From Mya arenaria (Eukaryota; Mollusca; Bivalvia; Myida; Myidae): a stretch of 64,000 nt of DNA. Each line of letters starts with the position of its first letter. The first letter of the stretch is position 1. Location of the stretch: NCBI RefSeq assembly GCF_026914265.1, contig NC_069124.1, forward strand, positions 92,700,566 to 92,764,565, in the 5' to 3' direction. Under the pieces are notes generated by a model. That model searched no databases. It saw only the letters and a program-made list of their open reading frames with translations, and was not told the origin of the DNA. Position numbers and translations under genes: made by a program. Positions 1 to 64,000 of the stretch are shown piece after piece.

Positions 1-419
1 TAACTATTCCAGAAATCCTACATCTGGCATTGAACCCTTCTGCCACCAGAAATCTTTTTCCCCTCTTGTACTTTGAAAATTGATGAACTTGTTCTTCTGT
101 TGGCAAAGGGCTTTACAAGAACACAGCACAGTCAGGTGAAAAGCCCTTAAACATAAAGTTTAATTAACCACAAGTATAAAATCTATATAATTATTACAGA
201 TTTGCTAATTGCAAACCTCTATGTTGAATGTAAGTGAGCCATCTTTTGGCAGTGTTGACTTGGAAAATATCAAATAAAACCAATTAGCATGTTTTTTTGC
301 TAAATACCAGACAAGTTCCTTGTACATAAGTTGGTGGTCATTTTTCAAGTTATATACCACAACAAACCTTACAAAACCAGTTATCCATTGTTCAATTGCG
401 GTTACCTTGCATGACTTTT

Positions 420-1060
420 GTGCAGTGACTAGACTTTAGTTGGCCTGGCCATCCATCTGCAGGGTAAAGTGGGGATTGACAGGGACAACAGAGACAAGAA
501 TGGGCAGAGTTTGGGCTAAATCGATGAACTTACAAAGACATTCTTTTTATGCAGGGACTTTGGGATCTGCTAGTAGATTGTTATGCAGATTGTTAAAAAA
601 TTTGGTCCAGCACTGCAAAGTTGGTGAGGTTTTGGATGGCATGATCGACATACGTGATACAGATCTTGTCACTGGTGTTTATTTCCTTGTTGGCCTCCAC
701 GTACACCTGTCACCATGCTCGCACTGTCACGTTGTCAAGCCTCCACGTACACCTGTCACCAAGCTTGCACTAGCACGTGATGCAGCAAATGTTTTATAGG
801 TTGACATCGTTCACCTCTAGAACTTGGGTCATCATCTTGCACAGCATTACATTCATCCCCATTTATTCCAGATACAACAAAGAATTTTGTTTCTGCCCTG
901 CCATGTTTCCATAACACACATGGATAACAAGAGTCTTTTCAGTAGACTCATCTGTAGCCACATCAAACATCATAGCTTAAATGTTGCTGTCTCTTTTGTC
1001 TCTATTGTTGAACAAGGCATGGCTTCCTGCATCTAATTCAAGATCTCGTGGTGTTTATAT
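420..1060 (-). pseudogene. hAT-like transposase relic
   Basis: I read this on the minus strand across several frames. Near 985-930 it gives MMFDVATDESTEKT, which resembles the first catalytic aspartate block (D..TDEST) of hAT-type RNase H transposases such as those related to ZMYM6 and C17orf113 proteins. Further on, around 760-700, it gives TGVRGG, which resembles the conserved SDGA..MTGVRGG block of the same family. Stops and frame changes separate the blocks, and a 44-46 bp segment with the TGVRGG codons occurs twice in tandem (about 697-787). No intact protein remains. The family assignment rests on two short motifs only. Confidence 0.4.
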
Positions 1061-1400
1061 GGCAGGGTGTTATCAACTTATCAGCTAAGCTTAATATTTG
1101 CTTTTTTTAGCTTAACCCGTAAGCCGCTATATATATGATATACTGATAATCTGTCACTGCTGCATTAATAAGGCTTAAACAATAGCTGGATACCCTAGTC
1201 ACAAGAATGTCTGTAAATCCTTTATTATATGTGCTTGTTGTGAACTTCTCATATAGTCTGTATGAGTTCACCAAACAAATGTTCATCATTGGTAATGTTG
1301 TTGACAAAACACAAGTATTTAATAACTACATGCATTTATATGGGTAAAGTGACACAAAAATAATAGCAGCATGCAATATTTTTTTTATTTTTTTTTTTAT
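1060..1400. other. No gene seen
   Basis: The stretch is AT-rich and holds only a 66-codon minus-strand open frame without recognisable motifs. A T-rich run at about 1378-1400 borders the piggyBac relic. Confidence 0.4.
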
Positions 1401-1964
1401 TATTTACTGACCAGTCTCTAGGCATGGTCTTGCTGAAGAATGGTGTCTCAGAAGACGTGTCTGTGCTCCAATACGTCCCAATGCCTGGTTTGTAGGCAAG
1501 GCCCATACATATGACGACGCCTAAAAAGACCTTCATCTCGTCAACTGTCACAGCTACCCACTTCCGCATTCTGCTGTTAGGCTTCAAGTTGCGGCCTTTA
1601 TCATTGCTAGCCGGTTATTGGTTTCTACAGTCACTTTATGAATAAATTTGTCATTAATAAATAAAACGAAAGAGTCAATAGGCTCTGTAGAATTCATGTT
1701 GACGAGCAATCTTGATTCCCCAGTAAAGGGGGCAATATCTGGAACGTCGTCGTCGCGTGTCCATCCAAGTTCAAGGTCGGCCTTGAGTTCTGCGTCATTT
1801 TGCTGTGCAAAATCAGTCAAAGGCAACTGAACGATCATGCCACGGTTTCTCTCACAGTCTACTGGTTCAAATCCTTTGAACTCACCATCACTATCATCCG
1901 AAGAATCATCAAAATCCGGTTTTATATCGTATATTTCAGGAACGGATGAACCGGATTACGCCAT
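1400..1964 (-). pseudogene. piggyBac transposase N-terminal relic
   Basis: The minus strand carries an acidic N-terminus (DDSSDDSDGEFKGFEP), then FTGESRLLVN and EPIDSFVLFINDKFI. After a one-base frame change near 1585-1590 follow RMRKWVAVTVDEMKVFLGVV and TYWSTDTSSETPFFSKTMP. This order is the start of DDE_Tnp_1_7 (piggyBac) transposases, where the region before the catalytic core reads FTG..., PIDYF..., and a GI..MGL..KP...YWS block. The third codon after the probable ATG (1964) is a stop, and homology ends near 1405 before the catalytic residues. It is a dead 5' fragment of about 190 codons, compared with roughly 550-600 for a complete transposase. Confidence 0.75.
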
Positions 1965-2880
1965 TGTGAAAATTATTTATGCATAAAAAATGCCCCAGTT
2001 CTGGTATGCATAATTAAATTACTATTGTAAAATTTGCTTTGACAGTTTTACATATGCATAGTTTAGGGCCTCCACAACATTTATTGAGGTCAATTTACCC
2101 ATAAAACCCGCATTAAAAAATGTTTTTTCAGATGTAAACTAGGTCAGTAAGGAGTACACTGTAAAACAACAATAGTTCTGAGCAGCGTAACGTGATCGAT
2201 ATCGAAAAACGACTTATGCCGCAATAAGCGGCTTAAGGGTTAAAGTTGATATGCTACCTAATTAACATAATTGATTAACACAATGAGCGAATACAATTTT
2301 GACGAAATACAATTTTTATGTATGCATAAAATGCTTATGTCTGTTTAACCAGTTCAACAGAGTAATCAATACTAGTATGTACCTTTGGACTTATTGTGAA
2401 GTATTCTGATATATACCAATGCTGAGAAAAGGTTAAATACATTAACATGTATGCAATATTTCAATATCCCCACCATGCTCGGAATATTCGGCTTTTAAAC
2501 TTTTTTTCTGATTTATAAATGTATGCAAAGATGCCCACAACTCAACTCACTTTTGTTTATGAATGCTAATTGTCAGAGAGGTGGAGTCTAAATTTACACC
2601 AAAAAATAGCATCTTTTTTTGGGGACCTTCAAGTTTGTTGTAGTTTATCTGAAATCCAAGTTCAGGCAGTAAAGTAAAAGTATATGTAAGGCCATCTCGC
2701 ATTTTTCATATGTTGGAGCAATTACTCAGAAATCATCCAGGTAATGATTGATTGATTTGTAGCATTTTCGAGCCATCATTATTCTAACAGATTGTGTAAT
2801 ACGATTGAAGATTTCGGGACTTCGTTCTGCACCGAAACTCAGAGAAACTCAGACGCTGGTGTACCATGAAGGTGTAATTC
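1965..2880. other. No gene seen
   Basis: AT-rich DNA with no open frame of note and no motif or repeat structure that I recognise. Confidence 0.4.
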
Positions 2881-3165
2881 TCACACCACTAACTTTCCAC
2901 TGAAGACCCATGACTTGAAATTTGATAGAAGTATTTTCATCTGTGATAGGCATTTGCTTTTAAAGCTCAACTTTGAGGTGTAGCAATTAGGTATTATTAA
3001 ATCCAAGGCCTCTTGCACAGTTTGATATTTGAAGTGATTAGTTGTTGCAAAATCATTAACAGGAGAACCTGTTGGTCTGCTTTGATGACTTTTTCTTTGG
3101 AATTGCACCAAGTGCAGATACATTGAGTGTTTTTCATGCATTATTATGTAATGTCCTTTTAACAT
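2881..3165 (-). CDS. Unrecognised 94-codon open frame
   Basis: A minus-strand frame encoding a mixed-composition, basic 94-residue peptide. I see no domain, signal peptide or membrane segment. The amino-acid usage looks more protein-like than the surrounding AT-rich noise. It lies downstream, in minus orientation, of the short frame at 3366-3539, so both could be remnants of one transposon-borne gene. This is weakly supported. Confidence 0.15.
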   Translation of the reverse strand: MLKGHYIIMHEKHSMYLHLVQFQRKSHQSRPTGSPVNDFATTNHFKYQTVQEALDLIIPNCYTSKLSFKSKCLSQMKILLSNFKSWVFSGKLVV

Positions 3166-3365
3166 TTACATTTGAAATTTATCTTCACCACTTCTTCTCT
3201 GAAAAACTTGATATTTTGTTGTGTTTATCAACAATATGAAAATCATCTGTGTCTTTAATTCCTAACAGCAAACATTCAAGGTCGTAGTAGTCCTCGGGGA
3301 GTTGTCTTTCTCAAGCCAGCCGCTTCTGTGGTTACTGACACAATTGGGCTAGTCCTTTCACCTTT

Positions 3366-3539
3366 TTACAGTTTTTCGTCCCGCATAATTATTTTAACTG
3401 TTTCTAATGGAATGCCAGTTTGTTTAAGGTCACTTTCCACAATGAGTCGCAAGGCATCCTTTGTTACCAACTCTTCCTGTCTCAACACCTGCGATACCTT
3501 TTGTGACAATTTTGGAGTAGCTCCTTCTAGTTCACTCAT
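3366..3539 (-). pseudogene. Short SAM-like open frame, probable relic
   Basis: The minus-strand frame of 57 codons begins MSELEGATPKLSQKV and contains DALRLIVESDLKQTGIPLE. The latter resembles the helix pair of SAM-type domains (L..L...DL...GI..G) found in many mollusc transposon-linked proteins. It stops early, and the following sequence continues in the same frame with protein-like composition after the stop. I infer a decayed gene. The SAM assignment is tentative. Confidence 0.2.
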
Positions 3540-3809
3540 TTTGGATATAACTTGTTACTTTGTTACACACAAAACAAAAACTAATAATCATTTAATTTAA
3601 ACATATTGTAGAGCGTCTAGTCTGATAAACCTGGTGTAATGACTAGCATGGAGTGAGAAATTGGCTCCCAGAAAACCCCCACAGAGGTCCGTTCATGACC
3701 AGGAGGTGTGAAAAAGGTAGTTGGTCTAAATGCAATTAAAAGCTTAATTAAATTTATTTTAAGAATTATTTAGATAAATTGAAACATGATTACTGAAGAA
3801 TACATGCAA

Positions 3810-4447
3810 AACCAGTATGCAGCATGCATCCACTATCGTCTCTCCACACCAAGCAGCATGGGCAGCAAAAGGCAACCAGTTTGATATGGGAGCAAAACAA
3901 CCTTTCTCTAAAACTCGTGAGTTCCAAGAAGTTTTCTTATGCTATATGGTCTGATATCCCTTACAACTCCTATATCATTAAGCTTTGAATCACATGGAGT
4001 ATCAAAGAAGCATTCCAAGCAAGGTTGGTCAATAACATTACACACAAATGTTTTTTTTCTTCGTTTCTCATTTACAAAAACATACTGTTAGATCCTTGAT
4101 AGAAAACAGCAATCTTTTTTCAATGTTGAAACAAAAGCGGAATTTGACTTTGGAGTGTATTTAAATTTGGACTTTTCAAGCGCTATTGCACATTTCGTTA
4201 TTTGCAGTATTGCATTTTGAGTTCTTTAAACACTTTTCTTCAATTTATGGAGGTGATTTTCTAATAGAAAGGCAGATATTTTGTACAGCGAGGTTCCAAA
4301 GTGTTCCACATCATCAGCAATATGGATCAGGGCATGTACATTGTATGAAGTAAAGGTTTCTCTATAAAGGATCTTCCCGTCTTTAAAAAAATAAACCAGT
4401 AACTGCATGTCTGGCATAGTCAAGATATCTGTTTCGAATTTATTCAT
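3810..4447 (-). pseudogene. CACTA/tnp2-type transposase C-terminal relic
   Basis: The minus-strand frame begins MNKFETDILTMPDMQLLVYF and contains YNVHALIHIADDVEHFGTSL, then SAFLLENHLHKLKK. This matches the block HxLxHLxDDVxxFGxLxxxSAFxFENxLxxLKKxVR that I know from animal proteins related to tnp2/CACTA transposases. In-frame stops follow (4226-4228 and two further on), but protein-like sequence continues to about 3810, including FFDTPCDSKLNDIGVV and LLPYQTGCLLLPMLLG, which fits the far C-terminus of the same proteins. It abuts the left end of the ISL2EU element. The exact superfamily is uncertain. Confidence 0.45.
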
Positions 4448-4639
4448 TTTTGCTCAGTAAACTTGACACAGCATATGTCAATCTATCTAAATGTAAAATA
4501 CCTGAATCAACCGACTTTAACACTCCTGTGTAGAGCAAAACAGTCTAATTTATGATGTCTTCCACTTATCCAGTTCATAAAGTGAGAGTTTCTGTCTTGC
4601 AAATTCCCTGGCATTTTATCATTTAACAACAACAACAAC

Positions 4640-4661
4640 AATACACACTTTAACAGTTTTC
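4640..4661 (+). repeat. Left terminal inverted repeat of ISL2EU element
   Basis: Starts AATACAC and contains CTTTAACAGTTTTC. Its partner is 13083-13104 on the opposite strand, with a single A/G mismatch. It lies 63 bp before the THAP start codon. Confidence 0.75.
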
Positions 4662-4723
4662 CACTGCGCATGCGCGAAATCAATATCCGGTAAGAGTTGT
4701 CTTTCTTGAAGTGCGAGTAAGAA

Positions 4724-6790
4724 ATGAACATGGCCCTGACCTGTGCGGTACAGAACTGTTCTAACGGCTCTTATTGGCTAAATAGATGGAGAAAACAACT
4801 TTGTGAGACGTGTGGTTGTCTGCATAAAGACAAGAGTTGCATCTGTGCTGCCCCTTTTAGGTAATATACCATTGTTTGACTTTTTTGACGATATATAATG
4901 AAGAAAATTATGGGATGTTACACATTTTCGTGTATGCATTTTACTATTATTATTTTATTGTTATTATATTATACTGTCATTTATATGTAATGTATCAAGC
5001 GCTTAAGTATATATTTCGAGAACATCCAAATAATTTTACTTCTTAAAGTGGAATAGTCACTTGTGTTAATGCCTTGTAAGTTGTAAATTGAATGTGGCAT
5101 TCTGATAACATTTAAATAAAGGTATTTTTCGGAAGCAAAATTCAATTTTGTTTCCCATATGAATGCGATTATATTGATTTCAAGAACATGGGTGTTGAAA
5201 GCAACATTTGTCAACTCATTACCATCCTCTTTCAGACTGTTCACCTTTCCAACGGTAAAGAAGAACCCAGAGCGACGTGAAAAATGGAAGCAACTCATAG
5301 GGCGAAAACAAGGAAGTAAACTTTGGTCACCACCAAAATACTGTCGTGTTTGTTCAAGGTATATGTGAAGCAAGTTGTTATTAACTAAACCTCAAGCAAT
5401 GATTAATTTACACATGTATTGGCTTAACTGTACTTATTTCATCTGATGCCATTGAAGTACAATTGTGTAACTAACATGTCATTAGTATACAACAAACAAT
5501 AAATTAGTTAATTTCTTTTAAGGCATTTTGTTGACGGGGAACCGACTCTACAAAATCCACTGCCAACCCTTCATCTTGGTTATGACGATGCTTCGAAACG
5601 GGTAAAGCGGATGAACCAGTTCGAAGCTACAAAACACATGCCTAAACAAAAGCGGTGCAAAATCTTTGCGGATGAACCTGCGGAACCAGAATTTACTGCT
5701 ACACCAATCTATGAAGATCCAGAAATTCCTCAATTGACACAAGCACTTTTGTCATTTCCACCTCTTTTAGTTCTTATTACAGTCATCCTTGTTATGTTTA
5801 ACTTTCTAATAATTCAGTACCAAACTATTCAAAAACAGAAGCAAGAAATTCAAAGATTAAAAGATACCATTCAAAAACACTGAAATCATATGAACTCAGA
5901 ACAACTGCTGGTGTGTGACAAAGATGTCCAGTTTTACACTGGCTTGTCAACTAAATCTATCTTCAACAAGCTACACTCATTTATAAGTCCCTTTGTGAAT
6001 AGGAGATGGACTGGTGTCACATCTATGATAAAGAATGTTCGAAAATTTAAAGCTAAATCACGCTATGGGCCAGACAGGAAATTGACCTCAAAATGTGAAT
6101 TTTTGTTGATGTTAATGAAAATCAGGTTAGGACTACTTAATGCAGACCTTGCAAAACGCTTCAACATTTTGGAATGTCTTGTTTCAAGAATTTTCCTTGC
6201 ATGGTTGCGGGCATCTAGCTTAGCTCTTAAAGCTATGGTGTATCTGCCTGATGAAGAGACCCTGATAGCAACAAAACCAGAGCGCTTCCGTAAACTGTCA
6301 TCCCTACATTCAATAATAGACTGCACAGAGTTATTCATAGAGACCCCCCAAAGACTTGTACCTATAAAGTGCAACTTGGAGTGATTATAAACACCATAAC
6401 ACTTTAAAACTGCTTGTGGCCTGCTCTCCGAACAGTTCCATCATTTTCATATCCAAGGCATATCTTGGACGAGTGTCGGATAAGGCCATAACATTGGATT
6501 CGAACTATTTGGACCTCATCCCGATGCACTGCATGGTTATGGCAGACAAGGTATTTAACATACAGGGAGAGTGCGCCTCCAGAAATATATCCCTGTATGT
6601 ACCACCCGGGCGGAGAGGAACATCTCAGATGCCTAGTGACTGTGTCAGAAAAACTAAAAAAATTGCTAATCATAGAATTCTGATTTAGCAAGTGATCAGG
6701 CGGCTCAAAACTTTTCGTATTCTGGCAAATGAGCTTCCAATATCCATTGTGTCTCACATTGATGATATCCTTGTGGTTTGCAAGACATAG
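4724..6790 (+). pseudogene. THAP-DDE transposase (DDE_Tnp_4 type), inactivated
   Basis: The gene has three exons joined by GT-AG introns in matching phase: 4724-4860, 5236-5358 and 5523-6790. Exons 1-3 start encode a THAP C2CH finger: CAVQNC, then FTFP, KWKQL, and CRVCSRHF followed by GEP. THAP fingers bind DNA at transposon ends. A hydrophobic stretch (about 5740-5820) and a coiled coil follow. Next come a helix-turn-helix-like region and a DDE core: HSIIDCTELF (first D), TWSDYKHHNTLK, VMADKVFNI (second D) and QVIRRLKTFRIL. The gene is broken by TGA 5881-5883, a frame change in the C run near 6343-6350, TAA near 6367 and TAG 6686-6688. The last stop sits where this family normally has the catalytic glutamate. 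Confidence 0.8.
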
Positions 6791-7146
6791 TAAAATGTGT
6801 ATGGTAAACATTATGTTCACCTATTTGACAGTGTTTGTAATAAGTTGAAATTGATGGTACTGCATACTGTAAAAATGAACTCATTTTGTCAATGTCTTTG
6901 ATAACTATCTGCTTTAATACATGCATTGTAAATATTAGTGCAGTTATTATGATGTAATTACACAATAATCTGTGTTTTATTACAGTTTTCTGTTTATTCC
7001 GAAAAAATGTACACCCAATTTGAACTAAACAGACATAATAATGCTTATGCATTCTCACCATAGTGGCATATCTTTTCATTTTTAAACAGGATAAAGCTTA
7101 GTTAAAGCTGTCGACGAAAGGTAATTTTGATTCATTACAACTGTTA
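6791..7146. other. Spacer inside ISL2EU, no gene seen
   Basis: AT-rich DNA between the transposase stop and the nested Harbinger-like insertion. Only non-descript open frames are present. The final three bases (7144-7146, TTA) are the left target duplication of that insertion. Confidence 0.5.
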
Positions 7147-8845
7147 GGCCAGAGTTTTTTTATCTTTAGATTTACGGGAGATTTTTCAAAAATTTGGGTA
7201 AGGAGGAGGAAATAAAAATAAAAATAAAATGCATAAAATGTCCCAAAGGAGAAATAAATAAAAATAAAACGGATTTTTCTCCGATTTTTTTTATTTTTTG
7301 AATCTTCTTATATCATGAAGACAAAACACACCTTACTTGTGTCAGCTATTTCATAGGCTGAAAAAAGGGTGATAGATCACCACAAAGTTTCAAAAGCATA
7401 ATTAAAAGATCCTTTTAATGACTGAAAATATTGACCTCAACACTGTGAGTTCAAGCGCTCATTGAAATTAATTGTATATATTTGTTTGAATGCATCTATG
7501 CATATGAGGTACATATATTATCAACCCATGGATTTTATGAAACATGTCAGTGTAATAAAGAAGTTTAAATGGCCAATTCTAACCTTTTGCCCACAATATA
7601 AGCATATCCTTCCCATTGTGAAGTAATCAAACATTGAACACAGTTTCAGACACGGTATAATAAGGAGGTCAAATGTGTTTTTCTGTCTTTAACGAAATAG
7701 CACCGTGACAATTTACCGTGATGTGGTTTTTATATAGAAAATATAACCAAAAAAGTAGAAGCCCTGATGGAAATTCCTCTTCACTTCAAAGTTTGACAGG
7801 GCTTACGGATACACAGACAGTCAAAATCTACATTTATGTACTTCACCAAAGAAAATTCGAGAGCATTAAGATAAATTTTGTGAGTGTTATATGTTTCAAA
7901 AAACCAGGTCTAAGAACTGATTTTAGAATCAGTCCTGAAAAATATCCTTCTAATTCCAGCTATGCCCGTTGGCAATAAGCAACGGATAAGTTTGACTTTG
8001 CACTGACTGCCAGATATCTTATGTTCAGATTTTTTCTGTTTTATCGGAAACACACACTATGTTATTATTACATCATTTTCAGTATTCTATAACGATTTAA
8101 ATTCTAAATCATTATTAAACTAATTAACAACTACGAATATCACGATACCTTGTGTTTTTCTCTTCAAATATGTGATCGTAAAGCAGTGTGTTCAATGCTC
8201 CCCAGAGTCAAATTCAGACAAAAATATCCATTTTGACTATGATGAACACGATATCATTTTGCAGTTTGTGTTTGTCAGAAGCTATACATTTTTGCGCTGT
8301 AATCCAATTCATCCTTGTTAATATACGACGTGCGCCAACGACTTTTAATAGACAATACAACCCACGAATTTCTGTCTCCTTTTTTTGACCGGAAGTTTCG
8401 CAATCATTCCACGAAACGCGAACAACAAAAAAATCACAATAAAGACGCTGTTTGATTTAAATAATGAAACATAAACATCGGAACGTTTTTGTAGTAAAAC
8501 ATTTCTATATAGCTGCAGAAATTGTGAGAAATAAGGGGTATGACAAAAAGTACTTTCACTTTTAACAGGACGTTGTTATGGTAACGGGTACCTGTTCTGT
8601 TTCCCCGCGTATTTCCGACTGGTTACGTGGTTTGTGCAGTAAAAAGACCGATAATGAATGACAATTGGTACACCAGTTGGTTCTGAGATATGGGTTATAG
8701 AACACTAATTTTATTTTTTTTCTTAACCTTGGAGCAACGTTCGTCGGAAAAAATAAAACTACGAAAATGAATTTTATTTTTATTTGGGTTTTGCAATATT
8801 TAGGTACGGCGCTCCCGTAAATCTAAAGATATAAAAACTCTGGCC
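7147..8845. mobile_element. Harbinger-like non-autonomous element with TTA duplications
   Basis: The left end (GGCCAGAG..., 7147) and right end (...CTCTGGCC, 8845) form an inverted repeat of about 34 bp that includes ATCTTTAGATTTACGGGAG on both sides, with one or two mismatches. Direct repeats TTA flank it at 7144-7146 and 8846-8848. A 3-bp TTA/TAA duplication with GGC-starting ends is typical of PIF/Harbinger elements. The interior (1.7 kb) shows no transposase; its longest open frame (7718-7978) has no recognisable motif. Subterminal AAAATAAAA repeats occur near both ends. It was inserted into the spacer of the ISL2EU copy and so is younger than that element. Confidence 0.75.
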
Positions 8846-9098
8846 TTAGAATGATGGAGCTTACACGCTGTCTTATTTATGTTATTTACCATAACTCCTA
8901 TCATTTTGATTATTACTGCGTCAATGTTAAACAACTATTTTGTACAGATTTTAAAGCTATGCCATCATCAAATATTGAAAGAATGAAAGAAAAAACATAT
9001 AATTTAATTCCGACCATTATCAGCAAGGAGCATTATAGAAATGAGATCATGCAAAAATATAAATAAATATAATGACTATAACATAAAATAAGATTTAT

Positions 9099-9305
9099 TT
9101 AAAGCTGCACCCTCACAGATTGCTTCTTTTGACAACTTTTTTTGTCTTCATTTGAAAATGCGTTTTTGTGGCAGAACCCCTGACATACGCTTTAAGAAAA
9201 ATGACATTATCGGCAGTTGCCCAAACAATTGAGATATGTTGAAGTGTAAGTCAACTTATATGACTTAATTGAAGGCACTGATGAATTGTGAGAGTGCAGC
9301 TTCAA
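9099..9305. mobile_element. MITE, TTAAAGCTGCAC family, copy 1
   Basis: The ends are inverted: TTAAAGCTGCACCCTCACAG at the left, and a right end whose reverse complement begins TTGAAGCTGCACTCTCACA. Related ends occur at 30998-31335 and a right half near 49090-49262, so the family has at least three members in the window. It carries no coding sequence. It lies between the two convergent ISL2EU genes. Confidence 0.6.
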
Positions 9306-9673
9306 ACATTGAGAACAATAACAATGATGTGACAGGGTATGATCATGTGAAAATAGAACGCAGCACATACATTAATGATTCGAAAAGATGCAAGAAGAAT
9401 TAAAACTACTTGCATTATTTCATGTAATAGCACATCGGTAGCAACATATTTTAACAGCAAATAATGTTTTTTAAGCATTTAATTCTAATAAGGCAAAAGG
9501 GTGCCTTAGCTTCACTCCAAGCCAGAAGGGTTATCAAATAAAAGTATACAAACAAATTTATCCCAATACTATTGAACATATGTTTCTGAAACCCTTCATA
9601 AGTATATTAATTACTATGACGGCAAACACTCATGTTAACATTTACTTAGATCATATATTTTTTAAATCTAATT
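9306..9673. other. No gene seen
   Basis: AT-rich spacer downstream of the minus-strand ISL2EU gene, with no recognisable motif. Confidence 0.4.
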
Positions 9674-11768
9674 TCACCACTGAATGCTAGTAAAAAATAT
9701 ATATCGGTGTAGATGAAACTGCCATTTAATGGTATTATGCACTTGAATTTCATTTTTGTCAGTTTTACACTTTTTGCAGAACCACTTGAGAGCAATGCTC
9801 ACTAACTCATCTGTCACCCCAGCACAAACATAATGTGTCCAAACACTACATCCATCACACTGAACAGACTGCTCATTCTCACTTTGTGGCTCTTCCAAAC
9901 AATCCAAACCACATATACCACATATACCACAGAGGAATACAAGTGTCTTTGACTCAGCCTTTCTGGTTTTCTTTTTCCGCTTCAATGGCTGTGTGCTGAT
10001 TGGAATCAAAGCACGTCATGCTTCATCTCTGTTAGAAGGCTGATCATTCCTGTTCAACCCACAGATAGCTTGGAACATGTGTTTAGTCCAAAATGAACTA
10101 AGACTCTTTTCTAGCGAAGACCAAAATTGCATGTCAAAACATACTCTGACAGTAAGACTGCCATGTAAAGTATAAATGAATAGGTCACAGAAGCTTCGGC
10201 CAAGAATGCCCATTTGATCCTTTATTTGGAAATAGTAGGGGTGTTTTGAATCGAGCACTATTTTGCCATTCTCTTCAAGAAGATATTTAATATTATCTAC
10301 TGTTGGAATTTGGTCCTTCACTGTCTCTGGACTCTTAACTTCACATAGGCCTTTGCCAATCACATTGGACAATTAAGTCAGGACTGGCAGCCAAATATGG
10401 GTGTTTCAAGGGAACAGTCAACCCACTCTCTCTAGCATTGAAATTCCTGTGTTTCTTCATGGAGAGAGTGTATTTCTTCTTGGCCATTGGTTCTTATGAC
10501 GTTCCATGCTTCATGGCAAGACTTGGATCGAAGGATTTTTTTCCTAGAAGTGTGTCAGTCAGGGCAGTCACATTTGCGTCTTCATCCTTTTGAATAGTTT
10601 TAGCACGACTGGCCACCAGATGAAACAGACTGGCAGTAATTCTTCCCTTACGCTGATTGTGCCATCCTTTGGAGGATGCTTGCTCTACAGTTTGCTTGCT
10701 TATGTTATCACTCTCTTCTTGTGTCATTGATAAGGCTTTCACCACTGATTCTATGGAATAATCAGGTTTTTCTATCTCGCTCAAAGTCACATCGACAACT
10801 GATTTTGGCAGTATGACCTTGGGTGTAACATGTCTTTTTCGTTCTTGCAACTGTCCAAAACACGAATCACTGGCATCTTCTTTTAGAATACTATAGAGAA
10901 CCTTCCTCATAGACCCCTCATCTTTAACCATTTTTGTCTGTTCCTTATTTAGTGGAGTAAAGTTTTTTCTTTGTTTTCTCTTTTCATCTTCCTGGCATCA
11001 CTCTTTGCCATAGGATGATTTGGTCCAACTCATTTCTCTTGCCTTGAAAGGCCTCATCACTGGCTTTGTTCTAGGAACATTCCATGTAGCAAGGACACTG
11101 GTTTTGGACTTCTTGGTGATGCCTCTTTTCACTGCATCTTCGACACGAAACAGAACACCAGCAACATGATTGCAGCAGCCTAGCATGCCAGCTGCACAGC
11201 TGCAGTAAGACACCAAAACTCTCCCACCAACACAAGCTGGTCTGTCTTTTTCTACTACTATCCATGTGTCATATGCTTTTTTGTTTATTGCCATTGTGGT
11301 GTCACTTTGGCTTTCGTTATACATTTGTCACTAGTCTCACTAATGTCATGCATATGCACTTCTTTGGCCCAGCCACATTCAAAATACCTGTATGCTTTTC
11401 CTTCCTTGTATTCATTCAACAACCTATGGACTATCTCACTAGAAGTCATTTCATTCCAGTACTCTGCAATGTCTGTAATGTAAACCTAGGGCCAGGTAGC
11501 TAAGCCATCCTTCTCACATTTCCATCCAGATGTCAATGAAAAGGGGTCCGGAATCACTTCACCTCCAGGGTTAAGCTTAGCCTTGTATTTATGCTGAAGA
11601 CGATGTTCTGCGAGCTCAGCGTTGGCGTCTACTGGCAGGTTTTCTTCCCAGGCACAAAATGCCCTGAAAAATCAAGATCTTGTTTTGAACAACTGATACA
11701 AAATTAAAAAATATTTATACATTTCATGGATTTTTTTTTCTCATGTTCATGAACATGTAATGAAAAGA

Positions 11769-12081
11769 ATGCACCAGTTAATTGTAACACCCCACCCCCC
11801 ACCTCCAAGGTCCGGGGTATACTGGGGGAAATGGACCATATTTTAACGTTTCAGGTTGCCCTGCAGTGCTGAGTAAATGCAGTGGTTTTGTTTTAGCTTC
11901 GAAATATAGCGGGGAATGGGCCTTACCTAGGTATCCTGGGGTGCGGGGACATTTGGCGTGGAATTTTACCAGCAGTTTGTCCCCGCAGGCCCGGGATTTA
12001 ACTGGGATTGGCTGGACTCTAAGTCAAAGTCCCCACTATTCCTCAGACTATGTGGGCGTGGTTACAATTGACTTGTGCATA
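11769..12081. mobile_element. Short inverted-repeat element inside the ISL2EU intron
   Basis: The left end (ATGCACCAGTTAATTGTAAC) and the reverse complement of the right end (ATGCACAAGTCAATTGTAAC) match over about 28 bp with a few differences. The interior is unusually GC-rich (about 11800-12050). It sits in the first intron of the YqaJ-type gene. I cannot define a target duplication, so the class stays open. Confidence 0.5.
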
Positions 12082-12841
12082 TAAGCATATACTGTAGGTA
12101 CAAGCAATGAGATGCAAGTCACAGTTCAATATTTAGTTCTTCCAATGACTAACTTTTGACAATTTTTACCCATCTCAGGGTGACCTATCAAACATCCTTT
12201 ATTTAAATGCTGAAGCAATAAATAAAAATTAAATACACTGTCAAAATATTTTTTGCATAACATAACTTTTCATTCTTGACAGTATGGTTGTATGGTTTTA
12301 AAGATAACCATCGCCATTTTCACGAAAAAAATTTTTTTGTCACTGTCAACAAACATGGTGGTAGAAAATGCCGGACGATTTTGACATTTTTTCTATGCGT
12401 CTTTTAACCAAAAACATAGATTAAAAGTTTTTTCCTCGTACTTTTCACAGATTTTTTTCCCTGCGTCTAATACCCCCTATCGTCTTATACCCAGTCATTT
12501 ACGGTAATAATGATTATATATACAGACAATAATATGAATAATGATATTTCTTTCATTAGTTCTGTTAGAGTTATATCTGTAATATGCACTGACAGAAATA
12601 GTTTTCCACACTTGCTAAAAAAAACACACAGACTCATACAGGTGACAGTGGTGGGTGGGGTGCTCTATATTTAACCTTTTTATTTTTTTATACTTACATT
12701 ACTTTATCTAAAGCATACATCTTTTAAATTTAAATGATGGAATGACTCTCACAGCTTTAAAAATATAAACCGTATCACGATAAAACAATCATATAACGTT
12801 TCCTGTAAACAGAGAAAATATATATATGTATATATACAAAC
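12082..12841. other. Intron of the YqaJ-type pseudogene
   Basis: AT-rich intronic DNA between exon 1 (ends 12842) and the SWIM/YqaJ exon. No gene or clear repeat is seen apart from short A and T runs. Confidence 0.5.
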
Positions 12842-13082
12842 CTCGCTGATAACTCATCAAGGTTCCCATCCACTGGCTTCTTTCTTCTAGACAAATACAC
12901 TTTAATAACATGTAATGACCACATTTTAAACTTTTTAATCGTCATTTCACTCAGGTCATCCATTTTCACACTTTATATCTGTCAAATATTAATCAGAGCG
13001 TAGCATACATTTACATATCAAGCAAGATGGCGAATTTTTACTCGTACATCCGGGTACTTGCAAAAGTTGTAACGAGCCTTCC

Positions 13083-13104
13083 GAAAACTGTTAAAGCGTG
13101 TATT
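13083..13104 (-). repeat. Right terminal inverted repeat of ISL2EU element
   Basis: The reverse complement reads AATACACG, then CTTTAACAGTTTTC, pairing with 4640-4661 with one mismatch. It lies 114 bp upstream of the possible start codon of the minus-strand gene. Confidence 0.75.
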
Positions 13105-13167
13105 ACCTTTATTTGCCATGGTAACATTTGTTACAACAGACTTTAACATTGAAGGATTTTAGGGGGT

Positions 13168-13285
13168 GGTATGAAATGCAGATAACATAGAGATAGAGTA
13201 ACGCAGATATTATAGACAGAGAAGGGTTTTATGAAATGCAGATAACATATACACAGAAGGCCATGGACAAACGCAGATAACATAT
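13168..13285. repeat. Short direct repeats around GCAGATAACATA
   Basis: ATGAAATGCAGATAACATA occurs at about 13171 and 13230, with a shorter relative (ACGCAGATAACATATCAT) at 13264. The spacing is irregular (about 60 and 34 bp). This looks like a degenerate tandem repeat just outside the ISL2EU right end. Confidence 0.45.
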
Positions 13286-13436
13286 CATAATAAGGATTTC
13301 TTCAAACGTATTGTTTCAAGTTATGTTGAACTTAGAAGTAAAAAACAACAACAACAGAATACTGTACAGTACTGGTAGTGTTTTATTTTTAAATAAGAGT
13401 TTATCACATTTAATTTTGATAATAAAAGGCTTATTT

Positions 13437-14240
13437 TGGTATGTAGGATTTATGTGGATGGGAGGATAAGCTAGGGACTTTCTCGGGAGTATTGCTGGTG
13501 AGCGAGTTTGCAGTTTCCTGCATGATGCTGGCCTCTGCAGTAACCACAGATGTGCGGGTGTCTGCAGCATGTAAATCTACAATTGCCTGCTCTGGCATTG
13601 AAAGTCCAACAGCCATTGTCAAGAAACCTATTCTGCTGTTTTGGATTTGCTTGGGTTGCCCAGCTGAGGGACTCGGTTTTGAACAAAAGTAACGTTTTTG
13701 ACCTGTTAGATGAGCTTGAGTTGTGACCATTACCCAAAACTCAGTATGCTATCTATTCCAGGGAATGACCTGATGCTCTCAGAACAGACAGAACTGCATA
13801 TCGTATTGTTGCAATGCCCACACGTCATGTATTTGGGCAAGACTCCGGACAAATTCTGCATATTTCATTAATGCAGGTGTTTCATGGGGGTAATGTGTGG
13901 CATATATGGCTACAAAACGGTGAAAAGCAGAAGTCCACATCTTGATAGATGTGATCTTCTTCGGCCTATGAAACTGACTTGTGAGAATCAATCAAATTGT
14001 AATGTAAATTTGCTGTTGGAGTCCACATGTTGAAGTGGCACAATGCAAAGTCAACAAATCTGTTTTGTACAATCTTTTGCTGGATTGATTTGAACTGGCT
14101 TGAACAGCAATAGGAGTAGAAATTGATTTGACAAACTGGAGGCCATTACCTCCCGTAATGCCCTGGGTGTGATGGGCAATCAGACCATCCAAAGTGCAGT
14201 CTTCATCGGAAGACAGTTCACTAGCTGTTCCATCCTCATT
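13437..14240 (-). pseudogene. Retroelement gag-like relic with Cys/His knuckle
   Basis: The minus-strand sequence reads IKMWTSAFHRFVAIYATHYP then PALMKYAEFVRSLA, followed after a stop by a break-containing stretch and then CWTFNARAGNCRFTCCRHPH with ICGYCRGQHHAGNC. The first block resembles the W..AF..F...Y....P...P.LMKY motif, and the second the Cys/His-rich knuckle, of gag-like proteins of tyrosine-recombinase (DIRS-like) retroelements and their derivatives in marine invertebrates. Several stops and a frame change (near 13735-13780) interrupt it. No reverse transcriptase or recombinase is present nearby, so this is an isolated fragment. The element class is inferred from motifs only. Confidence 0.45.
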
Positions 14241-14605
14241 TCAATAATTGTATAACCGTATAACGCTTTATTTATTTTGTATCGGTGTGAGTATGGTAAA
14301 TAATATAGTAAGCATTGCATGCTTTTAAAAGTACTTTATTTTGGGATGTAATTTCTTTCAAGTCCGATTCATTTAACTTTTTCTGTACAATAGATGAAAT
14401 AGCAGTTCGGGGTTTGTTAACTTTAGCGATAAACACCTCTAGTTGCTGTTAATAAAGTTCCATGCCTTTTAATTTCAGGGCTCCGACTCTCTTCATTCCT
14501 TTTAACGTTGTTTGAACTGTTCTGTCCTCATTTCAATAATTGAATCACAGTATAACAGTATAACACTTTATTTCTTTCTTATCATGTTTCGTGTGTGAGT
14601 ATGGT
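14241..14605. repeat. Diverged direct repeat of about 60 bp
   Basis: A segment starting TTTCAATAATTG and ending at GTGTGAGTATGG occurs at about 14240-14297 and again, with insertions, at about 14529-14605. Nothing coding is seen between them. Confidence 0.4.
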
Positions 14606-14934
14606 TAAAAGCTGAAATTAACAATAAAACTGATTGTAAAGAACAGAAAGACTTAAATATAAAATATAGCGTACAAAATGAAGTTCTCTATCAGATATAA
14701 ACATGTGGGAGAAATTACGTATTGTAAAGAATAACAGTTAGTGATTCATTAATTATTTTAAGAAACTATAACATGTCAAATAGGATGTGAATTCACCTTT
14801 CTGTAGAATACATAAAAAAACACATGTCACACACCACAGATAAACAATAGAGTTTCCACTTAATCAAAAATAGCACTGGAAACAGTTGCTGGTGTATTAA
14901 CTGCCGAGCAAAAATCATTTGTTGCAATACTTAC

Positions 14935-15105
14935 CAAGGAGGTTGTATGTCTACATAAGATGGCATTAGGTTCTCATCAAGGTCTGCATTACACACCACA
15001 TGGGTCACATCATGAACTTGGATAGGGTTGAACTCTGACAAGGTCTCTTCAGCATTGAGACTGATCTTGACATCTGGAGCTGTCTCCACTGACTCTCCAA
15101 CAGTA
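14935..15105 (-). CDS. Orphan spliced exon of an unrecognised gene
   Basis: The exon is flanked by a good acceptor (TGTGTTTCAG before 15105) and a good donor (CCTTG followed by GTAAGTATT after 14935). Its 171 bases are open in one frame and encode VGESVETAPDVKISLNAEET, then FNPIQVHDVTHVVCNADLDE and MPSYVDIQPPW. The peptide is acidic and I recognise no domain. Both ends are in phase 2, so it could be skipped without shifting frame. No partner exon could be placed, although the minus-strand frame at 16206-16330 is a possible neighbour. This may be part of a real host gene whose other exons are too short to see. Confidence 0.35.
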
Positions 15106-15881
15106 CTGAAACACATAATAGGACATTCTTTGTACATTTAAGGTTCAGTAATGCATCTAATCTTTAAGATGTAATAATGACGTGACCAAGTATAATAACC
15201 GATTTCCACGATACATCCTTTTAATGTTTTGGGTTTTTTAACTTGGTAACTTGGACAGAAAAAAAGTGTATGTATTGTAACATCGACACTGAATTTTGAT
15301 GTCCAGTTAAATACTTTCGCTAAAAATTATCAACAGGCTGCATTTCTTCTTTTTAAATAATTTCTTCCTTTTTTAGAGGCATATATTAAATTTAATTGTT
15401 AAATTATGAATATTTCTTTGTCACAAGATTTAAAACAAATGTCAGTCGTGCGATTTAATAAAAAAATTATTTAGACGTAACTTGGGACTCTTTTACCCAA
15501 ATGCCAAAATCGCTAATGAATGGTGATAACGTATTCGTGTAATCGATAATGAATGGTGTCGCCGTCACGTATTCGTGTAATCGATAATGAATGGTGTCGT
15601 CGTCACGTATTCGTGTAATAAGAGCTGTGTGACAAAGAAATTCCCAATTTATCTGATTAAGATTTACTCACTTTATATGCTTAAACTGCGAATTATGACT
15701 GCTTAAAATACAGCATGTACCGATGTTAACACAATGACTTCGTAAACGTAACTTAAGACACCAAAATATCAGCTTCGGATCGATCTTTACATCACATTTG
15801 AACTGAACGTGCGTGAAATTGAATGTTTTAAACCACAAGACAATTTTGACAAATCATTAGTTTGTGCGCCCGGCCCCGGCC

Positions 15882-16205
15882 GTACAGGCTCGCCCATGCT
15901 AGGACGTAACTTCCACGACAACACTTACCCATGCAAGGACGTAACTTCCACGACAACACTCGCCCATGCTAGGACGTAACTTCCACGACAACACTCGCCC
16001 ATGCTAGGACGTAACTTCCACGACAACACTCGCCCATGCTAGGACGCAACACTCACCCATGCTAGGACGTAACTTCCACGACAACACTTGCCCATGCTTG
16101 GACGTAACTTCCACGACAACACTCGCCCATGCTAGGACGTAACTTCCACGGCAACACTTGCCCGTGCTAGGACGTAACTTCCACGACAACACTCGCCAAT
16201 GCTAG
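15882..16205. repeat. 35-bp minisatellite, block A (about 9 copies)
   Basis: Tandem units of about 35 bp contain GACGTAACTTCCACGACAAC and CTCGCCCATGCTAG. Some copies are shortened, for example near 16035-16060. It belongs to the same family as block B at 16450-16885. Confidence 0.85.
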
Positions 16206-16449
16206 GACATAATGTTGTATTTATGGTTTTATCAGCACTTCTTAGGGGAATAAAGTCTAATTCATAACTCGGCATTGTGTTCACAATCTCATTTATTTTC
16301 CTCCACATGTCCCTCTCCACGCATGCGCACCATCAAAGGGAAACAACCTAACATTAAACGTATCAATTACAGCTTGAAGTACAGTAGAGTGTTATCTCCC
16401 TTCAACTGACAAAACCTGCCTGCTCGTTAAACCCTATATTCACAACAAT
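16206..16449 (-). other. Unique DNA between two minisatellite blocks, possible exon
   Basis: This interval separates two blocks of the same 35-bp array. On the minus strand it is open from about 16320 with MERDMWRKINEIVNTMPSYE then LDFIPLRSADKTINT, a protein-like peptide that runs straight into the repeat block. I see no convincing donor at the junction. It may be a host exon around which the minisatellite spread, or chance. Confidence 0.2.
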
Positions 16450-16885
16450 AACTTCCACGGCAACACTTGCCCATGCTAGGGCGTAACCTTCACGGCAACA
16501 CTCGCCCATGCTAGGACGCAACACTCACCCATGCTAGGACGTAACTATCACGACAACACTTGCCCATGCTAGGACGTAACTTCCACGACAACACTCGCCC
16601 ATGCTAGGACGTAACTTCAGTAACTTCCGCGACAACGCTAGCCCATGTTAGGACATAACTTCCGCGACAACGCTCGCCCATGCTAGGACGTAACTTCCAC
16701 GACAACGCTCGCCCATGCTAGGACCTAACTTCCACGACAACGCTCGCCCATGCTAGGATGTAACTTCCACGACAACGCTCGCCCATGGTAGGACGTAACT
16801 TCCACGACAACGCTCGCCCATGCTAGGACGTAACTTCCACGACAACGCTCGCCCATGCTAGGACGTAACTTCCACAACAACACTA
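16450..16885. repeat. 35-bp minisatellite, block B (about 12 copies)
   Basis: The unit is the same as block A, with a shared sub-variant (CAACGCTCGCCCATGCTAGG) dominating the distal half. That suggests local amplification after the two blocks separated. Confidence 0.85.
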
Positions 16886-16922
16886 ACCCATGCTTTGCTT
16901 GTTCCACCATCTTGGATTTTCT

Positions 16923-17048
16923 ACACAGTATCAATGCGCGCATTCGGTCCTACTTTTCTTTTGCGGGATTAGCTATATGCCACACAGTATCAATGCCCAC
17001 ATTCGGTCCTACTTTTCTGTCGCGGGATTAGCTATATGCCACACAGTT
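16923..17048. repeat. Two-copy 58-bp tandem duplication
   Basis: The segment starting ACAGTATCAATG and ending GCTATATGCCAC is present twice (about 16923 and 16981), directly beside minisatellite block B, with a few substitutions. Confidence 0.75.
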
Positions 17049-18083
17049 TGTCAAAATATACAATGGGCTGTGTACATGAACAAATTCTGAATAATTTGTG
17101 ACGTAACATTTGAGACACGACTTTCGGCGAAATATTTTGGGTGATCAATACACATTTTGTACGTATTTATGGGAACTATTGTTTTCATCAAATGAACAAC
17201 TGACCTTGGTAAAATTAAAAACAGGTCACTTGGTGCATTATACATGTCTGTTGTCGTCCAAACACCAAGCAAATTTTATATGTGTATAATAATAATTTTT
17301 ACAGGAACTAGTTATTTTTTAAGGAAATGGCACGCTGTGTTTCCTCTTGTAGTCAGTAGCACTTCCAGTCCACTTTTCTTGATGGTTGTGCGGTAACTTA
17401 CATATGATTGGGTTAACCCAATCAGAGTAATCAAAGTAAGACAATGTTGAAGAGTATTTTGGGTCTTCTTTTAGTCCCTCAATTTCAGAGAGAATGGTTG
17501 ACAGTTCATATCATTTCAAGGGATCTTTTGCTGTTATTTTCTGTAACATCATCTTCAAGGTCAGCTTCAGCTAATGCCACCTTTCTTATCTTCCATAAGT
17601 TTAATGTCAATGTCAAGATTTACTTTCTGGCGTAAAGCGCCTACAGCTCAAGTTTTTCTTGTTCATCAAGTTCACCTTTTTCCTCTCTAGCTCTGCTGCT
17701 TGTTCTGCATAGGCAACTTTGGTTTGGGCAACCTGTTATGTAAGATGACTAGACTTCAAAGTTAATGCACAACTTCTCAAACTATACACTTAACTTCTCA
17801 ATGAAGACATCACATCTAAATTTCAATCCATATCACTCAAGAGATTAAATCAAACAAATAAACATTTTTCTAATGATACGAAAGTTTTAACAGTCAGGGA
17901 GTTTAAAATACATACATTGTTGTGAACGCCCAAGCCAAATAGGGCTATAATTTTCAGTAGAAAGAAAACCGAAAGCCTGGTGGTATGATTAAACCAGAAA
18001 CTCCAAAAAACTGCACTGAATAGCCAAGGTTACACACAACTAAATTAAAAGAATTTGCATATTGTAGGAAAATGTGTCATTTT
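17049..18083. other. No gene seen
   Basis: Only non-descript open frames. A CT-rich stretch near 17500-17700 has no supported exon. Confidence 0.35.
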
Positions 18084-18650
18084 TAGCTTGACTATTCGAA
18101 GAATAAGGAGAGCTATACTACTTGCCCAAGCGTCGGCGTCTTTGGTTAAGGTTTTGCGTGCAAGCACACATAGGTAAATATCTCCGCAACGTCTTGAGGT
18201 ATTGCATTGAGACTTTATACAATGGTACTCAACCATCCAACCTACTTAATGAACCAAGTTAGATAACTCTAGTTTGCATTTAATGCAAATAATAGGCCTT
18301 TATTATTTGACTTAGAAATTCTGGTTAAGGTTTTGCGTGCAAGCACACATAGGTTAATATCTCAGCAACTACTTGAGGTATTGCATTGAGACTTTATACA
18401 ATGGTATTCATCAACCTAACCTAATTGAATAACCAAGTTAGATAACTGTATTTTGCAAATAATGACCCTTTATTATTACACTTAAAATTTTGCATGTAAC
18501 CACATTTATGTTAATATCTCAGCACATCATATATTGCATTGAAATCTAATCTAACAGTGATCCATGCATGTTTCGCCAAAACTTTTCAATCCTTACACTG
18601 AAAAGCGGCGGAATAGTCGAGCACGCTGTCTCTGTGACAGCTCTTGTTTT
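18084..18650. mobile_element. TAGCTYGACTATTCG inverted-repeat element, copy 1
   Basis: The left end TAGCTTGACTATTCGAAG is echoed inverted near 18610 (GGAATAGTCGAGC). It is followed by a perfect-looking stem-loop (GCTGTC...GACAGC) and then CTTGTTTT. The interior holds two tandem copies of about 215 bp (the motif GGTTAAGGTTTTGCGTGCAA at 18147 and 18323) and a third diverged partial copy. I know this kind of sequence as very abundant in bivalve genomes; its transposition mechanism is not clear to me. Confidence 0.55.
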
Positions 18651-18862
18651 ATATAAAGGAGTATGTTTTATTATACCAACACCAACTAAATATTACAGTA
18701 CAGCATGAATATTAGTTTTTATAAAAACATACTGTGTCAATCATGATGGTAAAATTCATAAATGAATATACATAACTATCATAAACATCATAATGTAAAT
18801 GTTCAAAGTGAACTAAAATCTATTTTCCAAGAACATTAACTGAGTAATTCATAGTTTTCATT

Positions 18863-19900
18863 TTAATTTTCCACTCTTATGTTTTCATATCCGTTTTGCG
18901 CCAGTCCTGACAGTAAATAAGACAATTGATTTAAGTGGTCGTCGTTACATTCAGAGTCAATAAACAACCTGCCGTGAACTTCTAGCGGAAAGTAGCTCTG
19001 TGTATTGAAACCATCGCTTGTTTCTTCGTTCATATATATGGGTTGATCTACCGGAGCTGATGTAGGAGGCTCTTTGTCCATTAAAACGCTTACAAAATCC
19101 CAATGGTCGTTACAATCGGGGAGACCTAACTGGTTTTGAGGAACATCAGGCCAAATGTCCTGACCTTGGGAATACAATGAAGAGTACTGTACAGTTGCGG
19201 TTGCCTGTTCGTAAGACGAGGTTTGGTTTAGTCCATAGGATGAGGCTTGGTTTTGTTGGCAAACATTCATTGATTCTTGACCATTTTGTGGGCTGCAGTA
19301 TATTGCCCCGTAAAGTGTCTTCATCAACGGTTGTCCTTGTATGATTTTTAGGTTTCTTTTTTAAACGCTTCTTCAACAGTTTAGAAACCATCGCACGTAA
19401 GGTTTTATGCGTCTTAGATTTAAAATGGTCTGATGTATGCTTTTCAATAGCCAAAACTGGTATTTTGATATTTTTTGTTTGTGTATAAAGCTATGAATAA
19501 AAACATTATAAATCTGAATATCAAATGTTATTTTCTTCCATTTAACAATTTATATTATACCTGTACATGATGAACTTGGCACTGCAGATATGACACAACA
19601 GTCACTCTCATCATCACTTCTGTCCTCATAGTGAGGAATTTGGGGACATATGTCAAAATCACCCATCATTTGAATAAATGTTCTTAGCATGCTTTTCAGT
19701 TTTTCATTTTCACATGTAAGCTGATCAATTTCATTCAAATAATTGTCTGTATTCTTACACAGTGTCACTATATGATCGTCTTTGGCAGCAATCTCTGTTT
19801 TTAAATTAACATTGCTCTCTACCAAATGCTGGTTATTGTCTTTCAATGTATCTTATGTAGTTGAAGTTAAGCTAAATCTGCAGGAGACAAAATTATTCTT
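18863..19900 (-). pseudogene. Unrecognised coiled-coil gene, copy 1 (broken upstream)
   Basis: On the minus strand an exon ending at the donor near 19560 encodes a heptad-rich helix (NNQHLVESNVNLKTEIAAKD, then NEIDQLTCENEKLKSMLRTF) and an acidic tail (DRSDDESDC). It splices in phase (GT-AG) to an exon starting near 19457 that encodes a basic patch (KLLKKRLKKKPKNHT). Past that patch the protein-like frame shifts by one base into a Gln/Asn/Ser/Tyr-rich segment (QNQASSYGLNQTSSYEQAT) that ends GYENIRVEN at 18863. Relative to copy 2 there is a one-base deletion near 19851, upstream of the coiled coil. I recognise no family. It could be a small nuclear or DNA-associated protein, judging only from the charge pattern. 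Confidence 0.4.
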
Positions 19901-20571
19901 TTCTGATACTCCAGAAGTTGCGATATGAAAAATAAACTACGTCCAACTTTTTCACTAAGTGCCACATGAAAAAAAAACTGAGCTTTACACCAAGCTCTTT
20001 ATGCCACCTCCAGTTGGGTGGAAATTTCATGGCAGTTGGTGAAATTCTCGAAGTGCCACCCATTTTTCACCAAATGCCACCCAAATCCATGGCATTTGGT
20101 GGAAGTTGGTGGAAAATTTAGGGAAGGGCAATTTTGAGGACAACATGTACACTTGAACTTATATGTTCAAAGTATGCTATCTGCATTTGGTAAAACCCTG
20201 TCTGTCAATATTATCTGCATTATTCTATCTTTTTGTTTTCTGTGTTAAATCCTGTGCCCGTTTTTTTTATATATACAAATGTAATTTTAAACTGTTGTTT
20301 TGATAAGTTACACTGTTGTCTTGGGTCCTGTTTTAAAAAGGTAATAACTATATTTACTTCACCTAAACATGAAAGGCAAAAAATCTTACGGAAATGACTT
20401 TATGCAGGACAATTCTGCTTTTATCAATGGTGATAAAAAAATTATTTTGGCTCACAGAGTTCTCAGCTCGAGCTATCTTAATAGCATGATAGTCTGTCCG
20501 TTGTCAAAAATTTTGTTCAAACAACTAAATGTATGGTGACCCACTGTCAAATTCCTTGACCCTATGTTGAT

Positions 20572-20835
20572 TCATAAAAAAACACTGTTGCCAGGGGCGG
20601 GGCTAGTAACCGCTATATGTCTATATGGAAAATTTCTTATCATCGGCGAGCATTGACACTCTCGGCTCACGACGAAATTGACTTCTTTGTTATATGTAAA
20701 AGTACTCCAGTTCACCACTTTATTTTGAATTTGCAGAAAAGATTTCAGCTTTGACACTTTTTTCCCACAAATTTTGAACACTGTTGAACACCAGAAAACC
20801 ATATCAAGATAATTTCGTTTCTCTGCTATCATCAT
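20572..20835 (-). CDS. 87-codon open frame at the duplication's 5' side, copy 1
   Basis: The minus-strand frame starts MMIAEKRNYLDMVFWCSTVF and ends PAPGNSVFL. The copy at 26556-26819 differs by one visible residue (S to I near the end). It lies about 700 bp upstream of the coiled-coil exon in the same orientation, so it could be a 5' exon. No domain is recognised and coding status is uncertain. Confidence 0.2.
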   Translation of the reverse strand: MMIAEKRNYLDMVFWCSTVFKICGKKVSKLKSFLQIQNKVVNWSTFTYNKEVNFVVSRECQCSPMIRNFPYRHIAVTSPAPGNSVFL

Positions 20836-21339
20836 TTCGTTACAGTCGCTATCTATTTCGCCAATGTTACACAGTCATGGCGGCATCTCTGGGGTCATCT
20901 CTGAATCCACCCACCTAAGAAAGAGGTCCAGCAAAATATCATTCAAAACCACATAATTGTCTTCAGATATGATATAAATCATGATTTAACATGAAAATAC
21001 ATGTTATGTACACATCACTAAATGCTACCTGAATGGGGGGAAACAATTTTTTTTAAGAACTACTTGGAAGGGTACAGCAACCCGGAAGCATTTAGTTGTG
21101 GGCAGACACCTGACCTGATTCCAAATAATTTCACAGAAATGTCTGTTATGGGACCATATATCACATTTGCAGTTGAGGTTGAAATGATCCTTGTCCGGGC
21201 TGTATCTTGACCATGCGTAAAAGGATTTTCAAAAAAACTTGCCTTGAAGGTTCACCATGATAAGGCAGTGTGTTATGCACAAGACCCAGGTCTGTACCTC
21301 AAAGAACAAGGTCACATTTAGAGGTTAAATGTCAAAGGG

Positions 21340-21690
21340 AGTACTGTTGATAGGAATGATCTGCGCTGAGCCTTGTATTGAGGTTTGAATGAGGGGAAAT
21401 TATGCCCTGTATCCGGTTTTGAAGCTTCAATGAGGGAACATCCTGTTTTAAAGCTTAAATGATCGGAACATATACCCTTCATTGTGTATTCAACCTTACC
21501 CCAAGGGACAGAATAATATGCCCTGTATCCTGTACTAAAGTTTGAATAAGGGGAAATGATATGCCCTTCATCCTGTATTCAAGCTTGAATGAAGGTATAT
21601 TATCTCCTTCTTTCTCTAACCCTTACCCTTGGTTGAATTAGGGGACATTATGAACTGTATCCTGTATTTAACCTTGAATGACATCATGCC
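21340..21690. repeat. Degenerate tandem repeat, about 60-bp period
   Basis: The phrases TATGCCCTGTATCC, TGTATTCAAGCTTGAATGA and AGGGGAAAT recur five or six times with much divergence. No gene is seen in it. Confidence 0.55.
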
Positions 21691-21699
21691 TTTCCTTTT

Positions 21700-22480
21700 G
21701 TTCTTATGGCTTTTTGTCGACAATTTTTATAGTGCCCGTTTTCAAGTTCCGTCTTGATTTGGGTTTCCGTTTGCGCGCACATTTGTATATAAGTGGCCGA
21801 CGAATAATTTTCCATTTCAACACTATGCGACAATTCCTCCGTATTCACAATGTGAAATCCATGATTGATGCCCGACAGCAAAAATTCAGGTCAGGATAAT
21901 CGGATGGCAGATTTCGTTTCCATGCGTTAAAAATTAATGACGTAGATCGGGTTGGTAGTTTTTTGTGCCGGAAGAATCCTTTTGCTCAACTTCCGGTGCG
22001 GTTGATTTGGCGTGTCTGTACCCGCATTTGGTGCCGAATGGACAAATCCCTTTGACTTTAAAGATCCTGCAGTCCTCTTTTTGACTCGGAGGAGCGATAA
22101 TCAAACTTGTGAAAAGAAAACTGATTGAAACATTAATTTGTTTGTTGCAGAAAATAAAGAACTAGAAACGGTTATTTAGTGATCACTTTGGAGGGTTGTT
22201 TTATCCAAAGACTTCTATGACTGAATCAAATTAGAGCGGTGTGTTAATTAAGCTATCAAACATACTAAACAAGCATTAAATAATGCGAGTTGTTTTATTT
22301 CAAGACTTGGAAAAAAGATGATTATAAAAACGCAGAAATGTTTAATTATGCTTATCACTTTCGCAAATGCTTTAATCATGTCTTAACTTCCGTCTAAACG
22401 TCGGAGAATTGAACTGTCCCTAGATGACAAAAGCCTTTAAAGGTTAACTCAGTTAATATTTTGAGTAAACTTACTCCCTA
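21700..22480. other. No gene seen
   Basis: Mixed-composition DNA with two overlapping open frames on opposite strands near 21680-21900 and no recognisable protein. Confidence 0.35.
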
Positions 22481-22485
22481 CATCA

Positions 22486-22570
22486 AATCCTCACTAAACC
22501 GGAATCCTCACTAAACCGGATATTTTGCTCAGTCCGGACCTTGTCCGGTTTAGTGAGTTTCCACTGTATT
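22486..22570. repeat. CTCACTAAACCGGA inverted-repeat remnant
   Basis: CTCACTAAACCGGA occurs twice directly (about 22491 and 22505) and once inverted (TCCGGTTTAGTGAG at about 22547), followed by TTTCCACTGTA. This resembles the end of a Tc1/mariner-type MITE. The other end was not found. Confidence 0.4.
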
Positions 22571-22685
22571 TGATTTTAGGCACAAGCACCAGTTCGCGCG
22601 CCATGTTTAAGAAAGTTCATTTTTTAATGGTTTCTATGAAAGCTAAAATGTATTTAAAATATTTCACAAACAATTCTTTTGTTTT

Positions 22686-23810
22686 TAGCTCTACTGGGTA
22701 ATGCGATGGTAATGTGTACGTAGTATGTGCGTCCATGCGTCTGTAAACAATTGCTTGTGAACACAATACAGTCTTCAGTTTTGATTGTATCTCAATGAAA
22801 CTTGTACACTATTTAGATATCCATTAGAGCTCGGTTCCTTTCAAAAACAAGCCAGATCCGCCCATGCATGCTTAGATTATGGCCCTTGAAAATTAGAAAA
22901 AAAATGCTACTTTTAGCTAACCTAGTTTTAGCCATGTCTGCATGAGCAAATTCTATTTTTAGCCAAGTTTACATGTAAAGTCGAGTCTAGGTGAATGGCC
23001 AATTTTTGTTCAAATTATGCCCCTGGGGTCATTACTGTCCATCCCCCAGGTTCTGTATGCTTAAATTGGAAATGTTTGAAAATCTTTTTGTCTGAACCAG
23101 CTATGCAGACACTTGCTATTTTGAATAAGGCACAATTTAGTGGTCTGCTACCATGGTTGTTCAAATTATGACCCTAAGGTCAAAACTGGCATTGCCTCGG
23201 GGGTCACAAGTTTTCTAGTGACTTTTTTAAGAATGTTTTCAAAATCTTCTTGTTTCCAACCACAAGGCTCATACTTTTAATTTTTGTTGTGGAGCATCAA
23301 ATGATGACTGTTAAGCAAAACATTTAAAAATATGCCCCTAGGGCCAAAGCAGGTCCCACCCCTTTTGACCTTCTTTTTTATTTTTAAAACTACAGTAATG
23401 ATATTTAGACCATGTCTACAGTTTTGCAAATGAGCATCAATGTTGTCCTCGTATGACCTTGACTTTGACCTTTTGACCAATTTTTTTTATTACTAAAGCT
23501 AAAAAAAATTTGACAATGAGTACAGTTTTGAAAACAATTTTTTTTTTTGTCAGATGACCTTTATTTGGCACATATTAAAATAGTTCATGCAACTTATCTG
23601 CTTACAGCACTTTCTGTCCTCAGATGTTAAATGTGCAAAGTTTTCAGGTAACCCAAACACAAAACCTGAACTATATGTCTGTTTACTTTTACATATCGAG
23701 AAAATTAATACGTTTTATGGATTTTTCCGACAAGTTCCACATGCTCTGGATTAAAAATTACCACAAAAGCCATGCCAGTAGAGCAAAGGCCCTTATGGGC
23801 CTCTTGTTTT
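22686..23810. mobile_element. TAGCTCTACTGG inverted-repeat element
   Basis: The left end TAGCTCTACTGG pairs with CCAGTAGAGC near 23774. The right end continues with a stem-loop (AGGCCCTTATGGGCCT) and then CTTGTTTT. This is the same layout as the elements at 18084-18650 and 23957-24220, although the sequences differ. The interior is non-coding and contains diverged direct repeats (GACCTTGACTTTGACC-like phrases). Confidence 0.5.
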
Positions 23811-23956
23811 CAATGAAACGCCCAAGGGGTGTGTGGGGCAGAAACGCTTGACTCTATAACATAACAACAGGCAAATAAAACAGACAACGCTTTCAGTATA
23901 CCCCCGTATTTTAGAATGGGTAAAAAACAATTCAATAAACAATTTACACAGCTTAT

Positions 23957-24220
23957 TAGCTCGACTATTCGAAGAATTCATCAACCTAACCTAATTGAAT
24001 AACCAAGTTAGATAACTGTATTTTGCAAATAATGGCCCTTTATTATTACACTTAAAATTTTGCATGTAACCACATTTATGTTAATATCTCAGCACATCAT
24101 GTATTGCATTGAAATCTAATCTAACAGTGATCCATGCATGTTTCGCCAAAACTTTTCAATCCTTACACTGAAAAGCGGCGGAATAGTCGAGCGCGCTGTC
24201 TCTGTGACAGCTCTTGTTTT
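23957..24220. mobile_element. TAGCTCGACTATTCG inverted-repeat element, copy 2 (shortened)
   Basis: The ends are the same as 18084-18650, with a better-conserved inverted repeat (TAGCTCGACTATTCG against GGAATAGTCGAGCGC) and the same stem-loop plus CTTGTTTT. It lacks about 300 bp that copy 1 retains: the first internal tandem copy and part of the next. Confidence 0.55.
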
Positions 24221-24835
24221 ATATAAAGGCGTATGTTTTATTATACCAACACCAACTAAATATTACAGTACAGCATGAATATTAGTTTTTATAAAAACAT
24301 ACTGTGTCAATCATGATGGTACAATTCATAAATGAATATACATAACTTTCATAAACATCATACTGTAAATGTTCAAAGTGAACTAAAATCTATTTTCCAA
24401 GAACATTAACTGAGTAATTCATAGTTTTCATTTTAATTTTCCACTCTTATGTTTTCATATCCGTTTTGCGCCAGTCCTGACAGTAAATTTTCAGTTATAC
24501 ATATCAACTACTTCCGAGGGTATATCCAGGGCAGTCACTGCCTAGTTCCATTATATTAAAATGTCCGTTTCACATACTTCTGCAAGAACGTCTTGAAAGT
24601 ATAAATCCAAGTATTGTTCTTTGGTCATCATATATAGGCAGGTATGATCCGTTTGCGATAAACTATCACTTTGACAACCAATACACATGTTTCGAAAAAA
24701 CAATATCAACATTTTATCACAAATTTCTTTTGCTTAGAAAAAGTCAAAATAGGATTGCAATAATGACATGTACTTGATATCCAATTAATATATTTATTTT
24801 AATGACCGTCCATTAAAAATAGTGTCCATACACTA

Positions 24836-26047
24836 CTACCAGTCCATGAACTGCGAGTACGAAGCCAGATGGCATTTGCTGCATTTCCAATAAGACAATT
24901 GATTTAAGTGGTCGTCGTTACATTCAGAGTCAATAAACAACCTGCCGAGAACTTCTAGCGGAAAGTAGCTCTGTGTATTGAAACCATGGCTTGTTTCTTC
25001 GTTCATATATATGGGTTGATCTACCGGAGGTTGGGCTGATGTAGGAGGCTCTTCGTCCATTAAAACGCTTACAAAATCCCAATGGTTGTTACAATCGGGG
25101 AGACCCAACTGGTTTTGAGGAACATCAGGCCAAATGTCCTGACCTTGGGAATACAATGAAGAGTACTGTACAGTTGCGGTTGCCTGTTCGTAAGACGAGG
25201 TTTGGTTTAGTCCATAGGATGAGGCTTGGTTTTGTTGGCAAACATTCATTGATTCTTGACCATTTTGTGGGCTGCAGTATATTGCCCCGTAAAGTGTCTT
25301 CATCAACGGTTGTCCTTGTATGATTTTTAGGTTTCTTTTTTAAACGCTTCTTCAACAGTTTAGAAACCATCGCACGTAAGGTTTTATGCGTCTTAGATTT
25401 AAAATGGTCTGATGTATGCTTTTCAATAGCCAAAACTGGTATTTTGATATTTTTTGTTTGTGTATAAAGCTATGAATAAAAACATTATAAATCTGAATAT
25501 CAAATGTTATTTTCTTCCATTTAACAATTTATATTATACCTGTACATGATGAACCTGGCACTGCAGATATGACACAACAGTCACTCTCATCATCACTTCT
25601 GTCCTCATAGTGAGGAATTTGGGGACATATGTCAAAATCACCCATCATTTGAATAAATGTTCTTAACATGCTTTTCAGTTTTTCATTTTCACATGTAAGC
25701 TGATCAATTTCATTCAAATAATTGTCTGTATTCTTACACAGTGTCACTATATGATCGTCTTTGGCAGCGATCTCTGTTTTTAAATTAACATTGCTCTCTA
25801 CCAAATGCTGGTTATTGTCTTTCAATGTATCGTTATGTAGTTGAAGTTGAGCTAAATCTGCAGTAGACAAAATTATTCTTTTCTGATACTCCAGAAGTTG
25901 CGATATGAAAAATAAACTACGTCCAACTTTTTCACTAAGTGCCACATGAAAAAAAAATGAGTTCAATTCTTCACCAAGCTCTTTATGCCACCTCCAGTTG
26001 GGTGGAAATTTCATGGCAGTTGGTGAAATTCTCGAAGTGCCACCCAT
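24836..26047 (-). pseudogene. Unrecognised coiled-coil gene, copy 2 (broken at C-terminus)
   Basis: The upstream coiled-coil exon is open from an ATG at 26047 (MGGTSRISPTAMKFPPNWRW) through LSEKVGRSLFFISQLLEYQK and the heptad region to the donor near 25550. The second exon and its basic patch are unchanged from copy 1 (25125-25433 frame). The Gln/Asn/Tyr-rich segment is then cut by the 403-bp block, so the copy-1 ending is replaced by an unrelated 14-residue tail that stops at 24836. Copy 2 therefore keeps the N-terminal part that copy 1 lost, and copy 1 keeps the C-terminus that copy 2 lost. Family not recognised. Confidence 0.4.
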
Positions 26048-26555
26048 TTTTCACCAAATGCCACCCAAATCCATGGCATTTGGTGGAAGTTGGTGGAAAA
26101 TTTAGGGAAGGGCAATTTTGAGGACAACATGTACACTTGAACTTATATGTTCAAAGTATGCTATCTGCATTTGGTAAAACCCTGTCTGTCAATATTATCT
26201 GCATTATTCTATCTTTTTGTTTTCTGTGTTAAATCCTGTGCCCGTTTTTTTTATATATACAAATGTAATTTTAAACTGTTGTTTTGATAAGTTACACTGT
26301 TGTCTTGGGTCCTGTTTTAAAAAGGTAATAACTATATTTACTTCACCTAAACATGAAAGGCAGAAAATCTTACGGAAATGACTTTATGCAGGACAATTCT
26401 GCTTTTATCAATGGTGATAAAAAAATTATTTTGGCTCACAGAGTTCTCAGCTCGAGCTATCTTAATAGCATGATAGTCTGTCCGTTGTCAAAAATTTTGT
26501 TCAAACAACTAAATGTATGGTGACCCACTGTCAAATTCCTTGACCCTATGTTGAT

Positions 26556-26819
26556 TCATAAAAAAACAATGTTGCCAGGGGCGGGGCTAGTAACCGCTAT
26601 ATGTCTATATGGAAAATTTCTTATCATCGGCGAGCATTGACACTCTCGGCTCACGACGAAATTGACTTCTTTGTTATATGTAAAAGTACTCCAGTTCACC
26701 ACTTTATTTTGAATTTGCAGAAAAGATTTCAGCTTTGACACTTTTTTCCCACAAATTTTGAACACTGTTGAACACCAGAAAACCATATCAAGATAATTTC
26801 GTTTTTCTGCTATCATCAT
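26556..26819 (-). CDS. 87-codon open frame at the duplication's 5' side, copy 2
   Basis: Same frame as 20572-20835, with I for S near the C-terminus. It stays open in both copies, but the copies are so similar that this says little about selection. Confidence 0.2.
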   Translation of the reverse strand: MMIAEKRNYLDMVFWCSTVFKICGKKVSKLKSFLQIQNKVVNWSTFTYNKEVNFVVSRECQCSPMIRNFPYRHIAVTSPAPGNIVFL

Positions 26820-26913
26820 TTCTTTACAGTCGCTATCTATTTCGCCAATGTTACACAGTCATGGCGGCATCTCTGGGGTCATCTCTGAATCCACCCACAC
26901 ATAAGAAAGAGGT

Positions 26914-27542
26914 TTTTTGGTATTTTTTTTCATTTATTTAACATATTAATAATCTGCAAGCAAAATCGGTAAACTGTTCAAATGATACCAACATTATATG
27001 GGGTGAACTGTATGAGGGATCCAAATTGAGCATTACGTATTGCCATTGGCTTAATGTAAAGATACATTTAGTTGGATGTTGGATACCTTAATATCAATGC
27101 TGATTTCTTTATAACAGAGTTGAAGAGATGGGAATAGTTGAAATACAATTTGTATTTTTTGTATTTTGATTTAAATTTAATTCAATATTTAATTTTGTTT
27201 GTTTATTTAAAGCTTGTTTGTGTGTTATGTTCTATTGTTTCATCGTTGTTTAAAACAGTTATTTCATGCATATGTTTGACTTGAATAAACTGTAAATTCT
27301 TTTCAGTTTTGGTTTGATATTCCTTGTAAACTTTTAGCTGGTAGGATGGTAAACTGTTATAATTGGCTATTTACCTATAATGTGCCATTGTATCATGTCC
27401 AGTCAAAACTTGAGTCACAAGGTCAAATGTTAAAACAAAGAGTATTTAACTTTCTCTATACAATCTTTCTGAAATTGAAAGCGAAATGAGTCATTGGTTA
27501 AACTCTAGGTTATGTTTGATAATGGGTAATATTGGTTAAAAT
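26914..27542. other. No gene seen
   Basis: AT-rich single-copy DNA with no motif recognised. Confidence 0.4.
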
Positions 27543-27551
27543 TCAGTCACT

Positions 27552-27888
27552 CATTCGAAGCTCCTCGACCATTTTTTTAAAAAACAACCTCGGATGTATT
27601 TGGACGGTTTACATACTCAAAAAGTGGTACGTTTAAGTCCGCTGCAAATAGATCGCGTAGTAATCTTATTTAGCAGTTAAACTTTATGACTTAACTCTTG
27701 GGAATCTTAATTATGTTTGCACTAAAACACTTCACTGGCAATCAATTTAAACTGAGATCAATAGATACAACTCTTAAACACTACATTTAATTAATGATAT
27801 TATTCAAAAATTTACGAACTACTTCAACTGATGTACCGGCATACATCCGAGGTTGTTTTTCGATAAAATGGCCGAGGAGTTCCAAATG
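27552..27888. mobile_element. MITE with 9-bp target duplication
   Basis: The left end (CATTCGAAGCTCCTCGACC) and the reverse complement of the right end (CATTTGGAACTCCTCGGCC) form the start of an inverted repeat of nearly 60 bp that also shares AACAACCTCGGATGTA. The exact 9-mer TCAGTCACT flanks both sides (27543-27551 and 27889-27897). A 337-bp element with a 9-bp duplication fits a Mutator-type MITE; hAT (8 bp) is the alternative. No coding sequence. Confidence 0.7.
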
Positions 27889-28019
27889 TCAGTCACTTGT
27901 ATAGGTCACTCATAATTATCATAATGTTCAAAATATCTTAGACACCATTGAGACCAGATTTTATGCCCAATCTTTATAAAACTGTAGAATGTATGTATTT
28001 CTTTAGACCTTGCTTTCAA

Positions 28020-28390
28020 GGATAACCCGTGAAAGTGCAAGCACTTATTTCCAACGGGGTCCTTTGTTTTTGCTAAAGGGGCAGCATGCTGAAGAGACAG
28101 TGGTGGGATACAAGGAAGTCCGGGTGCGATACCCTAGCTCTTTTTCGAAGAGACCCCTTGGTTCTTTTACGTGCTCGGTGTAAAGCACCGATACACGGGG
28201 TACAACTTTCCTGGGTTAAACCAGTACTGAGTACACCACTTTTCCAAGCACTACCCTTTAAATGCCAAGCGCCAGGCAAGGGAGCTACTTGTACCAATTT
28301 TTAACGTCTTTTGGTATGACGGGGCCAGGGATCGAACCCATGACCTCCCGCTCCGTAGGCGGACGCTTAACCACTAGGCCACGGAGACGA
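28020..28390 (-). mobile_element. tRNA-derived SINE with Meta-type central domain
   Basis: On the minus strand the head (28390-28318) has a Pol III A box (TGGCCTAGTGG) and B box (GGTTCGATCCC) in tRNA spacing. A conserved core follows around 28230-28130 (GTACTCAGTACTGG; CCGTGTATCGGTGCTTTACA; GTAAAAGAACC), which I recognise as the Meta domain of bivalve SINEs (BivaMD type). The tail reaches to about 28020. The 5' and 3' ends of the tRNA-like part do not pair as an acceptor stem, so it is not a functional tRNA. No poly-A tail is seen. Target duplications were not resolved. Confidence 0.75.
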
Positions 28391-28485
28391 ATGTGTGTCA
28401 ATTGGTCAAGGTCCATTAATGGCAAAAAGTCATGACAAAAAGTATGACACTAGGTCAAATGTTTCATAAAAACGAATGACACCTT

Positions 28486-28573
28486 TTTACTAGATCTATA
28501 TTTGATAAGTTTATTAAAGTCTCCTCAATTTTTACTAGATCTATATTTGATAGTTTATTAAAGTCTCCTCAAT
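28486..28573. repeat. Two-copy tandem duplication of about 47 bp
   Basis: TTTTTACTAGATCTATATTTG through AAAGTCTCCTCAAT occurs twice head to tail with a 1-bp difference, just beside the SINE. Confidence 0.75.
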
Positions 28574-29397
28574 ACAACATATGTAAATCACATAATAGAT
28601 ATAACTTAAAACATGTATTGCCACTCGGTGTATGAGTTATAAGAGACTATAACACACAAAAAAATAAATAAAACTATACATTGCTTAAACAACATCTAAA
28701 ATTGATACATATACACAACACATAGTATTGCACCTTGTCAAGATAGTATGCCCAATAATATATTCATACAGTTTTAAATAAGTAAGAAAATTAATGAACA
28801 AGAGAGCAGACAAAATGGATTTGGTCTAATCTGGACGAGTCAAGGGTCATAACTCATTGTAGTGATGATGCAATTCGGCTTTTTATCATACTTAATCGAG
28901 ATTTTATGTCAATAAAGCAATGTATCCAAGTTAGATGAATATTCAGTGTGACATTCTTAAGTTAAAGATGGGACATGACAGTTGAAAGATTCGGACGAGC
29001 CGCCAAGCTGCAGACGATGATGACGTGGATGATTCTTCAGTTATGATAGGAAAAAAGCCAGACAGTTAAAAGAAAGCAAATAAGAAAAGTCTTTTCCAGC
29101 TTTGTCTCGCCCTTCTCCACCAAAGACCTCTCCCGTTAGTGTAGCCGTGGCCGGCACAGGGATCATAGGTAGTCTTACAGCTGAGACCCTACGTTGTAAA
29201 TAGACAGATCTGACAGCTCCGGCATGAAAGATACTAAGTGTGTGCCATGCTACTCTGGTGGCATAAAAAGTATGTCTATAGACCACCTGTTGCAGTTTAG
29301 AGGAGACTGACAAATGTAACAAGGCATTGGAAATTGTTTTATGTAATTTATTGATCATAAAAATGTCATTAATGTATAATATCAACATTTAAACTAG
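28574..29397. other. No supported gene; one GC-richer open frame
   Basis: A 115-codon minus-strand frame (29041-29388) crosses a stretch with higher GC content than its surroundings and contains VSAVRLPMIPVPATATLTGE. I recognise nothing in it and see no splice sites that would support an exon. The rest is AT-rich. Confidence 0.25.
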
Positions 29398-29955
29398 ATT
29401 TTGCATTTTTGAAAAAGTGCTCGCCTTCCCCATTGTATGTTTGTTGCTGAGAAATAATCAATGTGGACATGAAATTTGTACTTTTGGACTGGAGATGAAT
29501 CAACAGTGACCTTGAAGTTTGGCCAGTTTACCCATATTTCATAGTGAACATCTAAGATCAGTGATCTCAAAATCTAAAGGGGTCATCTAAATATCATGAC
29601 CAATCTGCATATATACCAAGCACAAAGTTGCTGGGTCCAAGGGTTCTTCAGTCGAAACCCTGGTCTTTTTTCACCTGAAGGTCACTTTGACCTTGACCTT
29701 CTGATCTAAAAATCAATAGGGGTCATCTAGTAGTCATGACCAACTGGCATACCAAGTCTGAAGTTTCTGGTTGCAAGCATTCTTGAGTTATTAAGTGGAA
29801 ACCATTATTCTGCCTAAGGTCACCGCCAACATATTATTTTCCACCTGAAGGTCACTTCGTTTTTGACCTACTGATTTCAAAATCAATAGAAGTCTGCTAG
29901 TTATTAAGTGGAAAGGAAGTGTGATGGACAGACGGACATGGCAAAAAAGATATAC
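29398..29955. repeat. Interspersed repeat with internal direct repeats
   Basis: Phrases such as AATAGGGGTCATCTAG, CATGACCAACTGGCATACCA and CCACCTGAAGGTCAC recur with a period of about 170-180 bp, and the block ends near GACAGACGGACATGGC. I know similar tandem-structured repeats from other bivalve introns. Non-coding. Confidence 0.5.
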
Positions 29956-30089
29956 GGTAATACACATAATAATAATAAATCCTGAAAAATGACCACAGAC
30001 CGGCAATTAGTATACAAATTTGCAACTTATTGCAAATTATACCTCGTCAAGAAATTCCTGAATATCTTTTTTTGCAAATAAACATGATT

Positions 30090-30359
30090 AAAGGATCGAT
30101 AGATTGGTGCAATTTTTTTTTTATGGTAATGCATTATCATATTTATCTCATATGACATTAATATAATTAAGGTACAGATAAAAAATATTAGCAATATTTT
30201 GGTGCTTTTATAAATGGGGAATGTGCCATTTAGCTATTATTATTTTTATTTTTTGATAAGGGCTAATATTTTATAACTTACCTAAATCATGATTATTTTT
30301 ATCATTTAAGTCAAATGAGTTCAACACAATTTGGCATCAACCTATTTTTTGCACCTTTA
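30090..30359. mobile_element. MITE, AAAGGYGCA/GGTTGATRC family, copy 1
   Basis: The right end reads GGCATCAACCTATTTTTTGCACCTTT. The left end is a diverged inverse (AAAGGATCGATAGATTGGTG). The interior shares the phrase GGTACAGATAAAAAATATT with the copy at 37929-38268. It lies in the 3' flank of the P450 gene. Confidence 0.5.
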
Positions 30360-30639
30360 ATGCACCTAAATAGTAAAAAACACTGGAAATAAATAACTTG
30401 GAAGACTGTTAACCTGAATCTCATATTAAACATGCAACAGAAAGAAAGTCAGAAAATCATTATCAAGTTATCCAATACACAGATATGTGAATTTTGGATC
30501 AGTATATGTGGGTCTGATCCCTCTCTTTCATCAAAAGACAATTTTATTTATACATTTACATGTAAGATTCTTTTGTGATTTGAACTTTATGAAACCTTTT
30601 ATCATATTAAGAAAACTGATCTCTTGACCTCTTCCCAAA

Positions 30640-33600
30640 CTAAACATGTGACAGTTTTGTGACGGCTAGCATCAAGGGAGGATGTGGCTTCACGCTGAGA
30701 GCCTGGATTCTCCGGAACGTGTATCCCGGCACAAGCTGCAACCTGAACTCACGCAGGATACTGGCGAGGACTGTTTTCATCTCTAGGAGAGCGTACTTGC
30801 TGCCGATGCACATGTAAGGCCCTGTGATGAAGGGCAGGTGGTGATACGGCTCCACTGTGGTTGACATGAAGCGCTCAGGCTCAAACTTCTCTGCATCTGG
30901 CCAGTTTTCCTCAGACCTGATACATTTTAAAAAACATTCATTTGTATAAGATTCAAGAGTTTTTTTCAAAATAATTATTTTTTTCACAAATCTAAACTTA
31001 AAGCTGCACTCACACAGATTAAAAGTTTTATTATTTTTTGTCTTGAAATGAGTCAATTTACGTGAAAATGCATGTAAAGCAGTCATATATAATACTGCTG
31101 ACAAAAAAGTAGATCGCAGATTTTTATATTATGGTTCAAAAATTCATGTTTCATGCATTTTTCTTTAATTGTTGGAAACGCTTTTAGCCATAAAACATTA
31201 ATTTTCGAACGGATATATGTAAATCTGAGATCTGATCTTTTGTTTGCGATCTTTTATCACTGGTTTGCAGATATTTACATAAAAATGTGCTCATTCAATG
31301 GCAAAAACGATAAATCTGTGAGAGTGAAGCTTTAACAATACAATGACAAAGAGTAGTACTTTTTCCAGTTGTTTGACCACAACAATGTGACCATAAAAGT
31401 CATGAAGTAAGGTAATATAGTACAGTACAACTTGTACCAGTAAAATCAAAACTTTCATAAAACTTAAACCACACTGTTATTGCAATGGCATGATCATTTT
31501 TGTTCTCTTAATTCCCCCACCAAGTTTTCCAAACAATATAAGGTATGACTCTGACCTACTGCCTCTAAAAACAATATAATACTGGTTTATCTACTGGTCA
31601 TATACAATCTACTACTGAAGTTTCATGGGCCCTAGTTCAAACCGTTGTAGAGTTATTGTAGGGTTATTGGTGGTAACTTTGACATTTGAGCTACTGAACC
31701 CTAAGCAACAAGGTCAAGTATGCTATACCATGGACGTTATACAGCCTTGGCCCATCCATTTTAGAACTATTGTGACAAAGTACAGTGTATAAAAGCTTTG
31801 GGAATGTTTAATGATGATCTCTGACTGACACCAATACTACCAGTAAAACTGCATTATCTTATGCTCAATAGTTTTCTATTTTTTGAGCAAACACAGAATT
31901 TAAAAACATTGTTGGCCTTAAGATTTTACACCAAAACCTTGACTCACTTACATTTGCAAACCTTTAAGCCCCCTTTTTATCAAAAGTAGGTCAAATTCAA
32001 TGTATACCTGTGTAGAGCCCCCAAATGCAGGACAATGTTTGTGCCAGCAGGGATCTCCATGCCATCTATGTTATCCTCTTCCAGGGCACGCCGGGTCGTG
32101 TTAGAAACTACAGGGTATAACCTACAAGACAGTCAAACATACAGAGAATACAGATCATCACAATATACCATTGAGGTTTTTTGTGAATGCATTTACTTGC
32201 TCAATTTATGAATCACATTTAGTATTTGCCAATGTTCATTGTGTTTCAAACTACAGTAAAACTGCGATCGCTGGAGGACGCCAGAGTCTGAGCTGAAACC
32301 TCGAGGGAACCGATGTTTCGAACAACCCGAGTTTTAATTTTCCAATCTGTTTTCTTTCAATGTATTTTAAAACCGATTATGTGTTGCGTTGTGGAAATCG
32401 CTCACATATTCAAAGGCTGTTGTATATGAAATGTAAATGATAATAAAGAAAATAATTATAGATGAATAAATAGTTTATTTTTACAAAAAACAGATTTAAG
32501 TTTCGCAAAATCAAGGATTGATGTTTGGCGTATCTTGTCTGTCTCGCAAAACTGTTTAAACTCATAATTATCTTCTAAAATGCCTCTTCAACTATCATCG
32601 GTCATGCGTAAACAGTGATAAATGGGTTTTCACACCTGATCAAATTTTCTTTTAACTATCATAGCAATTTTAACAACTTACGAAAACACCTTGCAATTGT
32701 TTGTTTATTTTGTAAAATGCTTTCGGGATAAAGTGTTAAATTATGACCTCGGGGGAGCCATAAGGTTTTGTGCATGATTTGTGTATTTAGGACCAACTAT
32801 AGGCTCTACTCCTCGACTTATTTAGGTTTTGATGCAGCTTCAGTATATTTTATATGAAAATAGAAGGAAAAATGTTCGAGACCAAGCTCCTGACCTCGAG
32901 GGTTCTCGGATGACCGCCTGTTCGAACGACCGCAGTTTTACTGTATTATGAAATTGGACACATTTAAACTATAAATTGTCTCACAAACCCTCACAGACTC
33001 TAAAGAAGAAATATACGATGTAACAAAACATATATCACATTTATAAAGGTTAAAAAGTCAATTAAAGTTGAAGATAGCCCTTAAAATTGTAAGTGAAAAA
33101 GGAGTTAACTGGGATCTTAACCTCCAACTTATATCATCGTGTTTCATTTAGAACAAAATTAAATAAGAACTCTTATATCAAACCTACAGACCCGTTATAT
33201 GACAAACATTAGACCATAAACTTATGATATAATGCAAGTTTGGTAATGATCAGACAAAGTCACCTTAAGTTACAGCATGGACAACATTAACATTATGTTA
33301 TTTAGGCAATTCAAGGGCCATAACTTTGGAGTGACTGGGATGCCAATACACATATTGTGCAGGATTGGAGATAATCACACAAAAGCTTCTCAAGTTAAAG
33401 TGCGGGCAACTTAGGTGAAACCGTTAAAAGTTTTGTTTTATAAAATGGGTATAGAACAAACAAATACAAATGTAGTTGACAGATACTAATCTTAACAGAA
33501 ATTTGTAAACTCAAGCCTAAAAATTATTCAATCTTTAATAGCCTTTCTAAGGCTTTTTTGGTAAAATTTGAGGTTTTCTGTTTTATTTCTAAATCTTAAA

Positions 33601-36600
33601 AGATACAAAAACACTCTAATGCTACTTCTTATGACTTCTTACAATCATTTTAGTTCACATTACAAATGAAAGCAGAGTTATGATGTCTGCCCGTTTTATA
33701 CATCTCTTTAAAATAAGATCACTGAATGTGTCAGCGCTATGTACCTCTGAGTTTCCTTGAGGACGCAGTTAAGGTAGCCTAGTTTATCCAGAGTCTCATG
33801 TGTCAATGGCTGCGTGGGGTCAGCGCACACTTCAAGGACCTCCTCCCGAGCCCGTGTCTGGATATCTGGGTATGAAGCTAGAAGGAGCAATGCCCAAGTC
33901 AACGTCACACTGGTTGTCTGTGAATATTTCATTTTGGTGTAAGCATTGCAAGATTTTGCCAATTATACTCCTCCTGTCTAATCAAATCATCTTCAGAGTG
34001 AAATCTAAGTTTAAAGGCACAAATATCTCCATTAGTATGTAAAACAGTACTAAATAAGCACCTCAGATAAACAAGGGGGATAACTCAACATGGCCTAGAG
34101 TGATCATTTTGTCATTACAAATAATTCCAAACTTCCATGACAATATTTTGAAAGAGTCCTAACGAAGGTCCACATTAAGGTCTGCATATCTAAGGCAAGA
34201 ATGATATCATTGTTATGACACTACCTTGACATTTTCAAAAAGCAACAACAGCAAGCTCAATTTTTGAAGAGGGAAGTGTTATTTTTATCATTTATCAGTA
34301 ATAACAAACTAGGTGAATACAAATTTATACAAATATACATTGTAATGCTACATCCAATGACTTTGACTAGGCTTAGAATTCCCTGTCTTCTACAAGTTCA
34401 TGACTGACATATGCCCTTACATCAAACCCAGCGAACATGATTCCTGTGACGTTTTGAAACACCAGGTTGTCCGGAAGTGATTGGCCGTCCTCGTCTCGTG
34501 CAAGAACAAGCAAGGAAAGGAAGTCCTTTACTGCAGCTGAAACCACACAGCTTATAGAAAGACACTTAAGTAACAATTGTCTTTCAGCTCTTTCATTTCT
34601 TAATATGGGTAGGATTAATATATATCTTTTTAAATATTTAATTGAATTTATATATTTTAGTTAACATTATTCTATATACTGGTTGTCACAGTATTATGCA
34701 ATGTTAATCCGCCGCACAACTTGACCATTACCTGTATTTTCACAGCCATCCCCATAATACCGTTCCTGTATTTTCACAGCCATCCCCATACAGTTCCTGT
34801 ATTTTCTCAGCCATCCCCATACTGTACCTGTATTTTCACAACCATCCCCATACTGTTCCTGTATTTTCACAGCCATCCCCATACTGTACCTGTATTTTCA
34901 CAACCATCCCCATACTGTACCTGTATTTTCACAGCCATCCCCATACTGTTCCTGTATTTTACGGCCATCCCCATACTGTTCCTGTATGTTACGGCCATCC
35001 CCATACTGTTCCTGTATTTTCACAGCCATCCCCATACAGTTCCTGTATTTTAAGGCCATCCCCATACTGTTCCTGTATTTTCACAGCCATCCCCATACAG
35101 TTCCTGTATTTTCACAGCCATCCCCATACTGTACCTGTATTTTCACAGCCATCCCCATACTGTTCCTGTATTTTTACAGCCATCCCCATACTGTACCTGT
35201 ATTTTTACAGCCATCCCCATACAGTTCCTGTATTTTCACAGCCATCCCCATACTGTACCTGTATTTTTACAGCCATCCCCATACTGGACCTGCAATATCA
35301 CAGCCATCCCAATACTGTACCTGCAATATCACAGCCATCCCCATACTGTACCTGCAATATCACAGCCATCCCCATACCTTACTTGTATTTTCACAGCCAT
35401 TCCCATACTGTTCCTGTATTTTCACAGCCATCCCCATACTGTACCTGTATTTTTACAGCCATCCCCATACTGGACCTGCAATATCACAGCCATCCCCATA
35501 CTGTACCTGCAATATCACAGCCATCCCCATACCTTACCTGTATTTTCACAGCCATTCCCATACTAAACCTGTATTTTCACAGCCATCCCCATACTGTTTC
35601 CTATTGTCCTTGACAATTACCTGTATTTTCACAGTCATCCCCATACTGTACCTGTATTTTCACAGCCATCCCTATACTGTACCTGTATTTTCACAGCAAT
35701 CCCCATACTGTACCTGTATTTTCACAGCCATCCCCATACTGTACCTGTATTTTCACAGCCATCCCAATACTGTACCTGTATTTTCACAGCCATCCCCATA
35801 CTGTACCTGTTTTTTCACAGCCATCCCTATACTGTACCTGTATTTTCACAGCAATCCCCATACTGTACCTGTTTTTCACAGCAATCCCCATACTGTACCT
35901 GTATTTTCACAGCCATCCCAATAATGTACCTGTATTTTCACAGCCATCCCCATACTGCACCTGTATTTTCACAGCCATCCCTATACTGTACCTGTATTTT
36001 CACAGCCATCCCCATACTGTACCTGTTTTTTCACAGCCATCCCAATAATGTACCTGTATTTTCACAGTCATCCCCATACTGTACCTGTATTTTCACAGCC
36101 ATCCCTATACTGTACCTGTATTTTCACAGCAATCCCCATACTGTACCTGTATTTTCACAGCCATCCCAATAATGTACCTGTATTTTCACAGCCATCCCAA
36201 TAATGTACCTGTATTTTCACAGCCATCCCAATAATGTACCTGTATTTTCACAGTCATCCCCATACTGTACCTGTATTTTCACAGACATCCCTATACTGTA
36301 CCTGTTTTTTCACAGCAATCCCCATACTGTACCTGTATTTTCACAGCCATCCCAATAATGTACCTGTATTTTCACAGTCATCCCCATACTGTACCTGTAT
36401 TTTCACAGACATCCCTATACTGTACCTGTATTTTCACAGCAATCCCCATACTGTACCTGTATTTTCACAGCCATCCCAATAATGTACCTGTATTTTCACA
36501 GCAATCCCAATAATGTACCTATATTTTCACAGCCATCCCAATAATGTACCTGTATTTTCACAGCAATCCCCATACTGTACCTGTATTTTCACAGCCATCC

Positions 36601-39600
36601 CTATAATGTACCTGTATTTTCACAGCCATCCCAATAATGTACCTGTATTTTCACAGCAATCCCAATAATGTACCTGTATTTTCACAGCCATCCCAATAAT
36701 GTACCTGTATTTTCACAGCCATCCCAATAATGTACCTGTATTTTCACAGCCATCCCCATACTGTACCTGTTTTTTCACAGCCATCCCTATACTGTACCTG
36801 TATTTTCACAGCAATCCCCATACTGTACCTGTTTTTCACAGCAATCCCCATACTGTACCTGTATTTTCACAGCCATCCCAATAATGTACCTGTATTTTCA
36901 CAGCCATCCCAATAATGTACCTGTATTTTCACAGCCATCCCAATACTGTTGCCTCTTGGCCTGTATTCTCTCCTTGATCAGACTGATTATGTACTTTTCA
37001 TCCTCCCAGCGTTGTCTGTTTGCAGCAAACGGCAAGTGGTAATAGAATGGAATGAATGATGAACTGATCCTGAAACAAGAAACATCAGGTATCCTGTATA
37101 GTCACCAGTAACCAGTTACCAGTATAGTCACCAGTAACCAGTTACCAGTATAGTCACCAGTAACCAGTTACCAGTATAGTCACCAGTAACCAGTTACCAG
37201 TATAGTCACCAGTAACCAGTTACCAGTATAGTCACCAGTAACCAGTTACCAGTAAAGTCACCAGTAACCAGTTACCAGTATAGTCACCAGTAACCAGTTA
37301 CCAGTATAGTCACCAGTAACCAGTTACCAGTATAGTCACCAGTAACCAGTTACCAGTATAGTCACCAGTAACCAGTTACCAGTATAGTCACCAGTAACCA
37401 GTTACCAGTATAGTCACCAGTAACCAGTTACCAGTATAGTCACCAGTAACCAGTTACCAGTATAGTCACCAGTAACCAGTAAAGTCACCAGTAACCAGTT
37501 ACCAGTATAGTCACCAGTAACCAGTTACCAGTATAGTCACCAGTAACCAGTTACCAGTATAGTCACCAGTAACCAGTTACCAGTATAGTCACCAGTAACC
37601 AGTTACCAGTATAGTCACCAGTAACCAGTTACCAGTATAGTCACCAGTAACCAGTTACCAGTATAGTCACCAGTAACCAGTTACCAGTATAGTCACCAGT
37701 AACCAGTTACCAGTAAAGTCACCAGTAATAAATACAAATAAACTTTTGAAATCCTCTATTTTCATTTGCAGCAGCTGTTAAGTAATTTTTAAATACAGCA
37801 GGGTTCTCACTTTCCCATATTTGACAGTCCCTGGATTCACACTTTAATATTAAACAAAGATATATGTACTGTAATATTTACAGTCTTCAACTCAGATACA
37901 ATACCCGGTAATATATCAGCTGGGTTTCAAAGGTGCACAATTCAGGTTGATACATTTCTTTTTTTAATTATAATGCATTATAATGTTTAACTCATTGACT
38001 TTAATGATAACAACACAAAAAAAGCATATGATTTAGGTACAGATAAAAAATATTTGCCTTTATAAATGTCTTTTTTTTAATTAATAGCTACGGAGCCACC
38101 AATTCCCCAGTTAAAATACCACCAACATATCATTCTTTTTTATCTGTAAGGTACCTTAATCATATCATTTTGGTTTTGTTTTGATCATTAAAGTCAAATG
38201 ACTTGAAACAGGATAATGCATAATTTTTTAATTTTTTTTCTTCGCATCAACCTATATTGTGCGCCTTTAAATTTCACTAATTCAAACTATACATGTAATA
38301 CATTTCACTAGCAAATTAAACAGAGCACATACGTTCTGCCCCCAACCTGGCGAAGATAGCGAGTGAAGATTTTCACCCCAGCTGTGTCCCCACTTCCTAT
38401 GGCATGAATGTTGTAGTCAAGGCCAGTAATACATACTGTATCTAGAGTCTGTAAAAACAGAATAATATAGATACAAATAGTTGCCATTTTATATATCACA
38501 GACAGCCCACTTGAATCTCTTGTTATAACTGAAACCTGAAGCCCTGATACAGCATGCAAGCTCCTTATTGTTAAAATGACCAAGTGTATGAACTCTTAAA
38601 AAGGTTGAAAATATGGAAAAACAGCTTTCTGACCCTTGACACAACAACCTCTTGCCCAAAATGTATCCTACAATTCTGGTCATGAAGTCCTGCACATTGA
38701 TCTGTACTGGTTGGTTGCCTGCTTGTCTGCACTCCTCCAACCACAGCGACACCATTGAATGAGCCTTGTCCTCAAACACTGGTAACATGTCTGGAAAAAA
38801 ACACCATCATTTGTTGACCTCCTATAAACATAACCAACTCCAAACATAATCATTTGTTGACCTCCTATAAACATAACCAATCCAAATGCAAGTTTTCTTT
38901 CGATCCGCTACTTAGTTATACTAAACACATTAAAAAACAGTTTATAATTTCTGAATGATTATAGGTGTTGGATGGATGCAAGGTATCACTCCAAAGGTCA
39001 AATTTCAGCAGGTACTTCTATCTGAGTACAAAATATCATCCGCGAGAACAAACACTAATATAATTTTTATACTCATCTCTTTAACTTGTGATGAAAGCTG
39101 ATAACTTACAGACATTTCCTTGGAAGAAGTGTTTTTGTCCATAATGAACAGCCATAATATATCCATTTTGTGTAGAGAAAATTTGATGTTCATATTAAAT
39201 AATCCAGAGATGACTATGACCTGACCTTTGGTTATTTCAATATTTTGCTCTGATTTGATTGGCAGCACGTCACTTAACCAATGGTTTAGGACGTTAAATC
39301 TACCCTTTATTCTTTTGTTGATAATCGTTCATTAACAACTACAGAAAATTGTATTTGTTTTTAATTAGGATGAATAAAACATATAAAGTTAAAATATAAC
39401 GATTAGCGCGTTTCATGGAATTTGCTCGCATTCCCTCCTACATTCATACAACATGAAGAAAACAAAAAGATCTATCCTGGAGTTTCCCTGTTGAATTATT
39501 TGAATCTAATAATAAATTTATAATTTATGATGGCAAACTAAATGGCTGAGACATTCATGGTTATTTGACCCTGCTATACCTACTCTGTAGCACATTTATG

Positions 39601-42600
39601 CTAAAGGCTGGGTTGAGCAGTTTCCTCATGCTGTGGTGGACATCCCCGCTCAGGAAAAACAGAGCCTTGCCCATCAGCTGGATAAATGGGCTGTGAAAGG
39701 GACACAAGTTCTGTGTGACAATCATACTCCCCCAGAAAATACAGTGATGAGTACATGTATATATAATAAAATATTGTACAGAATTTTTTATTTATTTGTC
39801 TTAATACAGGTGTTTTATATTCATGTTACGAAATCTATAGTATTTTCTAAACAGTAAAACTAACAGTCATTTGGATATTGTTATGACATCATTGTTTATT
39901 TAATTGCTGCACTCTGAATGGACAAGCAGGACGCAATTTGACCAAAGCTTAAAATATTGGCTATTCCTTCTAACAGAAATTAAAGGTCAATCATATAAAA
40001 TCTGAATTTTATCTGAATTTTTATATATGTTTAATTGAAATCAAAATATACAGTGAAAAATATAAATATAAGGCATATTTTTTGTTTGTTTGATTCTAGC
40101 TTCATATCCCCCCAAAATAGGGAAGGTAGGTCAGATTTGTTTTATTAAGCAAATTGTTTCTTAAGATTTTTCTGTTACCACAAACTATAAATTATATCCT
40201 GAAGAATATCAGTACAATTAGTATAAGTATCACTTGTATTTTTAAAACCAAAACCAGCGAAAACACTTCATTTTTAACTTTTGAAAACAAAATTCAAGCA
40301 AAAATTATTTCTCAATGCAATAAAAGTTTCAGAGTCAGGGCAAAAAAAATATGGTACGTCAGGAAACCTGAAACAAATATTTCCTTGTACACCTAAGGAT
40401 TGATTAGTATTTTTGTGTTCATACAGTATGAACACTAGGGAGAGATTTTGCAAGTTTTTCATGAAATGCTAATAAGCTTCATGGATTTTCAAAATCACAC
40501 CAAAGGGTTTGTACTGCATGAATGCAAGAAGATTACTATTCAATCCTTCATTATTGTACAATGATTTGTTAATGTCTTACGTTTTGGGTAAAACTCGGAC
40601 ATAATTCTTCTCATTTGTAATCATAACATGGCGAAAAACCTTTGGGTCTGCAGTCAGAATTCTTTCTTTTCCACCAAAGTAATAGTAACGAATTGTAAGA
40701 CTTTTACATTGCTTTATCCATCTGAAATGATACAAGTTCTTGTAAATAAAACAAAGATATGACAATAAAGTGTGTTGCTATCAATTAATATTGAAGAAAT
40801 TAATGTAAAAAGTAACTGTAAGTGTGAAAATAATTGCACAAGAACAGATGCAATTTATTATACCATTTAGCAGGTGCAAACATAACTGACAACTGAAGAT
40901 ATACGGTAAGAAATGCTGAAGACAACTGTGAACACAACTGACAGAAATAGACATGACAGCTGAATATAAACCAGTATACATGCTTTGCAGCTGTAGAAGT
41001 AGCTAACAGCTGTATACATACCTGACAGCAGAATACATACCTGACAGCAGATGACATACCTGAAAGCTGTGGACATAAACAGTAACTGTAGACACAACTA
41101 GTAGATGTATACATACCTGATGGGTGAACAACCAAATGACAGCTGTAAAAACACTTGGCAGCTTAAGACTTACCTGACAGCAGACTACCTGCTGATAACT
41201 GAAAAGAGATATACACTACAATTGTAGATGTACCTGCCTACAGATGACTTGTCCGAAATCTGTAAACATACCTGACAGCTGATGACATACCTATCTGCTG
41301 ACAACAATCACATGTCTGCCAACTGTACACATTCACGTCGACGTATCTGCCTACTTATAGCATGCCTGAAAGTGTTACACATACCTGACAACTGTACACA
41401 TAAATTGCAGCTGTAGACACACCAGTCAACTATAGACATACCTGATAGCTGTAGACACACCAGTCAACTATAGACATAACTGATAGCTGTAGACACACCA
41501 GTCAACTATAGACATACCTGATAGCTGTAGACACACCAGTCAACAATAGTCATACCTGATAGCTGTAGACACACCAGTCAACTATAGACATACCTGATAG
41601 CTGTAGACACACCAGTCAACTATAGACATAACTGATAGCTGTAGACACACCAGTCAACTATAGACATACCTGATAGCTGTAGACACACCAGTCAACTATA
41701 GACATAACTGATAGTTGTAGATACACCAGTCAACTATAGACGTACATGATAGCTGTGGACACACCAGTCAACTATAGACATAACTGATAGCTGTAGACAC
41801 ATCAGTCAACTATAGACGTACATGATAGCTGTAGACACACCAGTCAACTATAGACATAACTGATAGCTGTGGACACACCAGTCAACTATAGACATAACTG
41901 ATAGCTGTGGACACACCAGTCAACTACAGACATAACTGATAGCTGTGGACACACCAGTCAACTACAGACATAACTGATAGCTGTAGACACACCAGTCAAC
42001 TACAGACATAACTGATAGCTGTGGACACACCAGTCAACTATAGACATAACTGATAGCTGTAGACACACCAGTCAACTATAGACATAACTGATAGCTGTAG
42101 ACACACCAGTCAACTATAGACATAACTGATAGCTGTGGACACACCAGTCAACTACAGACATAACTGATAGCTGTAGACACACCAGTCAACTATAGACATA
42201 ACTGATAGCTGTAGACACACCAGTCAACTACAGACATAACTGATAGCTGTAGACACACCAGTCAACTATAGACATAACTGATAGCTGTGGACACACCAGT
42301 CAACTACAGACATAACTGATAGCTGTAGACACACCAGTCAACTATAGACATAACTGATAGCTGTGGACACATCAGTCAACTACAGACATAACTGATAGCT
42401 GTGGACACACCAGTCAACTACAGACATAACTGATAGCTGTAGACAAACCAGTCAACTATAGACATAACTGATAGCTGTAAACATAACTGATGGCTGAAGA
42501 CATAACTGATAGCTGTAAACATAACTGATAGCTGTGGACATACCTGATAGCTGTAAACATAACTGATAGCTGTAAACATAACTTATAGCTGTGGACATAA

Positions 42601-45268
42601 CTGATAGCTGTGGACATAACTGATAGCTGTAAACATAACTGATAGCTGTAAACATAACTGATAGCTGTGGACATAACTGATAGCTGTGGACATACCTGAT
42701 AGCTGTAAACATAACTGATAGCTGTGGACATAACTGATAGCTGTGGACATAACTGATAGCTGTAAACATAACTGATAGCTGTAAACATAACTGATAGCTG
42801 TAAACATAACTGATAGCTGTGGACATAACTGATAGCTGTGGACATACCTGATAGCTGTAAACATAACTGATAGCTGTAAACATAACTGATAGCTGTGGAC
42901 ATAACTGATAGCTGTGGACATAACTGATAGCTGTAAACATAACTGATAGCTGTGGACATAACTGATAGCTGTAGACATAACTGATAGCTGTAAACATAAC
43001 TGGTAGCTGTAAACATAACTGATAGCTGTAAACATAACTGATAGCTGTGGACATAACTGATAGCTGTAAACATAACTGATAGCTGTGGACATACCTGATA
43101 GCTGTGGACATACCTCACAGCTGTATACTTAAATAATACACTAGACATACCAGGCAGTTATTGGCATAACTGAGAGCTGTTGACATGAATGATGGCTGAG
43201 ACATACCTGACATCTGTATACTTAAATAACAGCTACAGACATACCTGATAGTTACATGCATAGAACTGTTTACACACCTGACAGCTGAATACAAAGTGAA
43301 AGCTGTAGACAAATCTGACAGCTGTAGACATCACTGATGTCTGCAGACTAATCTGATAGCTTAATACATAACTGGCAGCTGTGGAAATACCTGACAGCTG
43401 TAGATATAACTGATGTTTTTTTTTTACTTTTGATTCGGATTTTTTTCAGAAGGCTGGGAAAAATATCATATATTTTGCTTTGGGAAATGGTCCAATAGTT
43501 GGACCTGTGGGTACTATAGAAAAAGCCCTGATATATAACTAAAAGCTGTAGAAAAAACTGCCAGCTGGAATTAAACCTGAAAGCTGTATTCATAACTTAA
43601 AGCTGTAGATATATCTGACAATTGTATACTTAAATAACAGCTGTAGACATACCAGATATCTGTAGACATAGCTAACATCTGTTGACATAACTGATACCTG
43701 TAGACATAACTGACGGCTGTAGACATGCATAATAGTTGTATACATAACAAACAGCTGTACACATACCTGATAGCTCTAGACATAACTGATGGCTGTAGAC
43801 ATAACAAACAGCTGTACACATACCTGATAGCTTTAGTCATAACTGGCAGCTGTAGAAATACCTGACAGCTGTAGACATAACTGATGGCTGTAGACATATC
43901 ACATAGGTGTAGAAATAACTGACAGCTGTAGACATACCCGACGGCTGCAGACATAACTGATAGCTGTAGACATACCTAATTGATGTAGACATAACTGATG
44001 GCTGTAGACATATCACATAGGTGTAGAAATAACTGACAGCTGTAGACATACCCGACAGCTGCAGACATAACTGATAGCTGTAGACATACATAATTGATGT
44101 AGGCATAACTGATGGCTATAGACATATCACATAGGTGTAGAAATAACTGACAGCTGAAGACAAACCTGACGGCTGCAGACATAAATGATAGCTGTAGACA
44201 TACCTAATTGATGTAGACATAACTGATGGCTGTAGACATATCACATAGGTGTAGAAATACCTGATAGCTGTAAACATAACTGATGGCTGTAGAGACATAC
44301 CTGATAGCTGTAGACATAACTGATAGCTGTAGACATATCTGATAGCTGTAGACATAACTGATAGCTGTAGACATATCTGATAGCTGTAGACATAACTGAT
44401 AGCTGTAGACATCACTGATGGCTGTAGACATAACTGATAGTTGTAGACATAACTGATAGCTGTAGACATCGCTGATAGCAATAGACATAACTGATAACTG
44501 TAGACATACCTGATGGCTGTAGACATATCTGATAGCTGTATACATATATGTGACAGCTATAAACACATCTGACAACTGTAGACATACCTGATGGCTGTAG
44601 ACATTGCTTCTCCACTAAGAGCATCTAGCATGTTACCAACCAGAGGTCTGTATGGCAACCCGGGTAACTGGTGAATGTACAATACAGATTTCGAGGATAT
44701 ATTTTACTATGGTTTATATAATTATAAGTGTCAGAATTATTATAGATTTAAAAGAGTTTAAATATCAACAAAATGAAAATGAATGTAACAAAGCAATGCA
44801 TGATTGCCTCTGCTTCATTTCTCACATTTTCTGAGCTACTCAATTGATTGAGGTTGTCATTCTAAAGCTAAATTAATTTCCTACATAGAAATGTTCATTT
44901 TTACTTGTCTATGGCTATATATTTGGTTTTATGCAACAGCATAACTTCTTTTGGGGTATTATCCAAGCAGATGGCAAAAGGTATTTGATATTAAAAAATC
45001 TACTCTTTAATGAGTAAGATCATCACCTGGGCTTATGATTAAATAACTTTGAAAAAAGAATTGGTCGAAAATTCTATGAAAGTGGCTACACTTGTACTTG
45101 AATGATGCTATTTATGAGAACCTTTACCTTTCTCAGAGGTGACAGGTAAACACATATGAGGTTGAAGTAAACCCATCTTGTAACCAGTGCTGTCACAACA
45201 ATGATCACTAAATCCCGCCAGCCCACACTTTGTATGATCCACTGTAGATTAACATGGAGACTCCACAT
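30640..45268 (-). CDS. Microsomal cytochrome P450, 11 exons, 510 residues
   Basis: Exons in transcription order: 45268-45128, 44667-44588, 40721-40581, 39690-39584, 38790-38672, 38448-38333, 37069-36921, 34536-34421, 33917-33745, 32121-32008 and 30916-30640. All introns are GT-AG, every phase agrees, and the exons sum to 1533 bases. The protein starts with a membrane anchor (LVIIVVTALVTRWVYF) and a proline-rich hinge (LPGLPYRPLVGNM). It has the I-helix oxygen motif AGFDTT (320-325), the K-helix E378-T-Q-R381, PERF (432-435) and the haem loop FITGPYMCIG with Cys455. Class II P450s use NADPH-P450 reductase in the endoplasmic reticulum to hydroxylate small molecules. I cannot place the family (CYP3/CYP4/CYP46-like features). 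Odd: Tyr453 replaces the usual haem-loop Arg, and His139 replaces the C-helix Trp. Four introns carry MITEs and three carry minisatellites. Confidence 0.92.
30998..31335. mobile_element. MITE, TTAAAGCTGCAC family, copy 2
   Basis: The left end TTAAAGCTGCACTCACACAG and the right end, whose reverse complement begins TTAAAGCTTCACTCTCACAG, form an inverted repeat. It lies in the last intron of the P450 gene, 80 bp from the acceptor of exon 11. Confidence 0.7.
32254..32943. mobile_element. Tc1/mariner-type MITE in P450 intron 9
   Basis: The ends CAGTAAAACTGCGATCG (left) and, as reverse complement, CAGTAAAACTGCGGTCG (right) are flanked by TA on both sides (32252-32253 and 32944-32945). Inner parts also pair loosely (CCTCGAGGGAACC against GAGGGTTCTCGG). 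A TA duplication with CAG-starting ends fits a mariner-like non-autonomous element. No coding sequence. Confidence 0.7.
34731..36946 (-). repeat. 31-bp minisatellite built on the P450 exon 7 donor site
   Basis: About 71 tandem units of 31 bp fill more than 90 percent of P450 intron 7. In the gene's sense each unit contains GGCTGTGAAAATACAG followed by GTAC, that is, the last 16 bases of exon 7 plus its GT donor. The exon reads KRQQYWDGCENT and ends ACA G at 36921, and the next exon (starts 34536) continues in phase. Almost every unit keeps CAG/GTAC, so dozens of equivalent 5' splice sites are on offer. The farthest copy (34732) reads CAG/GTAATG, a stronger donor. Variants TGCAATATC and AATAATG are clustered, pointing to local amplification. 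The array is open in all three plus-strand frames only because of its composition. Confidence 0.9.
37092..37730. repeat. 26-bp minisatellite just upstream of P450 exon 7 acceptor
   Basis: About 24 nearly identical units contain ATAGTCACCAGTAACCAGTT on the plus strand. In the gene's sense the units read GGTAACTGGTTACTGGTGAC. The array ends about 20 bases before the AG acceptor (37071-37070). Each unit contains two branch-point-like cores (TAAC and TGAC). Homogeneity is high, with only A/T variants (AGTAAAGTC) and one shortened unit near 37470. Confidence 0.9.
37929..38268. mobile_element. MITE, AAAGGYGCACAA family, copy 2
   Basis: The left end AAAGGTGCACAATTCAGGTT and the reverse complement of the right end, AAAGGCGCACAATATAGGTT, are paired. 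It lies in P450 intron 6, 65 bp from the exon 6 donor. It shares interior sequence with 30090-30359. Confidence 0.7.
40860..44606 (-). repeat. 19-bp minisatellite built on the P450 exon 2 donor site
   Basis: Nearly all of P450 intron 2 consists of 19-bp units. In the gene's sense the founder is the exon 2 end itself: ATGTCTACAGCCATCAG then GT, with the true donor at 44588/44587. Units therefore carry TACAGCTATCAG followed by GTATG or, more often, TTATG, so only a subset keeps the donor GT. Three zones are visible: heterogeneous monomers (42470-44606), a higher-order 38-bp dimer with CACACCAGTCAACTATAGAC (about 41390-42470) and a degenerate zone (40860-41390). A foreign block interrupts at about 43414-43540. 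The acceptor of exon 3 (40722) lies past the degenerate end. Confidence 0.88.
43414..43540. other. Foreign block interrupting the 19-bp array
   Basis: The sequence from a T run (43414) to about 43540 does not follow the 19-bp period, while the flanking units do. It is probably a small insertion. No ends or duplications could be defined. Confidence 0.5.
44668..45127. other. P450 intron 1
   Basis: AT-rich intron between the membrane-anchor exon and exon 2. It is free of the minisatellite, which begins exactly at the exon 2 donor on the other side. Confidence 0.7.
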
Positions 45269-46257
45269 TCTGCAACCTTAAATGAAAACTACATATCATC
45301 TAATGTGAAACATGTTTTTGGAGCAATTTTCCTGATAATACAGTGGCAGTTTATAGATGTCTAACTCTCTGAAAAAAACGTTATTAGAAAAATGCAGGTT
45401 TCCAAAAATAAACTCTTGACATTTCATACTCTTCATAAATTTCAGCATTTTTACTTTAGGTCAAGGTAAACCTCTTTACCCTGATAATTATCCCTACAAA
45501 GTCAACCAGGGCTCTTTATAGCAGTTACTGAATGCATACAAATGACCATGACCATAAAAGCCAAAAGTAAAGTAATTTTCATTAATTTAACATTTTAGAC
45601 CAGCATGATCATGTTAAACTCCCAAAATAGATAGACATACAGATATTTAGCCAAATCAATCATGCGCAATTTTCAATGTTAAAAACATGGTTAACACTTG
45701 GTCAATATTGTGCATTTTACAGTTTACACAGACTAAATACATATCCAAATGGAACAAAAATGGTTTAAAATACATGGCTGATAAAAATATTTAAATAAGG
45801 TTATGAAATGTGAGTGATAATTTTAAAAGTTACTTTGTATGGAAACTCATTTAATATAATAAGGATTTAGACAAACTGAGACTTTAATGCCAATCCAGGC
45901 ACTCTTGCCTTTTACTTTTGATGGCAGTAAAGGAAACCTAGGAGGAAAATTGCGCCAATAGCGGAACTCCAACCAACAATTGCTGGAACACTAGCACAGC
46001 ACTCTAACCAAATGTGGTAACTCTGGGCTTCGTTTCCAGGTTATGCAGTATGGGTCAAAGGGGTTCCAGACATCAACATTCCCTTAATAAGCATGTGTGC
46101 CTAACTTTATCATCCAGATTAGTAAAAAAATCTATGTACCAAATGATTACATAACAATGAGTGACAATATGGAGAGTGTACATAAAGATGGCCTTGATTT
46201 CTATCTAACATTTTAAATATTTATGCAAGGTATGGTAATAGAACTCGAAACACTCAC
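45269..46257. other. 5' flank of the P450 gene, no further gene seen
   Basis: The 5' untranslated region and promoter must lie here, but no TATA-like box or other element can be assigned with confidence. No coding motif is seen. Confidence 0.4.
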
Positions 46258-47240
46258 CTAGTCAAGTCAAGTCAAGTCAAGTCAAGTCAATATTTATTTA
46301 TTGTCGGGTACTATCATCAACAGTTTAACAAAAGCTATGAATAGCTTTTGACCGACATTATAAATAAATAGCATAATTTATGTAACTAATATATCACACA
46401 CATCAGTTCATGCAAATAATAATATTCAGTATGTACACTTGAAACAAATAAATAATTCTTATAGTAAAATCACATAGACATATTTGGCAGTTGAAAGACA
46501 TTAGACTATATATAGAATGTAGGTAGATTAGCATAATTTTTAGCATAAGTTAATCGAAAATACGAATCACAAGGTAATACGACAATGCATTTAGCATGGG
46601 AAATAAAACAAAAGAAGTCACAATTAATTAACATGATTTAAATCAAAGACACATTGAAAGAGACCAGCTGCCTAGGCAGTCTAAGCTCGCGAGGTCCCAT
46701 CCAACATATCTTTGATTAAGACATTTTACAGCATGTTATATGATAGCATTCTTATATGCAAAATGAGCATTTGCAGTTATCTCCGCTCCATGCCCGGACT
46801 AAACTCTTGAAATGATTAAAATTAGTTTCTTCCCTAAAATGTTGTGGAAGGGTGATCCAGAGTTTAGGGGCACCGGAGCGGAAAGAATTGCACCCATATG
46901 TTGTAGTTCTTACAGTTGGGATAGCAGCCATCATCTTATATCTAAAGTTAAAGGAATGTTCTTTTATTACCACTAAGTCATGTAGATACATTGGACCCTG
47001 CTTGTGGATAATTTTATGGGTTTCTATAGCAATGGACCTTAACCTTCTAAGCTTGAGAGTTGGCAACATTGATTTAGATAAAAGTGTTGGGTAATCAGAT
47101 GTGTAATCATTGTACTGTATATGAATCTGAGGGCTCGTTCTTGTACTTTTTCAAGCTTCTTAGTATGCACCTCGCCACAAACATGCCAAGTAATTGGACA
47201 GAAATTGAAACTTGATAGTCCACACCTTGTCTTTAGAAAT
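46258..47240 (-). mobile_element. 5'-truncated non-LTR retrotransposon (reverse transcriptase C-terminus)
   Basis: The minus strand encodes CPITWHVCGEVHTKKLEK, QERALRFIY, then after a frame change near 47115 LPTLKLRRLRSIAIETHKI, VRTTTYGCNSFRSGAPKLW and FNHFKSLVRAW, ending GDNCKCSFC near 46760. This is the far C-terminus of the reverse transcriptase ORF of CR1/L2/Jockey-like LINEs, where the motifs LR.RR...ET.KI, RT..YG..S.....P..WN.LP and FK..L are usual. About 500 bp of 3' untranslated sequence follows and ends in a (TTGAC)n tail at 46260-46290, a short terminal repeat of the kind these elements use for priming. The element is 5' truncated and inactive. Confidence 0.75.
46260..46292. repeat. 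(TCAAG)n tail of the LINE
   Basis: Six consecutive TCAAG units on the plus strand (TTGAC in the LINE sense) form the 3' terminus of the truncated LINE. Confidence 0.75.
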
Positions 47241-48001
47241 ATTTAATTATTGATGATTTCCTTCACAGAGGTCTGTTCCAGCTCTGTAATTTATGTAGAC
47301 TTTAAACTGTTAAACATGAAAAACAAACTAATAATGTCAATTTGCAAAAACGGGAGGTAATCTGTTAAATTTCTTATTGGGAATTTTCACTATAACGCCC
47401 CTTTGTTTCAAAATTGTTATATTTTGAATGTAAACAATTGGAATTTTGTTAGTATTTCAGGTAGAAAATTATGTATTTTACAGTATGATTAAATCAAATC
47501 ATGTAAGTAGAAATTTCTTCATGTGTAAAGTCTAATCCATCTTACTTTTTGTAATTGTCTGCATGAATATAATAAGAAATGGCTTTTGGAAATATTCAAT
47601 ATGTAACACTTTTTAAAAAAAAAAACTAGTTGAGAATCAGTTTCCAATGTAAAGCAGTCTTTTCACTTACTTTTTTTAGACCTTCTGAAAGAAGGTACTG
47701 CAATTCAATTCTACAGTATGGCTACTTAGCAATCTAAAGCTGAAGTTCACAAGGAGACGTGTAAGTAATCATTATTAATATTTTATGTTTCATGTTTATT
47801 TTTCCATTTGTACACAATTTCACAGGTGGGGTGTCATCACGCACACTGAATTGCGCATGTAAACCTAATTTGCATATCTGATGTAATGTGTGACACCAAC
47901 AAGGTAAACAGATCCCTACAGAGAAAAGCACGCTTGACTGTGAAGAGGTCCACTGGTCTTTATAAACAGTAAATTCTCAATCCACACAGAACCTGTGCTT
48001 T
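47241..48001. other. No gene seen
   Basis: AT-rich spacer between the LINE fragment and the hAT-like element. The last eight bases (TGTGCTTT, 47994-48001) are the left target duplication of the latter. Confidence 0.4.
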
Positions 48002-49823
48002 CAGGGTTCCCACACTACCGGGAAAACGAGAAAAAGTCGGGAATATCGAAAAGTCTGTTCCCAGTCGTGAAAATGCCTTGAATTTTGCAATTATAGGTTA
48101 AAATCGCGAAAAAGCCAGGAAAAGTAATATTTAAAGTTCGAACTTTTTTGGGTACGAAACTAGGTAAAAGTAAGTACTCTTGATCATCTAGACGCTTGCA
48201 TCTGACACTGTTCTGTATTGAATTGACTCTGATCAGAGTGTCTGAATGATCGAGACTAAGAAGGTTTCCGTTACCACATGCAAGCGTTTATTTGTCATAG
48301 TAGCTGTGTCTGCACTGCCGTCTGCATTTAAAAGTTATTTTAAGTTAAAACGAGAAATTGGCCGCAGTTTGTCGGGATTCGCTTTATATACGCTGTCAGT
48401 AAGAATCGTGGGTGCAATATACAACGATATTTTAAATCTTCAGTATGCTAATGATCATGGATAATTAGCGATCCTTGCATTCATCGAAAGATATTTTAAT
48501 ACGTGAAATTGGCCTAAGTTCATTAAAATAAACTTGAGATACGCTGTCAATAACATACATGAATGTTAATTGCAATGATCTTACTAGTCTGCGAAGTGCT
48601 ACACAGCCTGACAAATATTTGCTATATTCAAGTGTGAATCTATGAATGATCATGCCTTTAGACTGACCTTGCTCCTATTTATAGACATTGAGAAGACCAC
48701 AGTTCTTTGGCCAGTAGACATCATAATAGTTTTAAACTTGTGCAAAAAAGTCATTTATTTTGCATTTTCACCCATGGATTGATGAATATTGATGTTCAGA
48801 TATAGCTGAATTGCATGCTCACTGATGCAAGTAGATTTTTTAAAGAGAGTTAAACTCTTTTAAAATGACACTGGATGTTATGAGTTCAAGTTGTTCAATA
48901 AATGTTTAAAGCTTCCCTCTCATGGCTTGAACAAATTGACAAGTTTTTTACTTTTGTCTTGGAACAAGCCAATATATTGGCAAAAATCCATGAAAACCAA
49001 TTATTCAAGATTGCTGGCAGAAAGATAGATACCAGATATTTATATTTAAGATCAAAAATTGGTGTTTTATACATATTTATTTAACCGTTAATAAACCATA
49101 ATACATAAATTTTCGAACATAAATATGAAAATCAGCGATCTGATTTTTTGTTGGCAATCTTTTATCGTTGGTTTGCAGATATTTACGTCAAAAGTTGATC
49201 TATCTCAGACAAGAAATGAAATAAGTTGTTAAAATAGTATCTATAAGAGTGCAGCTTTAAAAAATGTTCAGAAAGTAAGTTTTTGTTCAGAGAGTAAAAC
49301 TTTTTTTAATGTGATATTTGATTATATTTATCTTTAGCATGCATTTATCCACCAATTACGAAAATTGGTATTGTATACGGAGATCAACCAGCACCAAACC
49401 ATGCTGACTGATCAGGGTCCACACTGTTCTATGCACAAATAGTAGGTAAGCCTTTAAGTTTCTAAGTAGCAAATACAAATAGCCTAGACCCTGATCATGC
49501 CAGCTGATCCGTGTCTACACTGTTCACAGAGGCCAACCGTATTCAGCATGCTAAAGGTTCATCATGTTGTTCAATAAATGTCTAAGAAGTTCAGAAAGTG
49601 AAAGGTTTTGTTTTTGAGAATAACACCCTTTGAAAATGACATTTGATGTTTTTTAACAAGTTGTTAATAAATGTTAAATATGGCAAATAAGTTATTTGAC
49701 TGAAATGTTTCGTTGTAATAACTGTGAAAAAGGTTGAGAGAAAGTCTGGAATTTGCAAAAAAACAAACTTGAAAAAGTCTGGAAAAAGTCTGGTATTTTA
49801 CTTGCAGAAAAATGTGAAAACCC
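48002..49823. mobile_element. hAT-like non-autonomous element, 8-bp duplication
   Basis: The left end begins CAGGGTTCCCACA. The reverse complement of the right end begins CAGGGTTTTCACA if the two bases shared with the flank are counted. TGTGCTTT flanks both sides (47994-48001 and 49824-49831). CAGGG-type ends and an 8-bp duplication are typical of hAT. Subterminal regions repeat AAAAAGTCTGG/GAAAAAGTCGGG-like phrases. The interior (1.8 kb) shows no transposase. It contains the right half of a TTAAAGCTGCAC-family MITE near 49090-49262. The exact right border is ambiguous by two bases. Confidence 0.65.
49085..49262. mobile_element. TTAAAGCTGCAC-family MITE fragment, copy 3
   Basis: The segment resembles the right half of 30998-31335 (TTTTCGAAC..., GATCTGATTTTTTGTT, GGTTTGCAGATATTTAC) and ends AGAGTGCAGCTTTAA. 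The matching left end is not evident. Confidence 0.5.
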
Positions 49824-49831
49824 TGTGCTTT

Positions 49832-50542
49832 GCTAATTTGCATATTACCAACCAAGTAAACATACATACTATGAACATACTTCTGTCTATTACGGAATGT
49901 TATACTATCAACACACATCTGCCTACAGCAGACCGTAACACTAATAATAACTACAAGGTTTTCCTAAAATGACTATCACAAACGATAATTATTGTGTACA
50001 TATTTGCCAACAGTATTGTCATGCTACATGTATTTTTATGTCCACATTCACTCAGATGTAAACAATCACAAGTTTTTCTCCGAAATGAATTAAAATATCA
50101 TAAAGAAATAATTTGACATTAAAGAAATATTGATTCCAAATATTTGTTTTTTGTATATATATGCTTAAAATTAAACAATATTTTCTTTTTATAGACTATT
50201 ATTTAGTTAATTAGTAAACAGATAAAATAATTTTTTTTTTTGATAAGCACCACAAAACCAATTTGTTGGAAACTGCTTCTCATCACCAGCAAATCAGAAT
50301 GGTGTTAGTACCCCCTTGGCGCCCCTATTATATATACTGTGTATAATGTCACATGTGTAAAAAAATAATCACATCATTTAGTATGGATATAAAAACACAA
50401 AAATAATTCAATAAAAACCTTTAAAATTGTTGGAAACTACTTCTCAACCAGTACAGGTGTTCGGTGCATTGACCTCTGACAATTTCCCATCCGCTGTCTT
50501 ATCTTAAATTTAATGTATTTAAGCAATTCTTAATTACTGCAT
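49832..50542. other. No gene seen
   Basis: AT-rich spacer between the hAT-like element and the 36-bp minisatellite. No motif recognised. Confidence 0.4.
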
Positions 50543-50937
50543 TATGTCCTTGGCCACGAAAATAGGCAATCAGGGAAATATGTCCTTGGCCACGAAAATA
50601 GGCAATCAGGGAAATATGTCCCTGGCCATGAAAATAGGCAATCAGGGAAATATGTCCCTGGCCACGAAAATAGGCAATCAGGGAAATATGTCCCTGGCCA
50701 CGAAAATAGGCAATCAGGGAAATATGTCCCTGGCCATGAAAATAGGCAATCAGGGAAATATGTCCCTGGCCACGAAAATAGGCAATCAGGGAAATATGTC
50801 CCTGGCCACGAAAATAGGCAATCAGGGAAATATGTCCTTGGCCACAAAATAGGCAATCAGGGAAATATGTCCTTGGCCACAAAAATAGGCAATCAGGAAA
50901 ATATGTCCTTGGCCACGAAAATAGGCAATCAGGGAAA
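50543..50937. repeat. 36-bp minisatellite, about 11 copies
   Basis: Units contain GGCCACGAAAATAGGCAATC and CAGGGAAATATGTCC, with C/T and G/A variants alternating. Because 36 is divisible by three and no stop occurs, both strands stay open. Each unit contains a short inverted pair (TCCCTG and CAGGGA). It lies between the P450 and MYND genes, about 630 bp upstream of the first visible MYND exon. Confidence 0.9.
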
Positions 50938-51589
50938 TGTTTTTCTTATTTGGATAATATATAGGTTTATGTTGACTGTATAACGCCACAACTATAAACT
51001 CTAAAAGTCCAATGCTAAAAATCAAATACTATACCTATAGTATATATGATTAGCTTAAATTCCTTTTCATTTCCACAAAAAAAAATCATATACACACCAG
51101 CCAATAATACAGTTTTTTATAATGTTTTTTAAATAACCATGTTTTCATTATTTACATCGACAATTTGTGTAGGCAAATATTTTAACAGGAAGGCAATGAC
51201 TAGCAACTGCCCATCTTTTTATGCCTAATATTAGTCTTTGATTTAAATTTAAGTGTCGTTTTTTCCTGAAGAAACATTTATTCAAAGGGTCAGTAAAGTG
51301 TTTCCTATCAATTTTAGATTTGAATAGCTTCTGATTTCATAAAACTCACTGGATAAATGGCCGCGCTTTATCTGTATCAGCTATTTTTTGCATGGCTTTG
51401 TATTTCTCAGCAGTCAGGTAATTTTCCCAATTTGGAAGGTGCAGGATGGAAAATTTCCCCTCAAATCACCGAGTCTTAAGCAGAACTAGAGTGTAAACCT
51501 CTGACAAAAATATGTCATTTTTTTACCTATATGAAGATTTATTCTCATTACTTTGTTTTCAGAAACCACACATACTGGCCAACACAATA

Positions 51590-54500
51590 ATGGCGTGTGA
51601 CTCAACAAGGTTGTCCAGATGCAGTTTGTGCGGCAAGTCTGGGACAGGCATGATTAAATGGTACCTTTACCATGTTGATGAATTTATTAAAGAGCCTAAT
51701 TCATGTTTTGTGTGTGAACATAGAGCTTCTTTCAAGGATCAAACATCATCAAACTTCAAATTAGTGCTCTTTTGCTAATAATTATTAAGAAAATAGAACA
51801 GAAATGCTCTGATCTGCAGAAAAGCTTAAGTAATACTATTTAAAATTGATTTTTTTTAGGCTTCAATTCACAAAATTATGTTCAAATGAGTGTTTGGCAG
51901 TTGCTGTTTGCTGCTTGTTCCTAATAGTAAGGTAAATTGAAACAAGATAAAAGATATTTTCCAACATGATCTGTAAGTGAGTCCCTTCAAAAGCAGTATT
52001 TAACGAATCAAATAGCTTAAAAATCGTTATATACGCTTTAGAACGTACATGTCTTTAACCTATCTATCTGTTTGATTAAAACTGAGCCACAGAAAATTGT
52101 CTTGCAGTAACAACTTGCTTTAAGCTTTTCACAGTGCTCCTGAAACACTAGTTAAATATTTATGAATGTATGCAGTCTGTTTGACATAAGGTGCGGTGTT
52201 GGCAGTAATATGCCCTCCTTGTCATGGGAAATGCTGTTAATAGCATTGATGACCTTAGTTAGGTAATTTCTGTTGTGATGAACATCAAATACAACAGAGA
52301 AAGAAAAAAACAACACTTTATAAAGCAACAGAATTTATTTACTAACAGTTATACAACAATAATTTCAAATAAGTAATGCTAAAATTTAAATATCTTCAAT
52401 AAAGAATCATGTCCAAGTTCCAAAAGTTCACAAAATAACTTTACTAATCCTGGTATGTTTCATGTTCTCAGTTAAATTCATAATCACATGAAATATTGAA
52501 TACTGACAGTAATACATTATATTAGCACAATTGAAGTCCAATAACTCTTCAGAATGATTGCCATGAAAGTTTGAAATGTAGTCCTCAAATAAGAATTTAA
52601 TTAAATATAATTTGTTTTAACCTTGTTAACACAAGGCTTATATTGGTACATGTGTTAGGGACAGCACTGGTTAAAGCCTACTATCACAAATGAACTGGCA
52701 TATTAACCTTCATTTGATCAAGAATGAAGTTGGGTTTTTTGTGTGTAAGGGGTCATTTGAGGCAGTGTTGTATTTTTTGTAGCAGGTCATGTGAGGTTGA
52801 GAGGTACTGTGTTGTGCTTTGTAGCAGGTCATGTGAGGTTGAGTGGTACTGTGTTGTGCTTTGTAGCAGGTCATGTGATGTTGAGTGGTACTGTGTTGTG
52901 CTTTGTAGCAGGTCATGTGAGGTTGAGTGGTACTGTGTCGTGCTTTGTAACAGGTCATGTGAAGTTGAGTTGTACTGTGTCGTGCTTTGTAACAGGTCAT
53001 GTGAGGTTGAGTGGTACTGTGTCGTGCTTTGTAGCAGGTCATGTGAGGTTGAGTGGTACTGTGTCGTGCTTTGTAACAGGTCATGTGAGGTTGAGTGGTG
53101 CTGTGTCGTGCTTTGTAACAGGTCATGTGAGGTTGAGTGGTACTGTGTCTTGCTTTGTAGCAGGTCATGTGAGGTTGAGTGGTACTGTGTCTTGCTTTGT
53201 AGCAGGTCATCTAAGGTTGAGTGGTACTGTGTCTTGCTTTGTAGCAGGTCATGTGAGGTTGATTGGTGCTGTGTAGTGCTTTGTAGCAGGTCATGCGAGG
53301 TTGAGTGGTACTGTGTTGTGCTTTGTAGCAGGTCATGTGAGGTTGAGTGGTACTGTGTCGTGCTTTGTAACAGGTCATGTGAGGTTGAGTGGTACTGTGT
53401 CGTGCTTTGTAACAGGTCATGTGAGGTTGAGTTGTACTGTGTCGTGCTTTGTAACAGGTCATGTGAGGTTGAGTGGTACTGTGTCGTGCTTTGTAGCAGG
53501 TCATGTGAGGTTGAGTGGTACTGTGTCGTGCTTTGTAACAGGTTATGTGAGGTTGAGTGGTGCTGTGTCGTGCTTTGTAACAGGTCATGTGAGGTTGAGT
53601 GGTACTGTGTCTTGCTTTGTAGCAGGTCATGTGAGGTTGGGTGGTACTGTGTCGTGCTTTGTAGCAGGTCATCAAAGGTTGAGTGGTACTGTGTCTTGCT
53701 TTGTAGCAGGTCATGTGAGGTTGAGTGGTACCGTGTGGTGCTTTGTAACAGGTCATGTGAGGTTGAGTGGTACTGTGTAGTGCTTTGTAACAGGTCATGT
53801 GAGGTTGAGTGGTGCTGTGTCGTGCTTTGTAACAGGTCATGTGAGGTTGAGTGGTACTGTGTCTTGCTTTGTAGCAGGTCATGTGAGGTTGAGTGGTACT
53901 GTGTCTTGCTTTGTAGCAGGTCATCTAAGGTTGAGTGGTACTGTGTCTTGCTTTGTAGCAGGTCATGTGAGGTTGAGTGGTGCTGTGTAGTGCTTTGTAG
54001 CAGGTCATGCGAGGTTGAGTGGTACTGTGTTGTGCTTTGTAGAAGGTCATGTGAGGTTGAGTGGTACTGTGTCGTGCTTTGTAACAGGTCATGTGAGGTT
54101 GAGTGGTACTGTGTCGTGCTTTGTAACAGGTCATGTGAAGTTGAGTTGTACTGTGTCGTGCTTTGTAACAGGTTATGTGAGGTTGAGTGGTGCTGTGTCG
54201 TGCTTTGTAACAGGTCATGTGAGGTTGAGTGGTACTGTGTCTTGCTTTGTAGCAGGTCATGTGAGGTTGGGTGGTACTGTGTCTTGCTTTGTAGCAGGTC
54301 ATCTAAGGTTGAGTGGTACTGTGTCTTGCTTTGTAGCAGGTCATGTGAGGTTGAGTGGTACCGTGTGGTGCTTTGTAACAGGTCATGTGAGGTTGAGTGG
54401 TACTGTGTCTTGCTTTGTAGCAGGTCATGTGAGGTTGAGTGGTACCGTGTCGTGCTTTGTAGTAGGTCATGTGAGGTTGAGTGGTACTGTGTCTTGCTTT

Positions 54501-57500
54501 GTAGCAGGTCATGTGAGGTTGAGTGGTGCTGTGTCGTGCTTTGTAGCTGGTCATGTGAGGTTGAGTGGTGCTGTGTCGTGCTTTGTACCAGGTCATGTTG
54601 GGTTGAGTGGTACTGTGTAGTGCTTTGTAGCAGGTCATGTGGGGTTGAGTGGTACCGTGTCGTGCTTTGTAGCAGGTCATGTGAGGTTGAGTGGTACTGA
54701 CGTGTCATGCTTTGTAGAAGGTCATGAGAGGTTGAGAGGTACTGTGTCTTGCTTTGTAGCAGGTCATGTGAGGTTGAGTGGTACTGTGTTGTTCTTTGTA
54801 GCAGGTCATGTGAGGTTGAGTGGTACTTTGTCGTGCTTTGTAGCAGGTCATGTGAGGTTGAGTGGTACTGTGTCGTGCTTTGTAGCTGGTCATGTGAGGT
54901 TGAGTGGTGCTGTGTCGTGCTTTGTAGCAGGTCATGTGAGGTTGAGTGGTACTGTGTCGTGCTTTGTAACAGGTCATGTGAGGTTGAGTGGTGCTGTGTC
55001 GTGCTTTGTAGCAGGCCATGTGAGGTTGAGTGGTACTGTGTCGTGCTTTGTAGCAGGTCATGTGAGGTTGAGTGGTACTGTGTCGTGCTTTGTAGCAGGT
55101 CATGTGAGGTTGAGTGGTACTGTGTCGTGCTTTGTAGCAGGTCATGTGAGGTTGAGTGGTGCTGTTTCGTGCTTTGTAGCAGGTCATGTAGGGTTGAGTG
55201 GTACTGTGTAGTGCTTTGTAGCCGGTCATGTGGGGTTGAGTGGTACCGTGTCGTGCTTTGTAACAGGTCATGTGAGGTTGAGTGGTACTGTGTCGTGCTT
55301 TGTAACAGGTCATGTGAGGTTGAGTGGTGCTGTGTTGTGCTTTGTAGCTGGTCATGTGAGGTTGAGTGGTGCTGTGTCGTGCTTTGTAGCAGGCCATGTG
55401 AGGTTGAGTGGTACTGTGTCGTTCTTTGTAGCAGGTCATGTGAGGTTGAGTGTTAGTGTGTCGTGCTTTGTAGCAGGTCATGTGAGGTTGAGTGGTGCTG
55501 TGTCGTGCTTTGTAGCTGGTCATGTGAGGTTGAGTGGTGCTGTGTCGTGCTTTGTAGCAGGTCATGTAGGGTTGAGTGGTACTGTGTAGTGCTTTGTAGC
55601 AGGTCATGTTGGGTTGAGTGGTACCGTGTCATGCTTTGTAGCAGGTCATGTGAGGTTGAGTGATACTGTGTCTTGCTTTGTAGCAGGTCATCTAAGGTTG
55701 AGTGATACTGTGTCTTGCTTTGTAGCAGGTCATGTGAGGTTGAGTGGTACTGTGTCTTGCTTTGTAGCAGGTCATCTAAGGTTGAGTGATACTGTGTCTT
55801 GCCTTGTAGCAGGTCATGTGAGGTTGAGTGGTACTGTGTCGTGCTTTGTAGCAGGTCATATGAGGTTGAGTGGTACTGTGTCGTGCTTTGTAGCAGGTCA
55901 TGTGAGGTTGAGTGGTACTGTGTCGTGCTTTGTAACAGGTCATGTGAGGTTGAGTGGTACTGTATCGTGCTTTGTAGCAGGTCATGTGAGGTTGAGTGGT
56001 ACTGAGTCGTGCTTTGTAGCAGGTCATGTGAGGTTGAGTGGTACTGTGTCGTGCTATGTAGCATGTCATAAGAGGTTGAGTGGTACTGTGTCGTGCTTTG
56101 TAGCAGGTCATGTGAGGTTGAGTGGTACTGTGTCGTGCTTTGTAGCAGGTCATGTGAGGTTGAGTGGTACTTTGTCGTGCTTTGTAGCAGGTCATGTGAG
56201 GTTGAATTGTGCTGTGTTTTGCTTTGTAGCAGGTCATGTGGGGTTGAGTGGTACTGTGTAGTGCTTTGTAGCAGGTCATGTGAGGTTGAGTGGTACTGTG
56301 TAGTGCTTTGTAGCAGGTCATGTGGGGTTGAGTGGTACTGTGTCGTGCTTTGTAGCAGGTCATGTGAGGTTGAGTGGTACTTTGGCGTGCTTTGTAGCAG
56401 GTCATGTGAGGTTGAATTGTGCTGTGTTTTGCTTTGTAGCAGGTCATGTGAGGCAGTTTGGTACTGCAGTGAGAGTTGCAGGATGACAGACTGGAATCAG
56501 ACAGGTGCCCTCATTAACTACAGCCACAGGATCTGGTGTGAGCGATTCAAAATCTATATGGACTTTGGGGCTGATATGGCTAAGCTTCCCTTTACATTCA
56601 TGAATGGTAAGTTTTGGGAGAATCATTGAGTTATTTTAGTTAATATACACACTTTTTTAACTGTATGTATGGGAAGTGTAGGTGGATGTATTAATTGATA
56701 TAATCCAATACAATACACAATTTGAAAGCAAATGTATAAAGCCAGCTTGTGTTAACTTGTTCTTTATTTAGATGATAGTTTCAACTCTGTTCTCTTTCAG
56801 AGACTAGTGACCCATTTAGATCATGGTTTCAACTCTGTTCTCTTTCAGAGACTAGTGACCCATTTAGATGATAGTTTCAACTCTGTTCTCTTTCAGAGAC
56901 TAGTGACCCAGATTTTAATGTTGAGCAATTTTTGCGTGCACAAGGTGTATATCAGCAAGGGGCCTGGAAAGTTGAGGAGATGGGTGTGATGCAGCAGCAG
57001 ACCTCAGAGAGGCAAGGTAATAGGAGCCAAAGTAGTTTGGAGCAATACAAGAGGACAGGCTGGATAGGTAAAAGGGGCATACACATATGTGTTGTTAGGT
57101 ATAATGCTGGTGGACAGGTCGGTGACCTCTGGTAGACAAGGAAATTAGGGGCCAAAATAGTTAGTAGGGGAACAAGCCTAAGACCTGAGAAAGGCAGGAT
57201 TGACAGGGGCCTAAACAGTTGAATTGAGGGACAGGCCAAAGACCTCAGAGAGGAAAGGTGGGTAGGGGCCTAGATAGTTAGGTGTAATGCATGGACCTTA
57301 AAAGTGTAGCAAATTTGCCAAATATGTCATTTTTTTAAAAGGTGGAGTGCTGCACTAATGGGGAAACGCTGCTAATTTTGAAACAATATTTTAATTTCAA
57401 TCAATTATGAATGTGAATGTATATGGATTTATAGTTTCATTGTAAACGGAACATAGTTTCATGCAATCGAAGTCATTTTGGCAGTTGAACAGTCATCAGA

Positions 57501-60500
57501 ATGGCCTAACGTAAATGAAAAAAACTTGAAAGTTTGACTTCCTTAATCTGTCAATGTGACCGATAAGTACATGTAGGGAATGATCTAGGAAAAAGTATTG
57601 TGGTGAACTTGAACTGAAAATGGTTTCAAATCAATAAATTAAGAATATTTGGGCATACTGACAGGAACCTAAAACATGGTAGACAAAACCAGCCGATGAC
57701 CCATTCATTTTTTGTCTCTTGGTTTAAGGTAATATTTTGTGGTCAATATTCAACGAAACCTATTCCCTTTGTATCTATAATTCTATGGTGTTTTACCTGA
57801 AATCTTGAATTTCAGATTTTAAGAAGACCTATTGAATGCGCTTGTTAAGATAAATGGGTTTTTAATCAAACATTTTATTCAACATATATGTTAGATACTA
57901 ATGGCTATCCATCCAATGAGGCCCAATCAGGGACATTAATTTTGTCATAATAAGCTATCCCGGTATAGTGCTTTTTTGTTACTTTCTCATTCCTTTGTGT
58001 TTTTGCTTTTTCGATTTGTTGCTCTGTGACAGCTCTTTTTTCTATTGGGCACTAGTATTTCTTTAGTAATATATGAGGCACACTCTTGTTTTACTTATTG
58101 TTAACAGATTTAAATTATATACTTAAATTATTATTTACTGCTCAGGTTTGCCTGTTTATGTAAAAGAAAGTATTGGACTCTTGTCTGACTTCGTTTATCT
58201 CAATTTATTCTGTACAAAAAACCTTTATCTTTAGAATCCCAACCTGATGAAGACTGTATAGTGTTGCCAGTGGAGTCTGTGACCCTTGAGAACCCCCCAT
58301 CTCCATCTCCGGGGAAGTTGACAGACTGGGCAGGATACTACCGGCTGCGAGGGTTTAGTCTCGACTCCCCAGTGGCAGCCATCCTGCACTGGCCTCTCAC
58401 ACTTTACTACGTCATCACAAACAGCCTTCCCACACACTGTGAGTATAGATATGTAAGGCCGAGTTCCTTATCCTAAGAATACTGTACTGCACGTTTCATT
58501 TTGTTTTAAATACTGTGAAATCATTAATGTTCGTGGGGCATTAATGTTCGTGGTTTTCGTGGGTTAGGTGATCCACGAATTCAAGATCCCACGAAATATA
58601 AACCCTTTATTCACTTTTTCAATTGCCTTGTTACGTACATACTCTAGTATATTCTTTACAGAGGTCGCAGTATACAGTGTTAAAACCTGTCTCACTGTAT
58701 AACTTACGATCATTATGATTATTCTGTTAATATATTATAACTGCCTTTAACAAATAATGAACCAAATCAATTAAATGTGTTTTATGCAGCAAATGACAGT
58801 TATAAGCACGTGTTTAAACGTGTGCTGTTAATGAAAATCTCCAAGTTTACAAGATGTGCGTGATCAGTGTCCATACTCGATTTTTTTTATTATAAAATAA
58901 TTAATCGATTACTAGTATATTGAAGGTTACTAAGCACCGAACGTGACAATATACGCACCTTTTCGGTGTTTTCACAGTTTGCAAAATTCTTAATTGGCAT
59001 TCAATGGCTTCCCCTATCTGTATTTATGATCAGGGTACATCTTCTTTTATTACGTTTATTCCCAATTAAATCGATAAGTGACATGGGTATATGCACTAAT
59101 TGGCATGTCATAACTTATAAGCGAGTGTCATAAACCGAGTGACGTAGAAGACGGAAATTACGGGACAGCACGTAGATATTATGCAGACGATCTAGGATGA
59201 TCGCATCTTCGATTTTTTTTTTCAAAAATGAAAATCCACGAATTCAAGTACCCACGAAATTGTTTTTTTTCGGCAAACCACGAAATTTCATGCCCACGAA
59301 CATTAATGATTTCACAGTACTCAGGGAATCTTCAGTTCAGGATAAATCCCAAAATTAGAATTGATAGGTTTTAACTTCAAACTTTTATACAGTTGTAAAA
59401 ATGTTTTTTGCTTGGACAATTGCATCAATCATGGTAGGAAGTTCATAAACATGAATAGACATGCCTATGGAAACAAATTCAACAGTGGACTAAGCCCCAT
59501 TTAAGTGATGTACATTGTATGATGCTCACACCAATAATGTTCTATTGAAGTTCCCTTTGATGATATCTATCCTTATAGTAAATAATGTTGAATACAATTT
59601 CACTGAACATCTCCATCTGTGGTGATTAAAAATATTTTAAACAGTCCCTTGGGTAATATTATTTTCCACAGCGCAGATATTTCCTGTATTCCTTATTTAT
59701 GACATTGGTGTGGCATCTTGAATACAGCTGTTAGTGAGAGTGTCTATCAAAAGCCCCCCGTTCAAAAGCCCCCCCTATCAAAAGCCCCCCCGTTCAAAAG
59801 CCCCCCCTATCAAAAGCCCCCCCGTTCAAAAGCCCCCCCTCAATATAATTTTGTTCCATAAGTTTAAACCAATTGAAGAATGTTGTCATATTTTATTGAG
59901 TAGATCCAGATCAGACATTTTAACCCTATTTTACGTTAATTTCCTGCACTAATTCGATAAATTAGGCTACTTGAGTGCTTTAGTGCTTTCGGGTCAATTT
60001 TTTGTTGGAAATCTTATTCCTGACGAAACACCAAGTAGCTTGGAGTTTCATTTGGATAGAATATTAGCATATTGATAGAATATTAGCATATTGACTTGGT
60101 AATCAGCAAGTGAACGGTGTGTTTGATCTGGCTCAACTCAACTCGGACAAGGACTCATACAAGGACTCATACAAGGATAAGGAATTGAAAGGATAACAGT
60201 GTAAGACAATTAAATGAATAAATATCTTTAATTTGATTATTAACATTTATAAGTACCTTTATGTATCTATACTGTTTTTCCCTATATATATTCTATATAT
60301 TCTGGTGGAAAATAAAGATCTGCAGATAATAGCCAGCTGACTAAGATTAACATAAGGATATGTAGATTTGTCAAACATCAACAAAATAAGATGAGTATGA
60401 AGTTCACATTGAGTTATGTCGATAATGCATTCAAGGGCTATAATTATTGAATTGTAAATGAACTGTATATATATATTAATGGTTATATTAAATTTCATCA

Positions 60501-61612
60501 TAATATTTAAAAAAAATGTTATAAAAATATATATATATGTATTTATTTTTTTAGTGGGGGGGCTTTTGAACCACTTGCCCATTTTGAGGGGGGGCTTTTG
60601 AACGGGGGGCTTTTGATAGGGGGGGCTTTTGAACGGGGGGCTTTTGATAGGGGGGGCTTTTGAGTGTACCCCGTTAGTGAAGCCACGTCTTCTGCTTTGG
60701 ATATTGATTTTTAACTATTGACTATTTTAATCTAAATTGAAATATAAGTAAAAATTAACCCTAATGGTGAATAATGTTGGTATTTAAGAAGAATAGATTG
60801 ATATCGAATTTAAGTGTAATATGTCTTAACTAATTCAACTATTTGTAAACATTGACCATTTTCTATCAATATTTTAGATTTCTTCAGAATGTTCTCCCAA
60901 TGAGAGAAATACGACCTTCATGGTTCTAATTATGTATTCTCAACCTTGTATCCAGACCTTGCATTATTACTCTAGATGCATCTTTACACATTATGTTATG
61001 CAAGTTTGTTAGTGAGTAAGGAGTTACAACATTGCAAAAAGTAACTTCTGGATATCAAGATAAAATATTTATGCCCACTTTTATTAATTAAAGTATAGTA
61101 TTCAATTCAACATCTCGTATTACAAATTATTTCTCTGTTTGGTATACACAGTGCATGATTGTATCTCTGCAGACATTCCTGCTAAAGGACATTTCCAGAA
61201 AAGTACAGTTACAGCAACCATTCTTTGTTTTATTCCATATGACAGTAATATTTTTACAGATCCCCTGTGGAAGGAGTCTCTGCTAGATAATTATCTTTAC
61301 ATTGACGTGATTGGTGTCTCCTTGGAAACGGAACTCATACCTCTGTTCAAGGTACTGTCTCTAAAAAAACTAATGTACTTTGTAGGAATGACATTTGGTG
61401 ATGGATGAGGATTAATTGATTTACTCCCTCAAGGGTATTGTGTGTGTTATTTTCTTTTTACAACATCTAGTATAGTGAATGTTTATCCAATAAAACAACG
61501 TCATTAATCGACATCATAGGATAATGATTAGAATCAGAATTGTTCCATGATTGCAAAAAAAACAAATATTCTTCTTCTTCTTCTTCTTCTTCTTCTTCTT
61601 CTTCTTCTTCTT

Positions 61613-61643
<31 letters not shown>

Positions 61644-63008
61644 TTATTATTATTATTGATACTTTTTGTCTAGCTATACACCAAATGTACGATATAGCAA
61701 CACCATTCTCTCCCTTTTGCCACTTCATACAGGAGGTCAGTTACTTGCTGCCAACCTACCGCATCAGCATTCACATGTACGGCCCCGGTATTTCCAAGTC
61801 AGAGGATGGACGGACGTTTTCGGAGGGTGGCCTCGAGGTCAGGGTGGTTAGGGGTCTTTACCATAAAGTGGCCCCGCCTCACAGGAAACCCTGCCTTGCA
61901 TTGGGTATGCATGAAAGGAAAAAAACACATTGAGATTGATAGTTGTTGTAGCGTATAAGTGGAAAGAAACGTTGCACATTTCCCGTCTTGTATTCATTTC
62001 CCTGTTTTTGATTGATTCACACATGTCTATCAGGTTAATATAGTGTAAATTATTTCTCCCCTTCGACAGAATGGATACATGTTGATTTTGTCAAAGTTGC
62101 CAATCTGTCTTTCATTCACAAAATTTTGAGTTGTGCGTATCACCGAAAGTATATTTTTTAGAGAAATAAAACTTAACATGAATGTTAAGTAGTGTGTGGC
62201 TTGACCAAGTATGTGAAGAGTTATGGCCCTTGCCATAGGTACATAAGCCAACGTGATGAAAATTAAAGGGAAGCCTGTGAAGTTGTACACCTGTGTTTTG
62301 TGTGTTGCTACGACTAATAAATGCATAGTTATGGCCCTAAACTCTATGATTGTTTGGAATATTGAGCATTCAATGTTGATTTTTGCAATTACCTAAACTT
62401 GTATGAGAGCCTGTAACCATGAACGTTTACAGGAATGTTGGTCAACATGCCAAGGATCCTGTGTATGGCTGTACTCGGCGAGGGAAGAGTTATAGCCACT
62501 GAATTAATTAAAAATTGCATAAAACATGGAATCTTGTGTCTACCCTGTCTCATAATATGTAATTTAGCCAGCGTCATGAATTTCGAGAGGAAGATTATCC
62601 AACATGTGAACTTCTGCACCTGTATCTATAGTAATGCAATATGGCAAGTATGAATTATTCGATGTGGGAAGTTTGGTATTGCCTTTTATTCCCCGACCGT
62701 TCCGTTGTGCAACAGGTAATTTTAGTTTGCACTTGCATCGACCGTGGACGGAATGATGGGCCTTGTTTTTGTGAAAAGGCGGGAAATGGGGGCATCTTTG
62801 TCATGAAGACACATTTCTTGTTTGTAATGCTTTGCTATTAGAGGAGAAACATCAGTTTTCAAATGAAAACAGTTCTGGTTTACTGAAATATTGTTCAGCG
62901 TACTACATTTTCATTTTATTAATATTTTTCTTTTTTTTTCTTTGCTTAGCCTACCATGTGGGAGTGTATGTTTTCAAAACATGGAAAAAGACGCTAGAAA
63001 AATTGAAA
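51590..63008 (+). CDS. MYND finger protein, MSS51/ZMYND15-like, partial at right edge
   Basis: Seven exons join in consistent phase with GT-AG introns: (51563)51590-51660, 56440-56606, 56897-57016, 58235-58438, 61260-61351, 61733-61904 and 62950-63008, giving 295 codons so far. Residues 11-57 form a complete MYND zinc finger with ligands C11, C14, C24, C27, C33, C37, H53 and C57; C24 is created across the first junction. The later part (LRGFSLDSPVAAILHWPLTL, DNYLYIDVIGVSLETELIPL, TYRISIHMYGP, LEVRVVRGLYH) matches the C-terminal domain of MSS51 and ZMYND15 proteins. MSS51 homologues are linked to mitochondrial function in muscle, ZMYND15 to spermatogenic repression. I cannot decide which this is. 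The last exon ends in phase 0 at GTAAGT and the rest lies beyond the window. The frame is open upstream of the chosen ATG, so the N-terminus may be longer. Confidence 0.85.
51661..52746. other. MYND gene intron 1, single-copy part
   Basis: AT-rich intron before the minisatellite. No other exon is needed, because exon 1 and exon 2 complete the MYND finger directly. No gene is seen. Confidence 0.6.
52747..56439 (+). repeat. 42-bp minisatellite built on the MYND exon 2 acceptor
   Basis: About 88 tandem 42-bp units fill three quarters of the first intron and end directly in exon 2. Each unit contains GCTTTGTAG followed by CAGGTCATGTGAGG, that is, the real intron end and the first 14 bases of exon 2 (56440 onward), then GTTGAGTGGTACTG, which parallels the exon's GCAGTTTGGTACTG. 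Nearly every unit therefore keeps an intact TTTGTAG acceptor. The left edge of the array (52751-52770) shows the exon-like GAGGCAGT rather than the array's GAGGTTGA. Higher-order blocks recur, with a run near 52940-53330 resembling 53380-53700 and 54050-54330. The very long open frames on both strands follow from a period divisible by three. Confidence 0.92.
56773..56914 (+). repeat. 48-bp triplication of the MYND exon 3 acceptor
   Basis: Three copies, 48 bp apart, of TTCAACTCTGTTCTCTTTCAG followed by AGACTAGTGACCCA put identical AG acceptors at 56800, 56848 and 56896. Only the third leads into the open exon (AGACTAGTGACCCAGATTTT). From the first or second acceptor the frame meets a TGA near 56868. 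Copies 1 and 2 share ATTTAGAT after the exon piece. Confidence 0.9.
57017..58234. other. MYND gene intron 3
   Basis: The first 270 bases hold diverged direct repeats of the exon-like phrase GACCTCAGAGAGG and GGTAGGGGCC (57001, 57120-57190, 57240). A CTGTGACAGCTCTTTTTT remnant near 58025 resembles the right end of the 18084-18650 element. No further exon is seen. Confidence 0.5.
58513..59317. mobile_element. TA-flanked MITE, CTGTGAAATCATTAATG family
   Basis: The perfect 25-bp ends begin CTGTGAAATCATTAATGTTC and are inverted at the two sides, flanked by TA at 58511-58512 and 59318-59319. Inner parts also pair (CCACGAATTCAAG with its inverse), so the 805-bp element can fold back extensively. 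The TA duplication suggests a Tc1/mariner-type MITE. It lies in intron 4 of the MYND gene. Confidence 0.8.
59738..60672. mobile_element. Foldback element with sub-repeated G/C-run ends
   Basis: Both ends are made of a short motif repeated several times in opposite orientation: AAAAGCCCCCCCTATC / AAAAGCCCCCCCGTTC at 59750-59832, and GGGGGGGCTTTTGATA / GGGGGGCTTTTGAACG at 60552-60662. GTTAGTGA flanks the element on both sides (59730-59737 and 60673-60680), an 8-bp duplication. The 700-bp centre is AT-rich and non-coding. Long inverted ends of tandem sub-repeats are the mark of foldback-type elements. It lies in intron 4 of the MYND gene. Confidence 0.7.
61567..61658 (+). repeat. (TTC)n followed by (TTA)n microsatellite
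   Basis: About 25 TTC/CTT units followed by 5-6 TTA units lie 75 bp upstream of the acceptor of MYND exon 6 (61733). The long poly-Leu and poly-Arg frames read from it are artefacts. Confidence 0.95.
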
Positions 63009-64000
63009 GTAAGTTGACGTTATTTGTACGAGTTGTTGTTCATTTATAAAATGCCTTCGAAACGCGACGTCAGTTTGGAATAGGTTTCGATGTTGAACCA
63101 TGGAGAGTCACGTGATCAAAATGGACCAGCCAACATTATTATTGTAAAATATAACCATAACATATGTTTGATAAAAACAACCTTTATGAACAAACAATTG
63201 TATAAACTTATCGTTTTAAAGGAAAAAGAAACATCAAGATACAAAAAAAAGTTTTTCTTATATTAACATTGGTGGCATTGCCGTCATTGTATCGTAACTT
63301 AAAACAAGGATCGTTATCCTTTTCATCCTATTTCGTTGATTTTTATTGAAGTTGAAATATGTTTACATTTTTATAGTATGTATAACGAATACGTTTAATG
63401 TAAAACAGTAGTTGCCTAGTCAAAACGGAGTGATATAAAAACGCATTCAATATTATAACGTTGCCAGGATGCATGTAGATCTAGTAAAAGGTTGAGATTT
63501 TGTTATTTGATATAGACATTGGATGTATCAACAAGCTGCTAAACATATTAACACCTCCCCGGTGTCGATATCAACATTTAAACCCCGCAAACTTCTCCCT
63601 AGCTGAATATTTAGGTAGATTTTTTGTTTATTGGCATAGGCAACATCATTTATCAAAACTGAAAGATTTAAATACAACTTTCCACAATGATCAATTTCAG
63701 TTGCCTATTTGAATTTTACGGAAATTGTGGATTGTGACCCGAGGGATATTATGTCACAGTTAAACTTACAGTGATATTTCCCCAACCAAGTAATACAAGT
63801 TGACTATTCGTGAAACTATGCCTTCACCCAGAAACATCCACCATCTTAATCAAACCGAGGATTCTGAAATAACCTCAGTCTGATTGTGCATAGTGACTAC
63901 ATTTACAATACAACTAATGTAGTCAAGAAAGTAAAACGTACATACATTGTAAATTGAAACACCATGGATACGACCCATTTGAACATCCTGTTATTTGGGA
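63009..64000. other. MYND gene intron continuing past the edge
   Basis: It begins with a strong GTAAGT donor. No acceptor leading to an open, recognisable exon was found before the window ends. AT-rich. Confidence 0.5.

Follow-up and report, generated by a model that had tools for sequence, protein, structure and literature searches.

Genes and arrays in the window

The stretch of Mya arenaria DNA analysed here (the window, 64,000 nucleotides) holds a CYP4-like P450 gene and, next to it, a ZMYND15-like gene, for which spliced models were assembled from the window sequence. The P450 model protein matches Pfam p450 at 6e-85 and differs from the public Mya arenaria protein P0004 (LOC128226847) by 2 substitutions in 510 aa; the MYND-gene model protein carries Pfam zf-MYND and MSS51_C and differs from the public Mya arenaria protein P0001 ('ZMY15-like') by 2 in 295 aa. 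None of the substitutions with respect to P0001 and P0004 falls at an array junction. A homologue search with the left-half ORFs at 24836-26050 (minus strand) returned none at E 0.001, and the junctions of that gene stand outside the junction counts given below. The genes and exons concerned are as follows (a slash marks a splice junction):

30640 to 45268, minus strand: CYP4-like P450 gene, 510 aa, 11 coding exons E0-E10 (spliced model, public protein match)
36921 to 37069, minus strand: P450 exon E6, final 29 nt inside the 31-bp array; P0004 crosses CENT/AAVKD
44588 to 44667, minus strand: P450 exon E1, final 17 nt a copy of the 19-bp unit; P0004 and P0006 cross AIR/W
51590 to 63008, plus strand: ZMYND15-like gene, coding exons M1-M7 (model; the public P0001 runs past M7)
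56440 to 56606, plus strand: MYND exon M2, encoding the zinc finger's second half, with its first 28 nt within the 42-bp array
56897 to 57016, plus strand: MYND-gene exon M3, with an array at each edge

After periods 3 and 5 (TTC, AGTCA) were excluded and overlapping or adjoining rows were merged, 47 TRF rows gave 21 arrays. An earlier note had described four arrays whose units (31, 19, 42 and 48 bp) span an exon-intron junction; all were recovered by TRF with the junction inside each, and the claim proved an understatement, a fifth, decayed array at the M3 donor having been missed. Beyond the TRF bounds, the 19-bp runs continue in decayed form to about 40861 and the 42-bp array reaches 56467:

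34729 to 36949, minus strand: 31-bp array, 72 copies, at the E6 5' splice site (TRF)
40861 to 44604, minus strand: 19-bp array region, partly 38-bp dimers, at the E1 5' splice site (TRF and unit-identity scan)
52738 to 56467, plus strand: 42-bp array at the M2 3' splice site (TRF gives 52776-56453, 87.5 copies)
56766 to 56910, plus strand: 48-bp array, 3 copies in 145 bp, spanning the M3 acceptor (TTTCAG/AGACTAGTGACCC) (TRF)
56999 to 57300, plus strand: decayed array with a ~59-bp unit at the M3 donor (GACCTCAGAGAGGCAAG/GTAATAGG), absent from the initial TRF list

The E6 donor (36921/36920), the E1 donor (44588/44587), the M2 acceptor (56439/56440) and the M3 acceptor (56896/56897) each lie inside their own array. 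As the earlier note had maintained, these junctions can be called independently of the arrays, from the public models and, at E1 and M2, from conserved protein.

The 31-bp unit consists of the last 25 nt of E6 and the first 6 intron nt (TATTGGGATGGCTGTGAAAATACAG/GTACAG), and its array region makes up 92% of the E6-E7 intron, of which 192 nt remain. GT is kept in 59 of 71 copies (the exon copy included, 3 of 74 rows having been dropped as incomplete). The 19-bp unit, the last 17 nt of E1 followed by GT (ATGTCTACAGCCATCAG/GT), fills 96% of the E1-E2 intron as an array region, leaving 139 nt. TRF reports this region as rows at 40988-41070 and 41379-44604 (19/38 bp); some 146 of its copies are well preserved and some 50 are decayed, and a break falls near 43410-43540. 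Its decayed stretches (41378-40861 and 43574-43112) have a mean unit identity of 13.0/19 versus a shuffle maximum of 11.3 (n=30), and in each of four stretches mean identity exceeds all 30 shuffles. GT is kept in 71 of 185 copies (14 of 199 rows were set aside because they were too short or had diverged too far), a count that required at least 12/19 identities per row and is lax in the decayed stretches, because shuffled sequence passes 12/19 in about 36% of rows.

The 42-bp unit, a multiple of 3, joins 15 intron nt to the first 27 nt of M2 (TGTCGTGCTTTGTAG/CAGGTCATGTGAGG.....TGGTACTG), and 88 acceptor-bearing copies follow a degenerate first copy that starts at about 52738; the array constitutes 77% of the M1-M2 intron. 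At least one AG is present in 88 of 88 acceptor copies, and TAG itself in 66. An M2 acceptor at CAG/GTC is ruled out by P0001-P0003, as it would replace a zinc-ligand Cys; the acceptor is TTTGTAG/CAGGTC, because only that site yields the zinc-ligand Cys of CRSC present in these proteins. This exon-proximal acceptor does not stand out as the strongest: its 11 pyrimidines in 15 are the top value, but 25 of the 88 copies, this one among them, reach it, and 84 of 88 have the same pyrimidine run of 4. At M3, 13-15 of the 48 nt of the acceptor unit and ~18 of the 59 nt of the donor unit are exonic, the latter array having about 5 copies, one of which matches poorly.

Copies have been re-duplicated as blocks in all three long arrays, with exact block repeats of 180 bp (lag about 31 units) in the 31-bp array, 136 bp (lag 8 units, in addition to the 38-bp dimer zone) in the 19-bp array and 197 bp (lag 17 units) in the 42-bp array. 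Short matches at unit ends (ACA or ACAG, and ATGT) are visible by eye and are candidate microhomology.

Overlap of arrays with splice junctions

In the span of the two genes, with its 33 junctions, 4 of 11 TRF arrays contain a splice junction versus 0.46 expected, an excess over chance that the earlier note had asserted and that has a P of 7e-4 for a window chosen for this feature, as one picked out of many. Within the window the enrichment ranges from 5- to 12-fold (P between 2e-4 and 2e-3) according to which arrays are counted; 4-5 junctions are hit, against an expectation of 0.46 for TRF arrays or 0.92 once sub-threshold repeats are added. Under a simple null in which all windows are alike, about 13 windows with at least 4 overlaps would arise by chance per 1.2-Gb genome, which we take to be the size of this one.

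A junction-containing repeat was sought at all 33 junctions and none was found at 28, the E4 acceptor being ambiguous; among the 29 junctions outside the four TRF arrays, the M3 donor is the only one with a clear junction-spanning repeat. With 80-nt windows the E4 acceptor reaches 54, a score that none of the 3000 background positions attains. Two further repeats lie close to acceptors:

38799 to 38886, minus strand: 43-bp repeat, 2.1 copies, ending 9 nt from the E4 acceptor; an edge case, not counted (TRF)
37096 to 37728, minus strand: 26-bp intronic array, 24.6 copies, 27 nt upstream of the E6 acceptor, without a junction (TRF)

Both were considered as further examples of the junction-spanning minisatellites known as 'mirages' and were rejected, their TRF bounds excluding the acceptors by 9 and 27 nt, respectively.

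One possible, though rather unlikely, explanation is that a mutational process preferring exon edges, by transcription-linked R-loop breaks or at base-composition steps, seeds arrays genome-wide. The part of the earlier note that proposed such a preference agrees with the enrichment in the window, with the presence of an array on each edge of M3 and with the two near misses; several loci are also reported in the passages available on amphioxus, and in three of the five units the sense strand is rich in G (skew 0.57, 0.52 and 0.36), like R-loop-prone DNA. The proposal is weakened by the other two units, which have no G-skew (-0.14 and -0.11), by the 28 junctions that lack a containing repeat, and by the number of such windows expected by chance when this one was selected for the feature. 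A process of this kind would be compatible with the later steps of the explanation favoured below.

Copy direction and use of splice sites

The residues encoded at the edge of E1 (MSTAIR) and of M2 (CRSCEAVWYC) are conserved in other bivalves, as MTTAIR in Ruditapes and CGSCHAVYYC in Dreissena. Since both exon edges are thus conserved as bivalve protein, sequence comparison shows that the arrays there were copied from exon to intron. At E6 and at the acceptor and donor edges of M3 we infer the same direction tentatively; only Y and D of the YWDGCENT encoded at the E6 edge match Ruditapes.

The public models P0001, P0004 and P0005 join their exons at the exon-proximal sites, and repeat copies are absent from all three; these predicted proteins point to splicing at the exon-proximal copy. 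Reading on beyond either P450 donor (E6, E1) runs into an in-frame stop, and translation from the two upstream acceptors of the 48-bp array at M3 gives FR followed by two stops, so only the exon-proximal site would be useful there. For the donors only these read-through stops were used, as stepwise translations beyond +2 (E6) and +1 (E1) no longer correspond to the true copies.

Decoy splice sites show no special preservation. Of the two bases of the splice dinucleotide, one ranks with the least conserved positions of the unit in each of the three long arrays (1 of 42, 3 of 31 and 1 of 19), and the other is well conserved (98-100%). These ranks were computed from 86 (42-bp), 63 (31-bp) and 141 (19-bp) copies, leaving out the exon copies, seven 31-bp copies (six with indels, one interrupted) and the most diverged 19-bp stretches. 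Preferential loss of decoys was rejected as proof of selection: the copies do not count as independent observations, the partner base in each pair is well conserved, and the test was post hoc. The ranks themselves are suggestive. Conversely, the retention of an AG in 88 of 88 copies of the 42-bp array could be read as a sign of retention, a reading weakened by the small number of double AG losses, ~1.5 (22 x 6 / 88), that independent loss would produce.

It is very unlikely that the arrays are functional, that is, that their many usable splice sites vary protein or expression, upstream acceptors of the 42-bp array extending the zinc finger in frame by Cys-rich blocks of 14 residues (RSCEVEWYCVVLCS). 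Units of 42 and 48 bp are multiples of 3, and, followed backwards from the exon, the MYND frame stays open as far as the final in-frame stop at 56069, so that nine acceptors (56104-56440) yield open products, four of which were translated directly. This openness is not special, the stops per frame over the 42-bp array being 8, 8 and 249 on the plus strand and 1, 7 and 87 on the minus strand; with two other frames equally or more open, it was rejected as a sign of coding. The 31- and 19-bp units are not multiples of 3, use of their decoys or of those in the 48-bp array leads to stops, and both the lack of special preservation and the absence of repeat copies from the aligned models speak against function.

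Relation to intron gain

The earlier note had found AGGT in three of the four units and connected it with intron gain by tandem duplication. The motif is literally present in these units, but the 31-bp array is the only one in which it straddles the junction, as AG/GT, in the majority of copies; CAG/GT occurs in 29 of 185 copies of the 19-bp array, AGGT of the 42-bp array is exonic, at a distance of 1 nt from the exon start, and the 48-bp unit lacks it. The AGGT link is weak.

That the introns are nascent, created by tandem genomic duplication of an AGGT-bearing exon segment, is just as improbable as a function of the arrays. Such a path was proposed by the authors of the amphioxus work (PMC3087553, in the passages available), and would suit the near-complete occupation of the E1-E2 and E6-E7 introns by array; intron gain with a duplication across an intron-exon boundary is also described for potato in the corresponding part of PMC4974935. 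Each clam intron, however, retains ordinary non-array sequence and a normal opposite splice site, the position of AGGT fits one array alone, and an old short intron in which an array grew from one end would explain the data equally well. An assembly artefact, with repeats collapsed or over-expanded, is the most improbable explanation: copy number in minisatellites of 2-4 kb is often wrong in assemblies, but the copies here carry patterned substitutions and long-range block repeats, and the 48-bp array measures just 145 bp.

Comparison with known systems

Mirage minisatellites were reportedly first described by Canestro et al. in 2002, in amphioxus, to judge from later papers. In the passages available, they are reported from amphioxus Adh3, the globins BflGb6 and BflGb9, PGBD5 and troponin C, with units of 10-72 bp in Adh3 and as long as 150-160 bp in the globins; AG/GT persists in many of the copies but not in all, splicing is regular, and homogenised clusters are flanked by differing boundary copies (PMC3087553, PMC3902484). 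The clam arrays match this description as a new instance of an already named phenomenon (PMC3087553, same passages). Their tandem units span an exon-intron boundary (in the four arrays from TRF and in the decayed one), both boundary types are involved (donors of E1, E6 and M3, acceptors of M2 and M3), splice signals persist in many but not all copies, and internal block repeats, a dimer zone and diverged edge copies resemble the concerted evolution seen there. They differ in their host, a bivalve mollusc, in having 72, 88 and some 146 or more copies versus 3-6 in BflGb6, in two introns that are nearly all array and in the clustering of five arrays in two adjacent genes. Regular splicing is reported in the available amphioxus passages; in the clam, splicing is predicted from public protein models.

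A human VNTR lies at exon 13/intron 13 of CBS. It is a 31-bp repeat (c.1444_1467+7) with 16-21 copies, polymorphic in people, and, going by its name in the passage concerned (PMC2630376), its design is nearly that of the clam 31-bp array, with 24 exon and 7 intron nt versus 25 and 6 and the donor repeated; no common sequence or descent is claimed. In the potato RdRp case, so far as the relevant part of PMC4974935 goes, the duplicated segment likewise crosses an intron-exon boundary, but the clam shows no new intron, has many copies rather than one duplication and does not share AGGT as a general feature. Variable internal tandem repeats in human segmental-duplication genes, some at exon-intron boundaries and proposed to form novel introns, are unlike the clam arrays in belonging to recent primate paralogs, with 30-bp units repeated four times on average (PMC2812944, in the portion available). 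No mollusc report of mirage minisatellites was found in the literature searched, and the available portions of two mollusc gene-structure papers (PMC4732748, PMC7931591) describe no exon-edge repeats.

Proposed origin and significance

Taken together, the arrays are probably mirage-type minisatellites, which arose by junction-spanning duplication, were tolerated, were enlarged by unequal exchange or slippage and have no function of their own. Each would have started when slippage or end joining produced one short tandem duplication that by chance lay across a junction. With the extra copies placed within the intron, the mRNA would remain unchanged while the exon-adjacent copy is used, and the duplication would therefore evade the selection that purges wholly exonic duplications. 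Unequal exchange or slippage among the array's own copies would then drive growth, in two cases until the array fills most of the intron, and the surplus splice sites would be decoys, either ignored or causing some aberrant splicing. By itself, a single-duplication account leaves unexplained why 4-5 junctions were hit in two adjacent genes.

A broader proposal, which we regard as speculative and doubtful, is that exon-edge reiteration is a general mutational route of intron growth in this clam, enlarging introns many-fold with copies of their own junctions at a rate well above that of genic minisatellite birth elsewhere, that the decoys then decay under selection, and that mirages are widespread and independent of lineage.

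On the mirage reading, these minisatellites are extended from amphioxus to a mollusc, with far larger arrays, and what was supposed to be a cephalochordate quirk may therefore be widespread. The arrays would also serve as natural splicing experiments, in which some 70 to 150 or more rival copies of a junction stand beside the authentic one, and they offer a testable account of how introns may grow at their ends.

Gene models and splice junctions

Coding exons were assembled manually, guided by reading frame and splice signals, into two gene models with GT or AG at all 33 junctions:

45268-30640, minus strand: P450 gene, exons E0-E10, 510 aa, Pfam p450 at 6e-85
45268-45128, minus strand: E0, first P450 exon of the hand-built model
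51590-63008 and beyond, plus strand: ZMYND15-like (MYND) gene, exons M1-M7, with zf-MYND and MSS51_C

The P450 built from the window differed from the public protein P0004 (LOC128226847) of Mya arenaria, the softshell clam (a bivalve), by 2 substitutions in 510 aa, and the MYND protein from the "ZMY15-like" P0001 of the same species by 2 in 295 aa (99% identity), which suggests that the public proteins derive from another haplotype or another assembly. CYP4B1 was the top match of the P450 among solved structures. The haem-binding motif, FITGPYMCIG (30640-30916, minus strand), has Tyr at the position where the P450 consensus usually has Arg; this Arg is also missing from P0006 (Ruditapes), P0008 and P0009.

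P0004, itself a predicted protein, joins E1 to E2 as TAIR/W and E6 to E7 as CENT/AAVKD (slashes mark junctions), in agreement with the models, and the alignment with P0006, also predicted, spans both joins with a one-residue gap at E6. Two candidate sites 3 bases apart, TAG/CAG/GTC, were found at the M2 acceptor. KCRSCEAVWYCSESC is obtained only with TAG/CAG, and its first Cys is common to P0001, P0002 (Dreissena) and P0003; the second AG (CAG/GTC), which does not keep this Cys, was rejected. The site is a NAGNAG tandem acceptor (TAGCAG, 56437-56442), and use of its second AG would yield a MYND finger lacking one zinc-ligand Cys.

Arrays at exon edges

An earlier note had described four arrays whose units span exon-intron boundaries, and this was borne out, as each of the following carries a modelled splice site:

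E6 donor, coding strand: 31-bp unit TATTGGGATGGCTGTGAAAATACAG/GTACAG, 25 nt of the E6 3' end plus 6 intron nt
E1 donor, coding strand: 19-bp unit ATGTCTACAGCCATCAG/GT, 17 exon nt plus GT
M2 acceptor, plus strand: 42-bp unit, 15 intron nt ending in TTTGTAG plus 27 exon nt
M3 acceptor: 48-bp unit, three nearly identical copies

The 31-bp array holds 72 copies, the first being that of exon E6 itself, and makes up 92% of its intron. Copies of the 19-bp unit were counted by wrap-around alignment over 44610-40850; of 199 rows, 195 were near-complete and 185 had at least 12/19 identities, a lax threshold passed by ~36% of rows in shuffles. Where the array is well preserved, mean identity was 16.2/19 (44604-43575, 54 rows) and 15.7/19 (43111-41379, 92 rows); it was 13.0/19 in two decayed stretches, while in shuffled controls (30 per stretch) it never exceeded 11.4. 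Counting one interruption, this region occupies 96% of its intron. The exon copy at M2 differs from the 42-bp unit by a single 5-nt block (CAGTT for TTGAG) and by one or two C/T changes on the intron side; the exon-type CAGT is found in the degenerate first copy, near 52738-52770.

All 33 junctions were scanned with 40-nt windows centred on each and compared with 300 nt on each side. The four junctions already known stood out, as did the M3 donor, whose score was matched by 0.7% of 3000 background positions. A second scan (80-nt windows, 3000 random unmasked positions) gave six clusters scoring at least 30 in the two-gene span, the top one (41) being the M3 donor region. Alignment showed a fifth array here:

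56999-57300, plus strand: ~59-bp unit GACCTCAGAGAGGCAAG/GTAATAGGAGCC..., about five copies, the second matching poorly

Together with the 48-bp array, both edges of M3 thus bear arrays. None of the remaining 28 of 33 junctions lies inside any repeat, as repeats were detected. A 43-bp x2.1 repeat comes within 9 nt of the E4 acceptor, whose score is high (54) with 80-nt windows, not with 40- or 50-nt ones; the E6 acceptor is 27 nt from a 26-bp array.

Surplus splice sites, origin and growth

The donor GT is retained in 59/71 copies of the 31-bp array and in 71/185 of the 19-bp array (CAG/GT in 29/185); among the 88 copies of the 42-bp array, 66 retain the first AG, 82 the second and all at least one. 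When the positions of internal copies were ranked from the least conserved upwards, one of the two splice-dinucleotide bases came first of 42, third of 31 and first of 19, its partner base being retained in 98-100%. The surplus sites thus give no sign of special preservation. Read-through at the E6 donor, and likewise at E1, runs into an in-frame stop, and upstream M3 acceptors give FR followed by two stops. Use of any of the nine M2 acceptors closest to the exon would leave the product open, each copy adding 14 residues; the 42-bp array has 8, 8 and 249 stops in its plus-strand frames and 1, 7 and 87 in its minus-strand frames, which shows that this openness is not peculiar to the MYND frame.

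Residues encoded by the exonic portion of the unit are well conserved at E1 (MSTAIR, MTTAIR in Ruditapes) and M2 (CRSCEAVWYC, CGSCHAVYYC in Dreissena); these exons therefore predate their arrays, which are copies of the exon edges. Of YWDGCENT, encoded at E6, Ruditapes shares only Y and D, and conservation within the unit is poor at both M3 edges; by analogy, copying from exon to array would apply there too. Within the arrays, stretches of 197 bp, 180 bp and 136 bp recur exactly at lags of 714, 960 and 152, respectively. These repeats and a 38-bp dimer zone in the 19-bp array (identity 0.95 at lag-2 vs 0.60 at lag-1) point to enlargement of the arrays by unequal exchange or slippage of multi-unit blocks.

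Junction overlap and chance

Each array was reduced to a seed one unit long with a random position in the two-gene span, whose pre-expansion length is 21,475 nt.

Arrays containing a junction, observed and expected (P values refer to one window, selected for having such arrays)
Two-gene span: 4/11, 0.456 expected, P 7.0e-4
About three or more copies: 4/8, 0.347 expected, P 1.9e-4
At least 5 copies: 3/7, 0.275 expected, P 1.8e-3
Six sub-threshold clusters added: 5/17, 0.92 expected, P 1.5e-3
Whole window: 4/21, 0.396 expected (a lower bound, junctions of any left-half gene not being counted), P 5.6e-4

In a 1.2-Gb genome, assuming all windows alike, ~13 of 18,750 windows would be expected to look like this by chance. 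Of the process preferring exon edges that had been proposed, the overlap above chance stands within this window, but proof does not follow: the enrichment is suggestive of a junction-seeking process without proving one.

Other features of the window

5884-6384, plus strand: HTH_Tnp_4 transposase piece (Pfam)
9674-10015, minus strand: PHD-finger reading frame (Pfam)
15889-16894: a pair of large 35-bp arrays belonging to the same family, no gene model close by
18863-19490 and 24836-26050, minus strand: near-identical unnamed coding regions, ~6 kb apart
46752-47150, minus strand: possible LINE protein end, by eye, no Pfam match
59744-59840 and 60587-60663, M4-M5 intron: 16-bp arrays of TCAAAAGCCCCCCCGT and its reverse complement

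The unnamed pair gave no Pfam match (two frames) and no homologue (joined query). The 16-bp arrays, ~750 bp apart and facing, resemble the inverted repeated ends of an element; MITEs containing tandem repeats are known in the clam Donax trunculus, going by a title in the reference list of PMC4732748.

Relation to known cases

Tandem repeats spanning exon-intron boundaries are known as "mirage" minisatellites in amphioxus, at Adh3 and the globin genes BflGb6 and BflGb9 (PMC3087553), with PGBD5 and troponin C as further loci (PMC3902484). The human CBS VNTR c.1444_1467+7 has a 31-bp unit, by its name 24 exon plus 7 intron nt (PMC2630376), and PMC4974935 describes an intron gain through duplication across a boundary. 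No mollusc report of exon-edge arrays was among the literature matches listed, most subscription journals being outside their coverage. The present case is real and striking: minisatellites of an already known kind, with unusually large arrays, five of them within two adjacent genes, in a phylum from which no prior report was found.
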